A stretch of DNA of 64,000 nt from Antedon mediterranea (Eukaryota > Echinodermata > Crinoidea > Comatulida > Antedonidae): NCBI RefSeq assembly GCF_964355755.1, contig NC_092676.1:2958288-3022287 (forward strand). The letters run 5' to 3'. The notes beneath the pieces are model-generated. The model had not been told where the DNA came from and made no database searches. It worked only from the letters and a program-made list of their open reading frames with translations. Of the stretch, positions 1 to 64,000 are shown in pieces (the first letter of the stretch is position 1; every line of letters begins with the position of its first letter). A program made the position numbers and the translations under genes.

Positions 1-817
1 TGTTTGTTTTGCAATAGTTATACGGGTAGTTGAAAAAGTATATTTGTCTGTCTGCCACGAAGGTTAAAAGGATCCTTTAATAGAGGTCACACATATTAAT
101 AATAATAATGTTATATTAATTATATTATGTTATTATTTGTACAGAGCAAAAACATATACAATATTTTACCCTCCATTTGTTTATTTAATCAACTTTCTGA
201 AAGTCTAAAAAAACCCCTCTCCCACATCAAACCTGGGACCATTGGCGACCCCTTTTATCCATGCTAAATATCCCAATGGGCTTCTAAAAACCACCAAAGG
301 TCAAATTCACACATGTGCTTGGTCTGTAAATCTTGGGCCAAAATCAACAAAGGACCCTGGGATGAAAAGTCAATCTCACAGGATCAGAAACTTGATACTT
401 TCTTTAATTTTATGCTAGTTTGTCATGGTAACCAGCAGTTTCTAGATGTTTATCTATAGCATGCAGAAACCTAGACTGGTCCCATGTCTAGTTAGTCATC
501 ATGAATAGTATTCCGGGTTTTTTTTTTATGCCATGAAATATTATAATTACAAAGATAAACATGTCTGACTATATGAGTTTTTATACAACAAAATTAGAAC
601 TTTGGTTAATACGAGTATGCTAATTTGTATGCTAATGAGCTATGGTTGATATGAATAATGATATCATTTTACGCAAATGTAGCGTAAAGTATTAAGCGAA
701 GTGATTTTAAATTACTCTGGTTCTCCCTCTTTTATCTTTCCAGACTGATTTTAAATTTGTGTTATTATTGTTGAATAAAGATAGAAACCTGTTTTTGTGG
801 AGAATAAAAAAAAGAAA

Positions 818-1019
818 ACAGTAAAACCCCTAAAAATGGGACACCTTTGGGACCAAAAAAAGTGTCCCCTTAATATGGGTGACCCCAATACGGATGACCC
901 CAATATGGGTGACCCCTCAATGGGGGGAGGTCATAATGTTAACATATAATATATTGCCCTGTGTTTGATTCATTGAGGTGTCCCCTTAATAGAGTTGTCC
1001 CAAAAATGGAGGGTTTTTT
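818..1019. mobile_element. Family C element (CCTATTAAGGACACC type)
   Basis: The copy begins with ACAGTAAAACCCC and contains repeated 'GTCCCCTTAATATGGG' and 'GGTGACCCCAATA' motifs. Its right half mirrors the left, ending in GTCCCAAAAATGGAGGG, as expected for an inverted-repeat DNA transposon derivative. Relatives lie at 19832-20037 and 30237-30340. Boundaries are approximate. Confidence 0.45.
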
Positions 1020-1195
1020 GATTGGATCAAACTGTTTTTTATTTTCTCTCTCCCCTATGTTTACTAAGATTTAAGTACAGTACTTTTATATTTGTACTTT
1101 GATACCGCAATACTAATATTATCATTTATTGTTGGTTTTAGCATTGTTTGAACAACAGATTTATCGGTCAACATCAGTAAATGTAGCTACAGTTT

Positions 1196-1225
1196 ACGGT
1201 ATTGTAAACATGTTTACAATACCGT
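1196..1225. promoter_or_regulatory. 30-bp perfect palindrome with two forkhead-like sites
   Basis: The 30 bases read the same on both strands, centred on GTAAACATGTTTAC, and there is no spacer. Each half contains GTAAACA, the core bound by FOX transcription factors, arranged back to back. The seven-base core on both strands and the ACGGT/ACCGT ends are seen directly. A regulatory role is inference. It could instead be the tip of an inverted-repeat element. Confidence 0.3.
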
Positions 1226-1989
1226 TTATGTTTGCAGTTGTTTGATTTTTGTATTTGACTGTTAATCTGTCGGTGGAATAATCCTTGCGTAGAACAATTG
1301 ATTGGCATTACATCATCATTTCATCAACCGATTTTTACATTTTTACGACAGTGACAAATGAACGGGTTACACTTTTCATTGTGTACTAAATCAATTAGTG
1401 GAAATTAAATATTTTAAGATACCAAGAGATCAGTCAAAATTATTCTACTGAAGTTACTTGTGTCTGGAACAAGCAAAAAGACCGGTGTTCTGGGATAGGA
1501 CTAGCATAGCCTACAAGCCCCTCTTGAAAAATACATCATGTATAGTGTTACTGCAGCAACTACTTTTTTTACTGCAATAATGTATGATTTTAGTATGTTT
1601 CAAGGTAGCGGTTTCTGAGGTAGTCATTGTAATAAACATACTAAAAAAGGTTGCAGAATGATTGTCCAAAAACAGGTTGAAGAGTAAACAAAATGTATTT
1701 AACTGCAGTTAGAATAATGATGTTGACATTGTGCCTAAGCCCATTTTATTTCAAGTGTTCCAGCAGGTCGAGAGAGATGGTTCGAGCAAACACCAGATTA
1801 CAATTGGGTTGTTGTGTACATATGCTTCTGAATAAACATTAAGCCACCTACGTTTGAAATACTATGGTCAACTGAACTCCCTCCAAAATAGACACCACAA
1901 ATTTCCCAGTGGTCAATAGTTAAACTTCTATTTTACTGTAGGTTTTCAGTTGTTCCTGGGTACACGAAATAATAATACACATTAGCATA

Positions 1990-2140
1990 TACACTATCAA
2001 ACTTTATGCGACAAAAAAATGTGATGTGATCATATATGGACATGATGATGTCATATCACTACCATATTTGGGCATACCACTACCATAGTTGGGCTCATCA
2101 CACCTTATTGTCAAACTAGTTTGATAGTGTAGACAGAGCT
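1990..2140. mobile_element. MITE family A, copy 1
   Basis: The left end ACACTATCAAACTTTATG and the right end AGTTTGATAGTGTAGACAGA are inverted copies of the family A terminus. The outer left bases are missing. The interior has the family core ATATGGACATGATGATGTCA and the unit TATCACTACCATATTTGGGC. There is no coding capacity. Confidence 0.75.
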
Positions 2141-2737
2141 TAACACAGAATGAAAAAAACACAAGACAAATATTCAACTTTTTTTGTAAATATAATTTAA
2201 TAATGTTGCCAGTACATTTTAAATTATCAACCAAACGATGTTATCATTGGATTTTACAATTTCCGATTCTCAGATGGATAGCGAACTCCATATTGTATAT
2301 GTTTTCACTATTCACAGGAAATCCTGTGTTCCCTTCTGCACCACTACACATGGACAACAAAAACAATTTTTGTTACTATATTTAGATAATGTGAATCCTA
2401 ACTAATCAATATATTTGCACAGATATTCAATAAATTAAAAAATGGGTTGAATTTGTGAGATTCATCATACATGAATGATCATAAAATTATACTTATATCA
2501 AATAATAAAATAGCAATAAAATTATTATAATTAGATGCTACCTCTATTAAGGAACCATTTTAGGACCATATTTGCTGCTCTTTCTTTAGTTACAAAGCTA
2601 TGGTTAAACATGGCATCTAAACATAGAATCTGTATTAATTTATTAATGCATATACAAAATCTGAATCCCCAATTAAGGACCACTTTGGTTTGGGACAAGC
2701 ACCAATGATATTTTAAAGGTACACTGTATTTTATTTA

Positions 2738-2875
2738 AGCTTGGTTCCCACTAGGATGTAACGCAAGGACGTAAACGCAACGTAAACAAGTTGACCAATG
2801 ACAATCGACAGTTCCAATAATCTATCGCTTGTGATTGGTCAACTCACTTACGTTGCGTCTCTAGTGAGCACCAAT
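2738..2875. mobile_element. MITE family B, copy 1
   Basis: This is a full-length reference copy. It starts AGCTTGGTTCCCACTAG and ends CTAGTGAGCACCAATC, with internal inverted arms (GTTGACCAATGACAAT against GTGATTGGTCAACTCAC). The ACGCAACGTAA-type motifs on both arms define the family. It is non-coding and intergenic. Confidence 0.7.
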
Positions 2876-5152
2876 CATTAAAGACCAATAATGTTTAGGA
2901 CCACTACAACGAGGTCAAACAGTCATAAACAACCAACCTTCGAAAATATATAATTAATTTTTGAAATTGCAAATCATAATCCTGCATTAATAATAACAGA
3001 TTAATAGCTGTAGCATCAATTAATATAATTTATTCATAATTAGTAAAACAAAACCCCTCACACCTCATACTTTTGCAATTTGAAAATGGCCAATATAAAC
3101 TGCTTTAGATAATTGCTTTACCTATATGGTTTTCATTATGGTATTGCATATTGGTAATGACACCTTTATCATTTTATCACAAATAATATTCATTGAAACA
3201 GAATTTAAACAACTTTAAACAAGCTAAAATATTCTTGGTTAATTTTAAAAAATAAATAAATTTACATATACAAATTTCACAACTGGAAAAAAAAAATTAA
3301 AAAATTCCAGATCACTCTTTTCAAGATTCTGTAACAATTATATAAGAATAATTTGTGTTTAATGAAAGGAAACAAAAGTTATCTAATTTTGTTTTTCTAC
3401 ACTTTTTACACAAAAATCAAAGTTTTTCTAATATTTTTCCAATTAAAATAATATAGTAAATGAAAATCGGTAAACATGTGCAGTGGTGCAGATAAACAAG
3501 TTACGTTTGTTGTAGTTTTTATTTTACATTAAAATCTTTAGGCTTAATAATATTGCTGTTTCTCGTCTAGCAAATTGCATGATGGGAAACTTCTCCTTAA
3601 AAGGAAAACACCGTTTCTAACATTGAAGAAATCTTGTCTTCTTTTGAGTAGGGAGCTTTTTCTGTTTTTTTGTTGTTGACATCTCAGAATTTGTTCTTAA
3701 TGAATGATAAATTTAGAACGCACCAAATTGTAACTTTAAATTCATATTTTGTACATTTTCTACAGTGTCATCATCGAACAAGTCGTCTTATCTATTGTAA
3801 ATATTCAAATATAACAATAGAAATGATCGTCAATATCTGAATATGGACATTGCATCAAAACAAGTACTGTACCAAAGATAAGATAATAATTAATGCACTC
3901 TGTATTATATCTATTGTCAAATTACCTTACATCACTTTAAAAGGTATCCCTTTAAAATCAGTGTTTCCTATATGTTTACCCATTACAATGTAATTTTGCT
4001 ATCCGAGAAACATTTTTCTGCAACAATATATTTTGACAAAATTTAACATAATATATAATTTTCTGGAGATTAATTTCAAGACAAAACAAAAATAAACTTT
4101 ACATAACTTTACATAAATCTGTTTTTTCTATACAAAATAACCACCCTCTAGCATACTACATAAAGTCCTCTTTCACACTCTTTTAAACATTTTTTGTCGA
4201 TCCCTTTGGAGCAAAAATTTGAAAGCACACCGTGGTTAAAGAACTGTAAATAATAATAGTTGAAAGTATTTTACTGCAGTTACTGAAGTAATTCTAATAC
4301 TAATAATAATAGAATTACTTCATTATATGACCAGATTACCGATATTCTTTTGTATGTACAATAAACTTGTGCGTAACTTTTTAACTTTTAACTTTCTTTT
4401 CCAATGATTGTAATGTTGGTCAACCATTATTCTGTGTTTTGATCTGTTTTGTTGTTTATCATGTCAAATATTTTACACTAAAATACTCCATCATTCTTTT
4501 TTCAACTTTACTCAACGGTTTTTTTATATAAAATTGTATGCATAATCAACGTGGAAGTGAATTGAGGAATATGTATTCTTTTATAAACACAAACAATTCA
4601 CAAATCCCAAAAGCCTAAAAACAATTAAAATTAAATGCACCTAACTAATTAAAACTCCTAATTAACAAAAATCATTAGGATTTTTTTCTCGTTTTAATGT
4701 TATTAATTTTTTGAAAAGATGGGCTCTAATTAAAATAATTTAGAAATGAGTGCGACACCTATGCACAAAATTGTACACTATTTTTTGTAATTAATAACTA
4801 ATATTGTAACTTTATTTACTTTAAACAATGCTGTTAAACAATGGGGTCAAAATGGGTGTTTATTTGGCACTGTTGGCTCTCAGACCAGCTGTTGTGTTTG
4901 ACATTCAGGTTTGACCTTAGGTTAGGGGTCATATTGACAGTTCTCTACCAAATAGCATTATCCCAAAATAAATCTTAAATCATCAAAAATTATATAAAAT
5001 AGCTCCATTTGCATCACACACATGATTTTAACTTTAATATTTCCGATTCTTGAAATTTTAAGTATAAACTCACAAAATGTTTAACGATCATGTTTTTTAT
5101 ATACTTAAATCCAGGCTTTGGTTGTTGAGTCTTGCTTCCTGCACAAGACAGT

Positions 5153-6367
5153 TCATCTGCTCCCAGCGTTTACTTGTTTGTTCCCATGTACTTTCCCGTG
5201 GGCTTTCCCATGAGGCTTCTGTGGTATGTATTGACGCGGCGGTGGAATGTACGGCTTGGCTGAATAAACACATCCTTTTTCGTAAGTGTAAGTTGGAATG
5301 TATGAGTGAAACGTAACAATTGACTGTTGTTGTTCATAGTTAATCTGACGCTCAATGGTTGCTGCTTTTTCCGTGATTAATTGCAAGATCTGTCGTCGTT
5401 CGTGTCCCATGAGACAAACCGTACTTGAATCTACAACACGTCGCAAAATCAGCAGGTACCGATGTTTCATGACATTGTCCCCTTGAAAGTGCATTTGAAG
5501 GTAGGTTTCCAGTTTTTGTCGTTGCTGATTTAAGTCTTTGAAGTCGATGAAAAACCGAGAACACATATACCTCTCCAAAAACTTGATCTCCTTCGAGCTT
5601 TCTGGTTCGTAATTTAATGCTAACAGTTTACAATACTTCAAGAGACCGCCTCCTCGTATTTCTTCCGGACAACGAGTAGCGATAAGTCTGTGGTTTAAGT
5701 GTGCAAGCGCTTCAGTAAAGTCGCCATAAAGGCTCTCACCATAAACGGTTGGATAGAAGTGTTCGTACATGTAGATATCAGTGTCGGTGACTTTATAGAA
5801 ATTAAGTAGCTCATCGAGAATAATTTGAAAGGAGTCCACACTGAATTCAAACTGCCGTCGCATCTCGTCCACAAATTTCAACTCTACGTTCTTCCCCAAG
5901 TTGTTTGAGAGTGAGATAAGGCTCCACCTATCTTTGTCTGTAACCTTAAACATCTTGTTTACATAAGCTTCTTGCAAGACACAGTGCGACATACGCTCTT
6001 TACTTACACCCTCTGGTAGGAAATTAAGAAGTGACTCCAGCACAACTTCTCGAATGATACTCAAATTACGAGGGGCCGACAGGTCCACACGAAATATCAA
6101 ATCCAAGTCATTGAATGGAGTCCTGTTTGGATCCGAACTCAACACGAAGCTAGCAGCTCCTCCATTTAATCGGATACTATCAACAGCAACCCCTTCCCTT
6201 TCTAGTCTTTCTTGAACAATATCTACAAGGTCCAATAATTGAATTTCCAATGTTGGAAAGTTTCCCCTACCGTGTATCTGGATCGGCTCAATAAGTACAT
6301 GGTCTAGTCGTTCTACTTGGTCGTACGTTAAAACCTGCTTCAGACGATTCGGTGCTTTACTCGCCAT
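5153..6367 (-). CDS. TENT5: Terminal nucleotidyltransferase 5 (FAM46) non-canonical poly(A) polymerase
   Basis: The 404-aa protein is encoded in one uninterrupted exon. TENT5/FAM46 proteins are cytoplasmic non-canonical poly(A) polymerases that extend mRNA tails, notably of secreted-protein mRNAs. The nucleotidyltransferase signature is visible: LNGGAAS (residues 67-73), then the paired catalytic aspartates in NDLDLIF (D87, D89) and a third acidic region in NVELKFVDE (160-168). Other family blocks are HGRGNFPTLE, NFLPEGV, DRWSLISLSN, RQFEFSVDSFQIILD, EEIRGGGLLKY, LERYMCSRFFIDF and VCLMGHERRQ, all in the expected order. Length fits vertebrate TENT5A-D. The C-terminal 30 residues (prolines, then HGKAHGKVHG) are lineage-specific. 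The start is the first Met, shortly after a consensus acceptor (TTCCTTTACAG, cut at 6386/6387), which implies a 5' non-coding exon upstream. Which vertebrate paralogue is closest cannot be told; invertebrates usually have one. Confidence 0.95.
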   Translation of the reverse strand: MASKAPNRLKQVLTYDQVERLDHVLIEPIQIHGRGNFPTLEIQLLDLVDIVQERLEREGVAVDSIRLNGGAASFVLSSDPNRTPFNDLDLIFRVDLSAPRNLSIIREVVLESLLNFLPEGVSKERMSHCVLQEAYVNKMFKVTDKDRWSLISLSNNLGKNVELKFVDEMRRQFEFSVDSFQIILDELLNFYKVTDTDIYMYEHFYPTVYGESLYGDFTEALAHLNHRLIATRCPEEIRGGGLLKYCKLLALNYEPESSKEIKFLERYMCSRFFIDFKDLNQQRQKLETYLQMHFQGDNVMKHRYLLILRRVVDSSTVCLMGHERRQILQLITEKAATIERQINYEQQQSIVTFHSYIPTYTYEKGCVYSAKPYIPPPRQYIPQKPHGKAHGKVHGNKQVNAGSR

Positions 6368-7408
6368 AACGTTTGCTCAGTAACGACTGTAAAGGAAGAC
6401 AAATGAAAATATATTAAAAGTAAAGAAAACGTTTCCAGAAATTTCTTTACTTTACCAGCAGTACCACACAAACTCAACATATGCCGAGTGAATATATTTA
6501 CGAAACTGTCTCTCTCAGCTGTTTCTGATATCTAATGACCAGTTTACAGCATACTTGAATATATATATCAATCCGCCTTTAGTCGCCGTATGGACATCAC
6601 AAATTCGTTTCATTACAAGTAAAATTACATAATACCTATAATTAATTTGTTTAGATGTTTATGTTAGATACTATTAGGCTATCGTTTGTGATATCTTTGC
6701 TAGATTTCATCATATTTATGTCCTATTTTAGCAGTGGATCTGAAAATTCAAGGGCGGTGAACTCGATTGAAATGTCTCCTTATTGGCTGATTAGCTGTCA
6801 CGGTTTATAAGTGCATACTCAACAGGTCTGGGATTGCCTTACAATCTCGCAATCTGGGAATTCCAAATTATGAAATACTAATTCATTATATTAAATGTTC
6901 AAGTGTAGTTTTAAGGCAGGGTATTGCGATTGCTTTTGTACTTCATTCATTCTTGATGATTTAAGCAATTTATAACCAGCGGTTGTGGATGCACGAGATT
7001 CAAGTTTCTGAGACACTATGAGTTTTAATGATGAGGTAGTTACTACATAATTCATTTATTTGGAAAAAGAAATTAATCGTTTTGGTTGATTTCAAAATTG
7101 CTTTTTTTCAACGTCCTACGTAAACGTAAACTTACATCTTCTGTGGAGTTGTGTATTGTTATCTATATTTATTGTGAAATTGAGCATTCCATTCTAAACT
7201 CATAAATTTCGCTGACATAAGCAAAAACCAAGGTCTACTGAATTTAAAAAGAGGGCGGTAGACAGGTCAAGAATTTCGGGCATGAAGTTTTTTTTTCAAG
7301 GTCTGGTATAAAGACTAGCAAAACTTTTTAATAAAGATTGGCACGGAAATGGACAAATATTTAAAAAAATTTAATATATACTGAATAATTTAATAAGCAT
7401 CCGAAACA

Positions 7409-7537
7409 GACAAGGACGTGACGCAACGTAAGTGAATTGGCCAATCACAAGCGATGGATTATTCGAAATGTTGCTTGTCATTGGTCAAGCTTGCGTTGCG
7501 TTTACGTCCTTGCGTTCCGTTCTAGTAGGAACCAAGC
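7409..7537. mobile_element. MITE family B, copy 2
   Basis: The segment runs from ACAAGGACGTGACGCAACG to CTAGTAGGAACCAAGC, in inverted-arm organisation (GGCCAATCACAAGCGATGG against CATTGGTCAAGCTTGCG). The right terminus is intact (GGAACCAAGC, the complement of GCTTGGTTCC); the left terminus is lost. Confidence 0.65.
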
Positions 7538-8207
7538 TTTAGAAAACGATCGATTGACGTTTTTGAATTTGTTATCTTTGTACCATAAAGCTTTCGTCTC
7601 TTTCAAATCTGTATTTTAATGGTTATTGCCATCGACTGGCTGTCAATCTTCAACGTTAACATTCAGTTCTTTATTAATAATAAGTCCAAAGACTTTATCA
7701 GTTGATTTACGATCGTATCCGACCAATTTCAATAAAGCGCATTCAAATACTATATGGTTTTAAATAGAAACAGATTTTATTTTCAATGCACTCGCATATC
7801 ATTTATTATGTGCTCATCAACGATGACACGAATTGCTGACGTCATCAACGCGAAGATTAATCGTTTCGCTTGAAGAAATTAAATGAACCTATAAGTTATA
7901 TGCTTTTGTACAGTAACTGGTTGGGTACAGTAATGCCACCTGTTCTCGCGTATCGTTTGTTACATTGAATATCTATTTTTAAATCTTGGAAATTGCTGCT
8001 GTGGCTATGCAATTTATATTACATGTTACACGCTCTGTTCTCTATTGTACTTAGATACAATGTGCTTTATTAAATCGGTTTAGCATATCAAAGCGTGTGT
8101 GTTATAACGTTACACCAGGGAAGAATGAACTTACCTACACCGAATATACTAAAACTATTGGAGTTATATCGGAGTACATCGGAGTTAACGACAAGTCCGA
8201 GTACTGT

Positions 8208-8302
8208 AGCTTGTTTCCAAATTGGATGCGACGCAATGACGTAGGTGCAACCGATGGTTCATCGCGCCGTCATTGGTCAAATTACGTGCGGTTCGTCCAA
8301 TG
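8208..8302. mobile_element. MITE family B, diverged partial copy
   Basis: AGCTTGTTTCCAAATTGGAT resembles the family B left end, followed by GCGACGCAATGACGTAGG and the inward-facing CATTGGTCAAATTACG arm. The copy is diverged and its right end is unclear. Confidence 0.4.
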
Positions 8303-10380
8303 AGAAGCACCTTTTAACTCACATCGCTAGCTTAACTGCATTGCGTGTGAACATAATATCTTTCTTTACAGGTTTTAAAATTACAAATTCGCACGATTCG
8401 CGCGTTCACACTCTGTTTTCTATTAGTGTCACCGACTAGATTTACACCCAATTATAGAATAATTGAAACACTTTTAGAGGAGCTTTTCATGAATAAGCCA
8501 TTAACACATATAATACAATCAATTAAAAACGTCAGGGTGCTATTACAATTGCAATACAATGTAAATAAACGGGAAAAGAGTTGAAATTAACTCTGTTAAT
8601 CTCATTACGGATGTTTGCGTCATTCGTGTAAACGAGACCTAAGGATGAGGTAATTTGAATAGAAAGATTTAAACAATCATTGAATTCGATACAGGACATG
8701 GGTTTTCAATGTGAAAGAGTTGTTTTTGTTTAAACATTGCAATATTGTTGTTGCAAACTGACGATGGATTATATAACACTGTGAAACTAATTGTTAGAAT
8801 TGATATGTTGAAAGAAATAAGAACATATACCTAACACCGCAAATAAGTTATACAGAGTATATCCATTATTTTATCTGTGAAGCTGCGAAATTGAATTTGG
8901 CAATTCGGAAAAATTAAAACCTGAAAGGGCACTAAAATATTGATGGTGATAAGTGCTTTATAATATGGTATAGGCCTACAATACAATATGCATTGGAAAT
9001 CGAATTATACCTTAGCTTTTATAGGCCTGGACGTTATGTGTCTGTTTTATCCAACTGGTTTCGTTACACACAAATATTGCTTATTGTAGAGCTATTATAT
9101 TACTTTTTCTTACTTCAGGAGCAAATTGAATTTAATTAGGCTACTGCGCCACTGGCTATAGCTGTTGCAATTGTTTGTTTTCATACAGTGTATTTGAACA
9201 AAGTTTCTGATTATTAAGTAAGTTTGCATTTTTTCTGATTATTAAGTAAGTTTGCATTTGAATAAACAATCAGCATTATATTAGAAAGCGGATACAGACG
9301 ATAGAGTTTGTGGCGGGAGAAGGGGGATGTGGTCATAAAAAATCGGATTCATGGATAATAATAATAATAATGAAAGGATAAAAACAAAACAAAATTTAAA
9401 TGTTGTTCCGTAGTCGAATTCACTGTTTATATATAGATTAGATCTAGATACATCTAAAAAGGTGAATCGTATAACTTAAAATAACTATAAAGAAGTATGG
9501 TTGAGGTGACCATGCTGTATGCGTATTCGGCCTCCAGCCTCCAATTTTACTCTTTTCTTGTGTCGAATGCTACCGTACTTTCAATATGTGTAAAGTTCAG
9601 TTCAGTACACTAATATGACTATATTACATTATCCATTTATCACATACGATGTTCTATTAATTAGATATTATATATTATCTAAACTAAGAGACAAACAAGA
9701 TATAGATAACGGCTCATACGAACTTACCCGTGTCTGAATAAAATGTCCTTGTTGCTTGAATATTATTACTTTAGTGTTAAAGATGTATATCTCATATGGT
9801 TCCAGATGTTTCTATCTTCTTGCTTGCTACTCCGTATATTGTTGTTTATGTAATGAAAATTTCATTTTCATCTACAAACTCACGTAGGCGTACACAACAC
9901 GAATCATTTCTCAATGAGATGACGTCATGAACGCAAAATTATGACATCACAAGTGTAATTTACAAGTCTAACTGCAGCATTGGTTGATGAGATAGCACTT
10001 AGCACTTTGCATACTGCTACCGCCGATCATTTTCATATTGGCTATATTCTTCAGTGTATAAGTAGAGATTTCTTTTATCACCGGAAGGATACAGAATAGA
10101 AGATATGTTGCTGTTTATGAGAATTGTTTGATTGTGAAATTTAGTCAAATGTATTGCGCAATAATGAGAAATGTATACTCGTCGATTCAACGTTGTATTA
10201 TTAAACTTACTCATAACAATACTCTTACAGGTTAATCCTTTTTAAAGACTAGATTGGGAAGATGGGAGGACAGATGCACTTTTTAAAAGATATCTACGGA
10301 CCGCTCAAAGTAATATTTCGAAACTGAGAGAAACCCTTAAAACATTTACCTGTAAAAAAATACAGTATGATAATTGGTTC

Positions 10381-10520
10381 AAACTACTATGACGCAATAA
10401 GCAACGTACGCACAACGGTTTTTTTTTTATCACAGATCACGGATCTGTCGCTTGTGATTGGTCAAATTATTTACGTTGCTCGTACGTCCTTGAATTACGT
10501 TGCGCTTACGTCAGTGACGA
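10381..10520. mobile_element. MITE family B, diverged copy
   Basis: CAAACTACTATGACGCAATA and ACGTTGCGCTTACGTCAGTG form the outer arms. The inner arm CGCTTGTGATTGGTCAAATT is the most conserved family B segment. The termini are mutated. Confidence 0.45.
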
Positions 10521-11466
10521 CAAGAAAGATTAATTATTTTCACTCAACATTTTTTGTTATTATAATTAACATCAATTAAAAATTAATCAATTCTAAAAAT
10601 GTTCGCAACCTGCACTCTATAGATACGTTACGGATGTACTTTGCAGGTTTGTATTCCTCCTACGAATTTCCGCCGGAACAGTTTATAATTGAAGTTTGAC
10701 CCACGATTTTCTGGCGGAATAAGTTTATTAATTAAAAATGATTGTATGCCTACTCAGGTGTTTTTCGACTTAAGGCCAATTTACACAGACGAGCGGTAAC
10801 AGTAATACAAATATAGAATGTATGTTATTCCTTATGACCATTTAAACACAACGCGATAGATACAGATTCTATGTGGGACAAGCTATATACGGTTTTCCGC
10901 TCGTATGTGTATTTTTACCTTTACAGTGTTTACTACTTAATGCCAGCCCCTCCCCCACTCCCTATTTCTAAGCTTATATAGCAAGCCATGTGTAGGTCTA
11001 TTGAAAAATAGAAAAAAATATATTTTTCACAGGTGGGGACAAAATTTAGGCCTAGACTTCTTCGGGTAGAAGGATGGAACAACGAATTTGTTGCTCCAAT
11101 GTAGTAACAAGACGTGACTGGTTTCTCATAAAAATATGTCCGATTCATTCACAGCCGGAAGGGAAAAATCTCCCAATTGCTAGGACATTTTGACTTTGGG
11201 TGGGATGGGAATGGGATCAACACCTACGACACCAGCTTAATAGTATAGAAGGATAGAGCAGCTTAATTATTTGTTACATTATACTCCAATATATCAGACT
11301 ATCAGTATCTGAAAAAATATCATAGAAGCAACCGTTAAGCCCTAATAGTACAAATAGATAGACAATATGTCCGATTATTGTTATTCATTGCTTCAATCTA
11401 TTTCTGTATTGTTCCTGCATAAAGCGGTCAGATAATAATAGCACAGTCAGATAACCCACGCAATTA

Positions 11467-11524
11467 CGATCGATAATATTAATGTGTGACGTCACACAAT
11501 TAACCGGAAGTAAATTATCGATCG
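11467..11524. promoter_or_regulatory. Palindromic CRE nested in an inverted repeat, with an ETS site
   Basis: CGATCGATAAT (11467-11477) is repeated as its exact reverse complement at 11514-11524. Between them lies the 16-bp perfect palindrome TGTGTGACGTCACACA (11483-11498), a full cAMP-response element, followed by ACCGGAAGT (11503-11511), a strong ETS-family site. CREB/ATF and ETS pairs are typical of promoters and enhancers. No transcript start is visible, so this is an inferred regulatory element about 1.7 kb beyond the 3' end of BCKDHB. Confidence 0.35.
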
Positions 11525-13149
11525 CTGGCTGCTGCCTACGTAATTTATCAATGGCCTTCTTGTTTCGGTAACAGATTGTACATAATTACTACAAATATGT
11601 GTTTTACATTACTATGTTGTACATTTACAACATAAGGGTAAAACATACATTTTAATGGGATGGGAACTAATGTGTTAATGTGGTTTTAGTGGTATCTTTA
11701 ATGATAGGAACCAAATACGGATGTTGTTTTAATTTTTTTATTTATGTACTTTTCCATTACACAACAGTAGTTTTACGATTGTCCCTATTGACAAACTAGC
11801 TATAAATATAAATGCTACTAAATATATCAAAATAATTAATTATCAAGATTATATTTGCATTTTGAGAACCTTTTTTTGCATTGTTGCCACAGCTGGTGGC
11901 CTATTGTTTGTGTTTTTGGAAATAAAAAAAAATTATTAGGCCTATGTGAATGAATGTCAATAAAAATAATAATATTCAGCATGTTTAAGGTTCATACTAA
12001 TCTACCCCCGATATCACCCGGAAGGATTTCATGACATAAAATTATCAAGATGCTAAATTATATTTAATGTTATTGTGATTTTTAATTGTATTAATGTGAA
12101 AAACTGTCAAAATACTGATTAGGTGGTTTATTCCGAAACTCAATACCGCCCTCTGTGATAACGTCATGCTTTGTGGCGTTGAACGCGTTCAATACGTTGT
12201 ATGACGCGAGATATTTTTTCTGGTCAGAGCGAATATTAAGTAAATTAATAGAAAAAAAAAAAACGACAAGTCAGATTTTCATAGTTTTTGCTTTATTGCA
12301 TCATTATCTCTGCAAATCAAATCAAATAAACATTTTATTATTATCGAGGATTTATTATTTATATGTTTATAAAATGCATATCATTACACAGTTGAACAAA
12401 TTAACTGTGGGTTGTCCCTGGTCCAATTGTCTCACTACCGAACAATAAAAGTCCATGGAGGTATGAACCTCCACGAAAAGACCAGCACAAATCAAAGGCC
12501 GATCGACTCAGGGCATAATTTACAAATGGTCCTCAGAAAAATATTCGGCAAGACTATGTATGCAGTTGGTTTACAACTAGGCAGGTTTACTTACAGTACA
12601 GGTTGGGGTTCTTTACTATTACAGCACATTGCAAAATGTGTACCCCAACTCATTATATAAAAATAAATCTAAAAGAACATACCCGCACTTATAAATAAAC
12701 ATTAAATAATCTGGAAAAAGTGACAAATATACTATTGTTGTATAAATATTTTAAATGCTATCTGTTAAATAATATAAACTGACACACTATAGCATTTTCC
12801 GTATTGAACTAGGGCGATGGTCACTTTTCACTAATACCATTTATTTTGAATATGTCAAATATTCATGAACCAAGATTTAGAGAAAAAAAAACCTAATAAA
12901 ACTAATGCATCATGGTTTTTATACACATGATTACAATATTGAAGGTAAACAAGCATGTTCAAAATCCATGTTCTTGGCTGAATTATGATACAGTAATATA
13001 CAATATATCAGACTTCCAGTATCTGAAACAAAGGATAAATTAAGCATCTTATTAAAATTAATCTTTATATTTTGCTGTATTTGAGTTATTATAAATTGAG
13101 ATATACAGTGATGATTTCAAGTCTTGTTTTTAGGTCACTACAAAAATGC

Positions 13150-13225
13150 TGGTATTGTGACCAAACCAGATTTGAACCCAAGAATTGGTAGGCAAGCATG
13201 TCAACCACTACAGTGCATATACATC
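13150..13225 (-). repeat. tRNA-derived SINE-like segment
   Basis: Read on the minus strand, TAGTGGTTGACATGC is an A-box-like and GGGTTCAAATC a B-box-like internal polymerase III promoter, spaced as in a tRNA. A clean cloverleaf cannot be drawn, so this is a tRNA-derived repeat or pseudogene rather than a functional tRNA. Confidence 0.35.
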
Positions 13226-13247
13226 ATGATTAAAAATCCAACATACC

Positions 13248-16200
13248 TTAATAGTTGATCATTTTCTTAATAGTATCTAGACACCTCCATTTATCAGGTA
13301 GGTAAAAAGGTTCAAATATATGTGGGAAAGGCGTGTCCCAGCCGCAAACACGCTGAATGGGAGCTTCCAAATGTAAAAAGCATTCATTCTGAAATTTAAA
13401 TAGAAATCATTTTTCAAAATATGTAAATTTAATGTAAATGTAAAAGAAATACAAGCTCTGTTTTTGGCATATTGCCAAAGTGAGATTAATCTCTTCCTAA
13501 ACCTCTGTCTACACTATCAAACGTTATGTGGCAATGTTATGTGCCCATATATGGACATGATGATATCATATCACTACCATATTTGGGTATATCACTACCA
13601 TATTTGGGCACATCACACTTTTTTTGTCAAACTAGTTTGACAGTGTAGACTGAGAAGAGAAATTTGAATATTCATTAGATTGTTTGTAATTTATAATTAT
13701 CATACTACCCACCTGGATTGTAGTAGCAATCTCACCAGCAAATCCACCTGTAATTGGTGCTTCATGTGCAATTAACAGACGACCAGTTTTTAACACAGAC
13801 TGAAATGATACAGTGTGGAGTAAACAAATCAGGACATGTGGATGATATTAAGCAAAAACAACAAACAAACAGGTTATACTTGGCAATCAATGGTTACCTT
13901 GGCAACAGTGTCAACATCCCATGGTAGTATTGTTTGAAGGTCAATAAGCTCGCAGGAAACGCCCAGCTTCTCTTGCGCAAGCTCACAAACATTTCGCATT
14001 ACGTGTACTTGTGTACCCCATGCAACTAATGTAACATCACTTCCTAAAAAAAAAAAAAAAACAGTATTCATAATGCATACGTTTTATCACCCTGGTTTGA
14101 TTGTAATGCTCTGTCTACACTATCACATTTTATGTGACAAAAAAAGTGTGATGTGCCCAAATATGGTAGTTTTGTGCTATCATCATGTCCATATATGGGC
14201 ACATCACATAAAGTTTGATTGTGTAGACAAAGCATAACACTATGTGACTACACATAAGCCTTACCTTCTACTAAAACTTCTGCTTCTGATAAAGGAATTT
14301 CATAATCACCAACTGGTACTTGTTCAACTGAAAAAAAAACACAAAATAAAAAACTTTATTGTAAGAAAAAAGCTTAAGCTCTGTCTACACTATCAAACTA
14401 GTTTGACAAAAGTGGGGTTTGTCCAAATATGGTAGTGATATGCTTAAGTATGGTAGTGATATGACATCATCATGTCCATATATAGGCACATCACATTTTT
14501 TGTCACATAAAGTTTGATAGTGTAGACAGAGCTTTACATTGGAATTCACTATCTCTGGTTGATATTTACAAATCACATGTTTTACTTTACCAGCCATTCT
14601 GTACAAAATCTTTGGCTCAAAGAATATACAAGGATTGTTGTCACGGATACAGGATAGAAGCAGACCTTTAGCTTGAATAGGCCCTCTAGGAATGACTACC
14701 TGAAATCAATGAATTACATATAAGATTATTTCAGAATAAAATTTACTGTTGATAGTCTTACACATGCTAACCTAATATAGTTATTTTTAGCCTAAAAATT
14801 GCACTTACTTTGACACCTGGAACATGGGAAAAGAACGCTTCAGGGGACTGTGAATGATAGTGGGCTCCATGGCCTACAGCGCCCCATGGTGTTCTGATTG
14901 TTAGGCGACCACAGTTAAATAGATTCCCTGAACGATACCTAAATTTAGCTGCTTCATTTATGATCTAGAAATAACAATATTTTTTATAGTTATTTAGCTG
15001 AAGGACTGTTACAGATCACGGTAAAACACACAAGTTGAGTTAAAAAAGAGAAACATAAAAAATGGACACCAAAACAAGAGACACTTGTTTTGACACAAGA
15101 ATCATAGAAAAATGTAACGCACTACCACAACATGTTATAGCATATAAAATGACGTAATTTCCACCTTGTTTCGAGCCTTGTGGTCGTAGCGCTTTAGAGA
15201 AAATTTATTTTGGTTAAGCGCTTTACAAAAGACAATTATTATTATTATATAGACAGTACAACTATAAATAATTTCAAACAATCATATGACAAACACATTA
15301 ACATATCCAAGAGAGGAGGCAGTCAATACTCATATGCCTCCTGATTCACTTAAAGGTATAGTACACTTAAAGTTAGGGAACATCGATCAAAAAAGTTAAT
15401 GACAGATCATTGGACAATGAGAAGAGAGTTATTACGCAAGCATTTTTTTGGTAACGATAATAGTCAACTTTGAAACAAACTCAATAGTATGTTACTGCAG
15501 TAAAATGTTAAGTACTGCAGTAGAATCATTTTGACGTGATCCCTTACCTGATCAAATGCCGGATAGATATAGTCGGCAAACTGTATCTCAGCAATAGCGG
15601 TAGCGCCAACTGATGCCATGCCTATACCGAAACCAACGATTCCTTGTTCACATAATGGTGTATTAAATACACGGTCCTTCCCTAAAAAACATTCGCAACA
15701 ATCTAATAAATTACTGCACATTTCTAATATTTACAAGAGGGCAGCAGACAACACTTGGAAATGTCAAAAACAACCATCAGAATCTATAATGTTTTTCTCA
15801 AATGAATTACCGTATATCCTCTGGTATAATCCTATCCACCTAGAACACGAAATTGGGTCGACTTGGGGGGGGGGGGGGGGGATGAATGGTTGGGACTATA
15901 CTTGGGGAAAACCTGGTTCAGGAAAAAAAAGTTTGATAAGTATTTCTTGTAAAAACTCATTTGAACTGGCTAGAGGGAGGCCTACATCCAGATCAAAAGT
16001 TAATACTGTGACTATACCCGGGGATACGCCTGTGAAATCAGATAAAATGTAGGGGTAGGATTAGACTTGAAGTGAGATGATACACGAGGATTTATGGTAA
16101 TGAAATAAAACGTGGATAGCAGTTTACCATGTTTGTCTTTTAAATCAATAGTACATCTAAATACTCCACCAAAAGCCACGTCTTCCCCAAAAACAACTGA

Positions 16201-17154
16201 AAAAAAAAAGATGTTATCAAATCACAAAAAATGTCAAAAACATTAACAATGTTATAAAAAATTATACTTTAGAAACACATACATGTTTGTTCTTAACAGC
16301 AAATGTAATATCAATAAAATGAGAATATAAGTTAAAAAACCAAAATCATGTCATGTCATGCCGAATGAGGGCAATTCATTAATCATTTCTGCCTTAACCT
16401 GATAGGAATACAAATCATGCATCTATTCATATAATTTAGGCCTTATTCATTCCAATTTGTGGCCTAGGATATGCCTACTTACCAGCTGTCTGGTCTGAAG
16501 TAAGAGCAATATCCATAGCATTATTCAGAGCCTGGAATAAATTCATCTTGGAAGTTTCACCTAAAAATTGATACAATTTACATCATTACAAATCATCAAA
16601 TGCGTTACCGTTAGCTTAGAGTTAGATATTGTAATGTAATGATATACATTTATAATTGATTGATAATTTACAATTCAATTGAGTTCACCAATTTGTCCCA
16701 GAAACTTTTATAAGTCCAGTGAAGAGATTGTCCAGACAGATGTTTTAATGTCCATTTTAAAAATAAAAATATGAGGATCACACCACACAGATTTAACAGT
16801 ATTTGCAATTATGTTATAGATTACTTTTTTTAAATAAAATGCTGAAAGTTATTTTAGCCTAGGCTAGGCTACCAACCAAGGCACAGTCTGTGGCATTCCA
16901 CCAGCATGCATGCAGGAGTAGAGACTAGCCACCAGGCAGCAGCAGTCCAGTCAGTACAGTAGACAACCTTGTTTTAGCAGAGCCTAGACAGATAAATATA
17001 TAAAAACGTTACCTCTTGACTGTGGAGCAACCTCAGGAACATAAGTAAACGTTGATGCACATCGTACGTTATGTAGAAACTGCCCTGTTATGGAGTTCTT
17101 GCATTTTAAATACAAAGATTTGGCACAGAATCGTAACGTACTTGTAGTCGCCAT
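13248..17154 (-). CDS. BCKDHB: Branched-chain 2-oxoacid dehydrogenase E1 subunit beta, mitochondrial
   Basis: This is a complete gene. The coding exons, in transcript order, are 17154-17013, 16560-16483, 16196-16128, 15681-15548, 14964-14809, 14699-14591, 14327-14265, 14043-13898, 13799-13713 and 13388-13248. All introns are GT-AG and the frame is kept throughout, giving 374 aa. With E1-alpha the product forms the thiamine-diphosphate-dependent E1 component that decarboxylates branched-chain 2-oxoacids from Leu, Ile and Val in the mitochondrial matrix. The first exon is a basic, acid-poor presequence ([20 protein letters not shown]). The mature part follows the mammalian protein closely: [114 protein letters not shown] and a C-terminus ending KKMINY. 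Family A elements sit in three introns. Its neighbour TENT5 is discussed in the findings. Confidence 0.97.
13503..13654. mobile_element. MITE family A, copy 2 (BCKDHB last intron)
   Basis: The left end CTCTGTCTACACTATCAAAC faces the inverted right end GTTTGACAGTGTAGACTGAG. The interior holds the ATGGACATGATGATATCATA core and two TATCACTACCATATTTGGG units. Confidence 0.8.
14108..14233. mobile_element. MITE family A, copy 3 (BCKDHB intron)
   Basis: Termini GCTCTGTCTACACTATCACA and TTTGATTGTGTAGACAAAGC are inverted. The core is short, with one CCCAAATATGGTAG unit. Confidence 0.75.
14377..14533. mobile_element. MITE family A, copy 4 (BCKDHB intron)
   Basis: Both termini are intact (AGCTCTGTCTACACTATCAA and TTGATAGTGTAGACAGAGCT) and are flanked by TTA on each side, the likely target duplication. 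It lies in reverse orientation relative to copy 2. Confidence 0.8.
15170..15252 (+). repeat. LINE-like 3' tail with ATT microsatellite (BCKDHB intron)
   Basis: GTAGCGCTTTAGAGAAAATT followed by TTAAGCGCTTTACAAAAG and an ATT-repeat tail has the form of a LINE/SINE 3' end that terminates in a short simple repeat. The 5' part is missing. Confidence 0.4.
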
Positions 17155-18017
17155 GTTTTTTGTTGTGTATACTGAGCCCTCTATAGGCTCTATTTCGTGT
17201 TTCTCCCTAATTTCCTCCCCCCTTTTCCCTGCTGGCATGGTAAGCGTCTTGCAATAGAAAAATATCACAAAACAGTATTATAAAACTTACAGAAAAGTTT
17301 GTAAACAAAAATACAGGAATACAAAGCTTTATTGTAAACTGAAATTTCAATTCTGTAAAAAAATGATGTTCAGGTCAATGCGTCCAGGATTCAATAAATC
17401 GGAATAAATTACCGTAACACCACCACGCAACACCCATACCACCACCACATAATATATGTCTTGGGTAACTTTTGTATTGATATTTTGTGCTTTTTAATCT
17501 TCACGTTGTTTTTAATGTTGTAATTTTGTATTTTATTGTTGGATGATTTTGTTTTGCTGGAGACCCACTTGATAGTTTGATTTAGTTCGCTTTTGGGAAT
17601 CCTGTCTCTCTCTATTGTTTGTTTTGGTTTTTTTTTGTTACAATTATGTGAGACGAAATAAATGAAATGAAAAAAAAAACAAAAAACATCCCCCTCCCCC
17701 ACCCACGGTGGGGACTGTGGCGAGGGAATTTTTCTTAAATGACACCCCTAGAGGTGTTGTCCGGGCACCCCTGCGTCCGTACCTGGTATGCACAGATAAG
17801 TCCGTTACCGTTTATTTTCGAACGTGAATAAAATTAAAAATCACAAACTGACGAATAGAAATGTTTTTTTTTTGTAATCTTTGTTTTAATACTTACATAA
17901 AATTCAACATTATATTGTGAATTATTTCTTTGTGCAATCATTGCCTACATACTATTAAATGCCAACGTACAATATTTACAAAAAAATAATATCCAGTCTA
18001 AGAAAAACGACATCATT
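17155..18017. other. BCKDHB-BHMT intergenic segment
   Basis: The 0.86 kb between the BCKDHB start codon and the BHMT stop codon must hold the BCKDHB promoter and the BHMT 3' end. Most of it, about 17440-17690, is a LINE-like 3' end. A CGCCAT motif spans the BCKDHB start codon (AGTCGCCATGTTTTTTG on the plus strand), resembling a YY1 site. No further gene is seen. Confidence 0.5.
17440..17690 (+). repeat. Non-LTR retrotransposon 3' end
   Basis: The 3' part reads GGAATCCTGTCTCTCTCTAT, then GAGACGAAATAAATGAAATG, and ends in an A-rich run (AAAAAAAAAACAAAAAAC). A diverged 3'UTR, an AATAAA-like signal and an A tail are the usual form of a 5'-truncated LINE copy. Confidence 0.45.
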
Positions 18018-21000
18018 TCAAAACAATTTTTGGTTCTGTTCGTTATAATATTTTGCCAAACACGGTTTGGTTCCATAAATAAAATGATTTTCCATTTTAG
18101 GCGAATAACGTGAAGCTGGTGGCTTCCGCCCATAAGACTCGGCAAGTGAGCGCGTCAGATGGGCCGAGTTTCCGCAGCAAATGCCTACAAAGTTGATTCC
18201 GATTTCCTGACACCGTTTTCCAAAATCAACCATATCGTCTCGATTGCAGAATCTGATGTCCATGTTTGTTGGAAAACACTTCTTCCCTAAAAAATAAGTA
18301 AATTGCATTTTTATCATTATCATTTCGCGTCACAAAAAAGTAATAGAAATAAATACGTATAAATCAAAGCTTTTTTTCTCTTCGCCTCGACATCAGCTTT
18401 TACCTACCAGTTTTTGGATCTACCATATTGAAAAATGTTGGTTCGTCTGACGTAGTTCTGTAGGGTACAGGTATGGCTGCGAGATGACCCTGAAATATTC
18501 AAAACAGTATTTCTATTATAATTATTTACCCAGGCATATCAAGGATAGTCCATCACGTATGCGCATGCACAGCCGTAGACCTGCCTACATAGACTTCTGA
18601 CCAATCAGATAACTGGATTAATGCTTAGCCGCCATCTTTGAACTGTACGCTTTTGGAGGAACAGGATCATCAGCCAAAGACTAACATTTCACACAATTGT
18701 AAAGGGTGAGTAGACCTTTGAAAATGCATCTTATATTTAGGCATGGTAGATCATGTACAACATATTAGGCATGGTAGATCTCGTTAAAGTAGCAACCTCG
18801 TGCACTGCTAAGCCAAAATAGTGCATGCATTGTAGGCCCAACTGTGACATATACATAGGCCTAGCCTAGGATAGGCCTATATCATGTCAGGCCTAGCCTG
18901 GCTGGATCTGTTAGCCCCTTTTTCCCTCAGTCGCTTGTAGGCCTACTTATTGTTTCTTTCTTCTTGTTTTGTCGGGGCTTCCAAATATTGATTCAGGGGA
19001 GGAAGAGCGAGAGTGGATGGAAGGGGAGGAAGAGCGAGAGTGGGTGGAAGGGGAGGAAGGTCCAATTTATTCAAGATTATTGTTAAACTTTAGATCTCAG
19101 CTCAGTGAGCCTATTCTTAGGTTGTTAAAAAGGCAGTGTTCCATCACGTCATACGCGCGCCTTGAAAAAAACAAAACATTGCATAGTCTAGACACTTACC
19201 TTGCAGACAGCGCGAACCTTTTCCATAATGGGTAGCAGGGTATCTGGTCCTCTACAGCAATTCATACCGACTACATCGGCACCTGCATCCTCTAGTTGTT
19301 TACAAGCATCAGGAATAGTGAATCCGTCAAGAGTAGCAACTTCTCCTTTCACGTGATTGTTTCCGGCAGTAATGAAAGCAACAACGCAAGGAACGCCTGT
19401 TGTACACAACAATGATGCAATATTGATGGATTTTAAGTATTTTTGTATAAGTCTTTCAAAGTGGAGTAGCAGTTCTTCGAAAAGCATTATCTGGCGCACC
19501 CCCCCCCCCCACCACCCCTTTCCAACTGATAAGCCTCATTTCAATTAGCCTATATATTCGCGAGAACCAAATACGATGCGTGAGTTCTGATTGGTTGCAT
19601 GTTTTTTCGCGTCACAGAAAGTAGACAAAGTATCAATACGCATGCGCATTACTTAACGTTTCATCTCCTTTTCTGTGACGCAAACAAAAATGCTACCAAT
19701 CAGAACTGACGATTCATATTTGTTTCCGCGAATATATTCGATAGTGGAAAACAGAAGCTATAACGATCTTCTACAAAATCCTACCATCTAATAACAAGCG
19801 TATACAAAGCTGCATATTTTTAGATTATTACTACAGTAGAACCTGTATTAAGGACACCTTTGGACCCAACAAAGTATCCTCTTAGTAAGAGGGTTCCAAT
19901 GAATGAATGGGGTTAGTCGGTGTAAAAATGTATTACCCCCTCCTCCCCTCGTTCGTTTCACTTGGAAAGTGTCCCCTTAAAATGGGTGTAATCTTATGAA
20001 TGGGGATGTCCCAAAGGAGAGGCTCCATTATACTGTAATTTTCATATACCTTTTCCGTATTCCTGAACTGTTTTTACCGCAAGCATAGCTTCTCCGAGTG
20101 TAGGAAACGTTTCGGCAAGGATAAAGTCAACATCGTAGTCAAGTGCCCATTCAATCTGTTCCTAAAATTATACAAGTCTTTTCATTAGAATCAATAGACA
20201 CACAGTAGTAATGTATGTTCGTTACCAAATGATGTCGGTAAAGCGTGGTTCTCACAAGAGACGCAACGCAAGCGAGTTGATCGACCAATGAAAAAGCTAC
20301 TGTTCGAATAATCCATCGCTTGTGATTGGTCAAATCACTTACGTTGCGTTAAGGAAATTCAGATTAGGCCGACCGCCGGGGACCAGTTTGTTGACCCGAA
20401 TAGGGGGCTTCTATTGTGTTCCACATTGTGATTCTTACCTTAAAAATAGCTTTTGTTTTTTCGTACGACTCTTCGTCACCGGGCACATAAACACCTGTGT
20501 TACAGATATTACCCGCCAAAAGAGTTCCAGATTCATCCGCAACTTCCTTTGCGATTCGTAACGCTTCTCGGTTAATCTTTTCAAGATCAGCTTCCCTGTC
20601 GATGACTTGCATCTTCTTTCGATGAGCATAATACTATTTTGAGATAACGAATTTTAAGCTCTATCAAACTTTATGTGACAAAAAAAATGTGATGTGCCCA
20701 TATATATGATGTATATCACTACCACATTTGGGCATGTCACACTTTTTTTGTCAAACTAGTTTGATAGTGTAGACAGAGCTTTATATTACAAAAGTTGTCC
20801 TTCAAAATAGGAATGAAATTACGAACAAAATAAATTATAAAGTACGTGCTATTAAATACGTAGGTGCAACACCAATCACAAACTAAAGTTAGGATGATAT
20901 ATCGCGTTGTGATTGGTCAAAATAATTGCGGTCGATGCGCTTTCGTCATCGCGTTTAAGTGGTAAGCAAGATTAAGAGGGGTAACACTGAAAAGAAGTTT

Positions 21001-21916
21001 TCTACTACCTCTGTATGTAAATATTTGTCTACTATCAAACTAGTTTGACAAAAAAAGTGGTGTGCCCAAATATGGTAGTGATATGACATCATCGTGTCCA
21101 TGGGCACATCCCATTTTTTGTCACATAAAGTTTGATAGTGTAGACAGAGCTTAAGGTTTAGCCGTACCGTAAATGCCAGAACGACGTCACTGCCTGCATG
21201 CACAAACTCTCTATGCATATCCTTCACCAGGTGTGGATGTTCGATGACCACTTCTGGGACAAATCCACCTGCCTGAAGGTAACCACGTCGTTCAAATGCA
21301 AACAAATACCCCTCGGCTATGAGTACTGCCTCCCCATTATTCAAACGATCCAAAAGACCTATTGTGAGGATGTTAGAAAACGTTTATGATATTGAGTGGA
21401 GAGTGACCGAGCGGTAAGTACAAGCCTCTCCTCTCGATTATGGTTGTTGTGGTAGAATAAGCCTTCTCTGAAAAACTGTGTTACTTAATCTACAATTTGA
21501 GATGTTTTTTTTTGCATTAACTTGCATTTACAGAGAATTAAGTAAGTGACGTATGTGTATATGAGGCGCCATACGCATGACATTTTTTTTGCTTCGTATG
21601 GCGCCCCATACATTTATGTTTACTATTTGATGGATCTGTGCGCATGCAGAATATGGCAATCGGAATTTTAAATTAAATATCTATATAACCAATTGAAAAC
21701 TAATTAACTATTTCCAGTAGGCCTATAAACTAAATCTGGGCAGTTCAAAATTTATATTATGCCTTCCAAATAATTTATTATAAAATATACCTATTCCGTT
21801 ATAAAAAAGTAACATTCGAATCTAGAGTTTGTTTACAAGATCCTATAAGGCATAATAATAGTACCTACAACATGATGTGACCCTACCAGCTACTTACCTT
21901 TTACGTTTTTAGGCAT
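18018..21916 (-). CDS. BHMT: Betaine-homocysteine S-methyltransferase
   Basis: This is a complete gene. The coding exons in transcript order are 21916-21898, 21358-21168, 20633-20439, 20161-20050, 19396-19200, 18489-18408 and 18286-18018, giving 354 aa with all splice sites GT-AG. The enzyme moves a methyl group from betaine to homocysteine, making methionine and dimethylglycine, with a catalytic zinc held by three cysteines. Those are visible: C219 in GMNC and the C302-C303 pair in GICCG. Other conserved blocks are [73 protein letters not shown] and [11 protein letters not shown]. It is about 50 residues shorter than human BHMT (406 aa); the C-terminal arm that vertebrates use for oligomer contacts is largely missing. 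The MPKNVKG start matches the family. A first exon of only 19 coding bases is normal for this gene. BHMT and BHMT2 cannot be told apart here. Confidence 0.95.
18545..18714 (+). promoter_or_regulatory. Promoter-like cluster and possible first exon inside a BHMT intron, opposite strand
   Basis: Within 170 bp on the plus strand are TATGCGCATGCAC (an NRF1-type site), GACCAATCAGA (a CCAAT box) and GCCGCCATCTTTG (a near-perfect YY1 site, usually at or just after a transcription start). A consensus splice donor follows (TTGTAAAGG then GTGAGTAG, near 18705), and a good acceptor lies downstream (TTTTTCCCTCAG near 18931). Together these look like an antisense promoter with a non-coding first exon. The individual motifs are seen; transcription is inference. 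Confidence 0.35.
18996..19054 (+). repeat. 27-bp tandem duplication in a BHMT intron
   Basis: GGGGAGGAAGAGCGAGAGTG occurs twice, 27 bp apart, each time followed by a GTGGAAG-like end. The period is a multiple of three, so an 88-codon frame passes through it, but the frame has no recognisable content. Confidence 0.5.
19832..20037. mobile_element. Family C element (BHMT intron)
   Basis: The element starts ACAGTAGAACCTGTATTAAG and ends in TACTGTA, so the outer bases are inverted. The interior carries GTCCCCTTAAAATGGG and GATGTCCCAAAGGAG, shared with the copy at 818-1019. Confidence 0.5.
20241..20350. mobile_element. MITE family B copy (BHMT intron)
   Basis: AGCGTGGTTCTCACAAGAGA is the left terminus. 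The arms GTTGATCGACCAATGAAAAA and CGCTTGTGATTGGTCAAATC are family B. The right end stops at ACGTTGCGTT without the usual terminus. Confidence 0.6.
20657..20780. mobile_element. MITE family A, copy 5 (BHMT intron)
   Basis: Termini AGCTCTATCAAACTTTATGT (with a small internal loss) and TTGATAGTGTAGACAGAGCT are inverted. TTA flanks both ends, supporting a TTA or TA target duplication. Confidence 0.75.
20857..20955. mobile_element. MITE family B, diverged fragment (BHMT intron)
   Basis: ACGTAGGTGCAACACCAATC faces TTGTGATTGGTCAAAATAAT and a degraded GCGCTTTCGTCATCGCG outer part. Only the inner arms are well preserved. Confidence 0.4.
21026..21151. mobile_element. MITE family A, copy 6 (BHMT intron)
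   Basis: Left TGTCTACTATCAAACTAGTT and right TTTGATAGTGTAGACAGAGC are inverted. The interior has a single CCCAAATATGGTAGTGATAT unit. It lies 17 bp from the next BHMT exon without disturbing the splice donor. Confidence 0.75.
21565..21605. repeat. GGCGCC hairpin element, copy 1
   Basis: GGCGCCATACG is followed after about 20 bases by CGTATGGCGCC, a stem of 11 bp or more with a T-rich loop. A near-identical copy lies at 23155-23218, and the similarity extends into the downstream flank (ACGGATCTGT against ATGGATCTGT). Confidence 0.6.
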
Positions 21917-22589
21917 TTTCTTCGCAGTTGTAGTTAGCTAATTATATATTACGTTGATTGGTGATGTACCAAAACATTGAACTGAATTTGTAGTAAACAA
22001 ACCCGATTTTATTCAAGTACGCAAACAGTTGACTAGTTTCAACCAGAAATGGTCAGTTCGTTAGCCATATGTTTTACTCCAATCAGAAACAATCTCAGAG
22101 TTACACATGCAGTGAAGTATATATAACATACGCTACTGTGATTTCCATCCAGGGTAACAAAATAATATTTCATGGCATATTTTTACGGGATTGCTTTGTA
22201 GCAATCGATATACAACCGGTTGTGTCTAGATCAGTGTTGGCAACTGTTCAACATCCTACAGCACACATTGATTGAGAACAAAAAAAAAAACGTTATATGT
22301 AGTTGTTTGTTTTGGAATAAAATCAAAATTGAAGGTTACAGCGTTCGTTTACCAGCATGCTTATTTTCCACAAATTAAGGAAAGGACCTTCACCCCTTTC
22401 ACACTAGCAAAAGTCCGGAGCTTGTTATTATTTTTTTTAGATTTAGGCAAATTGCCAAGAATAACCATAAGCGAATTCATTCACTATCCTTCCTTCTTCA
22501 CAATACAAACATATACACAAAATGCTCTAAATATAAACAAAGTCTTATTACAAGTCTTTGGGAGTTGTAATTTGTCATTTGAAAAAAAT

Positions 22590-22672
22590 CCTGACACTGA
22601 CAGGACTCGAACCCAGGTCCCTTGGATTAGTAGCCAAGCATCATAACAACCAAGCTACAACGCCACAATTGT
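22590..22672 (-). repeat. tRNA-derived SINE head or tRNA pseudogene
   Basis: On the minus strand GGCGTTG can pair with CAGTGTC as an acceptor stem, TAGCTTGGTTGTTATG is A-box-like and GGGTTCGAGTCC is a perfect B box. The CTTGG/CCAAG stem encloses an 8-base loop and the T stem is weak, so it is unlikely to be a working tRNA. Confidence 0.45.
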
Positions 22673-23154
22673 ATATCAGACTTCATCATTAATGACTAAT
22701 TACGAAAGCATCATGGTGACATGGTACTGTAGTAGTACGGTACCGTTAGCATTTTCGAAAATGTTGAATCCTTGTTCCGTTACTCTTGATTAATATCGCA
22801 CTGCATAGTCTATTATAGGACTATTAATATAAAACTATTAAAACACACTAAACAAACGATACTTATAAATTCAAAAGTGTATGTGAGGTCTTCGCGCTAT
22901 TTTATTGGACGAGTGTTCAGTGACATATACATTCAAAACATGGTAGTATCGGTAAACTATATTAATAGCAATAAATACATACTAATAAATTATTATTCAC
23001 ACACACAGTATATTTTTAAATATATCTTAAATAGTATAGTATTTATTTGTTTGGAACTATTTAATCGTGTTTGTGTAACCTTGGAAAACAGTTAATTTAC
23101 ATCTTGTATTGACAATCATTTAACTTGAACTTGTGTTCGACCAGGTGTGTGTAT

Positions 23155-23218
23155 GCATGTATGCGGCGCCATACGCATGACACTTTTTTGCTGCGTATGG
23201 CGCCCCATACCTGCATGC
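23155..23218. repeat. GGCGCC hairpin element, copy 2
   Basis: The inner stem GGCGCCATACGC/GCGTATGGCGCC is extended by outer arms GCATGTATG and CATACCTGCATGC, giving roughly 23 paired bases interrupted by single mismatches. It is the better preserved of the two copies. Confidence 0.6.
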
Positions 23219-23395
23219 CTACTTTTGACGGATCTGTAACTATTAAATCGTTATTTTGTAACCTTAAAATTTAAATTCATTTACATAAATTTTAACTTGA
23301 ACTTGCAGTGTTCGACCAGGTGTGTGCATGCAGCAACAAAGAGAGAGAAATTACATAATCCAAACAGTAATTAAATGTGTTAACCATAATAGTAA

Positions 23396-23712
23396 GAGTT
23401 AACGCTCTGTAAACTAAAGGTTTGTCAAGCATAGGTTTGTCAAGCATAGGTTAACCATCAGTTAATCCTCCGTTAAGAAGTTGGCCATCGGAAAGGAAAA
23501 GGTTAATGCTCCGTTAACTAACAGTTGCCACCAGTTAAGGCAATTTAATCATCCGTTAACTAACATTTGCCATCAAGGAAAAGGTTAATTCTTTCGTTAA
23601 CTAAAAGTTAATCATCGGTAAAGCAAAAGTTAACCAAAGTTAGGCAAAGGTTAATCCTCCGTTAACTAAAGGTTATATATCGGTAAAGAGAAATGTAACC
23701 ATCAGTATAAAC
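23396..23712. repeat. Decayed GTTAAC-rich tandem array
   Basis: Phrases such as GGTTAATCCTCCGTTAACTA, AAGTTAATCATCGGTAAAG and ACCATCAGTTAATCCTCC recur about every 40-50 bp with many changes. This looks like an old minisatellite. There is no coding frame. Confidence 0.5.
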
Positions 23713-23801
23713 ACAAGTTAACTACCGTACAGCATGCACCAATTGAAAATCGTTTTAATTTACAATGTATACTACCGGTGTTACATCCATGGTTCTACTT
23801 C

Positions 23802-24353
23802 TTACTCGTAATAAACAGCATAAACAGTAGCAATCGCAAATAACGTACCATTCTGATACCATGCCGAACAAAAATTATCTGTGTTGTGGTTCCAAAGACA
23901 GCGACTAGCTATTTCTAAACTTTGGCCCTGTTGCGAGCCGATCACGACGTGTACCACAAGTTTATGCCGACTAAAATACAGCTCTTTGATCTTTGATTTG
24001 ACAAGTTCTGTCAGCCTAGTCGCTAACCTACCACAATTTGTATCATATTCTTCGTATTTCAAAACTCTTTCCAGAATAATCGACACTTCTTCTTCAACTT
24101 TGCTTGGTTTGAATCCGGTGTCAGGATCCATTTTGAAAGTATTCTCAACTCGAGGTTTTGGTGGAACGATTGTTGACGTCTTGCTGGAACGGAACGTGGG
24201 AATATTGCGTCCTCCAATCATTGAGATACGTTTGGAAACTACCGACCATCTTGACGGTTTTCTGGATCTTTTTCGGTAACATATTGGTCCGTAATCCGGA
24301 TGATCGACGGTGGACTGCGATCTAACCGACGATTTATCGGTTGATTCATCCAT
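23802..24353 (-). CDS. DYNLT5: Tctex1-type dynein light chain, DYNLT5-like
   Basis: The 183-aa protein is encoded in one exon. Residues about 1-75 are a basic, Ser/Thr-rich tail without recognised motifs. The C-terminal ~105 residues are a Tctex-1 domain: FKPSKVEEEVSIILERVLKY, YDTNCGRLATRLTELVKSKI, HKLVVHVVIGSQQGQS, ASRCLWNHNTDNFCSAW and a terminal strand SLFA-like TLFAIATVYAVYYE. The SRCLW...D and ALA-VYAVY-E pattern is characteristic of the TCTEX1D1/DYNLT5 branch, with an N-terminal extension of similar length. Tctex-type chains dimerise and bind dynein intermediate chains; several of this branch act in cilia, which is known for the family and only inferred here. The frame is intact, so an intronless gene or a functional retrocopy are both possible. 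Confidence 0.88.
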   Translation of the reverse strand: MDESTDKSSVRSQSTVDHPDYGPICYRKRSRKPSRWSVVSKRISMIGGRNIPTFRSSKTSTIVPPKPRVENTFKMDPDTGFKPSKVEEEVSIILERVLKYEEYDTNCGRLATRLTELVKSKIKELYFSRHKLVVHVVIGSQQGQSLEIASRCLWNHNTDNFCSAWYQNGTLFAIATVYAVYYE

Positions 24354-25731
24354 AATTTCAAGTTTTTTTTTACCTCAACAGGTGAAGTTTGACGGAACGG
24401 TGAGTCGACTATTTTTTCTTCTCTTAAGTAGTCGTTCAGTGAATTGTTATATCTTGTTTAAGAATCAGTATATTTCAGGCTAAAACAAAGTACTTCACTT
24501 TAGCACAAGTACTTTACTTCACGCTGTAATTAGCTCAGTGCATCACAAAATGTTCTTTAGCGTCTTTATTTATTAATATTTCAATCACTATTTTGTACAG
24601 GATTCGTTTTGTTAGTTCTTAGTGTTGGTTTGGTCGATCCCGACTGATGTATGATCCTTTGTCAGTCGGCAAATGGAATCGTATGTCCGTTGGCAATAGT
24701 TACTCCAAACACTTGGCGGTATACAAACGTAAACCATATCAGGTAGCTATACAAAACACGCGTGGTTGGGTTCTCTACAATGTACATATCATTCCCTTAT
24801 TTGCTTCAGTACAATAAGTATACAATACGCAAAGTATATTTTTATATTGTAGAATGTTTTAATAGCTTAAAGTATACATTTCGTTTAAGTACACTTATTC
24901 GCAGAAGTTGTAGTCTGTACTCGTGGTAATCAAAACGAGAATCGGAGATTTGTAATGAGGTGTACGTTTGTTGAAAATACTTCTCGTTATATTCGGATTT
25001 GACATAATTTCCTGTGGACTAACGTTAACAGGTGCATCAACGGAAGAAAAGCTACGGATACATGATTATCTCATCCTCTTTACAAGATCATCTTCATGAT
25101 TTCTATTGTAGACGATACATGACAGACAAGCTAGCGCGCCGAACGTAATTAAAACTGAATTTCCAATCGATTGCTTGAAATCCAACACGCTATCTTGGCT
25201 CGTTTGTTTAGCACAGTACTTCGACATCCACGAATATGTTTACTTTGTAAAGGAAGAAAGCGTCACCAAAGATTCAATTCTAAACACTATTACTTTCTGG
25301 AGTAAACATCCACCGTTTACTTATTATGCATCGAATGTATTATTAAAGCTCTTATTCTTTGTATGACATTGTTTTCTCAAAATCGTCATGTCAATATGAT
25401 GTGACCCTATTGACAAGTCAATATTAGCAAAGAAGAGTTTTCCCTTATGGCAGCCCTATTATAGTCAAAAAACCTTTTTGTATGGTAGGCCTAATATTAA
25501 ATAAGCCTACACAAATTACAGGGTAAAATTTTCCCCAACCTTTCGCGACATATTCCATACGAGAAGACACTATCCTATGATTGTTTTGTACAGTATTTGC
25601 TAATTAAATAGATAGTTTGATGCTTCACAATTTATAATATAGAAAATGGATATAATTTAAAATACCTAATTTGCCATACTCTCATGTTAACAACATCGTT
25701 TTATGATTAAAGCTAGGACATTCACACTAAT

Positions 25732-25876
25732 GCTTGGTTCCAACTAGAGACGCAACACAAGAACGTAACGCAATGTAAGTGAGTTGACCAATCAGAAGCG
25801 ATGGGATTATTCGAACAGTTGCGTGTGATTGGTCGACACCCTTGCGTTTACCTCCTTGCGTTGTGGGGAATCAAGC
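25732..25876. mobile_element. MITE family B copy, both ends present
   Basis: It begins GCTTGGTTCCAACTAGAGAC and ends TTGTGGGGAATCAAGC. The arms GAGTTGACCAATCAGAAGCG and GTGTGATTGGTCGACACCC are inverted about an AT-rich centre. Confidence 0.7.
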
Positions 25877-26401
25877 GTTAGACAGCGGCTTTCAATTCTT
25901 TATACGATATTCCATTATTTAAAACGGATTAGACCCACGGCAGTTCCTACCACGAACGACACAGGATGATATGGACCAGTTGATCGGGGTGACCCTCTGC
26001 TTTTCCGAAAAATGCACCGTTTTTTCACAGGCCACCAGGGACCAACAGTCCTTATTCTGAAAACTATACTGTATCAAAGAGCATTGAATCTGTGTCGATA
26101 TTATGGCTATGGTTTTTGCCACCCCTACCTCACCAGACTAGAAAATCAAAATTAGACCAATTTCAATTATAATAGAATTATGGTTTTTATTAGCATAATT
26201 GTTAAATAACATTTTCTCTATAAAATATATAAAAACGGGAACTGTATAAATTAATATCAAAGGAATACAAAAATATTAACTTTAATCAAAAATATTACTG
26301 GAGCGTTGCGATGTTTAGTGTAAATAAAAGTAACCAGGTATAATAGCAATTGACAATATTTGTCAACAAAAAAAAATAACCTTTGTATTGAATGAATGGT
26401 T

Positions 26402-26585
26402 CAATTATTGTTTTATTGCACAAGCATATTGCACTAATGAAGGGCTAGTGTCCGAAAGCTCTGCTAATTTTACTGGCCATTTTACTTTATCGTTTTGATT
26501 TAGCTTTTCGCTTTTTTTTGTGTATCTCCATTGAGATCCAGCCACTGATTTTTTCATTACTTTGCCTTTGGATTATAATATATTA
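26402..26585 (+). mobile_element. Penelope-like retroelement 3' fragment, copy 1
   Basis: It contains ATTGCACTAATGAAGGGCTA, then GTGTCCGAAAGCTCTGC, then a poly-T-rich tail and ATCTCCATTGAGATCCAGCC. 'TGATGAAGGGC...CCGAAA' motifs are typical of the 3' region of Penelope-like elements. A second diverged copy is at 35497-35775. No reverse transcriptase remains. Confidence 0.4.
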
Positions 26586-27247
26586 TTTATCTATTTTATG
26601 ACATTATTATACATATTTTAATTTTTCTTTATATCTACACCTTTCTCTGCCAAACTTCTAGATGCATGTCTGTCCTGTTCCGTGTAACAAAGACAATCAC
26701 AGTAATTCTATAAACATTTCAATATAAACTCTACATTTTGAGCACTAGAATGATCTCAAATAACCTTCACTTGGTTATCGATCTTTCACTTTATCGGCCA
26801 TCCATTCATTCACACAGATTTGGTCGTTTAGGTTAAATTAAGACTTGATTGGATAGATTTAGGTAAACTTCTGAAGTGCTACGACGCAATCGCATATTAG
26901 TTAAAATGCCGAGTTGACTTGTTACTTGCTTGCTGCATGATTGTACATATCATAAAAATGACATCAGTTGGCATAGCGAACACTGCACCACAGAAGACAT
27001 AGAACCACCATTGGCCTACAATATAAACGATTCTGCATTTAAAAAAAAATTAAAATTTATAATTTAAATTTTACAAATTTCATTAAATATATAAACTAAA
27101 GTAAATACATTCAAGCCCTTGCACTGTACAGAATATTTACATAGTTTAAAAAGAAATAAATACTTTTAAGATATGTTACTTTTTATTACTACTGCTATAC
27201 ATACATTTAGCTATCATTCTGAACACTGAGTTTAAAAATGAACTAAC

Positions 27248-30200
27248 CTAAAATGAACCAACATGTTCTGTTGAAACGTGCATAAGATCCTGATAGACTA
27301 CACCAGTCTTTACAGCAGAAATGCCAGCAGATGGAACTGCTACTAGGCTGATACTGCCACCAACCTCACCACCTAAAATCAAAATTAACAGAAAATCAGT
27401 ACCAAAATAAGGATGCACATTTTAACTGTCACTCTGTTTATTCATTCTCCGGCATCCACCATCACCCAGTTACCCACTATCTCAAACTATGCACTGTTCA
27501 TTTCTACATAAGAATATGAATAAAAAATACAATGTCCACACTATTGATTGTACTGCAGGACCGTGTATTGCAAATTTAAATATACGCACTAATGTAATAA
27601 TAAAATGCACCAAACACCGAAACAGGTGAAACTTTGTATATACCAAAATAAATTATACAATAGTCCCCTAGACACTACTGTACAGTATCAAAGAACGGCT
27701 CTTCTACTTGCGTAATCTGTATGTGTTGTTCTCATTTATTTTGAGCATTTTATTAACATTCACCATTTCTTCTACATAACACTATGTTACAGTAAAAACT
27801 GTATGTTTTATAGTATGCTATTATGAGCAATCGATATGAACAAATGCTTTGTTATATCAATGTTACAGTAGAGACTGTATGGGTTGAGGTACACACGTTT
27901 CCTGTTACAGTTCAAATTTTTGACCCCGAGATCTCCAATATACAGTATTTTGTTGAGATTATGGATTTATGAATACAAATTACAATATCAAAATGATGTT
28001 ATAGTTGAGAAAAGTAGAAGTAGTACCTAATATATGCATATAGTGTATCAACAATACAAATTAGCAAATATTAAAGACAAACAAAAATTTCATTGATTGA
28101 AATTGGTCAGAACAAGTTGATTTCGATTTTACAATTCTAAAATTAAGTGTTTTGCATTCTTATTTCTTTTATTATATAACTGCAGTGCTGTTAAAGTCAA
28201 ATTTAGTTTTAATATAAACATTTGTCCAAAATTATGAATATCCTAGAATGTCACAAAAAGAACTTTGAAAAATAAATATGTTAGTGCAATGTGTTGATCA
28301 TTGTCTATTCTTGGACACTCCAGTACTACCTAATTTTTTTAAAAACCAGACAAGTGTAGTGTTTTTTTTAAATAAAGATTACATGACGACAGGAAAAAAC
28401 TTATTCAATATATTACAAATATTCTGATATTTACACAAAACTTCCCACAATAGACATTCATTGCTTTCATACGACCCTGTAGTTATTAATGTCATAAACA
28501 ATGTCTTCTGTAGATCAAAAATGCAAGATAGCATGATTTAGTCAAAAATATGTTTTCACTATATTTCATTTCATAAATAATATTTATGAGTACAAGTATA
28601 AAACGCAAGTTGACTTTAGTCTATTATCTTTTTAAATCAATAGTACACTGATGTACAATATGTCCAGTTTTTGTTATATACCCGTATTACAAATGTAAAT
28701 TATACACCAGTAAACCTCACATAGCCATTTACATCACAAACACACAATAGTACTGTATGTATCTCTATGGTCCAGTATTAGTAAAAACATATAAACTATT
28801 TATTCATGAGACTGATGTACAGTACAACTCGTTAAAAAAACATTGATTGTTTTTACACAAGTTCATATATTTTCACACATGTTTGATAACTTTTAGTACA
28901 AAAATAAGCGAACTTCAGCTCAATATAGTTTTCAAAGTATTTACAGAATCTGAACAAATGGAAGAAACAGCATGGTTTAGATAATTATGAAATTATTATA
29001 TTATTGTTTATACTCACCATAGCTTTGTGATGCTTGCTTGATCTTATTCACTTTTCCTGTAAAATCGCCTACAGTTCTATTGTATGGGTTTACAAATATA
29101 ACCTAATACAAGTATAAGGCTGCAAATACTGTAGAAGCACCGTAATCTTCATCTGTTTTTCAGAGAATTGTCATTCAACACAAAGTTGTAGTATGGCATA
29201 AAACAAGTGTTATGTGGTTAGTGGTCTTATACTGTAGCCCTACTAGTAGTAATTTTTTTTAATTATTAAAGAGACCCAATTGCATGGGAGAGAACCAATT
29301 GCATGGGAGAGAACCAATTGCATGAGAGAGAACCAATTGCATGAGAGAGAACCAATTGCATGAGAGAGACCCAATTGCATGAGAGAGACCCAATTGCATG
29401 AGAGAGACCCAATTGCATGAGACCCAGAGAGAGACCCAATTGCATGAGAGAGACCCAATTGCATGAGAGAGACCCAATTGCATGAGAGAGACCCAATTGC
29501 ATGAGAGAGACCCAATTGCATGAGACCGACCCAATTGCATGAGAGAGACCCAATTGCATGAGAGAGACCCAATTGCATGAGAGAGACCCAATTGCATGAG
29601 AGAGACCCAATTGCATGAGAGAGACCCAATTGCATGAGAGAGACCCAATTGCATGAGACCGACCCAATTGCATGAGAGAGACCCAATTGCATGAGAGAGA
29701 CCCAATTGCATGACAGAGACCCAATTGCATGAGAGAGACCCAATTGCATGAGACCCAGGAGAGACCCAATTGCATGAGAGAGACCCAATTGCATGAGACC
29801 AACCCAATTGCATGAGAGAGACCCAATTGCATGACAGAGACCCAATAGTATGAGAGAGACCCAATTGCATGACAGAGACCCAATTGCATGAGAGAGACCC
29901 AATAGTATGAGAGACCAAGGAATAGTAAACACCAGGTACAAATTTTTAGGTAAAATTTATTCTTTAGTTTTATCGTTTGCTTTATAAAAATATTCCAAAA
30001 AGTACTAATGAATTATGAAACTTGTTTTCTATGTTATTTTTTAATTATTAAAGTTGGGCTCAGGATTTTATAACCATTATTTTAACAGTTATGATAAAAA
30101 ATACAAGATTTCTACATTATATAATTATAAAACCACTGTTTACAGTATATGGTACAACCTCTTCTTTGGGACGACACCATTGTTCAGGGAACAAGTCTCG

Positions 30201-32923
30201 AAACGAGAGGAAACTTTTTATCACTACAGTCAAGCATTACTCAGGGCCACCTCTATTAAGGGGACACACTCAATGAAATGAATGAGGCTCTTTATGTGAT
30301 GGACACCCATATTAAGGTGACAATTCGTTGGGTCCAGAAAATATTCAATTTTATACATTTATCCATGCCAGCCAAAAAAAAGAAGATTGTTGACATAAAA
30401 TACACGTAATAAATATCATGATGGCTTGAACCATCTGGGTTGCCGGAAATAAACAAAATCAAATGTGGTACAGTAGACTAAAATAAGTTTAGCAGGTATG
30501 TATATTCCATCAAAATGTATTTTATTTTTAGTTTTATGATTTATGAACTAAATGTTTATGCATAGATGCTTTTCAAAAAATTTGCTTAAAAATTTTAACA
30601 AAATGCATACATTCGAGAATGCAAATAAAGAATAAACAAAAAAAGTTGTTCTCGGTGGACTTGAACCCACAACCTCTAGAGGATTAGCACTAGGTTGTTC
30701 AAATCTCACGACCCATCAAGATTTTTAATGCCGAGAGTCAAGCCCCATCTTCACTATCAAAGTAAAAGTGTGTACCAAATATGGTAGTGCGTCATCATGT
30801 CCATATATGAACACATCACATTTTTTTGGTCGCATAAAGTTTGATAGTGTAAACAGAGATTAAGATTCATGGAAGCAATGGTTTGTTACTGAACCAATAT
30901 AATAATTGTTGCTAATCAGTAACTGTATGAAGTACAGACTAGCAAAAATTATCAAGATTGTAATAAAGAGTTGGATGAACGGATAACCTATAGTATAGTA
31001 TAGATCACACCTACACCATTTCCTTGAAAACTGATACCAAGGGATGCGTACTACCTGAATGTGAAAGAAAATCTGGACATGGAAAGAAGGACCATTTAAT
31101 GTGGAAGAAAAAATTGATGTGGAAAACGACGAGACCCTGTATGTGGAAGAAGCCCTGCGCATTGACGAAGAGAAGCCGGGCATGATGTCATCTATGTGGA
31201 AGAGCCTCTGGAAGACGAAGAGACCCTGGGCATTGGAGAGGCACTTGATGTTGAAGTGGAAGACTTCCTATAAAGATGAAAAGAAGCCGGGCATGATGTC
31301 ATCTATGTGGAAGAGCCTCTGGAAGACGAAGAGACCCTGGGCATTGGAGAGGCACTTGATGTTGAAGTGGAAGACTTCCTATAAAGATGAAGAGAAGCCG
31401 GAAGACTTTATCGATAAAACATCTTGGAAGTGGCGAGAAAAAAAAGAATGATTTTACCAGAATTAATTTCCAAGCTTGAAGATGTACAGTATTGGTAAAA
31501 GCAGGTACAGGTAGTTTCCGTACTTAACATTTACAAAATGGAACCAACAAGTTATTTCCACAAATCAAATGTTATGCCCGGTGCATCTATATACACTGTA
31601 TTACTGTACTAGTAATGTTACAGTCACTATTAAAAAGTTAATTGCAGTATATAGTATTCAGTTGCTATACATACAATATACAGAAAATACCTACCCTTAC
31701 CTCAAGAAAAATTAATGGACTTGTACATGCAGAACATTGCATTATTTTATTCAGGAGACAATATCTTCCACAGTTTATCCTGCTAAAATTATATGGTAAT
31801 AAACATGATTTAAAAAAAGTTTCTTCAGGAATACAATGTTCAATGTCTTATAATATAAGACTTTTACAGTTTTCTTTCTACATATCAGAGCAATCCCAAT
31901 TTATGCAAGAAAATAATATCCCATAGTAAACATTACTGTATGATGAACAATCATCATCTTGACTGCTTAAATAGAAAAATAATTACAAACATTTAGAATA
32001 CTTGATAATTGTGGAAAAACTTTAAAAACAACAATGTTGCTAATGTACAAAATACAGTCGACTCCGTCTAAGTCGAATCTAATGGGATGGTATAAAAATT
32101 TGCAGATTTGTAAAAAAAAATATATACTAGCGTGAGTTATAGGATGCTACCTATGCTATACAACCTGCTTGAGAGAACCGATATGGTCCCACATTACCAC
32201 CTCTGTCGTTAGGTTATTGAATTATGTACGTTTTACCAGCTTTTTTTTTAGCGCTTGTTGCCGCGTGATTTGTGACTGACTTATACAACATAAATCACTA
32301 AAGAATGTGTGTATTCGGACTGCAAAAAGACATCACAGTAATGTATAGGAAACAATTGGGACTTTCATAAAAATTCGACTTTCGCGAATTTGACTTAGGC
32401 GAAGTAGACTGTATATAACTAGAAGTTACTGAATTAGATACGTTTCAAGATTGGTGGATGGTATGGGGAGGGGAAAAACTGACAATTTGTCGTTAAAACG
32501 ATTACACTTGTATCGTATCCAGACAATTACCACCCGTACAATTACCTTATAGGACGACTACCGTACCCCGTGGGACAATGTTCCCTACATGTAGGACAAT
32601 TTCCCCTAGGACAACTACTGTACCCCCTAGGACAACTACTGTACCCTCTAGGAAGTAGAATTATTAATACAGTGTATATACTAGATATACTCCTGACATA
32701 CATACCTGACAACGCTCTATAATATGTAGTTTAACACTGTACTGTACTGTTCTTAGTCTTGCATCATTAAGTTTATGGCAAATCCAAAATTCACTTGGCA
32801 AAATCTCATGCTCTATTTGTGGCATCTTCAGTAAATATACTAAAATAGCAAGTGCTATTAGCTCGGAAATATTTATCAATTTGTCTGTGACCAAAGTTTC
32901 TGGCATCAAGAGACATCCAGTCA
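27248..32923 (-). CDS. Unrecognised spliced gene, three 3' exons only
   Basis: Three minus-strand segments join in frame with proper splice sites: 32923-32706 (acceptor CTTTAG, donor CAG then GTATGT), 29102-29018 (acceptor TATTAG, donor ATG then GTGAGT) and 27372-27248 (acceptor TTTTAG, then a TAG stop). The partial translation is about 141 codons. Recognisable phrases are ISELIALAILVYLLKMPQIE, HEILPSEFWICHKLNDARL, FVNPYNRTVGDFTGKVNKIK and VGGSISLVAVPSAGISAVKT, ending STEHVGSF. I do not recognise the family. Phase agreement across two introns and three matching acceptors argues against chance, but no 5' exons or start were found, and the joins cross 1.6 and 3.6 kb of repeats. It may be an old pseudogene or partly spurious. 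Confidence 0.35.
29272..29915. repeat. 19-bp satellite array (CAATTGCATGAGAGAGACC)
   Basis: About 34 head-to-tail units of 19 bp are present, each carrying the palindrome CAATTG. Variants (GGGAGAGAA units at the left; AATAGTATG units, CATGACAGAG and CATGAGACCGA) are interspersed, and two units are extended by CAGAGAGAG or CAGGAGAG. The period is not a multiple of three, so the minus strand stays open in all three frames for over 200 codons. I treat those frames as artefacts. It sits 170 bp upstream of the putative exon 29102-29018. Confidence 0.95.
30237..30340. mobile_element. Family C element fragment
   Basis: GGGCCACCTCTATTAAGGGG, ACACACTCAATGAAATGAAT and GGACACCCATATTAAGGTGA are family C phrases. 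The fragment ends near TTGGGTCCAGAAA. It is truncated on both sides. Confidence 0.45.
30655..30720 (-). repeat. tRNA-like segment
   Basis: On the minus strand GTGGGTTCAAGTCCACC is a B-box-like motif, and GTGCTAATCCTCTAGAGG resembles an anticodon arm. The 5' half is degraded, so this is a tRNA-derived relic. Confidence 0.35.
30741..30860. mobile_element. MITE family A, copy 7
   Basis: The right end TTTGATAGTGTAAACAGAG is clear; the left end AGCCCCATCTTCACTATCAA is mutated. The interior keeps CCAAATATGGTAG and CATGTCCATATATG. Confidence 0.65.
31172..31400 (+). repeat. 111-bp tandem repeat of acidic-coding appearance
   Basis: Two virtually identical 111-bp units (31172-31282, 31283-31393) and the start of a third are present. 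The period equals 37 codons, so a 116-codon frame (31101-31451) runs through. In the ORF frame the upstream part is acidic (ENDETLYVEEALRIDEE), while within the repeat it is the +1-shifted frame that is acidic (VIYVEEPLEDEETLGIGEAL), and that frame ends at a stop in each unit. This suggests a decayed acidic-repeat coding region, or a repeat that merely resembles one. Confidence 0.5.
32055..32411. mobile_element. pogo/Tigger-like non-autonomous DNA transposon
   Basis: The left end CAGTCGACTCCGTCTAAGTC and right end GACTTAGGCGAAGTAGACTG are imperfect inverted repeats, with TA on each side (32053-32054 and 32412-32413). CAGT-starting termini plus a TA duplication fit the pogo/Tigger branch of Tc1/mariner. 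The 357-bp interior has no transposase. Confidence 0.6.
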
Positions 32924-33109
32924 CTAAAGGTATAGTACAATGCCGATCTACTATTCCGCAAAATATGAATTCAACTTCAAAATGTAACTCAAAAGTTTTT
33001 GTGATTTATCAATTTTTGAATATAGTGCTTAATGCTACGCACTTTATTATTATATTACATGAGGTATGTAACATTCTTTTCCCATTATGATGCAGTCTTA
33101 GTAATCGGT

Positions 33110-33235
33110 TGCAGTACCAATTGATATAGTTAGGTGGAGAGAGGCAAACGCTAAGTGTCTTGCTTAAGCACACAAGCAATGCAACCGAGATGGTCTCGAA
33201 CTCGAACCAACTGCCTACTGTAATACACTGTTACC
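33110..33235 (-). repeat. tRNA-derived SINE
   Basis: On the minus strand a tRNA-like head (GGCAGTTGGTTCGAGTTCGA) is followed by TGCTTAAGCAAGACACTTAG and TTGCCTCTCTCCACCTAACT. The 'CTTnnGCAAGACACTTnnC...CTCTCCACC' body is widespread in animal tRNA-SINEs. Confidence 0.5.
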
Positions 33236-34405
33236 ACATGCGCAAACAGTTAATTACACTCCTCTGTAATACCGATAGATTTATTAGTGTTATGTAAATC
33301 CATATCCAAAAATAAAAGTATTTAAAACTGGTTATTTGAAGTCAATATTATTCAATAATCAAATTATTATTTGTCTTATTGCATTTTCAAAGCTTAAAGA
33401 TGGCGTAATTTAAATTTCGGATAAATTTAATGATTAATGAAACCAAACCTAACTCTACAGCATGAAGTTGACCCACACACTGTCCATTTAGCCATCAGAC
33501 CGGCTTACTATTCACTGATATTATAACACATTAGTCTTTTATCAAAAGCCATAGAGGCCGCTATAAAGGCGTAGATATTGTCTGAATTGTATCTACGACT
33601 AGACGTAGATGCAGCCACTTTTAATTTATTTTAATGTTCTTGCAATAAATGCAAGTCCATGCTCCTAACCGCTAGACAATTATGAAATTATAATTTGTTT
33701 CATTTTCAAAAGCTTGAATTTCAGTGTTACATCAATTGGTTTTTGTCATGAATATAAAGTTTAAAGACAAAACTGAAGCAAGAAAATTGTTCAGAGGCTG
33801 GAAAAAGTAGACTATCATAAGCAATACGCAATTTATTTACAAAACAACGAGTCGTCAAAACAGATGCAACACAAAACTTAAAATGAATTATCCAATTAAA
33901 AAACTATTGTTATAAATTTTTGCGACTTTATACAGTCGACAGTTTATATAGGCCGACTTGAAATTGAAAGAGTAGTTTACCGCGATTACAAAGCGTACTG
34001 TAGGGAAATTGTCGCAAAATGCAGATATTCATACTGGAAGCAAAACATTAAAGCGGCCAAGTCTAATTCTTTGTACATTAATCTTTAACTGTAATACAAA
34101 ATAAACTAAGTTAAAATAAAACTACATTCATGTTGAGAGTTCTAAATCTGCTGCACCATGCATGGTTTAAGGGTTTTAAAACTGCAACACAACGATCCTA
34201 TTTAAAATTACTAATTACAAGTTATCATACGCGATACAGGGCGATATGCAATTTAGATACTGCTGTGTCTTCTCACATAATTAAATGCCACATAGAATGG
34301 AACTATTAAAATGTACATAATTTGTTCAATATTCCTAGAACTTTTATCTTCTGAATATGTCTTCTTACACAAGATCTCCAGACGCAATCCAGCTTCTAGT
34401 ACATT

Positions 34406-37400
34406 TTAGAAACGACGAGCACGTTTGAAAGGAACATCTTGCTCACGTTCTCCTCCTCCACGACGTCCACCACGCATTTCATGGGGACTACCACCCATTG
34501 GACCGCCCATTGGTCCGCCTGGCCCACCACGCCCAAATCCTTGCTGTGGAGGTTGGTCGAATCGGCTAGCACGCTGTGTTTAGTTCATAGGTCATAGTTC
34601 AAAAGTTTTTAAAAAATCATTCAGTTTTTGGCGTTTACATATAATAATATTCAAAACCAGATGAATTTTCGGCATCATTTGAAGAGAGACGATGATCAAC
34701 AGCAACAATTTCAATGCATGGAGGGAAAGAGAAATTGAACAACATTAGGAATTACAGTACATTATCAATAAAGTTAGTAGTAGACCAGAACAAACTGATT
34801 TTCCTATAGACAAAACAAGCTATTAAAATAAAAAGTGGTTAGAACATGAATTATAATTGTAAAAACTCTATGCGAAAGAACAGCCAGAACTGAATCCCTC
34901 TGGGTAATATGATTATGCTGTGTATTATTTTACAATATATTATAAAACTATGCGTTATGTTTCTAAGGCACAAATTACTATTTCTAGTTACAGAATAATT
35001 GCTATTTAAATGTATACGTTTTATCTACAATTGCCACTACACATTTATATTCAAAACAGAGGATTGCATGTTCAGTAAGAATTTGAAAGCACAATGAAAC
35101 GAAGGAAAAGTTGCCAATACATTTACTAACAGACAAGTTTCCATTGAAATGGCACCATATTTAAAAAAAAAGTCTATGCATTCATAAATTGCATTTTTAT
35201 GTTAAAATCTTATGATCATGTATTCTATTGTGAACTATGTATTATATGTTCTTCGTATTTCAAAGTGATTAGTGACCACTTGGTGTAAAGTAAATAACTT
35301 TGTCCCTAATATCAAATATTGCCCAGATTTTAGCAGCTCATTACAAAGTATTGTGTTAAACAAATTTGTGTCTAATGAGACCATTAACATGAAAAACAAT
35401 TGCTTATTCAACAGCCAAAACTGATAGTTGTTCCAACCTATTACATCCAAAATGCTGTTCAAAGATCAGAATCTACCAACTTGATAAATAGATATAGATA
35501 TTATATTGCACTGTTGAAGGGCTAGTGTTGGCCAAAAGCTCTGCTAACCTTCCTGGCTGTTTTACTTTTATCGTTTTGATTTAGCTTCTCGCTTTTTTTT
35601 GTACATATCTCCATTGTGATAATAATGATAATAATAATGATAAGGCACAAGTGAAAACCATGAAACAAATTAACCTTAAACCTAAATACTACTGATCCAC
35701 TTTGTAGGCACTGATACCCACAGCATTGTCATTTTTTCAGTAAATTGCCTTTGGATTAATTTTATTATATCAGATATAAAATTACTTATTTTCATGGGCT
35801 GGATTCATTTATGCAAGAATATGCAAATGAATAATGACATCACAAAATGTTAAAACTTCTTAAGTATTAAAGCTACTACTACTTGTTAATTATCTCCGTA
35901 TTATGAATTAAAAATCTTTTATCATAAACCAATCCAAAAAACAACTTTATAGTATTACTGTACAAATATTCAAAACATGGAGAGAAAAAATCATTCCGAG
36001 AATAGCAATTTATGGTAAAACCAATGAGTTATGGCATCATTCATTCTGAATATGCAACTTTTGACACTGGTAACCAACATATAGCTAACATAGAATGACA
36101 TGGTTATTTCCAACGAGAAACTTTACTAACAATACGATTCTATAGACTCCGCGTTGTTAAATACCTGTCTTATGATATCGGTAGTTGTGTCTTAAACATG
36201 GCCCTACTGAACTTCAAACAAGAGAGCTTACTCAACAGAACATCGGTGCGAACTGGTGGTAGATAAGCATCTGCTTGTCGTACACTTTGTCGTATTACTG
36301 GTTTAAAGTCTTACTTTTTATAAGTTTTTTTAAGTGAATGCTATATAATATTTAAAAATTATTGGTGTGAATTGGTGGTAGATAAATATACTCGTCGTAC
36401 ACTTTATTGGCTTAAAGTCTCACGATTTAGTTTTTGTTTTAAGGGAATGCTATATTTTAAATTACATTTCTATTTCAATAGGTCATCAGGTGTGGACAGA
36501 ACCACAATAAAAACAAACAGATGTAAACTGAAAAGCCACTATGCGTGATACTCATATCTTAACTACAGAATACAATGATGTGTATGGCAACAACCGTTTC
36601 AAAAGTGCTTCAAATTTGAACTGCAATCACTCTTTGGGTACTGTACGTAATTGTTCTCATCATAACTCAGTGAGTAATCTAAAAATTTGTACAAGTCAGT
36701 ACTATGGCTAAATGTGATTACGAATATTAAAATAACCCCCCCACAAGAAACAGTCTGGCATGTTCTTTATTTTCGCAAGAGATATTAATAAGATAAAAAC
36801 ACCTAATCAGCAATGTTTATGCTATGAACCACAATTTTAACCTATAACAGCTTGACAATAAATTGGTTGCTTAGCACTACAGGTGGTATCCTCCTATCCT
36901 GCAAGACAACCACCCTTAATGGACTCCAACATATTTAGAGTGGCCCGAACAAAATGTTGCAAGTTAGAAAATTAGTTATGTAGAGTAGTACAGTCAGTAC
37001 AACTATATTTGATTTTGAGTTATTCATAAAGCTGATTATCTCTCTTGATGCACCGTCAACATGCTAAGGTGTAACACTGAATACTGTATATAAATAAAAC
37101 AGTGCGCCTTTATAATTTCGCAAGGTTTAGCTTGCACATTTTGAGTTAAGATTTTAGAATAGTAGCACTTTAAATGACGTTTCTAATTCAGTTCATTCTT
37201 GTGTACAATAGTTATAACTTTAGGCCCACTATGCCATATGCGACTATACTTCCAGAAGTCAGTTGTAACACAACAACCAAAACATCTCAACCATACTTTA
37301 TTTCCTTTTGGTGTACCGCAAAATTAACTTTAACAATACACCAGGAGATTCAAAATACTCATTTGAACCTATTATAAATATAACATTTTATCTCTCTCTT

Positions 37401-40400
37401 CTTTCTTAACACCCCCAAATACAGTTTTTTTATAAAGCTAGAATGTTATTAAACATCTTTCACCAACAATTTATAGAAATCACTAAAAAAATAATTTCTA
37501 AATGTTGTCGATTTCATTAAGGCTGTAAAATAAAAGTACCAGCATATGTCCGTTCACAAAGGACATTGTGTAGATCACAGTGACATAAAGGATTTGAAGA
37601 TTCAATGACTAAGCCAGCATAAGAAACAAAGGACAACAGCAATTCATTCTCTTTATAGTACATGCTTTGTTCACTATGCTAAACACACACACCCAGTTCA
37701 TCATCACCATGTCTCACAATACAATTATGTTATGTACATACCGACTGCATTCCACCTGGACCACCCTGCATTCCTGGGCCACCGCCACCCATTCCACGCC
37801 CATTGGGTCCGGCACCAGGTCCGGGACGGCCATTAGGACCGGCTCCAGACATTGCGTTGTTTCCCTGGTTCATTTGCGCCATGGCTTCACCCTTGAAATA
37901 GTATTATTTACCCTTTATCAACAATCTAGCTGAATTTTTTAAATGATATGCATGCACATTTCAAACTTTGCAAATACCACTTCATAAAAAATAACAATTA
38001 ACACAAACAACATGCATTGGTCCAAAAAAAATAATGTACCAGTTTTACATCATCTATCATTAGAGCAAGGGTCACGCTTGTGGATTCTGTTACAAAGTAA
38101 TTAAACCCAGTTGTGGTCAGTCATGAACCAGAATTCCTTTTCCTTAAATGCACACAAGCCAGATGTCCTTTTGAAAAAATTGAACTACAGCCGAGGTATT
38201 TAACTGGTGCCAATATATATGGCTTTAATCTGCAGTTTCCCATTCCTTAACCGAGCCACTAAAATCCCGCAAGAAAATGTTATACACACCATACAAAATA
38301 AACCAAATTATAAAAAGTATCTTTCCCCACGCACACCACCTCCCCAACCCTCTTTCTCCACACACACCACCTCCCCAACACCACAAAAAAAAAAGTTAAC
38401 AAAAAAATCAAGCCTACCATCATCTGCGATTCATTCCTTTGCATCATGCCGTCAGCGGTAACATTCTGGGAACGACGTCTCAAATCTTCTTGTCTTCGCC
38501 GGCTAACCTCTTCCTGGTGCGCTCTCATGGATTCCAATTCCTGGCTGCGCATCTCTGATCGTTGACGGAATTCTTCCTGGCGTCTATGGTAAACATAATT
38601 TGAATATTTTTAGATATGCACAATTATCAATTATCAGAAGTAGGAATATTTAGGTAATGAAATAGTTTTTTTCTAAAATGAACACCTTTTATTATTATAC
38701 AGCAAACAATGTTGCTACAACATTCTTATCAAAACCAACCCCAAAATCTGTTAATTATTACTAACCTCTGCTCAATTTCTTTGAAGTTTTCTTCCATTCT
38801 TCGCAATTCCTCCTGTCTACGTTGTAAATCTAAAATTGTTGGCAATAAAGTAAGAAATAAAATGACTGGTTGAAAAATCAAATGGCAAAAAGACTTTATA
38901 CTGTATAATAATTTTAAATTATCATTTTGATACTTATTTAGTATAAAATTACAAGAAAGGCTCGCGTCCTCCTCTCAACAAAGAAGAAAGTTAAACTCAG
39001 GATTAAACTTAATCAAATTAAATGTAATAAAGCCCCTGGTCCAGATGACCTTCCCCTGGGTGTTTAAAGAGGGTGCTGAGATTCTTAGTGGTCCTTTATG
39101 TGCTATTGCTAACTCAAGTGTTAGAAACTGATGGGTTCCCCAAGAATGGAAACGAGCCAATATTGTCCCAATCCCAAAAGTGTTTCCCCCAAAGTTGGTC
39201 GAAAGTGATCTCCGCCCAATAGCTTTAACTCCTATAATGGCAAAGGTAATTGAGAGCCTAGTGGGCGAAATGATCTGGCACCAAGTTAAGGATAAGATTA
39301 ACCTAAACCAATTTGGTTGTTGTAAAGGTGTTTCTACGGTTGACGCCTTAATTAAATTCCTTAATGTTTGTTTCCTTGCCACTGATGCGGGCGAAGAGGT
39401 TAGAGTTTTATTATTGGATTTTAAAAAGGCCTACGATTTGATCGACCACAACATTCTCTTAAACAAACTCATTGCGCTGGGGGTTAATAGTCACCTGATC
39501 CGATGGGTTAAAGCCTTCCTGTATAACCGACAACAACGTGTTAAAATTGGTGATAGTCTTTCTGAATGGCTATCGCCAAACGGAGGCATACCCCAGGGGT
39601 CGTGGATTGGCCCTATTATGTTTATTATTTTTATCAATGACCTTTTAAATGGTAAACCATGTGTTAAATTTATGGATGATACTACTGTATTCGAAAGGGT
39701 GTCTAAACTGTCCAATAGTAACTTGCAAAATATAGCTAACTCGGCCCTTGCATGGACTCGGCTTAACCATATGACCCTCAATGCTAAAAAAACATGTGAA
39801 TTAATTGTGAGTTGTAAGAAAAACAAGTCGATATTTAATCCTCTAATTATTAATAAATGTAGTGTTAACCAGGTTTGCCGTACTAAGCTCCTTGGAATTA
39901 TTATATGTGACAATTTATCATGGCAACCCCATATTGATTCTTTGATAGCTAAATCAAACTCACGGTTATATTTCCTTAAACAATTGCGCCGGTCAGGTCT
40001 AGACGCCCAAGCCTTATGCTATTTCTATTGTTGTGTTATCAGACCTGTACTAGAATACGCCGTCCCCGTTTGGGGAACGTGCTTAACTAAATTGCAGTCT
40101 GACCAACTGGAAAGTATCCAACGAAGGGCGCTTAGAATCACGTTCCCAGAGCTCAGTTACAACAAAGCAATGGCTCAATGTAATGTGCCTGTGCTATGTG
40201 AACGTCGAACTAGACTGTGCAAGGATTACTATCAGAAACTTAAAAACCCTTCCCATAGACTACATCACCTTCTTCCAAAGCGCCTAAATCTAGATACAAT
40301 TTAAGACAAGTTAAAGAATTTTGCATTCCAAAAATAAAAACGGAACGATCAAAAAATTTTATTGTAAACTTTGGTCTCTTTCACAAGTGGTAAGCATACA

Positions 40401-42559
40401 TATATATCCCTGCACAGTCGCTTCGTTCCCTGACTTGACTTCAGTTTGTCTGTTGTTCGATGTTTTTGTGTTATTTGATTTATATCGTTGATGGATTTGA
40501 TATATTTTTTCATTTAAGTATAAGTATATATTTTTGTATAATTCAACCCAAAAGTTGCAATAAAAGTATTTTTTATCAGTGTTAAACTCGAAAACAAAGA
40601 CTTTACCTTGTCTCATCATAATTGTTTGATGTTCGTATCGGGCACCATCCATTTCAGATTCAAGTTTTTCTCTTCTTTCTTCAAACTGCTTCTCAAGCTG
40701 TTCTCTTTGAGACTTCTCCAGTTCAAAGATCTCTTTCCATCTCAAACCCCATTCAAACTCAAACGAGGTTGGCGGTGCAAATCTGGGAATGGCTTCTCGT
40801 TCCCTTAATTCGAATGTAGATTTTGTTAATTATAGAATATTTCAGGCAGGGGAAAAGTAACAAAAGGCTTCCGACTTTCTTGGAGTTTTATCAGATAAAT
40901 AGTGGCTTTCAGTTGATTTTTTTAGATTCGAAAACTTTAAATGTAATACTATAATTATAAATCGTAAAGAAAATAACTTTTTCTATAATATCTTTTAAAA
41001 TTAAATCATGCAATAGACAATGTTTGCTTCTGTCCAAAATTGTATTATCTAGTGGGGAGTTCAAACTTTTTGTACTTTTAAAATATTTAAAAGTTAACAA
41101 TTACCTCTGATAATGTTGGTTCTTTGTGAGGTTTTTTTCAGGCAATCCATCTTCTTCATCAGTTTGCTCCAGTACTTCAGCAGATACAGGTCTCAGAGAA
41201 CTATAAATAATAAAAGGATAAGTTATTTATATTATTATATAAGATTTTTGTTCATTTTAACTAGGACACTCAGGATCAACTGGTGTGTCTGTAGTCCTTT
41301 AGTCTGAACCTTTTACAGCGTAATTTGTCTTTTCTGATTTTGTTCATGTACATTATTTTCTTTTCATTGCTATATGAATGCACCAGGAGCACTGTGTTTT
41401 TTAGTTTATTGTTGTTAGCGACTAGGGTGTATCTCATACTTTGGGTGGTGGCAGCATAAACCTTACCTGGTTAATAAAAATACACCATCTTTAATTTTCT
41501 GAAGAGCATTCTGGGCTCCTGATTTACGAGCAAACTCAACAATACCTTCACCAGTGGCTTTTCCTCTGTCATCTACAATAACAACCGCTCTCTCAACAAT
41601 GCCAAACTGTGAAAATGCATGTTCCAGAAGCTCATTGGATACAAGGTTAGGTAAATGCTTCACTTTCAAGGCAGCACCATGAGTGGCGAACCTAACACGA
41701 ACTTGTCTTCCTTTGCGAGTTGTACCATCGATCGAAGCCTTGGCAGCTTCCGCATTTTGTCGCGTGTCCTAGAAAAAAAAACCAAACAAATTTCATCCTG
41801 ATATTTTATAAATAAATGTAAAAAAAAAAACTAAGATGCACGGTTTTTAAATGAATAAAAAAAAAGTGATTTCTTATTGCAATCGCCAAAAAACGCAATC
41901 AATTAGCCTAGGCCTAGCTAGCTCGTTATCAATTCATTTGAATATTTTAACTGGATACTTACAAGTCGAATAAAACCAAATCCTCTCTGTTTGTTTAAGA
42001 AAACCTCCGATATTTCACCATACTTTTCGAACATCTTTTTGAAATCATCCTCTTCAATATCATTTGTTAAATTTCCAACAAATAATCTGCATCTTTGAGT
42101 GAATTTTCTTTCTTTCTTTACACTTTCTTCCAAGTTTAGGGGCATTAGGGGCTGGGCTTGCATATCTTGATTTCCAAATCTGTGCCCACCATGTTGTTGG
42201 TGGTGGTTGCCCTGTCTTTGATGTCCACCACCGCCCGGTCTTTGGCCACCAAGTCCACCACCGCCCGGTCTTTGGCCACCAAGTCCACCACCACCCGGTC
42301 TTTGGCCACCAAAGCCTCCCCCGCCACCTCCTCGATGCTGTCTACCAACACGATCTCCTCCGCTGCTGTTGTTAGCATTTCCTTGCCTTCCACTACCATC
42401 GCCGCCACCATATCCACCGCCTCCAGCCCCTTTCCCTCCTTTGTTGAAATTTCCATCTTTACTGTTCGTAATATTTCCACTCTTACCTTTATTATTAGGT
42501 GTTGTACGTTGCTGATTAGGCTTATTTGGACTTTCTGTTTCCTGTTTTACGTTAGCCAT
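34406..42559 (-). CDS. NONO: DBHS-family RNA-binding protein (NONO/SFPQ/PSPC1 type)
   Basis: Coding exons in transcript order are 42559-41963, 41768-41467, 41200-41105, 40803-40607, 38829-38766, 38583-38418, 37891-37742 and 34573-34406. All junctions are GT-AG and in frame, giving 579 aa. DBHS proteins are nuclear dimers that bind RNA and DNA in paraspeckles, splicing and transcription. Visible are a Gly-rich N-terminus with three tandem [10 protein letters not shown] decapeptides (84-113), RRM1 (RNP2 RLFVGNL at 158-164, RNP1 RGFGFIRL at 192-199), RRM2 ([40 protein letters not shown]), the NOPS segment ([23 protein letters not shown]), a long coiled coil ([35 protein letters not shown]) and a Gly/Met/Pro tail ending in an NLS-like FKRARRF. 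The MANVKQE start follows a possible acceptor (TTTTATAG), implying a 5' non-coding exon. NONO stands for the whole family; one ancestral gene is likely. Confidence 0.96.
34574..37741. other. Large last intron of the DBHS gene
   Basis: The 3.2-kb intron separates the final coding exon from the Gly/Met-rich exon. The only recognisable content is a Penelope-like fragment (35497-35775) and an (ATA/ATG)n microsatellite near 35620. Otherwise it is AT-rich unique sequence with no exon I can support. Confidence 0.6.
35497..35775 (+). mobile_element. Penelope-like retroelement 3' fragment, copy 2
   Basis: It shares TTGAAGGGCTAGTGT, AAAGCTCTGCTAA, TTTATCGTTTTGATTTAGCT, TCGCTTTTTTTTGT and TTGCCTTTGGATTA with the copy at 26402. 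About 100 bp, beginning with an ATA/ATG microsatellite, are inserted in the middle. Confidence 0.4.
38956..40355 (+). mobile_element. 5'-truncated, broken non-LTR retrotransposon (CR1/L2-like) in a DBHS intron
   Basis: The insert lies antisense to its host gene in the intron 38830-40606. An uninterrupted 374-codon frame (39180-40304) encodes most of a reverse transcriptase: [34 protein letters not shown] (first catalytic Asp), [28 protein letters not shown] (catalytic pair), then [20 protein letters not shown] and the thumb/C-terminal [17 protein letters not shown]. Upstream, [10 protein letters not shown] is followed by a frameshift and a stop (SSVRN*), and there is no endonuclease domain, so the copy is dead. 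The 'DHNILLNKL...[11 protein letters not shown]' pattern fits the CR1/L2/Jockey assemblage. The 3' tail is short and A-rich. Confidence 0.85.
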
Positions 42560-43784
42560 CTTCTTATACAGGAATAACCACCACAAATACTATAAAATAA
42601 AGTTATATTCTGTCAGCAAAAAAGAACTTTAAAAATGGCGTAAGCTTCGACAGCACAGCAGCAGCGTGTAATGCGGTATATAGAGTAGACGCGTTTACCC
42701 ATGCACGAGGAGAGCGTCGGTAAAGCTAATTTGCATAAATTAATTGTCGGGTTTTTATTTAAAGATATAAAATGTACATTAAATACAGAAATAAAATAAG
42801 CAAAACACACAAATAAATATATTATTGATGGTGTAAATATTTTCTAATATTTTAGATATATAAAACAGTTTTATTTTTATAAATAAATAATCCAAATAAA
42901 TACCCTCGTACTCATTATTTTTCGGAATATACAATGAATATAGGAATCATGAATAAACATTTTTTATTGCTGCACGCATGAAAATTTGCATTTGGGGAGC
43001 AAGATCATCGATTGTATCGGCGGCAAGACTTTGTTGTGTTGGCGTATCAGATTTGAACCTATTTTTAAAAACTCGATGAATTTAGAATTGATTTGAACTT
43101 GATTACAAACAACATAACATCAGGGCTTCAGCATGTAAGTTCAATTCCATTTCAGTTATATTAATTGCTCGCACCATGTGTTGACTGTGATCTTGTTAGG
43201 ATTTGTGATTGGCCGTGCTGTATTGAATTGGTACAGTGGATAAGCGCACACACTCAACACTACATACATGAGGTGTAAATATAATGCGCCCACACAATAC
43301 GTACTACTGCTGGCATTGACGTGTACTGACACTTCTTATTTTATGATATGCTGGACATGCAGTCAATGATAATATAAATATTTATACAATTTCAACGTAT
43401 GTAGATTCTATAAATTAGAACAAAGTAAAACATAGAAGGCAGTTTCGAACCATGAAACTGTGTTTCATGCAGTACTGATCAGCCATTTTATCCTCATGAA
43501 TATTCATGATGATAAGTGTCGAGCAGCAGAAAGTTACTTATAATGTCGGAACTTATTTGAAGTAAATATATATTTTTACTTCAAAATAACAAATTGCCTT
43601 GATATATGGTAACAACTGGCAGTGTTAGTTAGTTCATACAGTATTCATAATAAAAACAATTAGATTTCAAAGAATTAGAAGAAATATGAATATGCATGAG
43701 GATTGTCTAATTTACATATTCATTGTAAGCTTTCTTTGGTCTTGTTCAAAATGGCTGCCGTTGATTGGCTTTGTAATCAATTTT

Positions 43785-43900
43785 ATTTTAATTTTATTTT
43801 ATTCATACTCATTCAACAGCGGGAAACCCGCCCCTTACAGAATGGAATAAACTATACCATATAAATATATATAAATCTTAAAACCTAACAATACAAAATA
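43785..43900 (-). repeat. Non-LTR retrotransposon 3' end (minus strand)
   Basis: Read on the minus strand it gives GTAAGGGGCGGGTTTCCCGC, TGTTGAATGAGTATGAATAA and AATAAAATTAAAATT. The GC-rich GCGGGTTTCCCGC hairpin followed by an AATAAA-rich tail is the form of a LINE 3' end. Confidence 0.45.
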
Positions 43901-44465
43901 GTACAATTTTACAGAACTATCATTCTAATTTATTTGTAAAACATCAATACTTTGATAATTAATTTTGATTGGTCAATCATCATTTGGTATGTACTAAATA
44001 CAACAGTATGCATCTAGCCTATTTTAATTTGATTTTAATAAATATTAATAATATATATAATAATAATATTATGTTTTAGTTAGACTATGATGACAGTTTA
44101 TATTATACAATATGCATAATCTGTTAGATAGTTTGAATCCTAATTAATAATTATTTAATTATATTAACCAAATTGTTTGTTATTTAATACAAGTCCCTCC
44201 CACTTCCCCTCTCACTGCATTTTAAAAGTATATAAACATGATAGAAAACTCCCAATAACAAAAGTTGCCTGATGACTGATAAATATTTTATTGTTATTGT
44301 TTTATGTTATTTTGAGTTAAAATTTGGTGAGGAATAGATTAAATTGGTTGTACAGTAAGTAACATGGCAACCTAATTGGCCTTAACCCATTTTTTCACTT
44401 TAGATTAAAAAAGTCATATTCTCTGAAAGTACTGTATATTGACAGAAAAGAAAGACAAATATTTA

Positions 44466-45529
44466 ACGCTGTGGCTAAAGATACGGTACCGTATCCTAAC
44501 TTCCGTTTGCTAAAGGTACGGTAAAATTGCATTACGTCATAATCAGCCGATGGGGTGCTGGTACGTGTGTGACGTCATCGTATAAGGACTTGGGATTTTT
44601 TTTCATATCGCAAAATAAAAACAGTGATCAACCGGCGGCTTAACATTTTCTTTATGCTTCATTTATCGCTATAATAAAATATCCCCGTCGTGTGACAAAA
44701 ACTAAATGTAGCCTAGGCCTACTACGACGGTTATTATTGATAGGCCAAAACATGTTGATTTTAATTCTAGAATACAGAAATTTACCGTTTCAAAAGAGGC
44801 GCATAACCTATAGCCTCGGTATATGAGTATGTTTGCCAGGCTGGGACCAGCTGCATGTGTGCGCTGATTTCTGTGACTAAGACCTGGGGTTAGGCCTATT
44901 GTCTAAATCATAGTATTTGAGGGCCCTTTATTGTCCGCATTTGCTTTTGTTTATGGTCACCATCTGTGAACAAAGTTTATTAAAAAATATAGGCCATTTG
45001 GAATAAAAATAAAACCCTTATACTTATAGTAACTATGGACGAATGAACTAGACGAACCAAAGAATATATATTCTTTGACGCAACACAATTTCCAACATTG
45101 AATTATAATTCATTCCTTTACTTCTAATTTGGCTATTAACATATTTCTACTGTAGAGTGTAGTGTTAAATGTTGTATAATGAAATAATATTTGAGATTGA
45201 GTGCATGTTTTAAACGCTTTATGTAACGTCCACCAACCCATGATCTTGCTCAGTCTATATTACTACAGCATCGACGATTCTGGATTCAACATTGCAAAGT
45301 CTAGCCCCGAGGCTGAGTAACAGAATCATCAGCGCACACATCAATAAAGCCTGGCGCCGTCGATAGGCATTCTCTACAGCAGACACGATGTGAAAAAAAA
45401 ATCCAAAGTCCTTATACGATGACGTCACACACGTACCAGCACCCCATTGGCTGATTATGACGTAATGCAATTTTACCGTACCTTTAGTAGACGGAAGTTG
45501 GATATGGTACCGTATCTTTAGCCACGGTG
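44466..45529. mobile_element. hAT-like non-autonomous transposon with long inverted ends
   Basis: The first ~140 bp (from ACGCTGTGGCTAAAGATACG) recur inverted at 45390-45529 (CGTATCTTTAGCCACGGTG) with only a few mismatches. The arms share GGTGCTGGTACGTGTGTGAC and GTCATCGTATAAGGACTT. AATATTTA flanks the element on both sides (44458-44465, 45530-45537), an 8-bp target duplication diagnostic of the hAT superfamily. The 1064-bp body encodes no transposase. It lies in the presumed 5' intron of the ZMYM gene. Confidence 0.75.
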
Positions 45530-45820
45530 AATATTTAATTTGTCACTTAAATATACAGTAAAGTATTAATTTCAATTTCACATGAATTTATTTGCAGGAA
45601 AAATTTAACACAAAGACGGCTGATAGAACCATGTACTGTAAACTATCTTTAATTCCCTATTACTCGACTTCCACTTGAGCACAGCACAAATATAACCCTC
45701 TGGGACTACACACAGTCATTTGGTAATCATTTATTTATCAACTTCTGTGCTAGTCGTCGGCTACCTAACCAATTGTTTTAATTCAATTTAATTAAAATTT
45801 TTTTTTTTTAAAGTTCAAAG

Positions 45821-48800
45821 ATGGAAGTTGAAGAAAGTGATGACATCATAGGGCAGTCAGTTATAGAAAACGTTGAGAAAGAATCTGATCAGGAAGAGAA
45901 AGAAGATGTTACTGAAAAAATGGAAGTGAATGAAAATGCAGATGTTACTCATGATCCAATTTCTTGTACAGAAGAAGTTGACATGCCAGAGAAAATGGAA
46001 GTTGATGAAAATATGGAAGATCTCTCAAAAGATGCTGCTAGTCCAAGAGAAAAAGATTTTTGTATTTCTGAACCTGGAAAAGAATCATTGGCACCTGAAA
46101 AGAATGAAGAGTTTGAGAGAGATGAAACTGATAAGGATTTGGAGAATAGAAAATCTGGCATTGAATCTGACGAGGCTGTGGAACAAGACCAATCTGGCAT
46201 TGAATCTGACGAGGCTGTGGAACAAGACCAATCTGGCATTGAATCTGACGAGGCTGTGGAACAAGACCAAGAATGTGATGTACATAAAAACACTGACACG
46301 AAAGTCTCTAAAGAAACAGACATTCTTGACACGAAAGCTACTGATGAAATACCAGAACCAGAATCGGCAGCGATTGGCCAAAGTAGAGATGCTATTACTC
46401 CCTCTGATAAAACCATTCCAATCAAAGATGACAATAGAGCTAATAATGTAAAGGAACAATTGGTAGAGGAACAATTGGTTGAAGAACCGAAGGAAAACAA
46501 TTCCAATGTTTATGAAGAAATGGAAAAAGACGATTCTACAGATGAAATTGTGGAAACAGATCTTGATAAAAAATCAGATGCTGATGAAGATGATGAAACA
46601 AATATAAATTCTTTGATAATTAAGCAGGAAGCTATTAGTGACAACTCAAAAGTTTCTGACAACGTAGGGAATGATACAGACATGTCTGAGAAAATGGATG
46701 TGTCTCTTTCAGAGAATAAAGAATCTTGCACAATAGATGCATCAGAGAATAAAGTCAATGATGAGATTGGTTGTGAATCCAGTGATGGTCATTTAAAAGA
46801 AGACAAATGTCTTGTTGAGGAAACCACCAAAGAGGTAACAGCTCATGAAGAATCTGCTGATCTGGTAACCAGAGACCAGGCTACTGAATTGGCAAAAACA
46901 ACAGATCAAGTTGGTGGTGGTAAATCATCTTCTGATAAATTGTCAGATGTTGTTATAAAGAAAGAAAAGTTGGATGAATATTTTGAGCAGCAGTGTTCAA
47001 GCTCAACACTGCAAACTTCAGGAGACGCAAAAGCACAGAATAAGTTGTCTAGCTCGAGCCTACAGACATCTGGAGATGCAAAAGAGCAGAACCAGTCATC
47101 TAGCTCGAACCTACAGACATCTGGAGATGCAAAAGAGCAGAACCAGTCGTCTAGCTCGAACCTACAGACATCTGGAGACGCAAATGAACAGAACAAGTCT
47201 TCTAGCTCAAAAGAGATAAAAGTGGAAGCAGAAGAGACAATAAAGATTAAGGAAGAAAAAGTGGACGAGAAAACAACAAATAAAGGATTAATCATCAGCA
47301 AAATACTGTCTAGATTAGCTACATTTGCCCCAAAGTCACAAATGTCGAAAGAAAAGGTTGGTTTAAAAAAAATTATTTTCAAATTGTTAAAAAGCGTGTT
47401 CATATAAATCATTTTTTTTTGTGACAAATAATTTACAGTATAGAAAGAACTGTCTTGAGGTGGTTTAATAAAAAGAATTATTGTCTTGGTTTTTAGGATA
47501 AAAACAACATTGAAAACGACGAAAGCACATCAGCGTCGGTTGGTAGACATGGTAAAGGAGATCATCCTGAACATGTCAGAAAGTCTGTAACAGCCAGAAA
47601 GATATCAGTGTCTCCAATAAAAAAGGAAATCGAAGTCGATGATGATGTGATAGTCATTAATGACAAATCTACATCTGCAGTAAGTGTTTAAACTTGACTT
47701 TTCCAAAATTTTAGGACAACATTTGGCCACATATTTTTTTTTTCTTCGTAAAATATTTTTTCTTCCTATTATCAGTAAATTATTATAAGTTATAATTATT
47801 ATTATGATAAAATAATGAGATCATTTCTATTCTTCACACCCTCAGAATTTGCAAATAAATTTCTGTTCAAATTGCTGTCAAGTGATTGCTAATGCTGATG
47901 TTTCAAAATGGACGACGAATGTATCGGGGCAAGAAAAACAATTCTGCTCCAACGCGTGTATGAACATCAACCCATATAAATCTCTACTTTGCTCTCTCTG
48001 TAAAAAAGACATGAAAACCGTGCAAGACACGAAGGTGTGCGCCCCAAGTGGACCGAGTGGAAGATTTCTTGAGTTCTGTTCACATGCCTGTGTCATGTCC
48101 TACGAGGAGCGCAAAAATGCTGGCACTCACTGCTACTGCACAGTTTGCTCATCGCTCATAGCGCTTACGGTAAGTGTTCTGATTTCACGTAATAGACTCG
48201 CCTATAGAAACCACTGTATGTATTATAGTCAACCTACCTTTTTTTTTTCAATCAATCAATTTCTCTTTATTCCATAAACAAACAAAACGCATAACAAAAA
48301 AGTAGTAAAACAAATTTTTGATGAAAGCAACCTCTCTTTGCGATTATTTCTGTTACGGCTGCCAAGGAAATCTGAATGATGTATCTAGCTTATCTGAGTA
48401 TAATCGACCTAATAAAAAAAAAAATGATTTGTTGCTTGTGACTGACCAAAAGTTTGACCAAATATAAATTCAACTTTTTTCTTTTTTAAGTTTAAGTTTT
48501 AAGTTTTAATTATTTGTTAATTCAGTTTATTGTGTCTTGTTTACAGCATTACAAACATAGTTTGAGGTTGAAAGGAAGACTCTTCCGTCTTTGCAGCACG
48601 GATTGTCAGAAAGCGTTTATGAAAGACAATCACGTACAGCCGGTAAAAACTTGCTGTGAATGTAAAACTAAATTTACGTTTGAAGGGGTAATGCAAGAAG
48701 TGAAAGGAGTCAAACAAACGTACTGCTCCGAGAAATGCAAATCAAATAACGTATATACAAATTGCCTAATGTGTAAGAAAATAAACGCTATAACATCTTT

Positions 48801-51800
48801 GACAGAAGTCCACGGCAAGAACGGAGAGAAGCACCTTGTATGTAACGGTCTATGCACCTCAAGGTTGATGCATAGGTTGAAAACACCCAATGTGTCTATC
48901 CTTTCAAAATGTCCCGAAAAAAATAATAAAAATTCTGTAACACAGGCACCAACAGAAAGTATACCGGTTACAGCCAATGTTAGTCCCAGCCAACAAAAAT
49001 CCATAATGAAATCTCAAAATGATAAATCAGGCGTGTATCCCACAAATCCTGTTAATTGCAATCATTGTAATACGTATCAAGCTCCGTTGTATCACCTGAC
49101 GATGAGCGATAAATCTGTGCGGAATTTCTGTTCGTATAAGTGCGTGATTGGTTTTCAAATGCAGTTCAACATGCCCCCCGTGACGCTACCTCAGGAAGAG
49201 CTGACTCTGCATTGTAAATATTGTAAGAAGAATTTCAAAGGCAAGCCAATCACACTCAACTGGAAAGATGATATTCACTTTTTCTGTAGTGAAAACTGTT
49301 CAGCTACTTATAAAAAGGTAATTATTTCGGGAAAAGTGAGACCAAACCACAGGAATCAGTGTAGGTGTATGACGGGTTCTTTCTACAATAATGTGCACTA
49401 TTGAAAATACTATATTGTTTGCCAATGTAATTTTCATCTTTACACCAAAAAGAGCCTAGATAGTAGATCCTAAATGGATTGTAATTGATTGTAACTACTG
49501 TGGAGTATCTTGCGTCAGAATGTTGAGTAATTGGTCAGATATTATGCCCTATGCTGACGTAATTTGTACTTTGCACTTAAGTACATTGTACAGTACAAGT
49601 ACATAACTATCAAGCTATTTTTTAAAATATATTCTAAACAATCCTGAGAATTTGTACGTTTAGCGTTTGTGGGAGATGGAAGGTCACTCTGAAGAATTAT
49701 CGGGTTACTTTTGGGATAGTTTGTATGGTAGGGACGCCAGAGTTTGAGTCGACTTTACTGCATTCTACTCAAACATTTTTCTTTTCTTTTTTTACCAGGT
49801 TGCACGTGGTATATTTTGTTAAATACTATACTTTTATATTTTAATAATATTAATATTTGTTTTTTTGCAGACATTTTGTGTAATAATATCGTGCGACAAC
49901 TGTTTGGAAGAACGCATTCATCATTCCACTATCTATTTCTCCGGTAAAGAAAGAAACTTTTGCAGTGAAGGTAATTTATCATGTTTATATTTTTATCATA
50001 TTTCTGATCAGTTAAAAACATGTTTTAACTTATGAATAAAAATTGAAATTGATATAATGATATAATAATCCTATTATTTAATTGGTTTGACTCCATTGGC
50101 TGTAAAAAGTGAGCTTTCTGTTGGACATGGTAGATGAAGAAGCTATTCTATTACATGTCTAGCTTACCTGGATAAACAGACATAGGCCTTATCCCCTTCA
50201 AGGGGAGAACCCGAAAAGTAAAATTTAACAGACTGATGGTTATGGAAAATTCTGCTTTTCACGGTCTGTCAAAAGTATGTTCTATCTTCAATTATTATTA
50301 ATCTTTGTGAATAACAACTATTTTTCCAGGTTGTCACCTTCTGTTTAAACAAAGTTTCACACAAAAGCTGGGCCTTCGCTGGTGTATTTGCGAATATTGC
50401 TCTCAGATTGGACCCACTGCCATTGAGAAGAGAAGTGAAGGACACGCTATTAAATTGTGCTCTAAGAAATGCAGAGAGAAATATGATCAGTGGCAAAAAC
50501 AAGTCACAAAGTAAGTAGTGAGTGTATTCTGTAAAGCACTGTCTACACTATCAAACTTTATGTGACAAACAACTGTGATGTGCCCATATATGGACATGAT
50601 GATGTCATATCTCTATCATATTTGGGTATATCACTACCATATTTGGGTATATCACTACCATATTTGGGTATATCACTACCATATTTGGGCATACCACTAC
50701 CATATTTGGGCATATCACTACCATATTTGGGTATATCACTACCATATTTGGGTATATCACTACCATATTTGGGCATATCACTACCATATTTGGGTATATC
50801 ACTACCATATTTGGGCACATCACACTTTTGTCAAACTAGTTTGATATAGTGTAGACAGAGCTTTAGTTTGTTAAGAATACATAATTTTTGTGTTGCTGTA
50901 TCATGGAACTTTCCTAAGATACTAAATACAGTGTAAGGAGAATTGTATACCAAGTGTAGGATAAAAAAAGAACTTAGTGCTATGACTTAGTGTTGCTTTG
51001 AACCCAGGATTTTTTATGTAAACCATAAACTGCAATGCCACTGCCAATATATACGTCATTTCAAAATTAATATATGCACTTAGGGAACCATTGGCCGTAT
51101 TCACCATTCACACTTCGGCTAGAAAAATATCAGTACGTGAATATAATATGAGGGAAATACTTAAATATTTTTTTAATTAATTGAAATACTTGATATATTT
51201 AAAGGGAAATATCTCACGTAAGTGTGATTAGTGAATATGGCCACAGATCCCATAACTGTCGTGAAAATGAAGTTTTATTAAATCGTATCTGTATCTTCAG
51301 GTGTGAAGGATGCAAGCAACAAGGCCGCCTTTTGAACGAGACGTTTATGTGGCGTGGAGAAGCGAAGAAAGTTTGTAATCAGCTTTGTCTCCTGCTCTTC
51401 TACACCCAACAGAACATTCCAAATATGTTAACAGAAGTTCAACAGAACATTCCGAATACGTCAATGGAACACATTATTCCAAATGGAAAACAACCAGCCA
51501 AAGGTATGCAACATGATTTCTGTTTATTAACAATACAACTGTAAATGCGATTACTAAAGCTCAAACTGACAAAAAACTGTGATGCGCCTTTATATGGACA
51601 TATTTGGGCATATCACTACCATATTTGGGCACATTACACTTTGTTTGTCAAACTAGTTTGATAGTGTAGACAGAGCTTTACACACTTCAATAACACCACC
51701 TTAGCTGGTGGTTAACAAATCACATTTGAAATCTATTTTAGTTGCCCTATATTCTCTCCTTCATTGATTCACCAGATCATTGACATTTCTGTTGTTCACT

Positions 51801-54800
51801 ATCCTTTCTTTCTTTTTCAGTTAATTCAGGTCTTCCAGTAATTTCAAATGTTTTTTCAATTGCTTCTAATCAGAACACTGCAGTCAGAACAAAACCAGGT
51901 TAGTTATTTTTTTAAATGCTATGTAACATGATGCTGTAGAAATCCCACAAAAATATTAAATATAAACAATTCTGAACATTAAATTATAATACTATGTTGC
52001 ACAGTTGTCAAACAATAAGTTGTATAATTGCATACAGATCATGGTCATGTGATTCTGTTGAGGATATTTTATTGATCATGACATGCATTGTTCATGTTTC
52101 ATTGTATTTCTTGGTTTTCATGATTAAATGATGCTTTTTTAATTATATTGTATTTAATAATTTAAGAAATTGTGATTTTTTATCAATTATTTGTGTTTAA
52201 CAATCAGTAGTAAACATTTTGTGTAACGTAGATATAGTCTGAAATGAACAAAGTCCTATATGTCTTTAACTGAACTATAGTACTGTAAATATTCGGGGAT
52301 AGAGGCGTTACTCCCCAATGCTTCTGTCCTCTTGAATATAACCACCTAAAGGCGTGGTGTGAAAATACCGTAAAACTATTTTTTTTAAAGCTTATTATTT
52401 TTCTGAATATTAGCTGTTGTGATGGTTACTAAACAGACACAAATCACTACCACACCTGTGCAGCCTAAGCCTCCAACGTTGCCCACGTTACCAGCACCGA
52501 AACATGTACGCAACAAGATGACAATGTGCAAACCAATACAGCAAACTAAGTCAACGTACTGCAAACCATTATCAATGTCAAAAGAAACAAATACAGGTAA
52601 AATATAGATATATATATAAAGCTTTGTCCCCAAATATGGTAGTAATGTGCCCAAATAGGGTAGTGATGTGCCCAAAAATGGTAGTGATATGCCCAAATAT
52701 GGTAGTGATATGCCCAGATATATGGGTACATCAAATTTTTTTGTCACATAAAGTTTGATAGTGTAGAGAGAACGTAAGGACAGAGCGTAAGACTCTGTCT
52801 GAGATACTAATTTGTAATTCTTACAATAAATCTTATTTTACCAAGATTTTTTTATTTAATTTGGTATTAAATTATTATATAAAATTTCACAATTTATAGA
52901 TGGTGATTGGCGGCCAAAATTAGTGGTTGTTCCTATCCCGGTGCCAATTTACATACCAGTACCCATGCAGATGTATACCACACCAGTACCACATCCAGTT
53001 GGTATACCAACACCGGTACCTGTACCAATGTTTCTTCCAGTAAGTACTAATAATGCTGACAAATTGTTAGCAGCTATCAATGAAATAAAAAAAAGGACAC
53101 CGTCAGACCCGCTTGAGGCTGAGCTGCTTGCGATGGCCGATGCCATTGCTGGAGAGGACGTGGCAGTTATACCGGACGTTGAAGAACCAAGTTTGTTTGA
53201 AATATCGGAAGTTGAAATTCCAGGTTCGTACAATTTGTAGTTTACTCTTATGATTCATTACAAAATTAGATTTCATTTTATGATAATCAATTATAAATAT
53301 AGTAGAGTTTTCCTTTAAACATTAATCCTCTCTGCAATGCTAGCTGTTGTTGTTGTTGTGTCGCTACTCAATGTGGCAGACTACGTTTCTTGCTATGCTT
53401 TCTTTCTCAAAGTTTAAGTTGTACATACCGTTGTATTTAAGTCTGATATTTGATGAGAGAGAAAGCTATGAACACTGTAATTTCCAAATTTATGGATGAA
53501 TAAAGCGATGTCTATGTCTAGCTAATCGTCAGTTTTGACGGCAGCCGAACTTGAACTTCATATCTATAATGAGGAAGTTCATCGTGTGAACAATTGGAAC
53601 GTGCACGCATAATTTCATGTTTTACGTAACTTTACGACTTTACGGTCTACTTTGCCTTACTGAGTTCTTTTTAAGTGAGTCAAATGTAAATGTTGATATT
53701 TTTTTAATAGTTTTTCTTCATTCAAGACTCATTGTATTTAAAAATAATCCTGCTCAATTGGCTAATTTTTACTATTTACATTTTTATTTTTACTATTTAC
53801 ATTTTTATTTTTACTATTTATTTAGTTGAGTTTGCTTCATATTTAGAGTATTTATTGTATCGGTTTTCTGATTCATACTTCATCATCTTTCGTTGCTGTT
53901 GGTTTTGATGAAATAAAATATAAAAAAAAAAAATTTATTACTTAATTAGATGAAGTAGAAAATTCATCAGATGTAGATGAATTACCGCCTGCTCTTGAAC
54001 AACTTCTAGACGAGGGTGAAATTCAAAAATTAGAAGAAGACATCCTTGCACTATCTGTGAAGGCAAACGACCCATTTTCTTTCCTAGAAAAACCTGTAAT
54101 TACTGAAAGTGTCGATGAATCAAGTAAGTGACTCATTAACAACTTTAATTTTCACGATGCTACTATGCACCTTTTGAGTAAAAAGGAACATGTCTGTGTA
54201 GAATGATTTTTTGTAGGTGTGTAGTCACATGGCGTGTTGTAAAGTGAAGTGTCGCTATTATTTTAAAGAGGAAAGTATACAGTGATAAAAGATAGACATT
54301 TTATTGATAACATTAGTGCATGTTCAACCTATCTTTTCCCATTTTAAAGCAAAACAATCATCTTATATTGAATCTAAGTAAAAAATTAGGGGGTGGGGGT
54401 ATGTGTGTTAGGTGAAGGGCTAGGCTAGAGGGTTAGGCTATTGATTTGTAAAGGACTTTTTTATTTTGCAATGTTACTTAAAGTATCACAATATTGTAAA
54501 TATTGATTTTTTTTCCTTCAGATGCGGAGGAATACTGCCAACGTTCAACAAGATCAGGAAGATTACCAAAAAAAAAAAGAAAGCGTACAAACCAGCGATC
54601 ATCCACTCAGAACAAACGTGCACGAGTTGAGAACGACAGTGACGAATACGATCCAAAAACGGATGAAGTTGAGAAAGTAGATGACAAAATAGACCGTCAT
54701 TATTCGATCGGCATTGGTGCTTACAAACTGTGGGTAGCAACTAAAAATGTTGAACTTCAGCTAAAAAAGCAACCCGGTGCTAAACCTTTTTCTTTCAAAC

Positions 54801-57800
54801 CGGACATCTTGACCAACACTTCGGATGAACTTAGCTACACTCTCTGTCATTTTGTCAAAGAAGCACGAAAACCAGACGGAGAGGAGTACCCACCAGCGTT
54901 GCTGTTCTATATTCTTCTAGCTATACAGCATTTTTTATTCAATTCAAGTCATCCTGATAACATCCTTACTGATCTCCCCTTCAAAAGGTTCATGGAATAT
55001 CTAGTGGAGAAGATGAAGACATGGGAACCGGTTTTCAAACCAGACACAAACATTGTCATTAACAGCAAGATCACTGAAGATTTGATGTGGGACTGTAAAC
55101 AACTTGGCGCCCACTCTCCTTATGTGCTTCTCAACACGTTGGTCTATTTCAACACTAAGTTCTTCTGTTTGAAGACGCTTCAGGATCACAAAGATCTTCT
55201 GTTTGGAATGATTTTCAAAGATTGGAAGAAGAGTGGATCGAAGAGCAAATTTGTATGTTTGCGATATTTTCCATCACAGTTGCGGAAAAAACGTAAGGTT
55301 CTTTTTCAAAAAAATTATTTGCAGTTTAATTTATTTATTTTAGTTTTATTTTATTCATTTCAACAGTGCTATGTTATATAAATATAAAAGACAATGCTGA
55401 GGTGAGAGTAACTACATTGTTTGCTGAAATATGTATGATTTTAGTGTGTTAGGGTAGTCACTGTAATTACAAGAATAGATAGATTAAAGGTAAACAAACA
55501 GGTAGTTACGTTGTCCATTAGTTTAGTTTCCACCAACAAGGCAATTTGATTTGACTAATTTGAACATTCACCAGCAATATAAAAATTGTCGCTCGTTATT
55601 AGTAAACTCGCTTGCATTGTGCTTACGTCCTTGCGTTGCATCATAGTGGGAACCAAGCATAAGGATATTTGTTGTTATTAACAGCAATAATACACACAAA
55701 AATAAATCATAAATAACTATTAATTCTATTATATGATGAATTTTGCAATAATAGACCATTAAATATATTTATTGCAATAAAGACCAATATATATATATAT
55801 ATTTATATACAGTTGAAGAGACGACCTGCAAGGTGACGAAAAGAAGTTTGTTAGAGAAGCATTATTTGGAACAGGCAGAGAATCTCGAAGATCCACTACA
55901 CTGCCCTGTCAAACTTTACGAGTTCTATCTTTCAAAATGGCAAGTATACATGTGATAGGGTTTATCGCAAATAGTGTGAGCTATGCATGATGGGAAGGAA
56001 TTGCGAGCAATAGCGCCACCCGTATAATAAAAACTTTATATACTGGTGGTGGTGCTCCCAATTCTGTCCGATCATGCATCACTCACACTATTTGCGATAA
56101 ACCTTATTGGTAGAAGCACAACACAATAAACGCCACACAACACAAAAGATATTGTATAGAGGTCAATTGTAGGAAAAAATGATGAGGAAAACTAACAACA
56201 AAAATGAGAGTATTGGTGGTGATTTGGGGAGGAGGAGGAATAATGAGAGTATTGGTGGTGATTTGGGGGAGGAGTAGGAGGAATAATGAGAGTATTGGTG
56301 GTGATTTGGGGGAGGAGGAGGAGGAATAATGAGAGTATTGGTGGTGATTTGGGGGAGGAGGAGGAGGAATAATGAGAGTATTGGTGGTGATTTGGGGGAG
56401 GAGGAGGAGGAATAATGAGAGTATTGGTGGTGATTTGGGGGAGGAGGAGGAGGAATAATGAGAGTATTGGTGGTGATTTGGGGGAGGAGGAGGAGTAATA
56501 ATGAGAGTATTGGTGGTGATTTGGTGGAGGAGGAGGAGGAATAATGAGAGTATTGGTGGTGATTTGGGGGAGGAGGAGGAGGAATAATGAGAGTATTGGT
56601 GGTGATTTGGTGGAGGAGGAGGAGGAATAATGAGAGTATTGGTGGTGATTTGGGGGAGGAGGAGGAGGAATAATGAGAGTATTGGTGGTGATTTGGGAGG
56701 AGGAGGAATAATGAGAGTATTGGTGGTGATTTGGTGGAGGAGGAGGAGGAATAATGAGAGTATTGGTGGTGATTTGGTGGAGGAGGAGGAGGAATAATGA
56801 GAGTATTGGTGGTGATTTGGGGGAGGAGGAGGAGGAATAATGAGAGTATTGGTGGTGATTTGGTGGAGGAGGAGGAGGAATAATGAGAGTATTGGTGGTG
56901 ATTTGGTGGAGGAGGAGGAGGAATAATGAGAGTATTGGTGGTGATTTGGAGGAGGAGGAGGAGGAATAATGAGAGTATTGGTGGTGATTTGGGGGAGGAG
57001 GAGGAGGAATAATGAGAGTATTGGTGGTGATTTGGAGGAGGAGGAGGAGGAATAATGAGAGTATTGGTGGTGATTTGGGGGAGGAGGAGGAGGAATAATG
57101 AGAGTATTGGTGGTGATTTTGGGGAGGAGGAGGAGGAATAATGAGAGTATTGGTGGTGATTTGGGGGGGGAGGAGGAGGAGAATAATGAGAGTATTGGTG
57201 GTGATTTGGGGGAGGAGGAGGAGGAATAATGAGAGTATTGGTGGTGATTTGGGGGAGGAGGAGGAGGAATAATGAGAGTATTGGTGGTGATTTGGGGGAG
57301 GAGGAGGAGGAATAATGAGAGTATTGTGGTGATTTGGGGAGGAGGAGGAGGAATAATGAGAGTATTGGTGGTGATTTGGGGGAGGAGGAGAATAATGAGA
57401 GTATTGGTGGTGATTTGGGGAGGAGGAGGAGGAATAATGAGAGTATTGGTGGTGATTTGGAGGAGGAGGAGAGGAATAATGAGAGTATTGGTGGCGATTT
57501 NNNNNNNNNNNNNNNNNNNNNNNNNNNNNNNNNNNNNNNNNNNNNNNNNNNNNNNNNNNNNNNNNNNNNNNNNNNNNNNNNNNNNNNNNNNNNNNNNNNN
57601 ATGAGAGTATTGGTGGTGATTTGGAGGAGGAGGAGGAGGAGGAATAATGAGAGTATTGGTGGTGATTTGGGGGAGGAGGAGGAGGAATAATGAGAGTATT
57701 GGTGGTGATTTGGAGGAGGAGAAGGAGGAATAATGAGAGTATTGGTGGTGATTTGGGGAGGAGGAGGAGGGAATAATGAGAGTATTGGTGGTGATTTGGG

Positions 57801-59252
57801 GGAGGAGGAGGAGGAATAATGAGAGTATTGGTGGTGATTTGGGGGAGGAGGGAGGAATAATGAGAGTATTGGTGGTGATTTGGGGAGGAGGAGGAGGAAT
57901 AATGAGAGTATTGGTGGTGATTTGGGGGAGGAGGAGGAGGAATAATGAGAGTATTGGTGGTGATTTGGTGGAGGAGGAGGAGGAATAATGAGAGTATTGG
58001 TGGTGATTTGGTGGAGGAGGAGGAGGAATAATGAGAGTATTGGTGGTGATTTGGTGGAGGAGGAGGAGGAATAATGAGAGTATTGGTGGTGATTTGGTGG
58101 AGGAGGGAGGAGGAATACTGAGAGTATTGGTGGTGATTTGGTGGAGGAGGAGGAGGAATAATGAGAGTATTGGTGGTGATTTGGTGGAGGAGGAGGAGGA
58201 ATAATGAGAGTATTGGTGGTGATTGGGGAGGAGGAGGAGGAATAATGAGAGTATTGGTGGTGATTTGGTGGAGGAGGAGGAGGAATAATGAGAGTATTGG
58301 TGGTGATTTGGAGGATGAGGGAGGAGGAATAATGAGAGTATTGGTGGTGATTTGGTGGAGGAGGAGGAGGAATAATGAGAGTATTGGTGGTGATTTGGGG
58401 GAGGAGGAGGAGGAATAATGAGAGTATTGGTGGTGATTTGGGGGAGGAGGAGGAGGAATAATGAGAGTATTGGTGGTGATTTGGTGGAGGAGGAGGAGGA
58501 GGAATAATGAGAGTATTGGTGGTGATTTGGGGGAGGAGGAGGAGGAGGATAATGAGAGTATTGGTGGTGATTTGGTGGAGGAGGAGGAGGAATAATGAGA
58601 GTATTGGTGGTGATTTGGTGGAGGAGGAGGAGGAATAATGAGAGTATTGGTGGTGATTTGGTGGAGGAGGAGGAGGAATAATGAGAGTATTGGTGGTGAT
58701 TTGGGGGAGGAGGAGGAGGAATAATGAGAGTATTGGTTAACTTAGTATTTGTATTTTGTATTTTGTATTTTGTATATGGATGTTTCTGTTTATTGTATTA
58801 GTATGCATTTATAATGTACACATTATTATCTAACTTGCTTGTTTAAAGGACCCCATTGGAATTAAGCTGTTTCAGCTTTATGGGTCATCCTGGTATTTTT
58901 GTTGTATTTCTTGAGTACCGAATAAAAAACAAACAAACAAATAAACAAATTTGGGACTTTGTGAAAAGATATTAAAATGATATGTTAATTAAAGTCTTTC
59001 CATAAATTAGATTTTCTTTTTATTTACAGCCCAGAGACGGTGAAAAACAAACAGAATTCCTTGTACCTAATTCCGGAAAGAATGTGCATCCCAGACAGTC
59101 CAGTATGGTATTCCAGCTGTATGTTGGATGATGGAACATTGGAGAAGATGTTAGCAAAGGCATTGATGGTCAAAGACGTTCATGAATTCTGGGCAAAGAA
59201 GGAACAGGCCGTGGAAGAAGATGACGATTACTCCCCGGATGAAGATAGTTAA
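45821..59252 (+). CDS. ZMYM4: MYM-type zinc finger protein (ZMYM2/3/4 type)
   Basis: Fourteen coding exons join in frame: 45821-47356, 47497-47679, 47846-48169, 48547-49317, 49871-49970, 50330-50510, 51301-51503, 51821-51898, 52414-52596, 52900-53223, 53950-54123, 54522-55292, 55813-55939 and 59030-59252, giving 1725 aa. ZMYM2-4 are nuclear proteins that bind SUMO and LSD1-type corepressor complexes. Residues 1-570 are acidic, with sumoylation-type sites (IKQE, IKVE, IKEE, IKKE), a SIM-like DDDVIVIND, and 13-aa and 17-aa tandem repeats. About ten MYM fingers (574-1080) follow as CxxC...FCSxxC pairs, then the family's KPxxxTKxTYCKP block, a Val-Pro strip (VVVPIPVPIYIPVP), an NLS (PKKKRKR) and the C-terminal ZMYM/QRICH1 domain (YSIGIGAYKLW to CLRYFP, then LYEFYLSKC and IPDSPVWYSS). 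Its last intron starts with GC. An acceptor precedes the start codon. ZMYM4 stands for the 2/3/4 group. Confidence 0.95.
46154..46270 (+). repeat. 39-bp coding tandem repeat in ZMYM exon 1
   Basis: Three identical 39-bp units encode SGIESDEAVEQDQ three times. The perfect identity at the DNA level points to very recent duplication or gene-conversion homogenisation. Confidence 0.9.
46997..47200 (+). repeat. 51-bp coding tandem repeat in ZMYM exon 1
   Basis: Four 51-bp units encode variants of SSSSNLQTSGDAKEQNQ. The first is the most diverged (STLQTSGDAKAQNK), and the middle ones are nearly identical. The period keeps the frame. Confidence 0.9.
48235..48310 (-). repeat. LINE-like 3' tail in a ZMYM intron (minus strand)
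   Basis: On the minus strand, TATGGAATAAAGAGAAATTG followed by ATTGATTG and an A run looks like a retrotransposon 3' end with a short tail repeat. Confidence 0.4.
49318..49870. other. ZMYM intron 4
   Basis: The intron opens GTAATTATTT and ends TTTTTTTGCAG. The reading frame stays open for about 80 bp past the donor, ending in a stop, so an intron-retained isoform ending in VHY* is conceivable. No repeat is recognised. Confidence 0.5.
50535..50862. mobile_element. MITE family A, copy 8, with internal 21-bp tandem expansion
   Basis: Standard termini (AGCACTGTCTACACTATCAA; TTTGATATAGTGTAGACAGA) enclose about ten tandem copies of TATCACTACCATATTTGGGC with an A or T at the end, where other copies have one to three. 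The 21-bp period creates long spurious frames on both strands. It lies in a ZMYM intron. Confidence 0.9.
51558..51677. mobile_element. MITE family A, copy 9 (ZMYM intron)
   Basis: The left end is truncated (AGCTCAAACTGACAAAAAAC) and the right end is intact (TTGATAGTGTAGACAGAGCT). There is one TATCACTACCATATTTGGGC unit. Confidence 0.7.
52620..52772. mobile_element. MITE family A, copy 10 (ZMYM intron)
   Basis: It begins AGCTTTGTCCCCAAATATGG and ends AAGTTTGATAGTGTAGAGAG. Four CCCAAATATGGTAGTGATAT-type units are present, a smaller expansion than copy 8. It starts 24 bp after an exon. Confidence 0.7.
53330..53525 (+). repeat. LINE-like 3' end in a ZMYM intron
   Basis: TTGTTGTTGTGTCGCTACTC leads to TAATTTCCAAATTTATGGATGAATAAAG (split here by eye into TAATTTCC and ATGGATGAATAAAG) and a short repeat CGATGTCTATGTCTA. 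A gene-like 3'UTR with AATAAA and a 6-bp tail repeat suggests a CR1/L2-type 3' end. Confidence 0.45.
53756..53822 (+). repeat. 22-bp tandem repeat in a ZMYM intron
   Basis: TTTTTACTATTTACATTTTTA is repeated head to tail, slightly under three copies. It is followed by a T-rich segment and a second retroposon-like tail (GATGAAATAAAATATAAAAA) up to about 53940. Confidence 0.6.
55521..55658. mobile_element. MITE family B copy (ZMYM intron)
   Basis: The right half (TTGCATTGTGCTTACGTCCT, then ATAGTGGGAACCAAGC) is a good family B terminus. The left half (AGTTTAGTTTCCACCAACAA) is strongly diverged. Confidence 0.5.
55958..56104. mobile_element. Tc1/mariner-like MITE in the GC-AG intron
   Basis: Left GGGTTTATCGCAAATAGTGT and right ACACTATTTGCGATAAACCT are inverted with one mismatch. 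The pairing continues inward (GAGCTATGCATGAT against ATCATGCATCACTC). TA flanks both sides (55956-55957, 56105-56106). It is 147 bp, starts 18 bp after the splice donor and is not seen elsewhere in the window. Confidence 0.75.
56202..58736 (+). repeat. 43-bp G-rich minisatellite, with an assembly gap
   Basis: About 56 visible units have the form AATAATGAGAGTATTGGTGG, then TGATTTGGGGGAGGAGGAGG (plus AGG). The first half is almost invariant, while the GGA tract varies in length and in GTGG/GGGG/GAGG start. The plus strand is nearly free of C over 2.4 kb. Because the array is in an intron and unit length varies, the open frames through it are not genes. Two arms flank a 100-N gap, so the true length is unknown. 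Confidence 0.97.
57501..57600. other. Assembly gap (100 N)
   Basis: Exactly 100 Ns fall within the minisatellite, between TGGTGGCGATTT and ATGAGAGTATTGG. A round 100 is the usual placeholder for a gap of unknown size, consistent with a collapsed repeat. Confidence 1.
58745..58960 (+). repeat. Non-LTR retrotransposon 3' end in the GC-AG intron
   Basis: GGACCCCATTGGAATTAAGC, TGTTTCAGCTTTATGGGTCA and TCCTGGTATTTTTGTTG form the well-known LINE 3' hairpin region. It is followed by GAATAAAAAACAAACAAACA, an A-rich tail. A (TATTTTG)n stretch lies just upstream. Confidence 0.6.
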
Positions 59253-60849
59253 GAATATCTGTGTTGTGTCTGTTGGATGATAGAAGTTCGTACATTCAAC
59301 TCATTCTTGGTGTACATTAAGCTCTGTCTGCTCTATCAAACTAGTGTAATGTGCCCAAATATGGCAGTGATATATCCAAATACGGTAGTGATATGACATC
59401 AGCATGTCCATATATGGGCACATTAAATTGTTTTCATCACATAAAGTTTGATATTGTAGACAGCGCTTTTCGTTCTAGATGGTGATTTTAGTTATCATTT
59501 GTAAAAAGAAAATATTTTGGCACATTTGGCGTGTCATACTGATACTTGAGTATCAAAACAATGTAAAAAAGACAAAGAAATTGGCAGCAAGTCTGATATC
59601 AATTTTGTATAAAAGTTTGTAGAAGAAGGATAAAAAAAGAGTGTAGAAATTGGATTGAATGCACGGTACAGAGTGGTGAAAAAGATATTTATTAAGAAAT
59701 AGTTCTTCATATATTCTATGGCCAAGTCTTATGAAGATATTCCTTAATGATTTTTCCACTAAGAATATGATAATAGATAATTAATTTGATGAATTATGTA
59801 AATAAGTTTCCTTGTTAGCCATCTTTAATTTATATTTGATTAAGGTAACAAGTAGAGATCAATTAGGTCATTAGCTCCAATATCATTAAATCTATTTTTA
59901 GTAAAGAATGCTTTTTTGGAGATTTCTGTTTCATCGATGACTGATTAACATTTGTGTTTAATAGATTGATCCCTAATCCATGGTTGATTTTACTATAGAA
60001 GTATACTTTACTTCTCCTAATGTATAGGTGCTTGATGGCAATTTGACTTATTGGTATAAGCAGTGTGGCACATATGGCGTGTCATACATAGTTGATAGTA
60101 AAAGATTACATAAAAAAGACTATAGAGGCAAGTTACGTCTTTTATACATTGCCTACCGGTATTATAATTATTATTTCATGATTATACTGTATTTTTTTTA
60201 AACTTGCACAGAAAAATTGTACAAAGTATTTGCGTTGATATTAAGTAGAAAATAGTAACATCTCGTTTGTGTAAACAAAATTAAAAACCAGAATTTCAAA
60301 TCGCTGATGATATTGAATTATTGATTGAACTCCATGATTGAAGAATGTACATTACAGTTCTTTAGAATGCGAGAGTTAAATAAATGATAAAGGCGTCTTC
60401 ACGTTAAACGGTATACGATGCATTCGACGGTAACGTGTATATCTTGAACGCGACGCAAACGACAGATCGGATGACATTTAATCGTTACATCATTACGTTT
60501 CATCCAAATTAAATTGGAACCAAGAAATTACAATATATATTTTCCTAGGTGATGGATAGCGAAAATCGGATTTATGATTTGAAATTTGAGAGTAAATCTT
60601 TATCGGAAACTTAATGGTAATAGCCTACAAGCTTTGGCGTAAACAAAGAAATACTAACGACAATGTCCAAACAAAAGGTGTCGAGTGTTGTCTTTGCTAA
60701 TTGATATTCATGTTTCTTGAGTGGAAGAACGGTGGTAGTTGGTGGCGTGAGATGTTAGTAAGTAGGCCAAGTAATTATAAATGTATTATGTATTACGCCG
60801 AGAGTGTTAAAGAGTCGCTATCCAATCGAGTTTGAACAATACCATGAAA
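59253..60849. other. ZMYM 3' flank to tRNA
   Basis: This holds the ZMYM 3' untranslated region and intergenic sequence. A family A element lies 67 bp after the stop codon (59320-59467), so it is probably transcribed as part of the 3'UTR. A near-repeat 'GGCACATTTGGCGTGTCATAC' (59519) and 'GGCACATATGGCGTGTCATAC' (60065) occurs twice about 550 bp apart. No gene is seen. Confidence 0.5.
59320..59467. mobile_element. MITE family A, copy 11 (ZMYM 3' flank)
   Basis: Termini AGCTCTGTCTGCTCTATCAA and AGTTTGATATTGTAGACAGC are inverted with a few changes. Two CCAAATA(T/C)GG(C/T)AGTGATAT units are inside. Confidence 0.75.
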
Positions 60850-60921
60850 GCCCCAGTGGTCTAATGGTTAGGACATCTGCATATCAAGCAGGCGGTCCGA
60901 GTTCGAGTCCCGGTTGGGGCG
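60850..60921 (+). tRNA. tRNA gene, anticodon AUC (Asp by codon; Glu-like body)
   Basis: A full 72-nt cloverleaf can be drawn: acceptor GCCCCAG/TTGGGGC with one G-U pair, D arm GTCT-AATGGTTA-GGAC, anticodon stem TCTGC/GCAGG around the loop ATATCAA, and T arm CCGAG/CCCGG (one A-C mismatch) around TTCGAGT. A box (TGGTCTAATGGTTAGG) and B box (AGTTCGAGTCC) are good, and a TTTTT terminator follows 2 bases downstream. The loop places AUC at positions 34-36, which reads GAU (Asp). The D arm, however, is that of tRNA-Glu, and animals normally use GUC for Asp. It could be a mutated tRNA-Glu copy or a pseudogene. Confidence 0.7.
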
Positions 60922-61739
60922 ACTTTTTCTCATTCTCACAGATTTCCTCATCTTTATCGTTTCAAATTAATTAATTAAATTTCAGTATATCTCCGGGCGG
61001 TTTCGAATTAATGTTCATTGCTGCCTAATGTGTTTATTAATGTATTATGTTCTGTAGGCCTATATCAGTAAATTGTATTGTCCCTCAAAACATAAAGAAT
61101 AAATATAAATAAATCAAAACTTTGAATAGGCTATTTTGTAGTTTTTATGAAATTCACTTCCGTAGGAAAAAACCCCAACAAAAACAATGATTTTAGTTCG
61201 TTATAAACAGACAAAATAAAAGGTTAAATTTAACACAAAAAAAAATAAAAAAACAGTTGTACTTAAAGAATTAGTTTATGGTTGACTGTTCCCTCTAAAT
61301 TACGATTTTCAGGTAGATAATTTTTAACATTTTAATTTATACTGTGTTTAAAATGAATAGGCCTAATTATTTTGCGACATTTATTAAAACAGTATATTCA
61401 ACAAAAAATTGTTTATACTAATTTTTTTTTTAGGTGGAGAATAATAATCTTTAACTAAAAAAATATATATTATTACATATTAATGAAAACAAATATCGTT
61501 TATTTTGTTTACACAAGAAAATTACAACCATTGTTTTTGTAAATTATTTGAATAAATTATTAATTAATTTCTGATAATATTGTACAGTAGTAGGCTAGTA
61601 TATGTAATGGATTTCCCCCAAAGCTCTTAAAGCGATTATGAAGTACCTACCATCTGTCGCATGCTGAGTAATTTGTACCTTACTGTTGATGATCTTTCTG
61701 TTACAGCAGAAACAATAGCACATAGGCCTACAGATTGAA
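60922..61739. other. Upstream region of the DegT-family gene
   Basis: The 0.8-kb AT-rich stretch must include the promoter of the following gene. No TATA box or clear initiator stands out, and no repeat or RNA gene is recognised after the tRNA terminator. Confidence 0.45.
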
Positions 61740-63488
61740 ATGGCTGCTAACATCGTTCCATATGCTTGCTTACACATTGGTAAGTTTTATCTGAATTATA
61801 CGTTTTTACAAATTAATGTTATAAGAATTACTGTCTAAATTTTCTGCGTTTTTATATTTTGTAGTATCAGTAAATATCTTTATTCATCCCTCCTAGAAGG
61901 CCAATTAACAAAAGGAGATAGATTACATCAGCTTACAATAAAAAAGAGATACTTTTTCTATTTCTATCTTTTAGTACATGTATTTTATATACAGTCTTTT
62001 CGAAGGCGTTCTTTCAAGTGATTTATATTTACAATATCTTTTTTATATATCGCTGTTTAACCAATGACTATCGCTCGTAATTGGTCAACTCACTTGCGTT
62101 GCGCCTACGTCCTTGCGTTGCGTTGCGCCTACGTCCTTGCGTTTCGCCTACGTCCTGGCGTTGCGCCTACGTCCTTGGCTTGGTTGCGCATACGTCATTG
62201 CGTTGCGCCTACGTCCTTGCGTTGCGCCTACGTCGTTGCGTTCTAGTGGGAACACAAGCTTACTGAAATCTCTTCAGATTCGTGAATTATTTTGTTTTCA
62301 CAGTAACTAGATGCATTTTTACAATGAAACAATTAATATACAACAACTGTAAAGATACAAAGTCTTTGAAATAATGTTTTATTAAATTTTATTGCTATTT
62401 TTAATTTCCCAGATGCATCATGGTATGATGTCCTAGCAGCTGTTTCCATGACAATGAGTCTAGGTCACGATAACCGGGAGGATGTCAAACGCAAGTTGCA
62501 GGACACATTTCAGAATATTAAAAACCGAAACACAGTGATTCCATGTCTGTCAGTGAGGTCAGCGTTTGACCTGTACTTACAGGTCAAGAAGTACCCGATA
62601 GGGTCAGAGGTCATTATGACTGCTGTCAATATCCCAAGTATGAGTGAAATTGTAAAACATCATGGGTTAAATGTGGTTCCATGGGATATCAGTATCAATA
62701 CATTGTTACCTAATCTAGACTCTTTTAAACAGATGGTATCAAACAAAACTGTTGGTGTTTTAGTTTCCCATATTTATGGCAAATATTCGAATATAGATGA
62801 TTTGATATCAGTTGCTAAGCAACATAATCTTGACGTAATTGAGGACTGTGCAGAATCGTTTCACGGTCTTGAAGAACTTGGTAATGCGCAGGCAGATATT
62901 GCGATGTTTAGTTTTGGAATAATCAAACACGCAACAGCATTTGGGGGTTCGCTGGTCAAAGTTCATGACCCTCAGATAGCAGAAAGGATGACCTCTCTGC
63001 ATGAAACATATCCAGTGCAGAACAGAAGTCAATACTTGCGAAAAGTGCTGAAGTATGCATTTCTGATGACGTTAGTGAATAGTCCATTTGTTACAAAGTA
63101 TGTTACAATGGTTGCTCGTGAATTGAACATTAATTACAAGGACTTGTTTGTACAGTATTTACGCACTTTTCCGGGTGACCTAATTAAGTCTATACGTCAG
63201 CAACCGTCTACGCCGTTAATGTGGATGATATACCGAAGGTATGAATAAACAAAATAATTAATTTATAACAATACTAATTTTTTAGTTATAGTGAACTACA
63301 ATTGAAAATATTATTTTAAAAAACACAAATAATGCTTATTATACCTGTTTAGGTTGAAAAATGTTGACCCAGACTCTTTCAAAGAAGGAATGAGAAGATA
63401 CGAGTATGTGGCAAATAAGATACCCAGTGAAATGTTGGTGGGGCGTGACAATGATTCGAAAAACTATTGGCTATTTCCTGTCCTTGTG
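61740..63488 (+). CDS. DegT/DnrJ/EryC1/StrS-type PLP aminotransferase (5' part; runs off the window)
   Basis: Three exons (61740-61779, 62413-63238, 63353-63488) join in frame and give the first 334 residues; a donor GTAAGT follows, so more exons lie beyond 64000. The family comprises fold-type I, PLP-dependent enzymes, mostly bacterial sugar aminotransferases that act on nucleotide-linked keto-sugars. Conserved features seen are a small-residue/Ser segment PCLSVRSAFDLYLQ at the start of the cofactor domain, the large-domain run VGVLVSHIYGKYSNIDDLIS, IEDCAESFHG (Asp158, contact to the pyridine nitrogen), and FSFGIIKHATAFGGSLV with the putative Schiff-base Lys185. After this, residues 190-300 (HETYPVQNRSQYLRK onward) follow a subgroup without known substrate. 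The first exon encodes MAANIVPYACLHI; no signal peptide is evident. The exact reaction is unknown. The introns show it is a genuine host gene. Confidence 0.85.
61865..61925 (-). repeat. LINE-like 3' tail in the DegT-family gene intron (minus strand)
   Basis: On the minus strand, AATTGGCCTTCTAGGAGGGA followed by TGAATAAAGATATTTACTG resembles a LINE 3' end with AATAAA. Confidence 0.4.
62058..62260. mobile_element. MITE family B copy with 20-bp tandem expansion of one end
   Basis: The inner arm AACCAATGACTATCGCTCGT and GTAATTGGTCAACTCACTTG is followed by seven tandem units of TTGCGTTGCGCCTACGTCC (with variants). It closes with the normal terminus TTCTAGTGGGAACACAAGC. The left end is missing. 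Confidence 0.8.
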
Positions 63489-63710
63489 GTAAGTTGTGTG
63501 GGAGATGGGCACGGTGACTACCCCTGACATTGAATAGCTGAGAGTTGATGTATAATTGACTCCTTTTTGGACCTGAGCAATCGGGAGGAAGAATCTGGTT
63601 AAAAAATAATACACAGACGATGATGAATCTTTTATATATGTGTATAAAGTTCAAAACATCTTACACTGCTATTTTATATAGAATTCCCAGTGCTGTATCT
63701 CCACTTTAAC

Positions 63711-63857
63711 TATCTATTTCCGAAATATCATAGGAATATTTGTTAATACAGCATCTCATTTATCATGTAAGATTATGTTAAGGGTTGTGTTACTAACTAG
63801 ATACACATAAAATACATATGATGTTGTATTTCTTCTATGATACTTCGGAAATAGATA
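63711..63857. mobile_element. Short inverted-repeat element in the DegT-family gene intron
   Basis: TATCTATTTCCGAAATATCA (plus TAG) recurs inverted as CTATGATACTTCGGAAATAGATA at the far end, 22 of 23 bases matching. The 100-bp interior is AT-rich. It lies 220 bp after exon 3 and has no coding capacity. Confidence 0.5.
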
Positions 63858-64000
63858 CAGTACCGAGAACTGACTGAAACTGCAGTAAGTCTAAGCTAAT
63901 TTTCAGATTTGGTCCAAACACTTGTATATTGCATGGTAAGATAATTATGGTAAAACACATAGTTATTAGCCTAGGCCTATTAACAGAGTGGGTTCTCTTT

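Follow-up and report, generated by a model that had tools for sequence, protein, structure and literature searches.

Genes of the DBHS family (SFPQ, NONO and PSPC1) and of the WOC/ZMYM family are linked in vertebrates. In the syntenic clusters described by Kojima and Jurka (2011; PMC3212892), ZMYM4 is accompanied by SFPQ, ZMYM3 by NONO and ZMYM2 by PSPC1, in agreement with the human linkages SFPQ/ZMYM4, NONO/ZMYM3 and PSPC1/ZMYM2 that a sequence-only reading of the present locus had put forward. According to the available parts of that paper, two genome duplications gave rise to the ohnologues ZMYM2, ZMYM3 and ZMYM4 from WOC, SFPQ is among the spliceosomal components that ZMYM2 is reported to bind, and the DBHS and ZMYM families are proposed to have likely co-evolved. 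WOC-related sequence is placed there in several invertebrate phyla, as a gene or as gene fragments, and in the same parts of the paper a DBHS neighbour is not mentioned. Both the vertebrate linkage and the inference of its origin by duplication have been in print since 2011 (PMC3212892) and are not new. Genes sfpq and zmym4 are also named among those around the fish short-form granulin genes in a supplementary legend of PMC4527844, which leaves their adjacency unstated. Many ancestral bidirectional promoters are described as having come apart in vertebrates in the portion of PMC6292497 that was available. The main texts of PMC8851819, PMC6292497 and PMC3815023 name neither ZMYM nor SFPQ. Among the literature matches listed there was no report of a DBHS-ZMYM pair in an invertebrate, in a search that did not extend to the principal catalogue of old gene pairs in animals.

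We take the human pairs to be divergent too, with distances of tens of kb and with ZMYM5 lying between PSPC1 and ZMYM2. In Drosophila, nonA (on X) and woc (on 3R) are presumably unlinked, so that the DBHS-WOC linkage is not universal. Ancient microsyntenic gene pairs of animals are reportedly the subject of work by Irimia in 2012.

The window analyzed here, that is, the whole stretch of 64,000 nucleotides at C7:2958288-3022287, comes from an assembly whose 18 contigs total 354,431,138 bases; its chromosome, C7, accounts for 8.6% of them (30,548,870 bases). Adjacency of the two genes was examined in one genome, the window's own. The sequence-only reading had described one DBHS gene on the minus strand and one ZMYM gene on the plus strand, divergent and with start codons 3.26 kb apart. 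Both genes could be stitched complete, with the ends that had been attributed to them, and their start codons, at 42559 for DBHS and 45821 for ZMYM, were measured to be 3,262 bp apart. The two models were built by hand, with exons joined at splice sites, and are predictions; neither contains an internal stop, and the frame is kept throughout both. Assuming 20,000 genes, the chance of finding this named pair as immediate divergent neighbours would be about 2.5e-5, a figure that serves as a guide only, since the pair was chosen after being seen. Coordinates are collected in Table 1.

Table 1. Features of the DBHS-ZMYM locus and of its surroundings, numbered along the window except where another stretch is indicated
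Feature	Position	Strand	Details
DBHS gene (SFPQ/NONO/PSPC1 family)	34406..42559	minus	stitched model, 8 coding exons, 579 aa
DBHS coding exons	42559-41963, 41768-41467, 41200-41105, 40803-40607, 38829-38766, 38583-38418, 37891-37742, 34573-34406	minus	stitched model
LINE-type reverse transcriptase ORF	39132..40304	plus, antisense in DBHS intron 4	RVT_1, E 9.4e-25
Region between start codons, possible site of the promoter(s) of the two genes	42560..45820		sequence
Splice-donor match, 8/9 positions (GT at 43135)	43132..43140	plus	donor scans; only such plus-strand match in the gap
Inverted-repeat transposon, 1,063 bp	44467..45529		arms 44471-44603 and 45394-45525
WOC/ZMYM gene	45821..59252	plus	stitched model, 14 coding exons, 1725 aa
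WOC/ZMYM coding exons	45821-47356, 47497-47679, 47846-48169, 48547-49317, 49871-49970, 50330-50510, 51301-51503, 51821-51898, 52414-52596, 52900-53223, 53950-54123, 54522-55292, 55813-55939, 59030-59252	plus	stitched model
Crypton-like ORF, 458 residues	1062-2438 of stretch C7:741800-745300	minus	weak DUF3504, QRICH1 and Phage_integrase matches
TENT5-type nucleotidyltransferase	5153-6376		only match in the assembly
Transketolase pyrimidine-binding domain exon, read as BCKDHB	15464-15730		Pfam; another exon, at about 17 kb, seen by eye
Homocysteine methyltransferase, read as BHMT	19188-21383, three ORFs		two above cut-off, one below; fourth ORF 18018-18329 by eye
Tctex-1 protein	23802-24374		Pfam
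DegT-type aminotransferase	62370 on		Pfam

All seven introns of the DBHS gene are of the GT-AG type, and the predicted protein ends in KRARRF, with the stop codon ending at 34406. Pfam searches of the stitched protein identified RRM_1 in two stretches and NOPS at residues 304-355 of 579, and its best match among solved structures was SFPQ (E 2.2e-110), in an alignment that extends through residue 451. The order RRM1-RRM2-NOPS-coiled coil is thus shared with the DBHS family (SFPQ, NONO, PSPC1 and C. elegans NONO-1), from which the window protein differs in having an N-terminus rich in Gly, with three copies of a 30-bp repeat, seen in the DNA as a coding minisatellite (30 bp x3) at 42223-42312. 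When the NOPS profile was run across the 354-Mb assembly, two matches were obtained, both of them exons of the window gene. When viral contigs of IMG/VR were scanned with the DBHS exon that covers the end of RRM1 plus RRM2, 25 pattern matches were obtained and no relative was confirmed.

The position of this protein relative to the vertebrate paralogues was assessed by pairwise identity over 246 columns, taking structure chains 7uj1, 9glc and 5ifn as vertebrate SFPQ, NONO and PSPC1. The window core was identical to SFPQ at 149 positions (61%), to NONO at 140 (57%) and to PSPC1 at 153 (62%), whereas the paralogues were 72-76% identical to one another (SFPQ-NONO, 178; SFPQ-PSPC1, 187; NONO-PSPC1, 181 of the 246). 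A second count, over 261 residues, gave 163 identities between the window protein and SFPQ, 154 with NONO, and 193 between SFPQ and NONO. Being 57-62% identical to paralogues that are 72-76% identical among themselves, the window DBHS protein appears to have branched before their duplication; it would lie outside the three vertebrate DBHS proteins, as is expected of a pre-duplication copy.

The stitched ZMYM protein, whose stop codon ends at 59252, gave Pfam matches to zf-FCS, QRICH1 and DUF3504. The C-terminal DUF3504 domain, of Crypton origin, was matched over positions 3-161 of 162 (E 1.3e-51), and an array of MYM/FCS fingers was recognized by zf-FCS (E 1.8e-16), of which two stretches passed on their own; ten finger-like motifs starting with CxxC were found by motif listing, more than Pfam scored. 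Introns are GT-AG in 12 of 13, the last one being GC-AG. MYM fingers, QRICH1 and DUF3504 are common to the window protein and the WOC/ZMYM2/3/4 family. Relative to that family, the window gene appears to be distinguished by an N-terminal exon that is long and acidic and carries two coding minisatellites, and by its GC-AG final intron. The minisatellites lie in the N-terminal part (39 bp x3.1 at 46152-46270 and 51 bp x3.7 at 47021-47208). The final intron (55940-59029) consists mostly of a G-rich 43-bp minisatellite of about 59 copies (56203-58737), with a 100-N gap inside it at 57501-57600, and GC skew reaches 0.75 over 56001-60000. The window ZMYM protein also contains a Pro/Val-rich stretch, which we take to be a feature of ZMYM2-4 as well.

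Across the assembly, the DUF3504 profile gave four matches, three in the window ZMYM gene and one at C7:743305-743484. The latter falls in an ORF of 458 residues located 2.27 Mb from ZMYM on the same chromosome, whose DUF3504, QRICH1 and Phage_integrase scores are each slightly below the curated cut-offs, and which likely encodes a Crypton-type recombinase. The zf-FCS profile produced a single match even though the window ZMYM gene carries several fingers; profile searches of the assembly therefore overlook weak copies, and absence elsewhere is unproven. With the proviso that weak matches can be missed, the assembly appears to hold one locus per family, apart from the Crypton-like ORF. A single DBHS locus speaks against a vertebrate genome. 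COX1, which matched in 8 of 14 controls, had no match in the assembly, leaving no mitochondrial contig in evidence; GH6, used as a tunicate marker, had no match there and none in the controls.

The region between the start codons had been described as having nothing in it. This held insofar as no tRNA or Rfam match was found in 42560-45820 and none of the five ORFs of at least 60 aa within the gap matched Pfam, but it did not hold for mobile DNA, as an inverted-repeat transposon of 1,063 bp is present. The transposon lies between two copies (44458-44466 and 45530-45538) of a 9-bp target duplication, AATATTTAA, and its end motif occurs in the window at the two ends of the element only. The duplication is the mark of its insertion, which took place after the pair had formed; subtracting the element leaves a start-codon spacing of about 2.2 kb. 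Each of its arms carries the palindrome TGACGTCA. As a separate observation, the end motif GTCTACACTATCAAAC occurs at 16 places of the window, from 1987 to 59461 (at most two mismatches; 0.04 expected), often as inverted pairs, and its copies lie partly around arrays of a 21-bp unit, as in a family of short elements carrying tandem repeats.

Signals that could relate to transcription were sought in the gap. The splice-donor match at 43135 could possibly mark the end of a 5'-untranslated exon of ZMYM, in which case the start of the ZMYM transcript would be no more than several hundred bases away from the start codon of DBHS. A T-rich stretch ending in AAAG precedes the first ZMYM coding exon, and this AAAG is a possible, though poor, splice acceptor. 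Next to the DBHS start, over 42600-42799, the CpG observed/expected ratio reached 1.74, versus 0.70 for the whole window; bins within the transposon gave 1.43, 1.57 and 1.24. Eleven motif patterns were scored in the gap against 500 shuffles. Four NF-Y-like sites, one of them inside the transposon, were found versus 0.83 expected by shuffling (fraction 0.010) and 1.78 by window density, and a long YY1-like pattern was at a fraction of 0.024 of shuffles; both excesses were lost once the 11 tests were allowed for. CRE palindromes (fraction 0.000 of the 500 shuffles) and ETS-like sites (0.042) are both located in the transposon arms. The CpG and motif counts of the gap are weak and were not counted as support for a shared promoter.

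The chromosomal context was examined with genes that we take to be human neighbours of the DBHS-ZMYM pairs, namely TAF1 and MED12 (Xq13) and NCDN (1p34). In searches of the assembly, all three were located on another chromosome, C5 (NCDN at 9.75 Mb, MED12 at 12.2 Mb and TAF1 at 26.0 Mb), and none on C7. The NCDN match partly carries stop codons, and one exon-sized MED12 match has a second copy at 12183795. By itself, the probability of finding none of the three on C7 is 0.76, which is unremarkable. Their presence together on C5 suggests an old linkage group that, in this genome, is without the DBHS-ZMYM pair. This placement cuts both ways. On the one hand it weakens, and partly opposes, the notion of one ancestral block kept whole; on the other, the pair stands out as a persisting unit: it persisted while the human-type context did not, so that its preservation is not due to a generally conserved chromosome neighbourhood. 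FOXO was added as another candidate from those human arms; it gave no match in the assembly, but the same search matched no control either and is uninformative. Within the window, the nearness of the TENT5-type and BCKDHB genes is a lead only: TENT5A and BCKDHB lie together on human 6q14, and that arm is related to 1p, 13q and X. An ORF at L005 6828-7235 (minus) resembles part of an NADPH oxidase by eye and had no Pfam match.

Common descent is, with high probability, the best explanation of the pair. By the time of the vertebrate whole-genome duplications, DBHS and WOC/ZMYM would already have stood side by side in divergent orientation, the window holding the unduplicated orthologues; the block would then have been duplicated, and each of three surviving copies would have retained one gene of each family, giving SFPQ-ZMYM4, NONO-ZMYM3 and PSPC1-ZMYM2. 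That the pair predates those duplications had been proposed from the sequence alone, and the proposal is supported by the position of DBHS outside the paralogues, by the presence of one locus per family and by the published clusters, as far as PMC3212892 was available. Beyond what was observed (gene identity, orientation, spacing, locus number and the outgroup position of DBHS), we infer that the linkage was inherited and not convergent. Were the adjacency seen here and that of the vertebrate ancestor of separate origin, a chromosomal context unlike the human one for three of three genes with a match would be readily accommodated; such convergence is nevertheless highly improbable, given the small chance calculated above for the named divergent pair and an orientation that is also that of the human pairs. 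As a whole, the earlier interpretation is partly supported.

What kept the genes together is a different matter. The linkage may be inherited but without function, left over because gene order changes slowly and not maintained by shared regulation, and we regard this as evenly balanced between right and wrong. It is in keeping with the tolerance of a transposon between the genes, with the gap being devoid of a convincing excess of promoter motifs after allowing for the number of patterns scored, and with the human spacing of tens of kb, which would oppose a shared core promoter today. Conservation of the linkage in three vertebrate copies (available parts of PMC3212892) speaks against a neutral relic, as does the location of TAF1, NCDN and MED12 elsewhere, the pair having outlasted at least some larger-scale change. 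Alternatively, an ancestral bidirectional or shared cis-regulatory region could have led to the pair being kept by selection for co-expression of two nuclear regulators. The head-to-head arrangement and the short distance between start codons, particularly when the transposon is discounted, are compatible with this, as are the donor at 43135, the only 8/9 plus-strand match, which would bring a 5' exon of ZMYM close to the DBHS start, the CpG ratio beside that start, and the reported binding of ZMYM2 to SFPQ (in the parts of PMC3212892 available). However, the donor and motif scans are weak, bins of the transposon reach similar CpG ratios and the acceptor before the ZMYM start is poor. Shared regulation is, on the sequence, plausible, although our confidence in it stays below an even level; nothing computed separates it from a neutral relic.

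Returning to common descent, the linkage would have been kept at least partly by means of a once-shared promoter region, later parted in vertebrates in the way described in the available part of PMC6292497, a step that we put forward tentatively. It is conceivable, though rather doubtful, that DBHS and WOC/ZMYM constituted a pre-vertebrate regulatory unit in which one control region served two proteins acting together in the nucleus, a unit that would be unduplicated here; in vertebrates it would have been copied, three of the pairs would have survived, and their members would later have moved away from each other. The locus opens a direct test of shared control of two reportedly interacting nuclear families since before vertebrates, and of its release by genome duplication.

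Compared with described systems, the window pair resembles the animal gene pairs with ancestral bidirectional promoters or ancient microsynteny dealt with in the available part of PMC6292497 in being arranged 5' to 5' and old, such pairs having often parted after the vertebrate duplications; it differs from them in being defined here by its start codons. With the vertebrate clusters of PMC3212892, as described in the parts of that paper available, it shares the linkage of the same two families. There, duplication of ZMYM from a single WOC-like ancestor was inferred, whereas here there is one locus per family and the two genes are immediate divergent neighbours with 3.26 kb between start codons. 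Among the literature matches listed, and to the extent that these sources were available, the linkage was found in print only as vertebrate synteny clusters, the adjacent and unduplicated version being that of the window. The pair is not a new kind of thing; it is useful as an unduplicated outgroup for a linkage already known in vertebrates.
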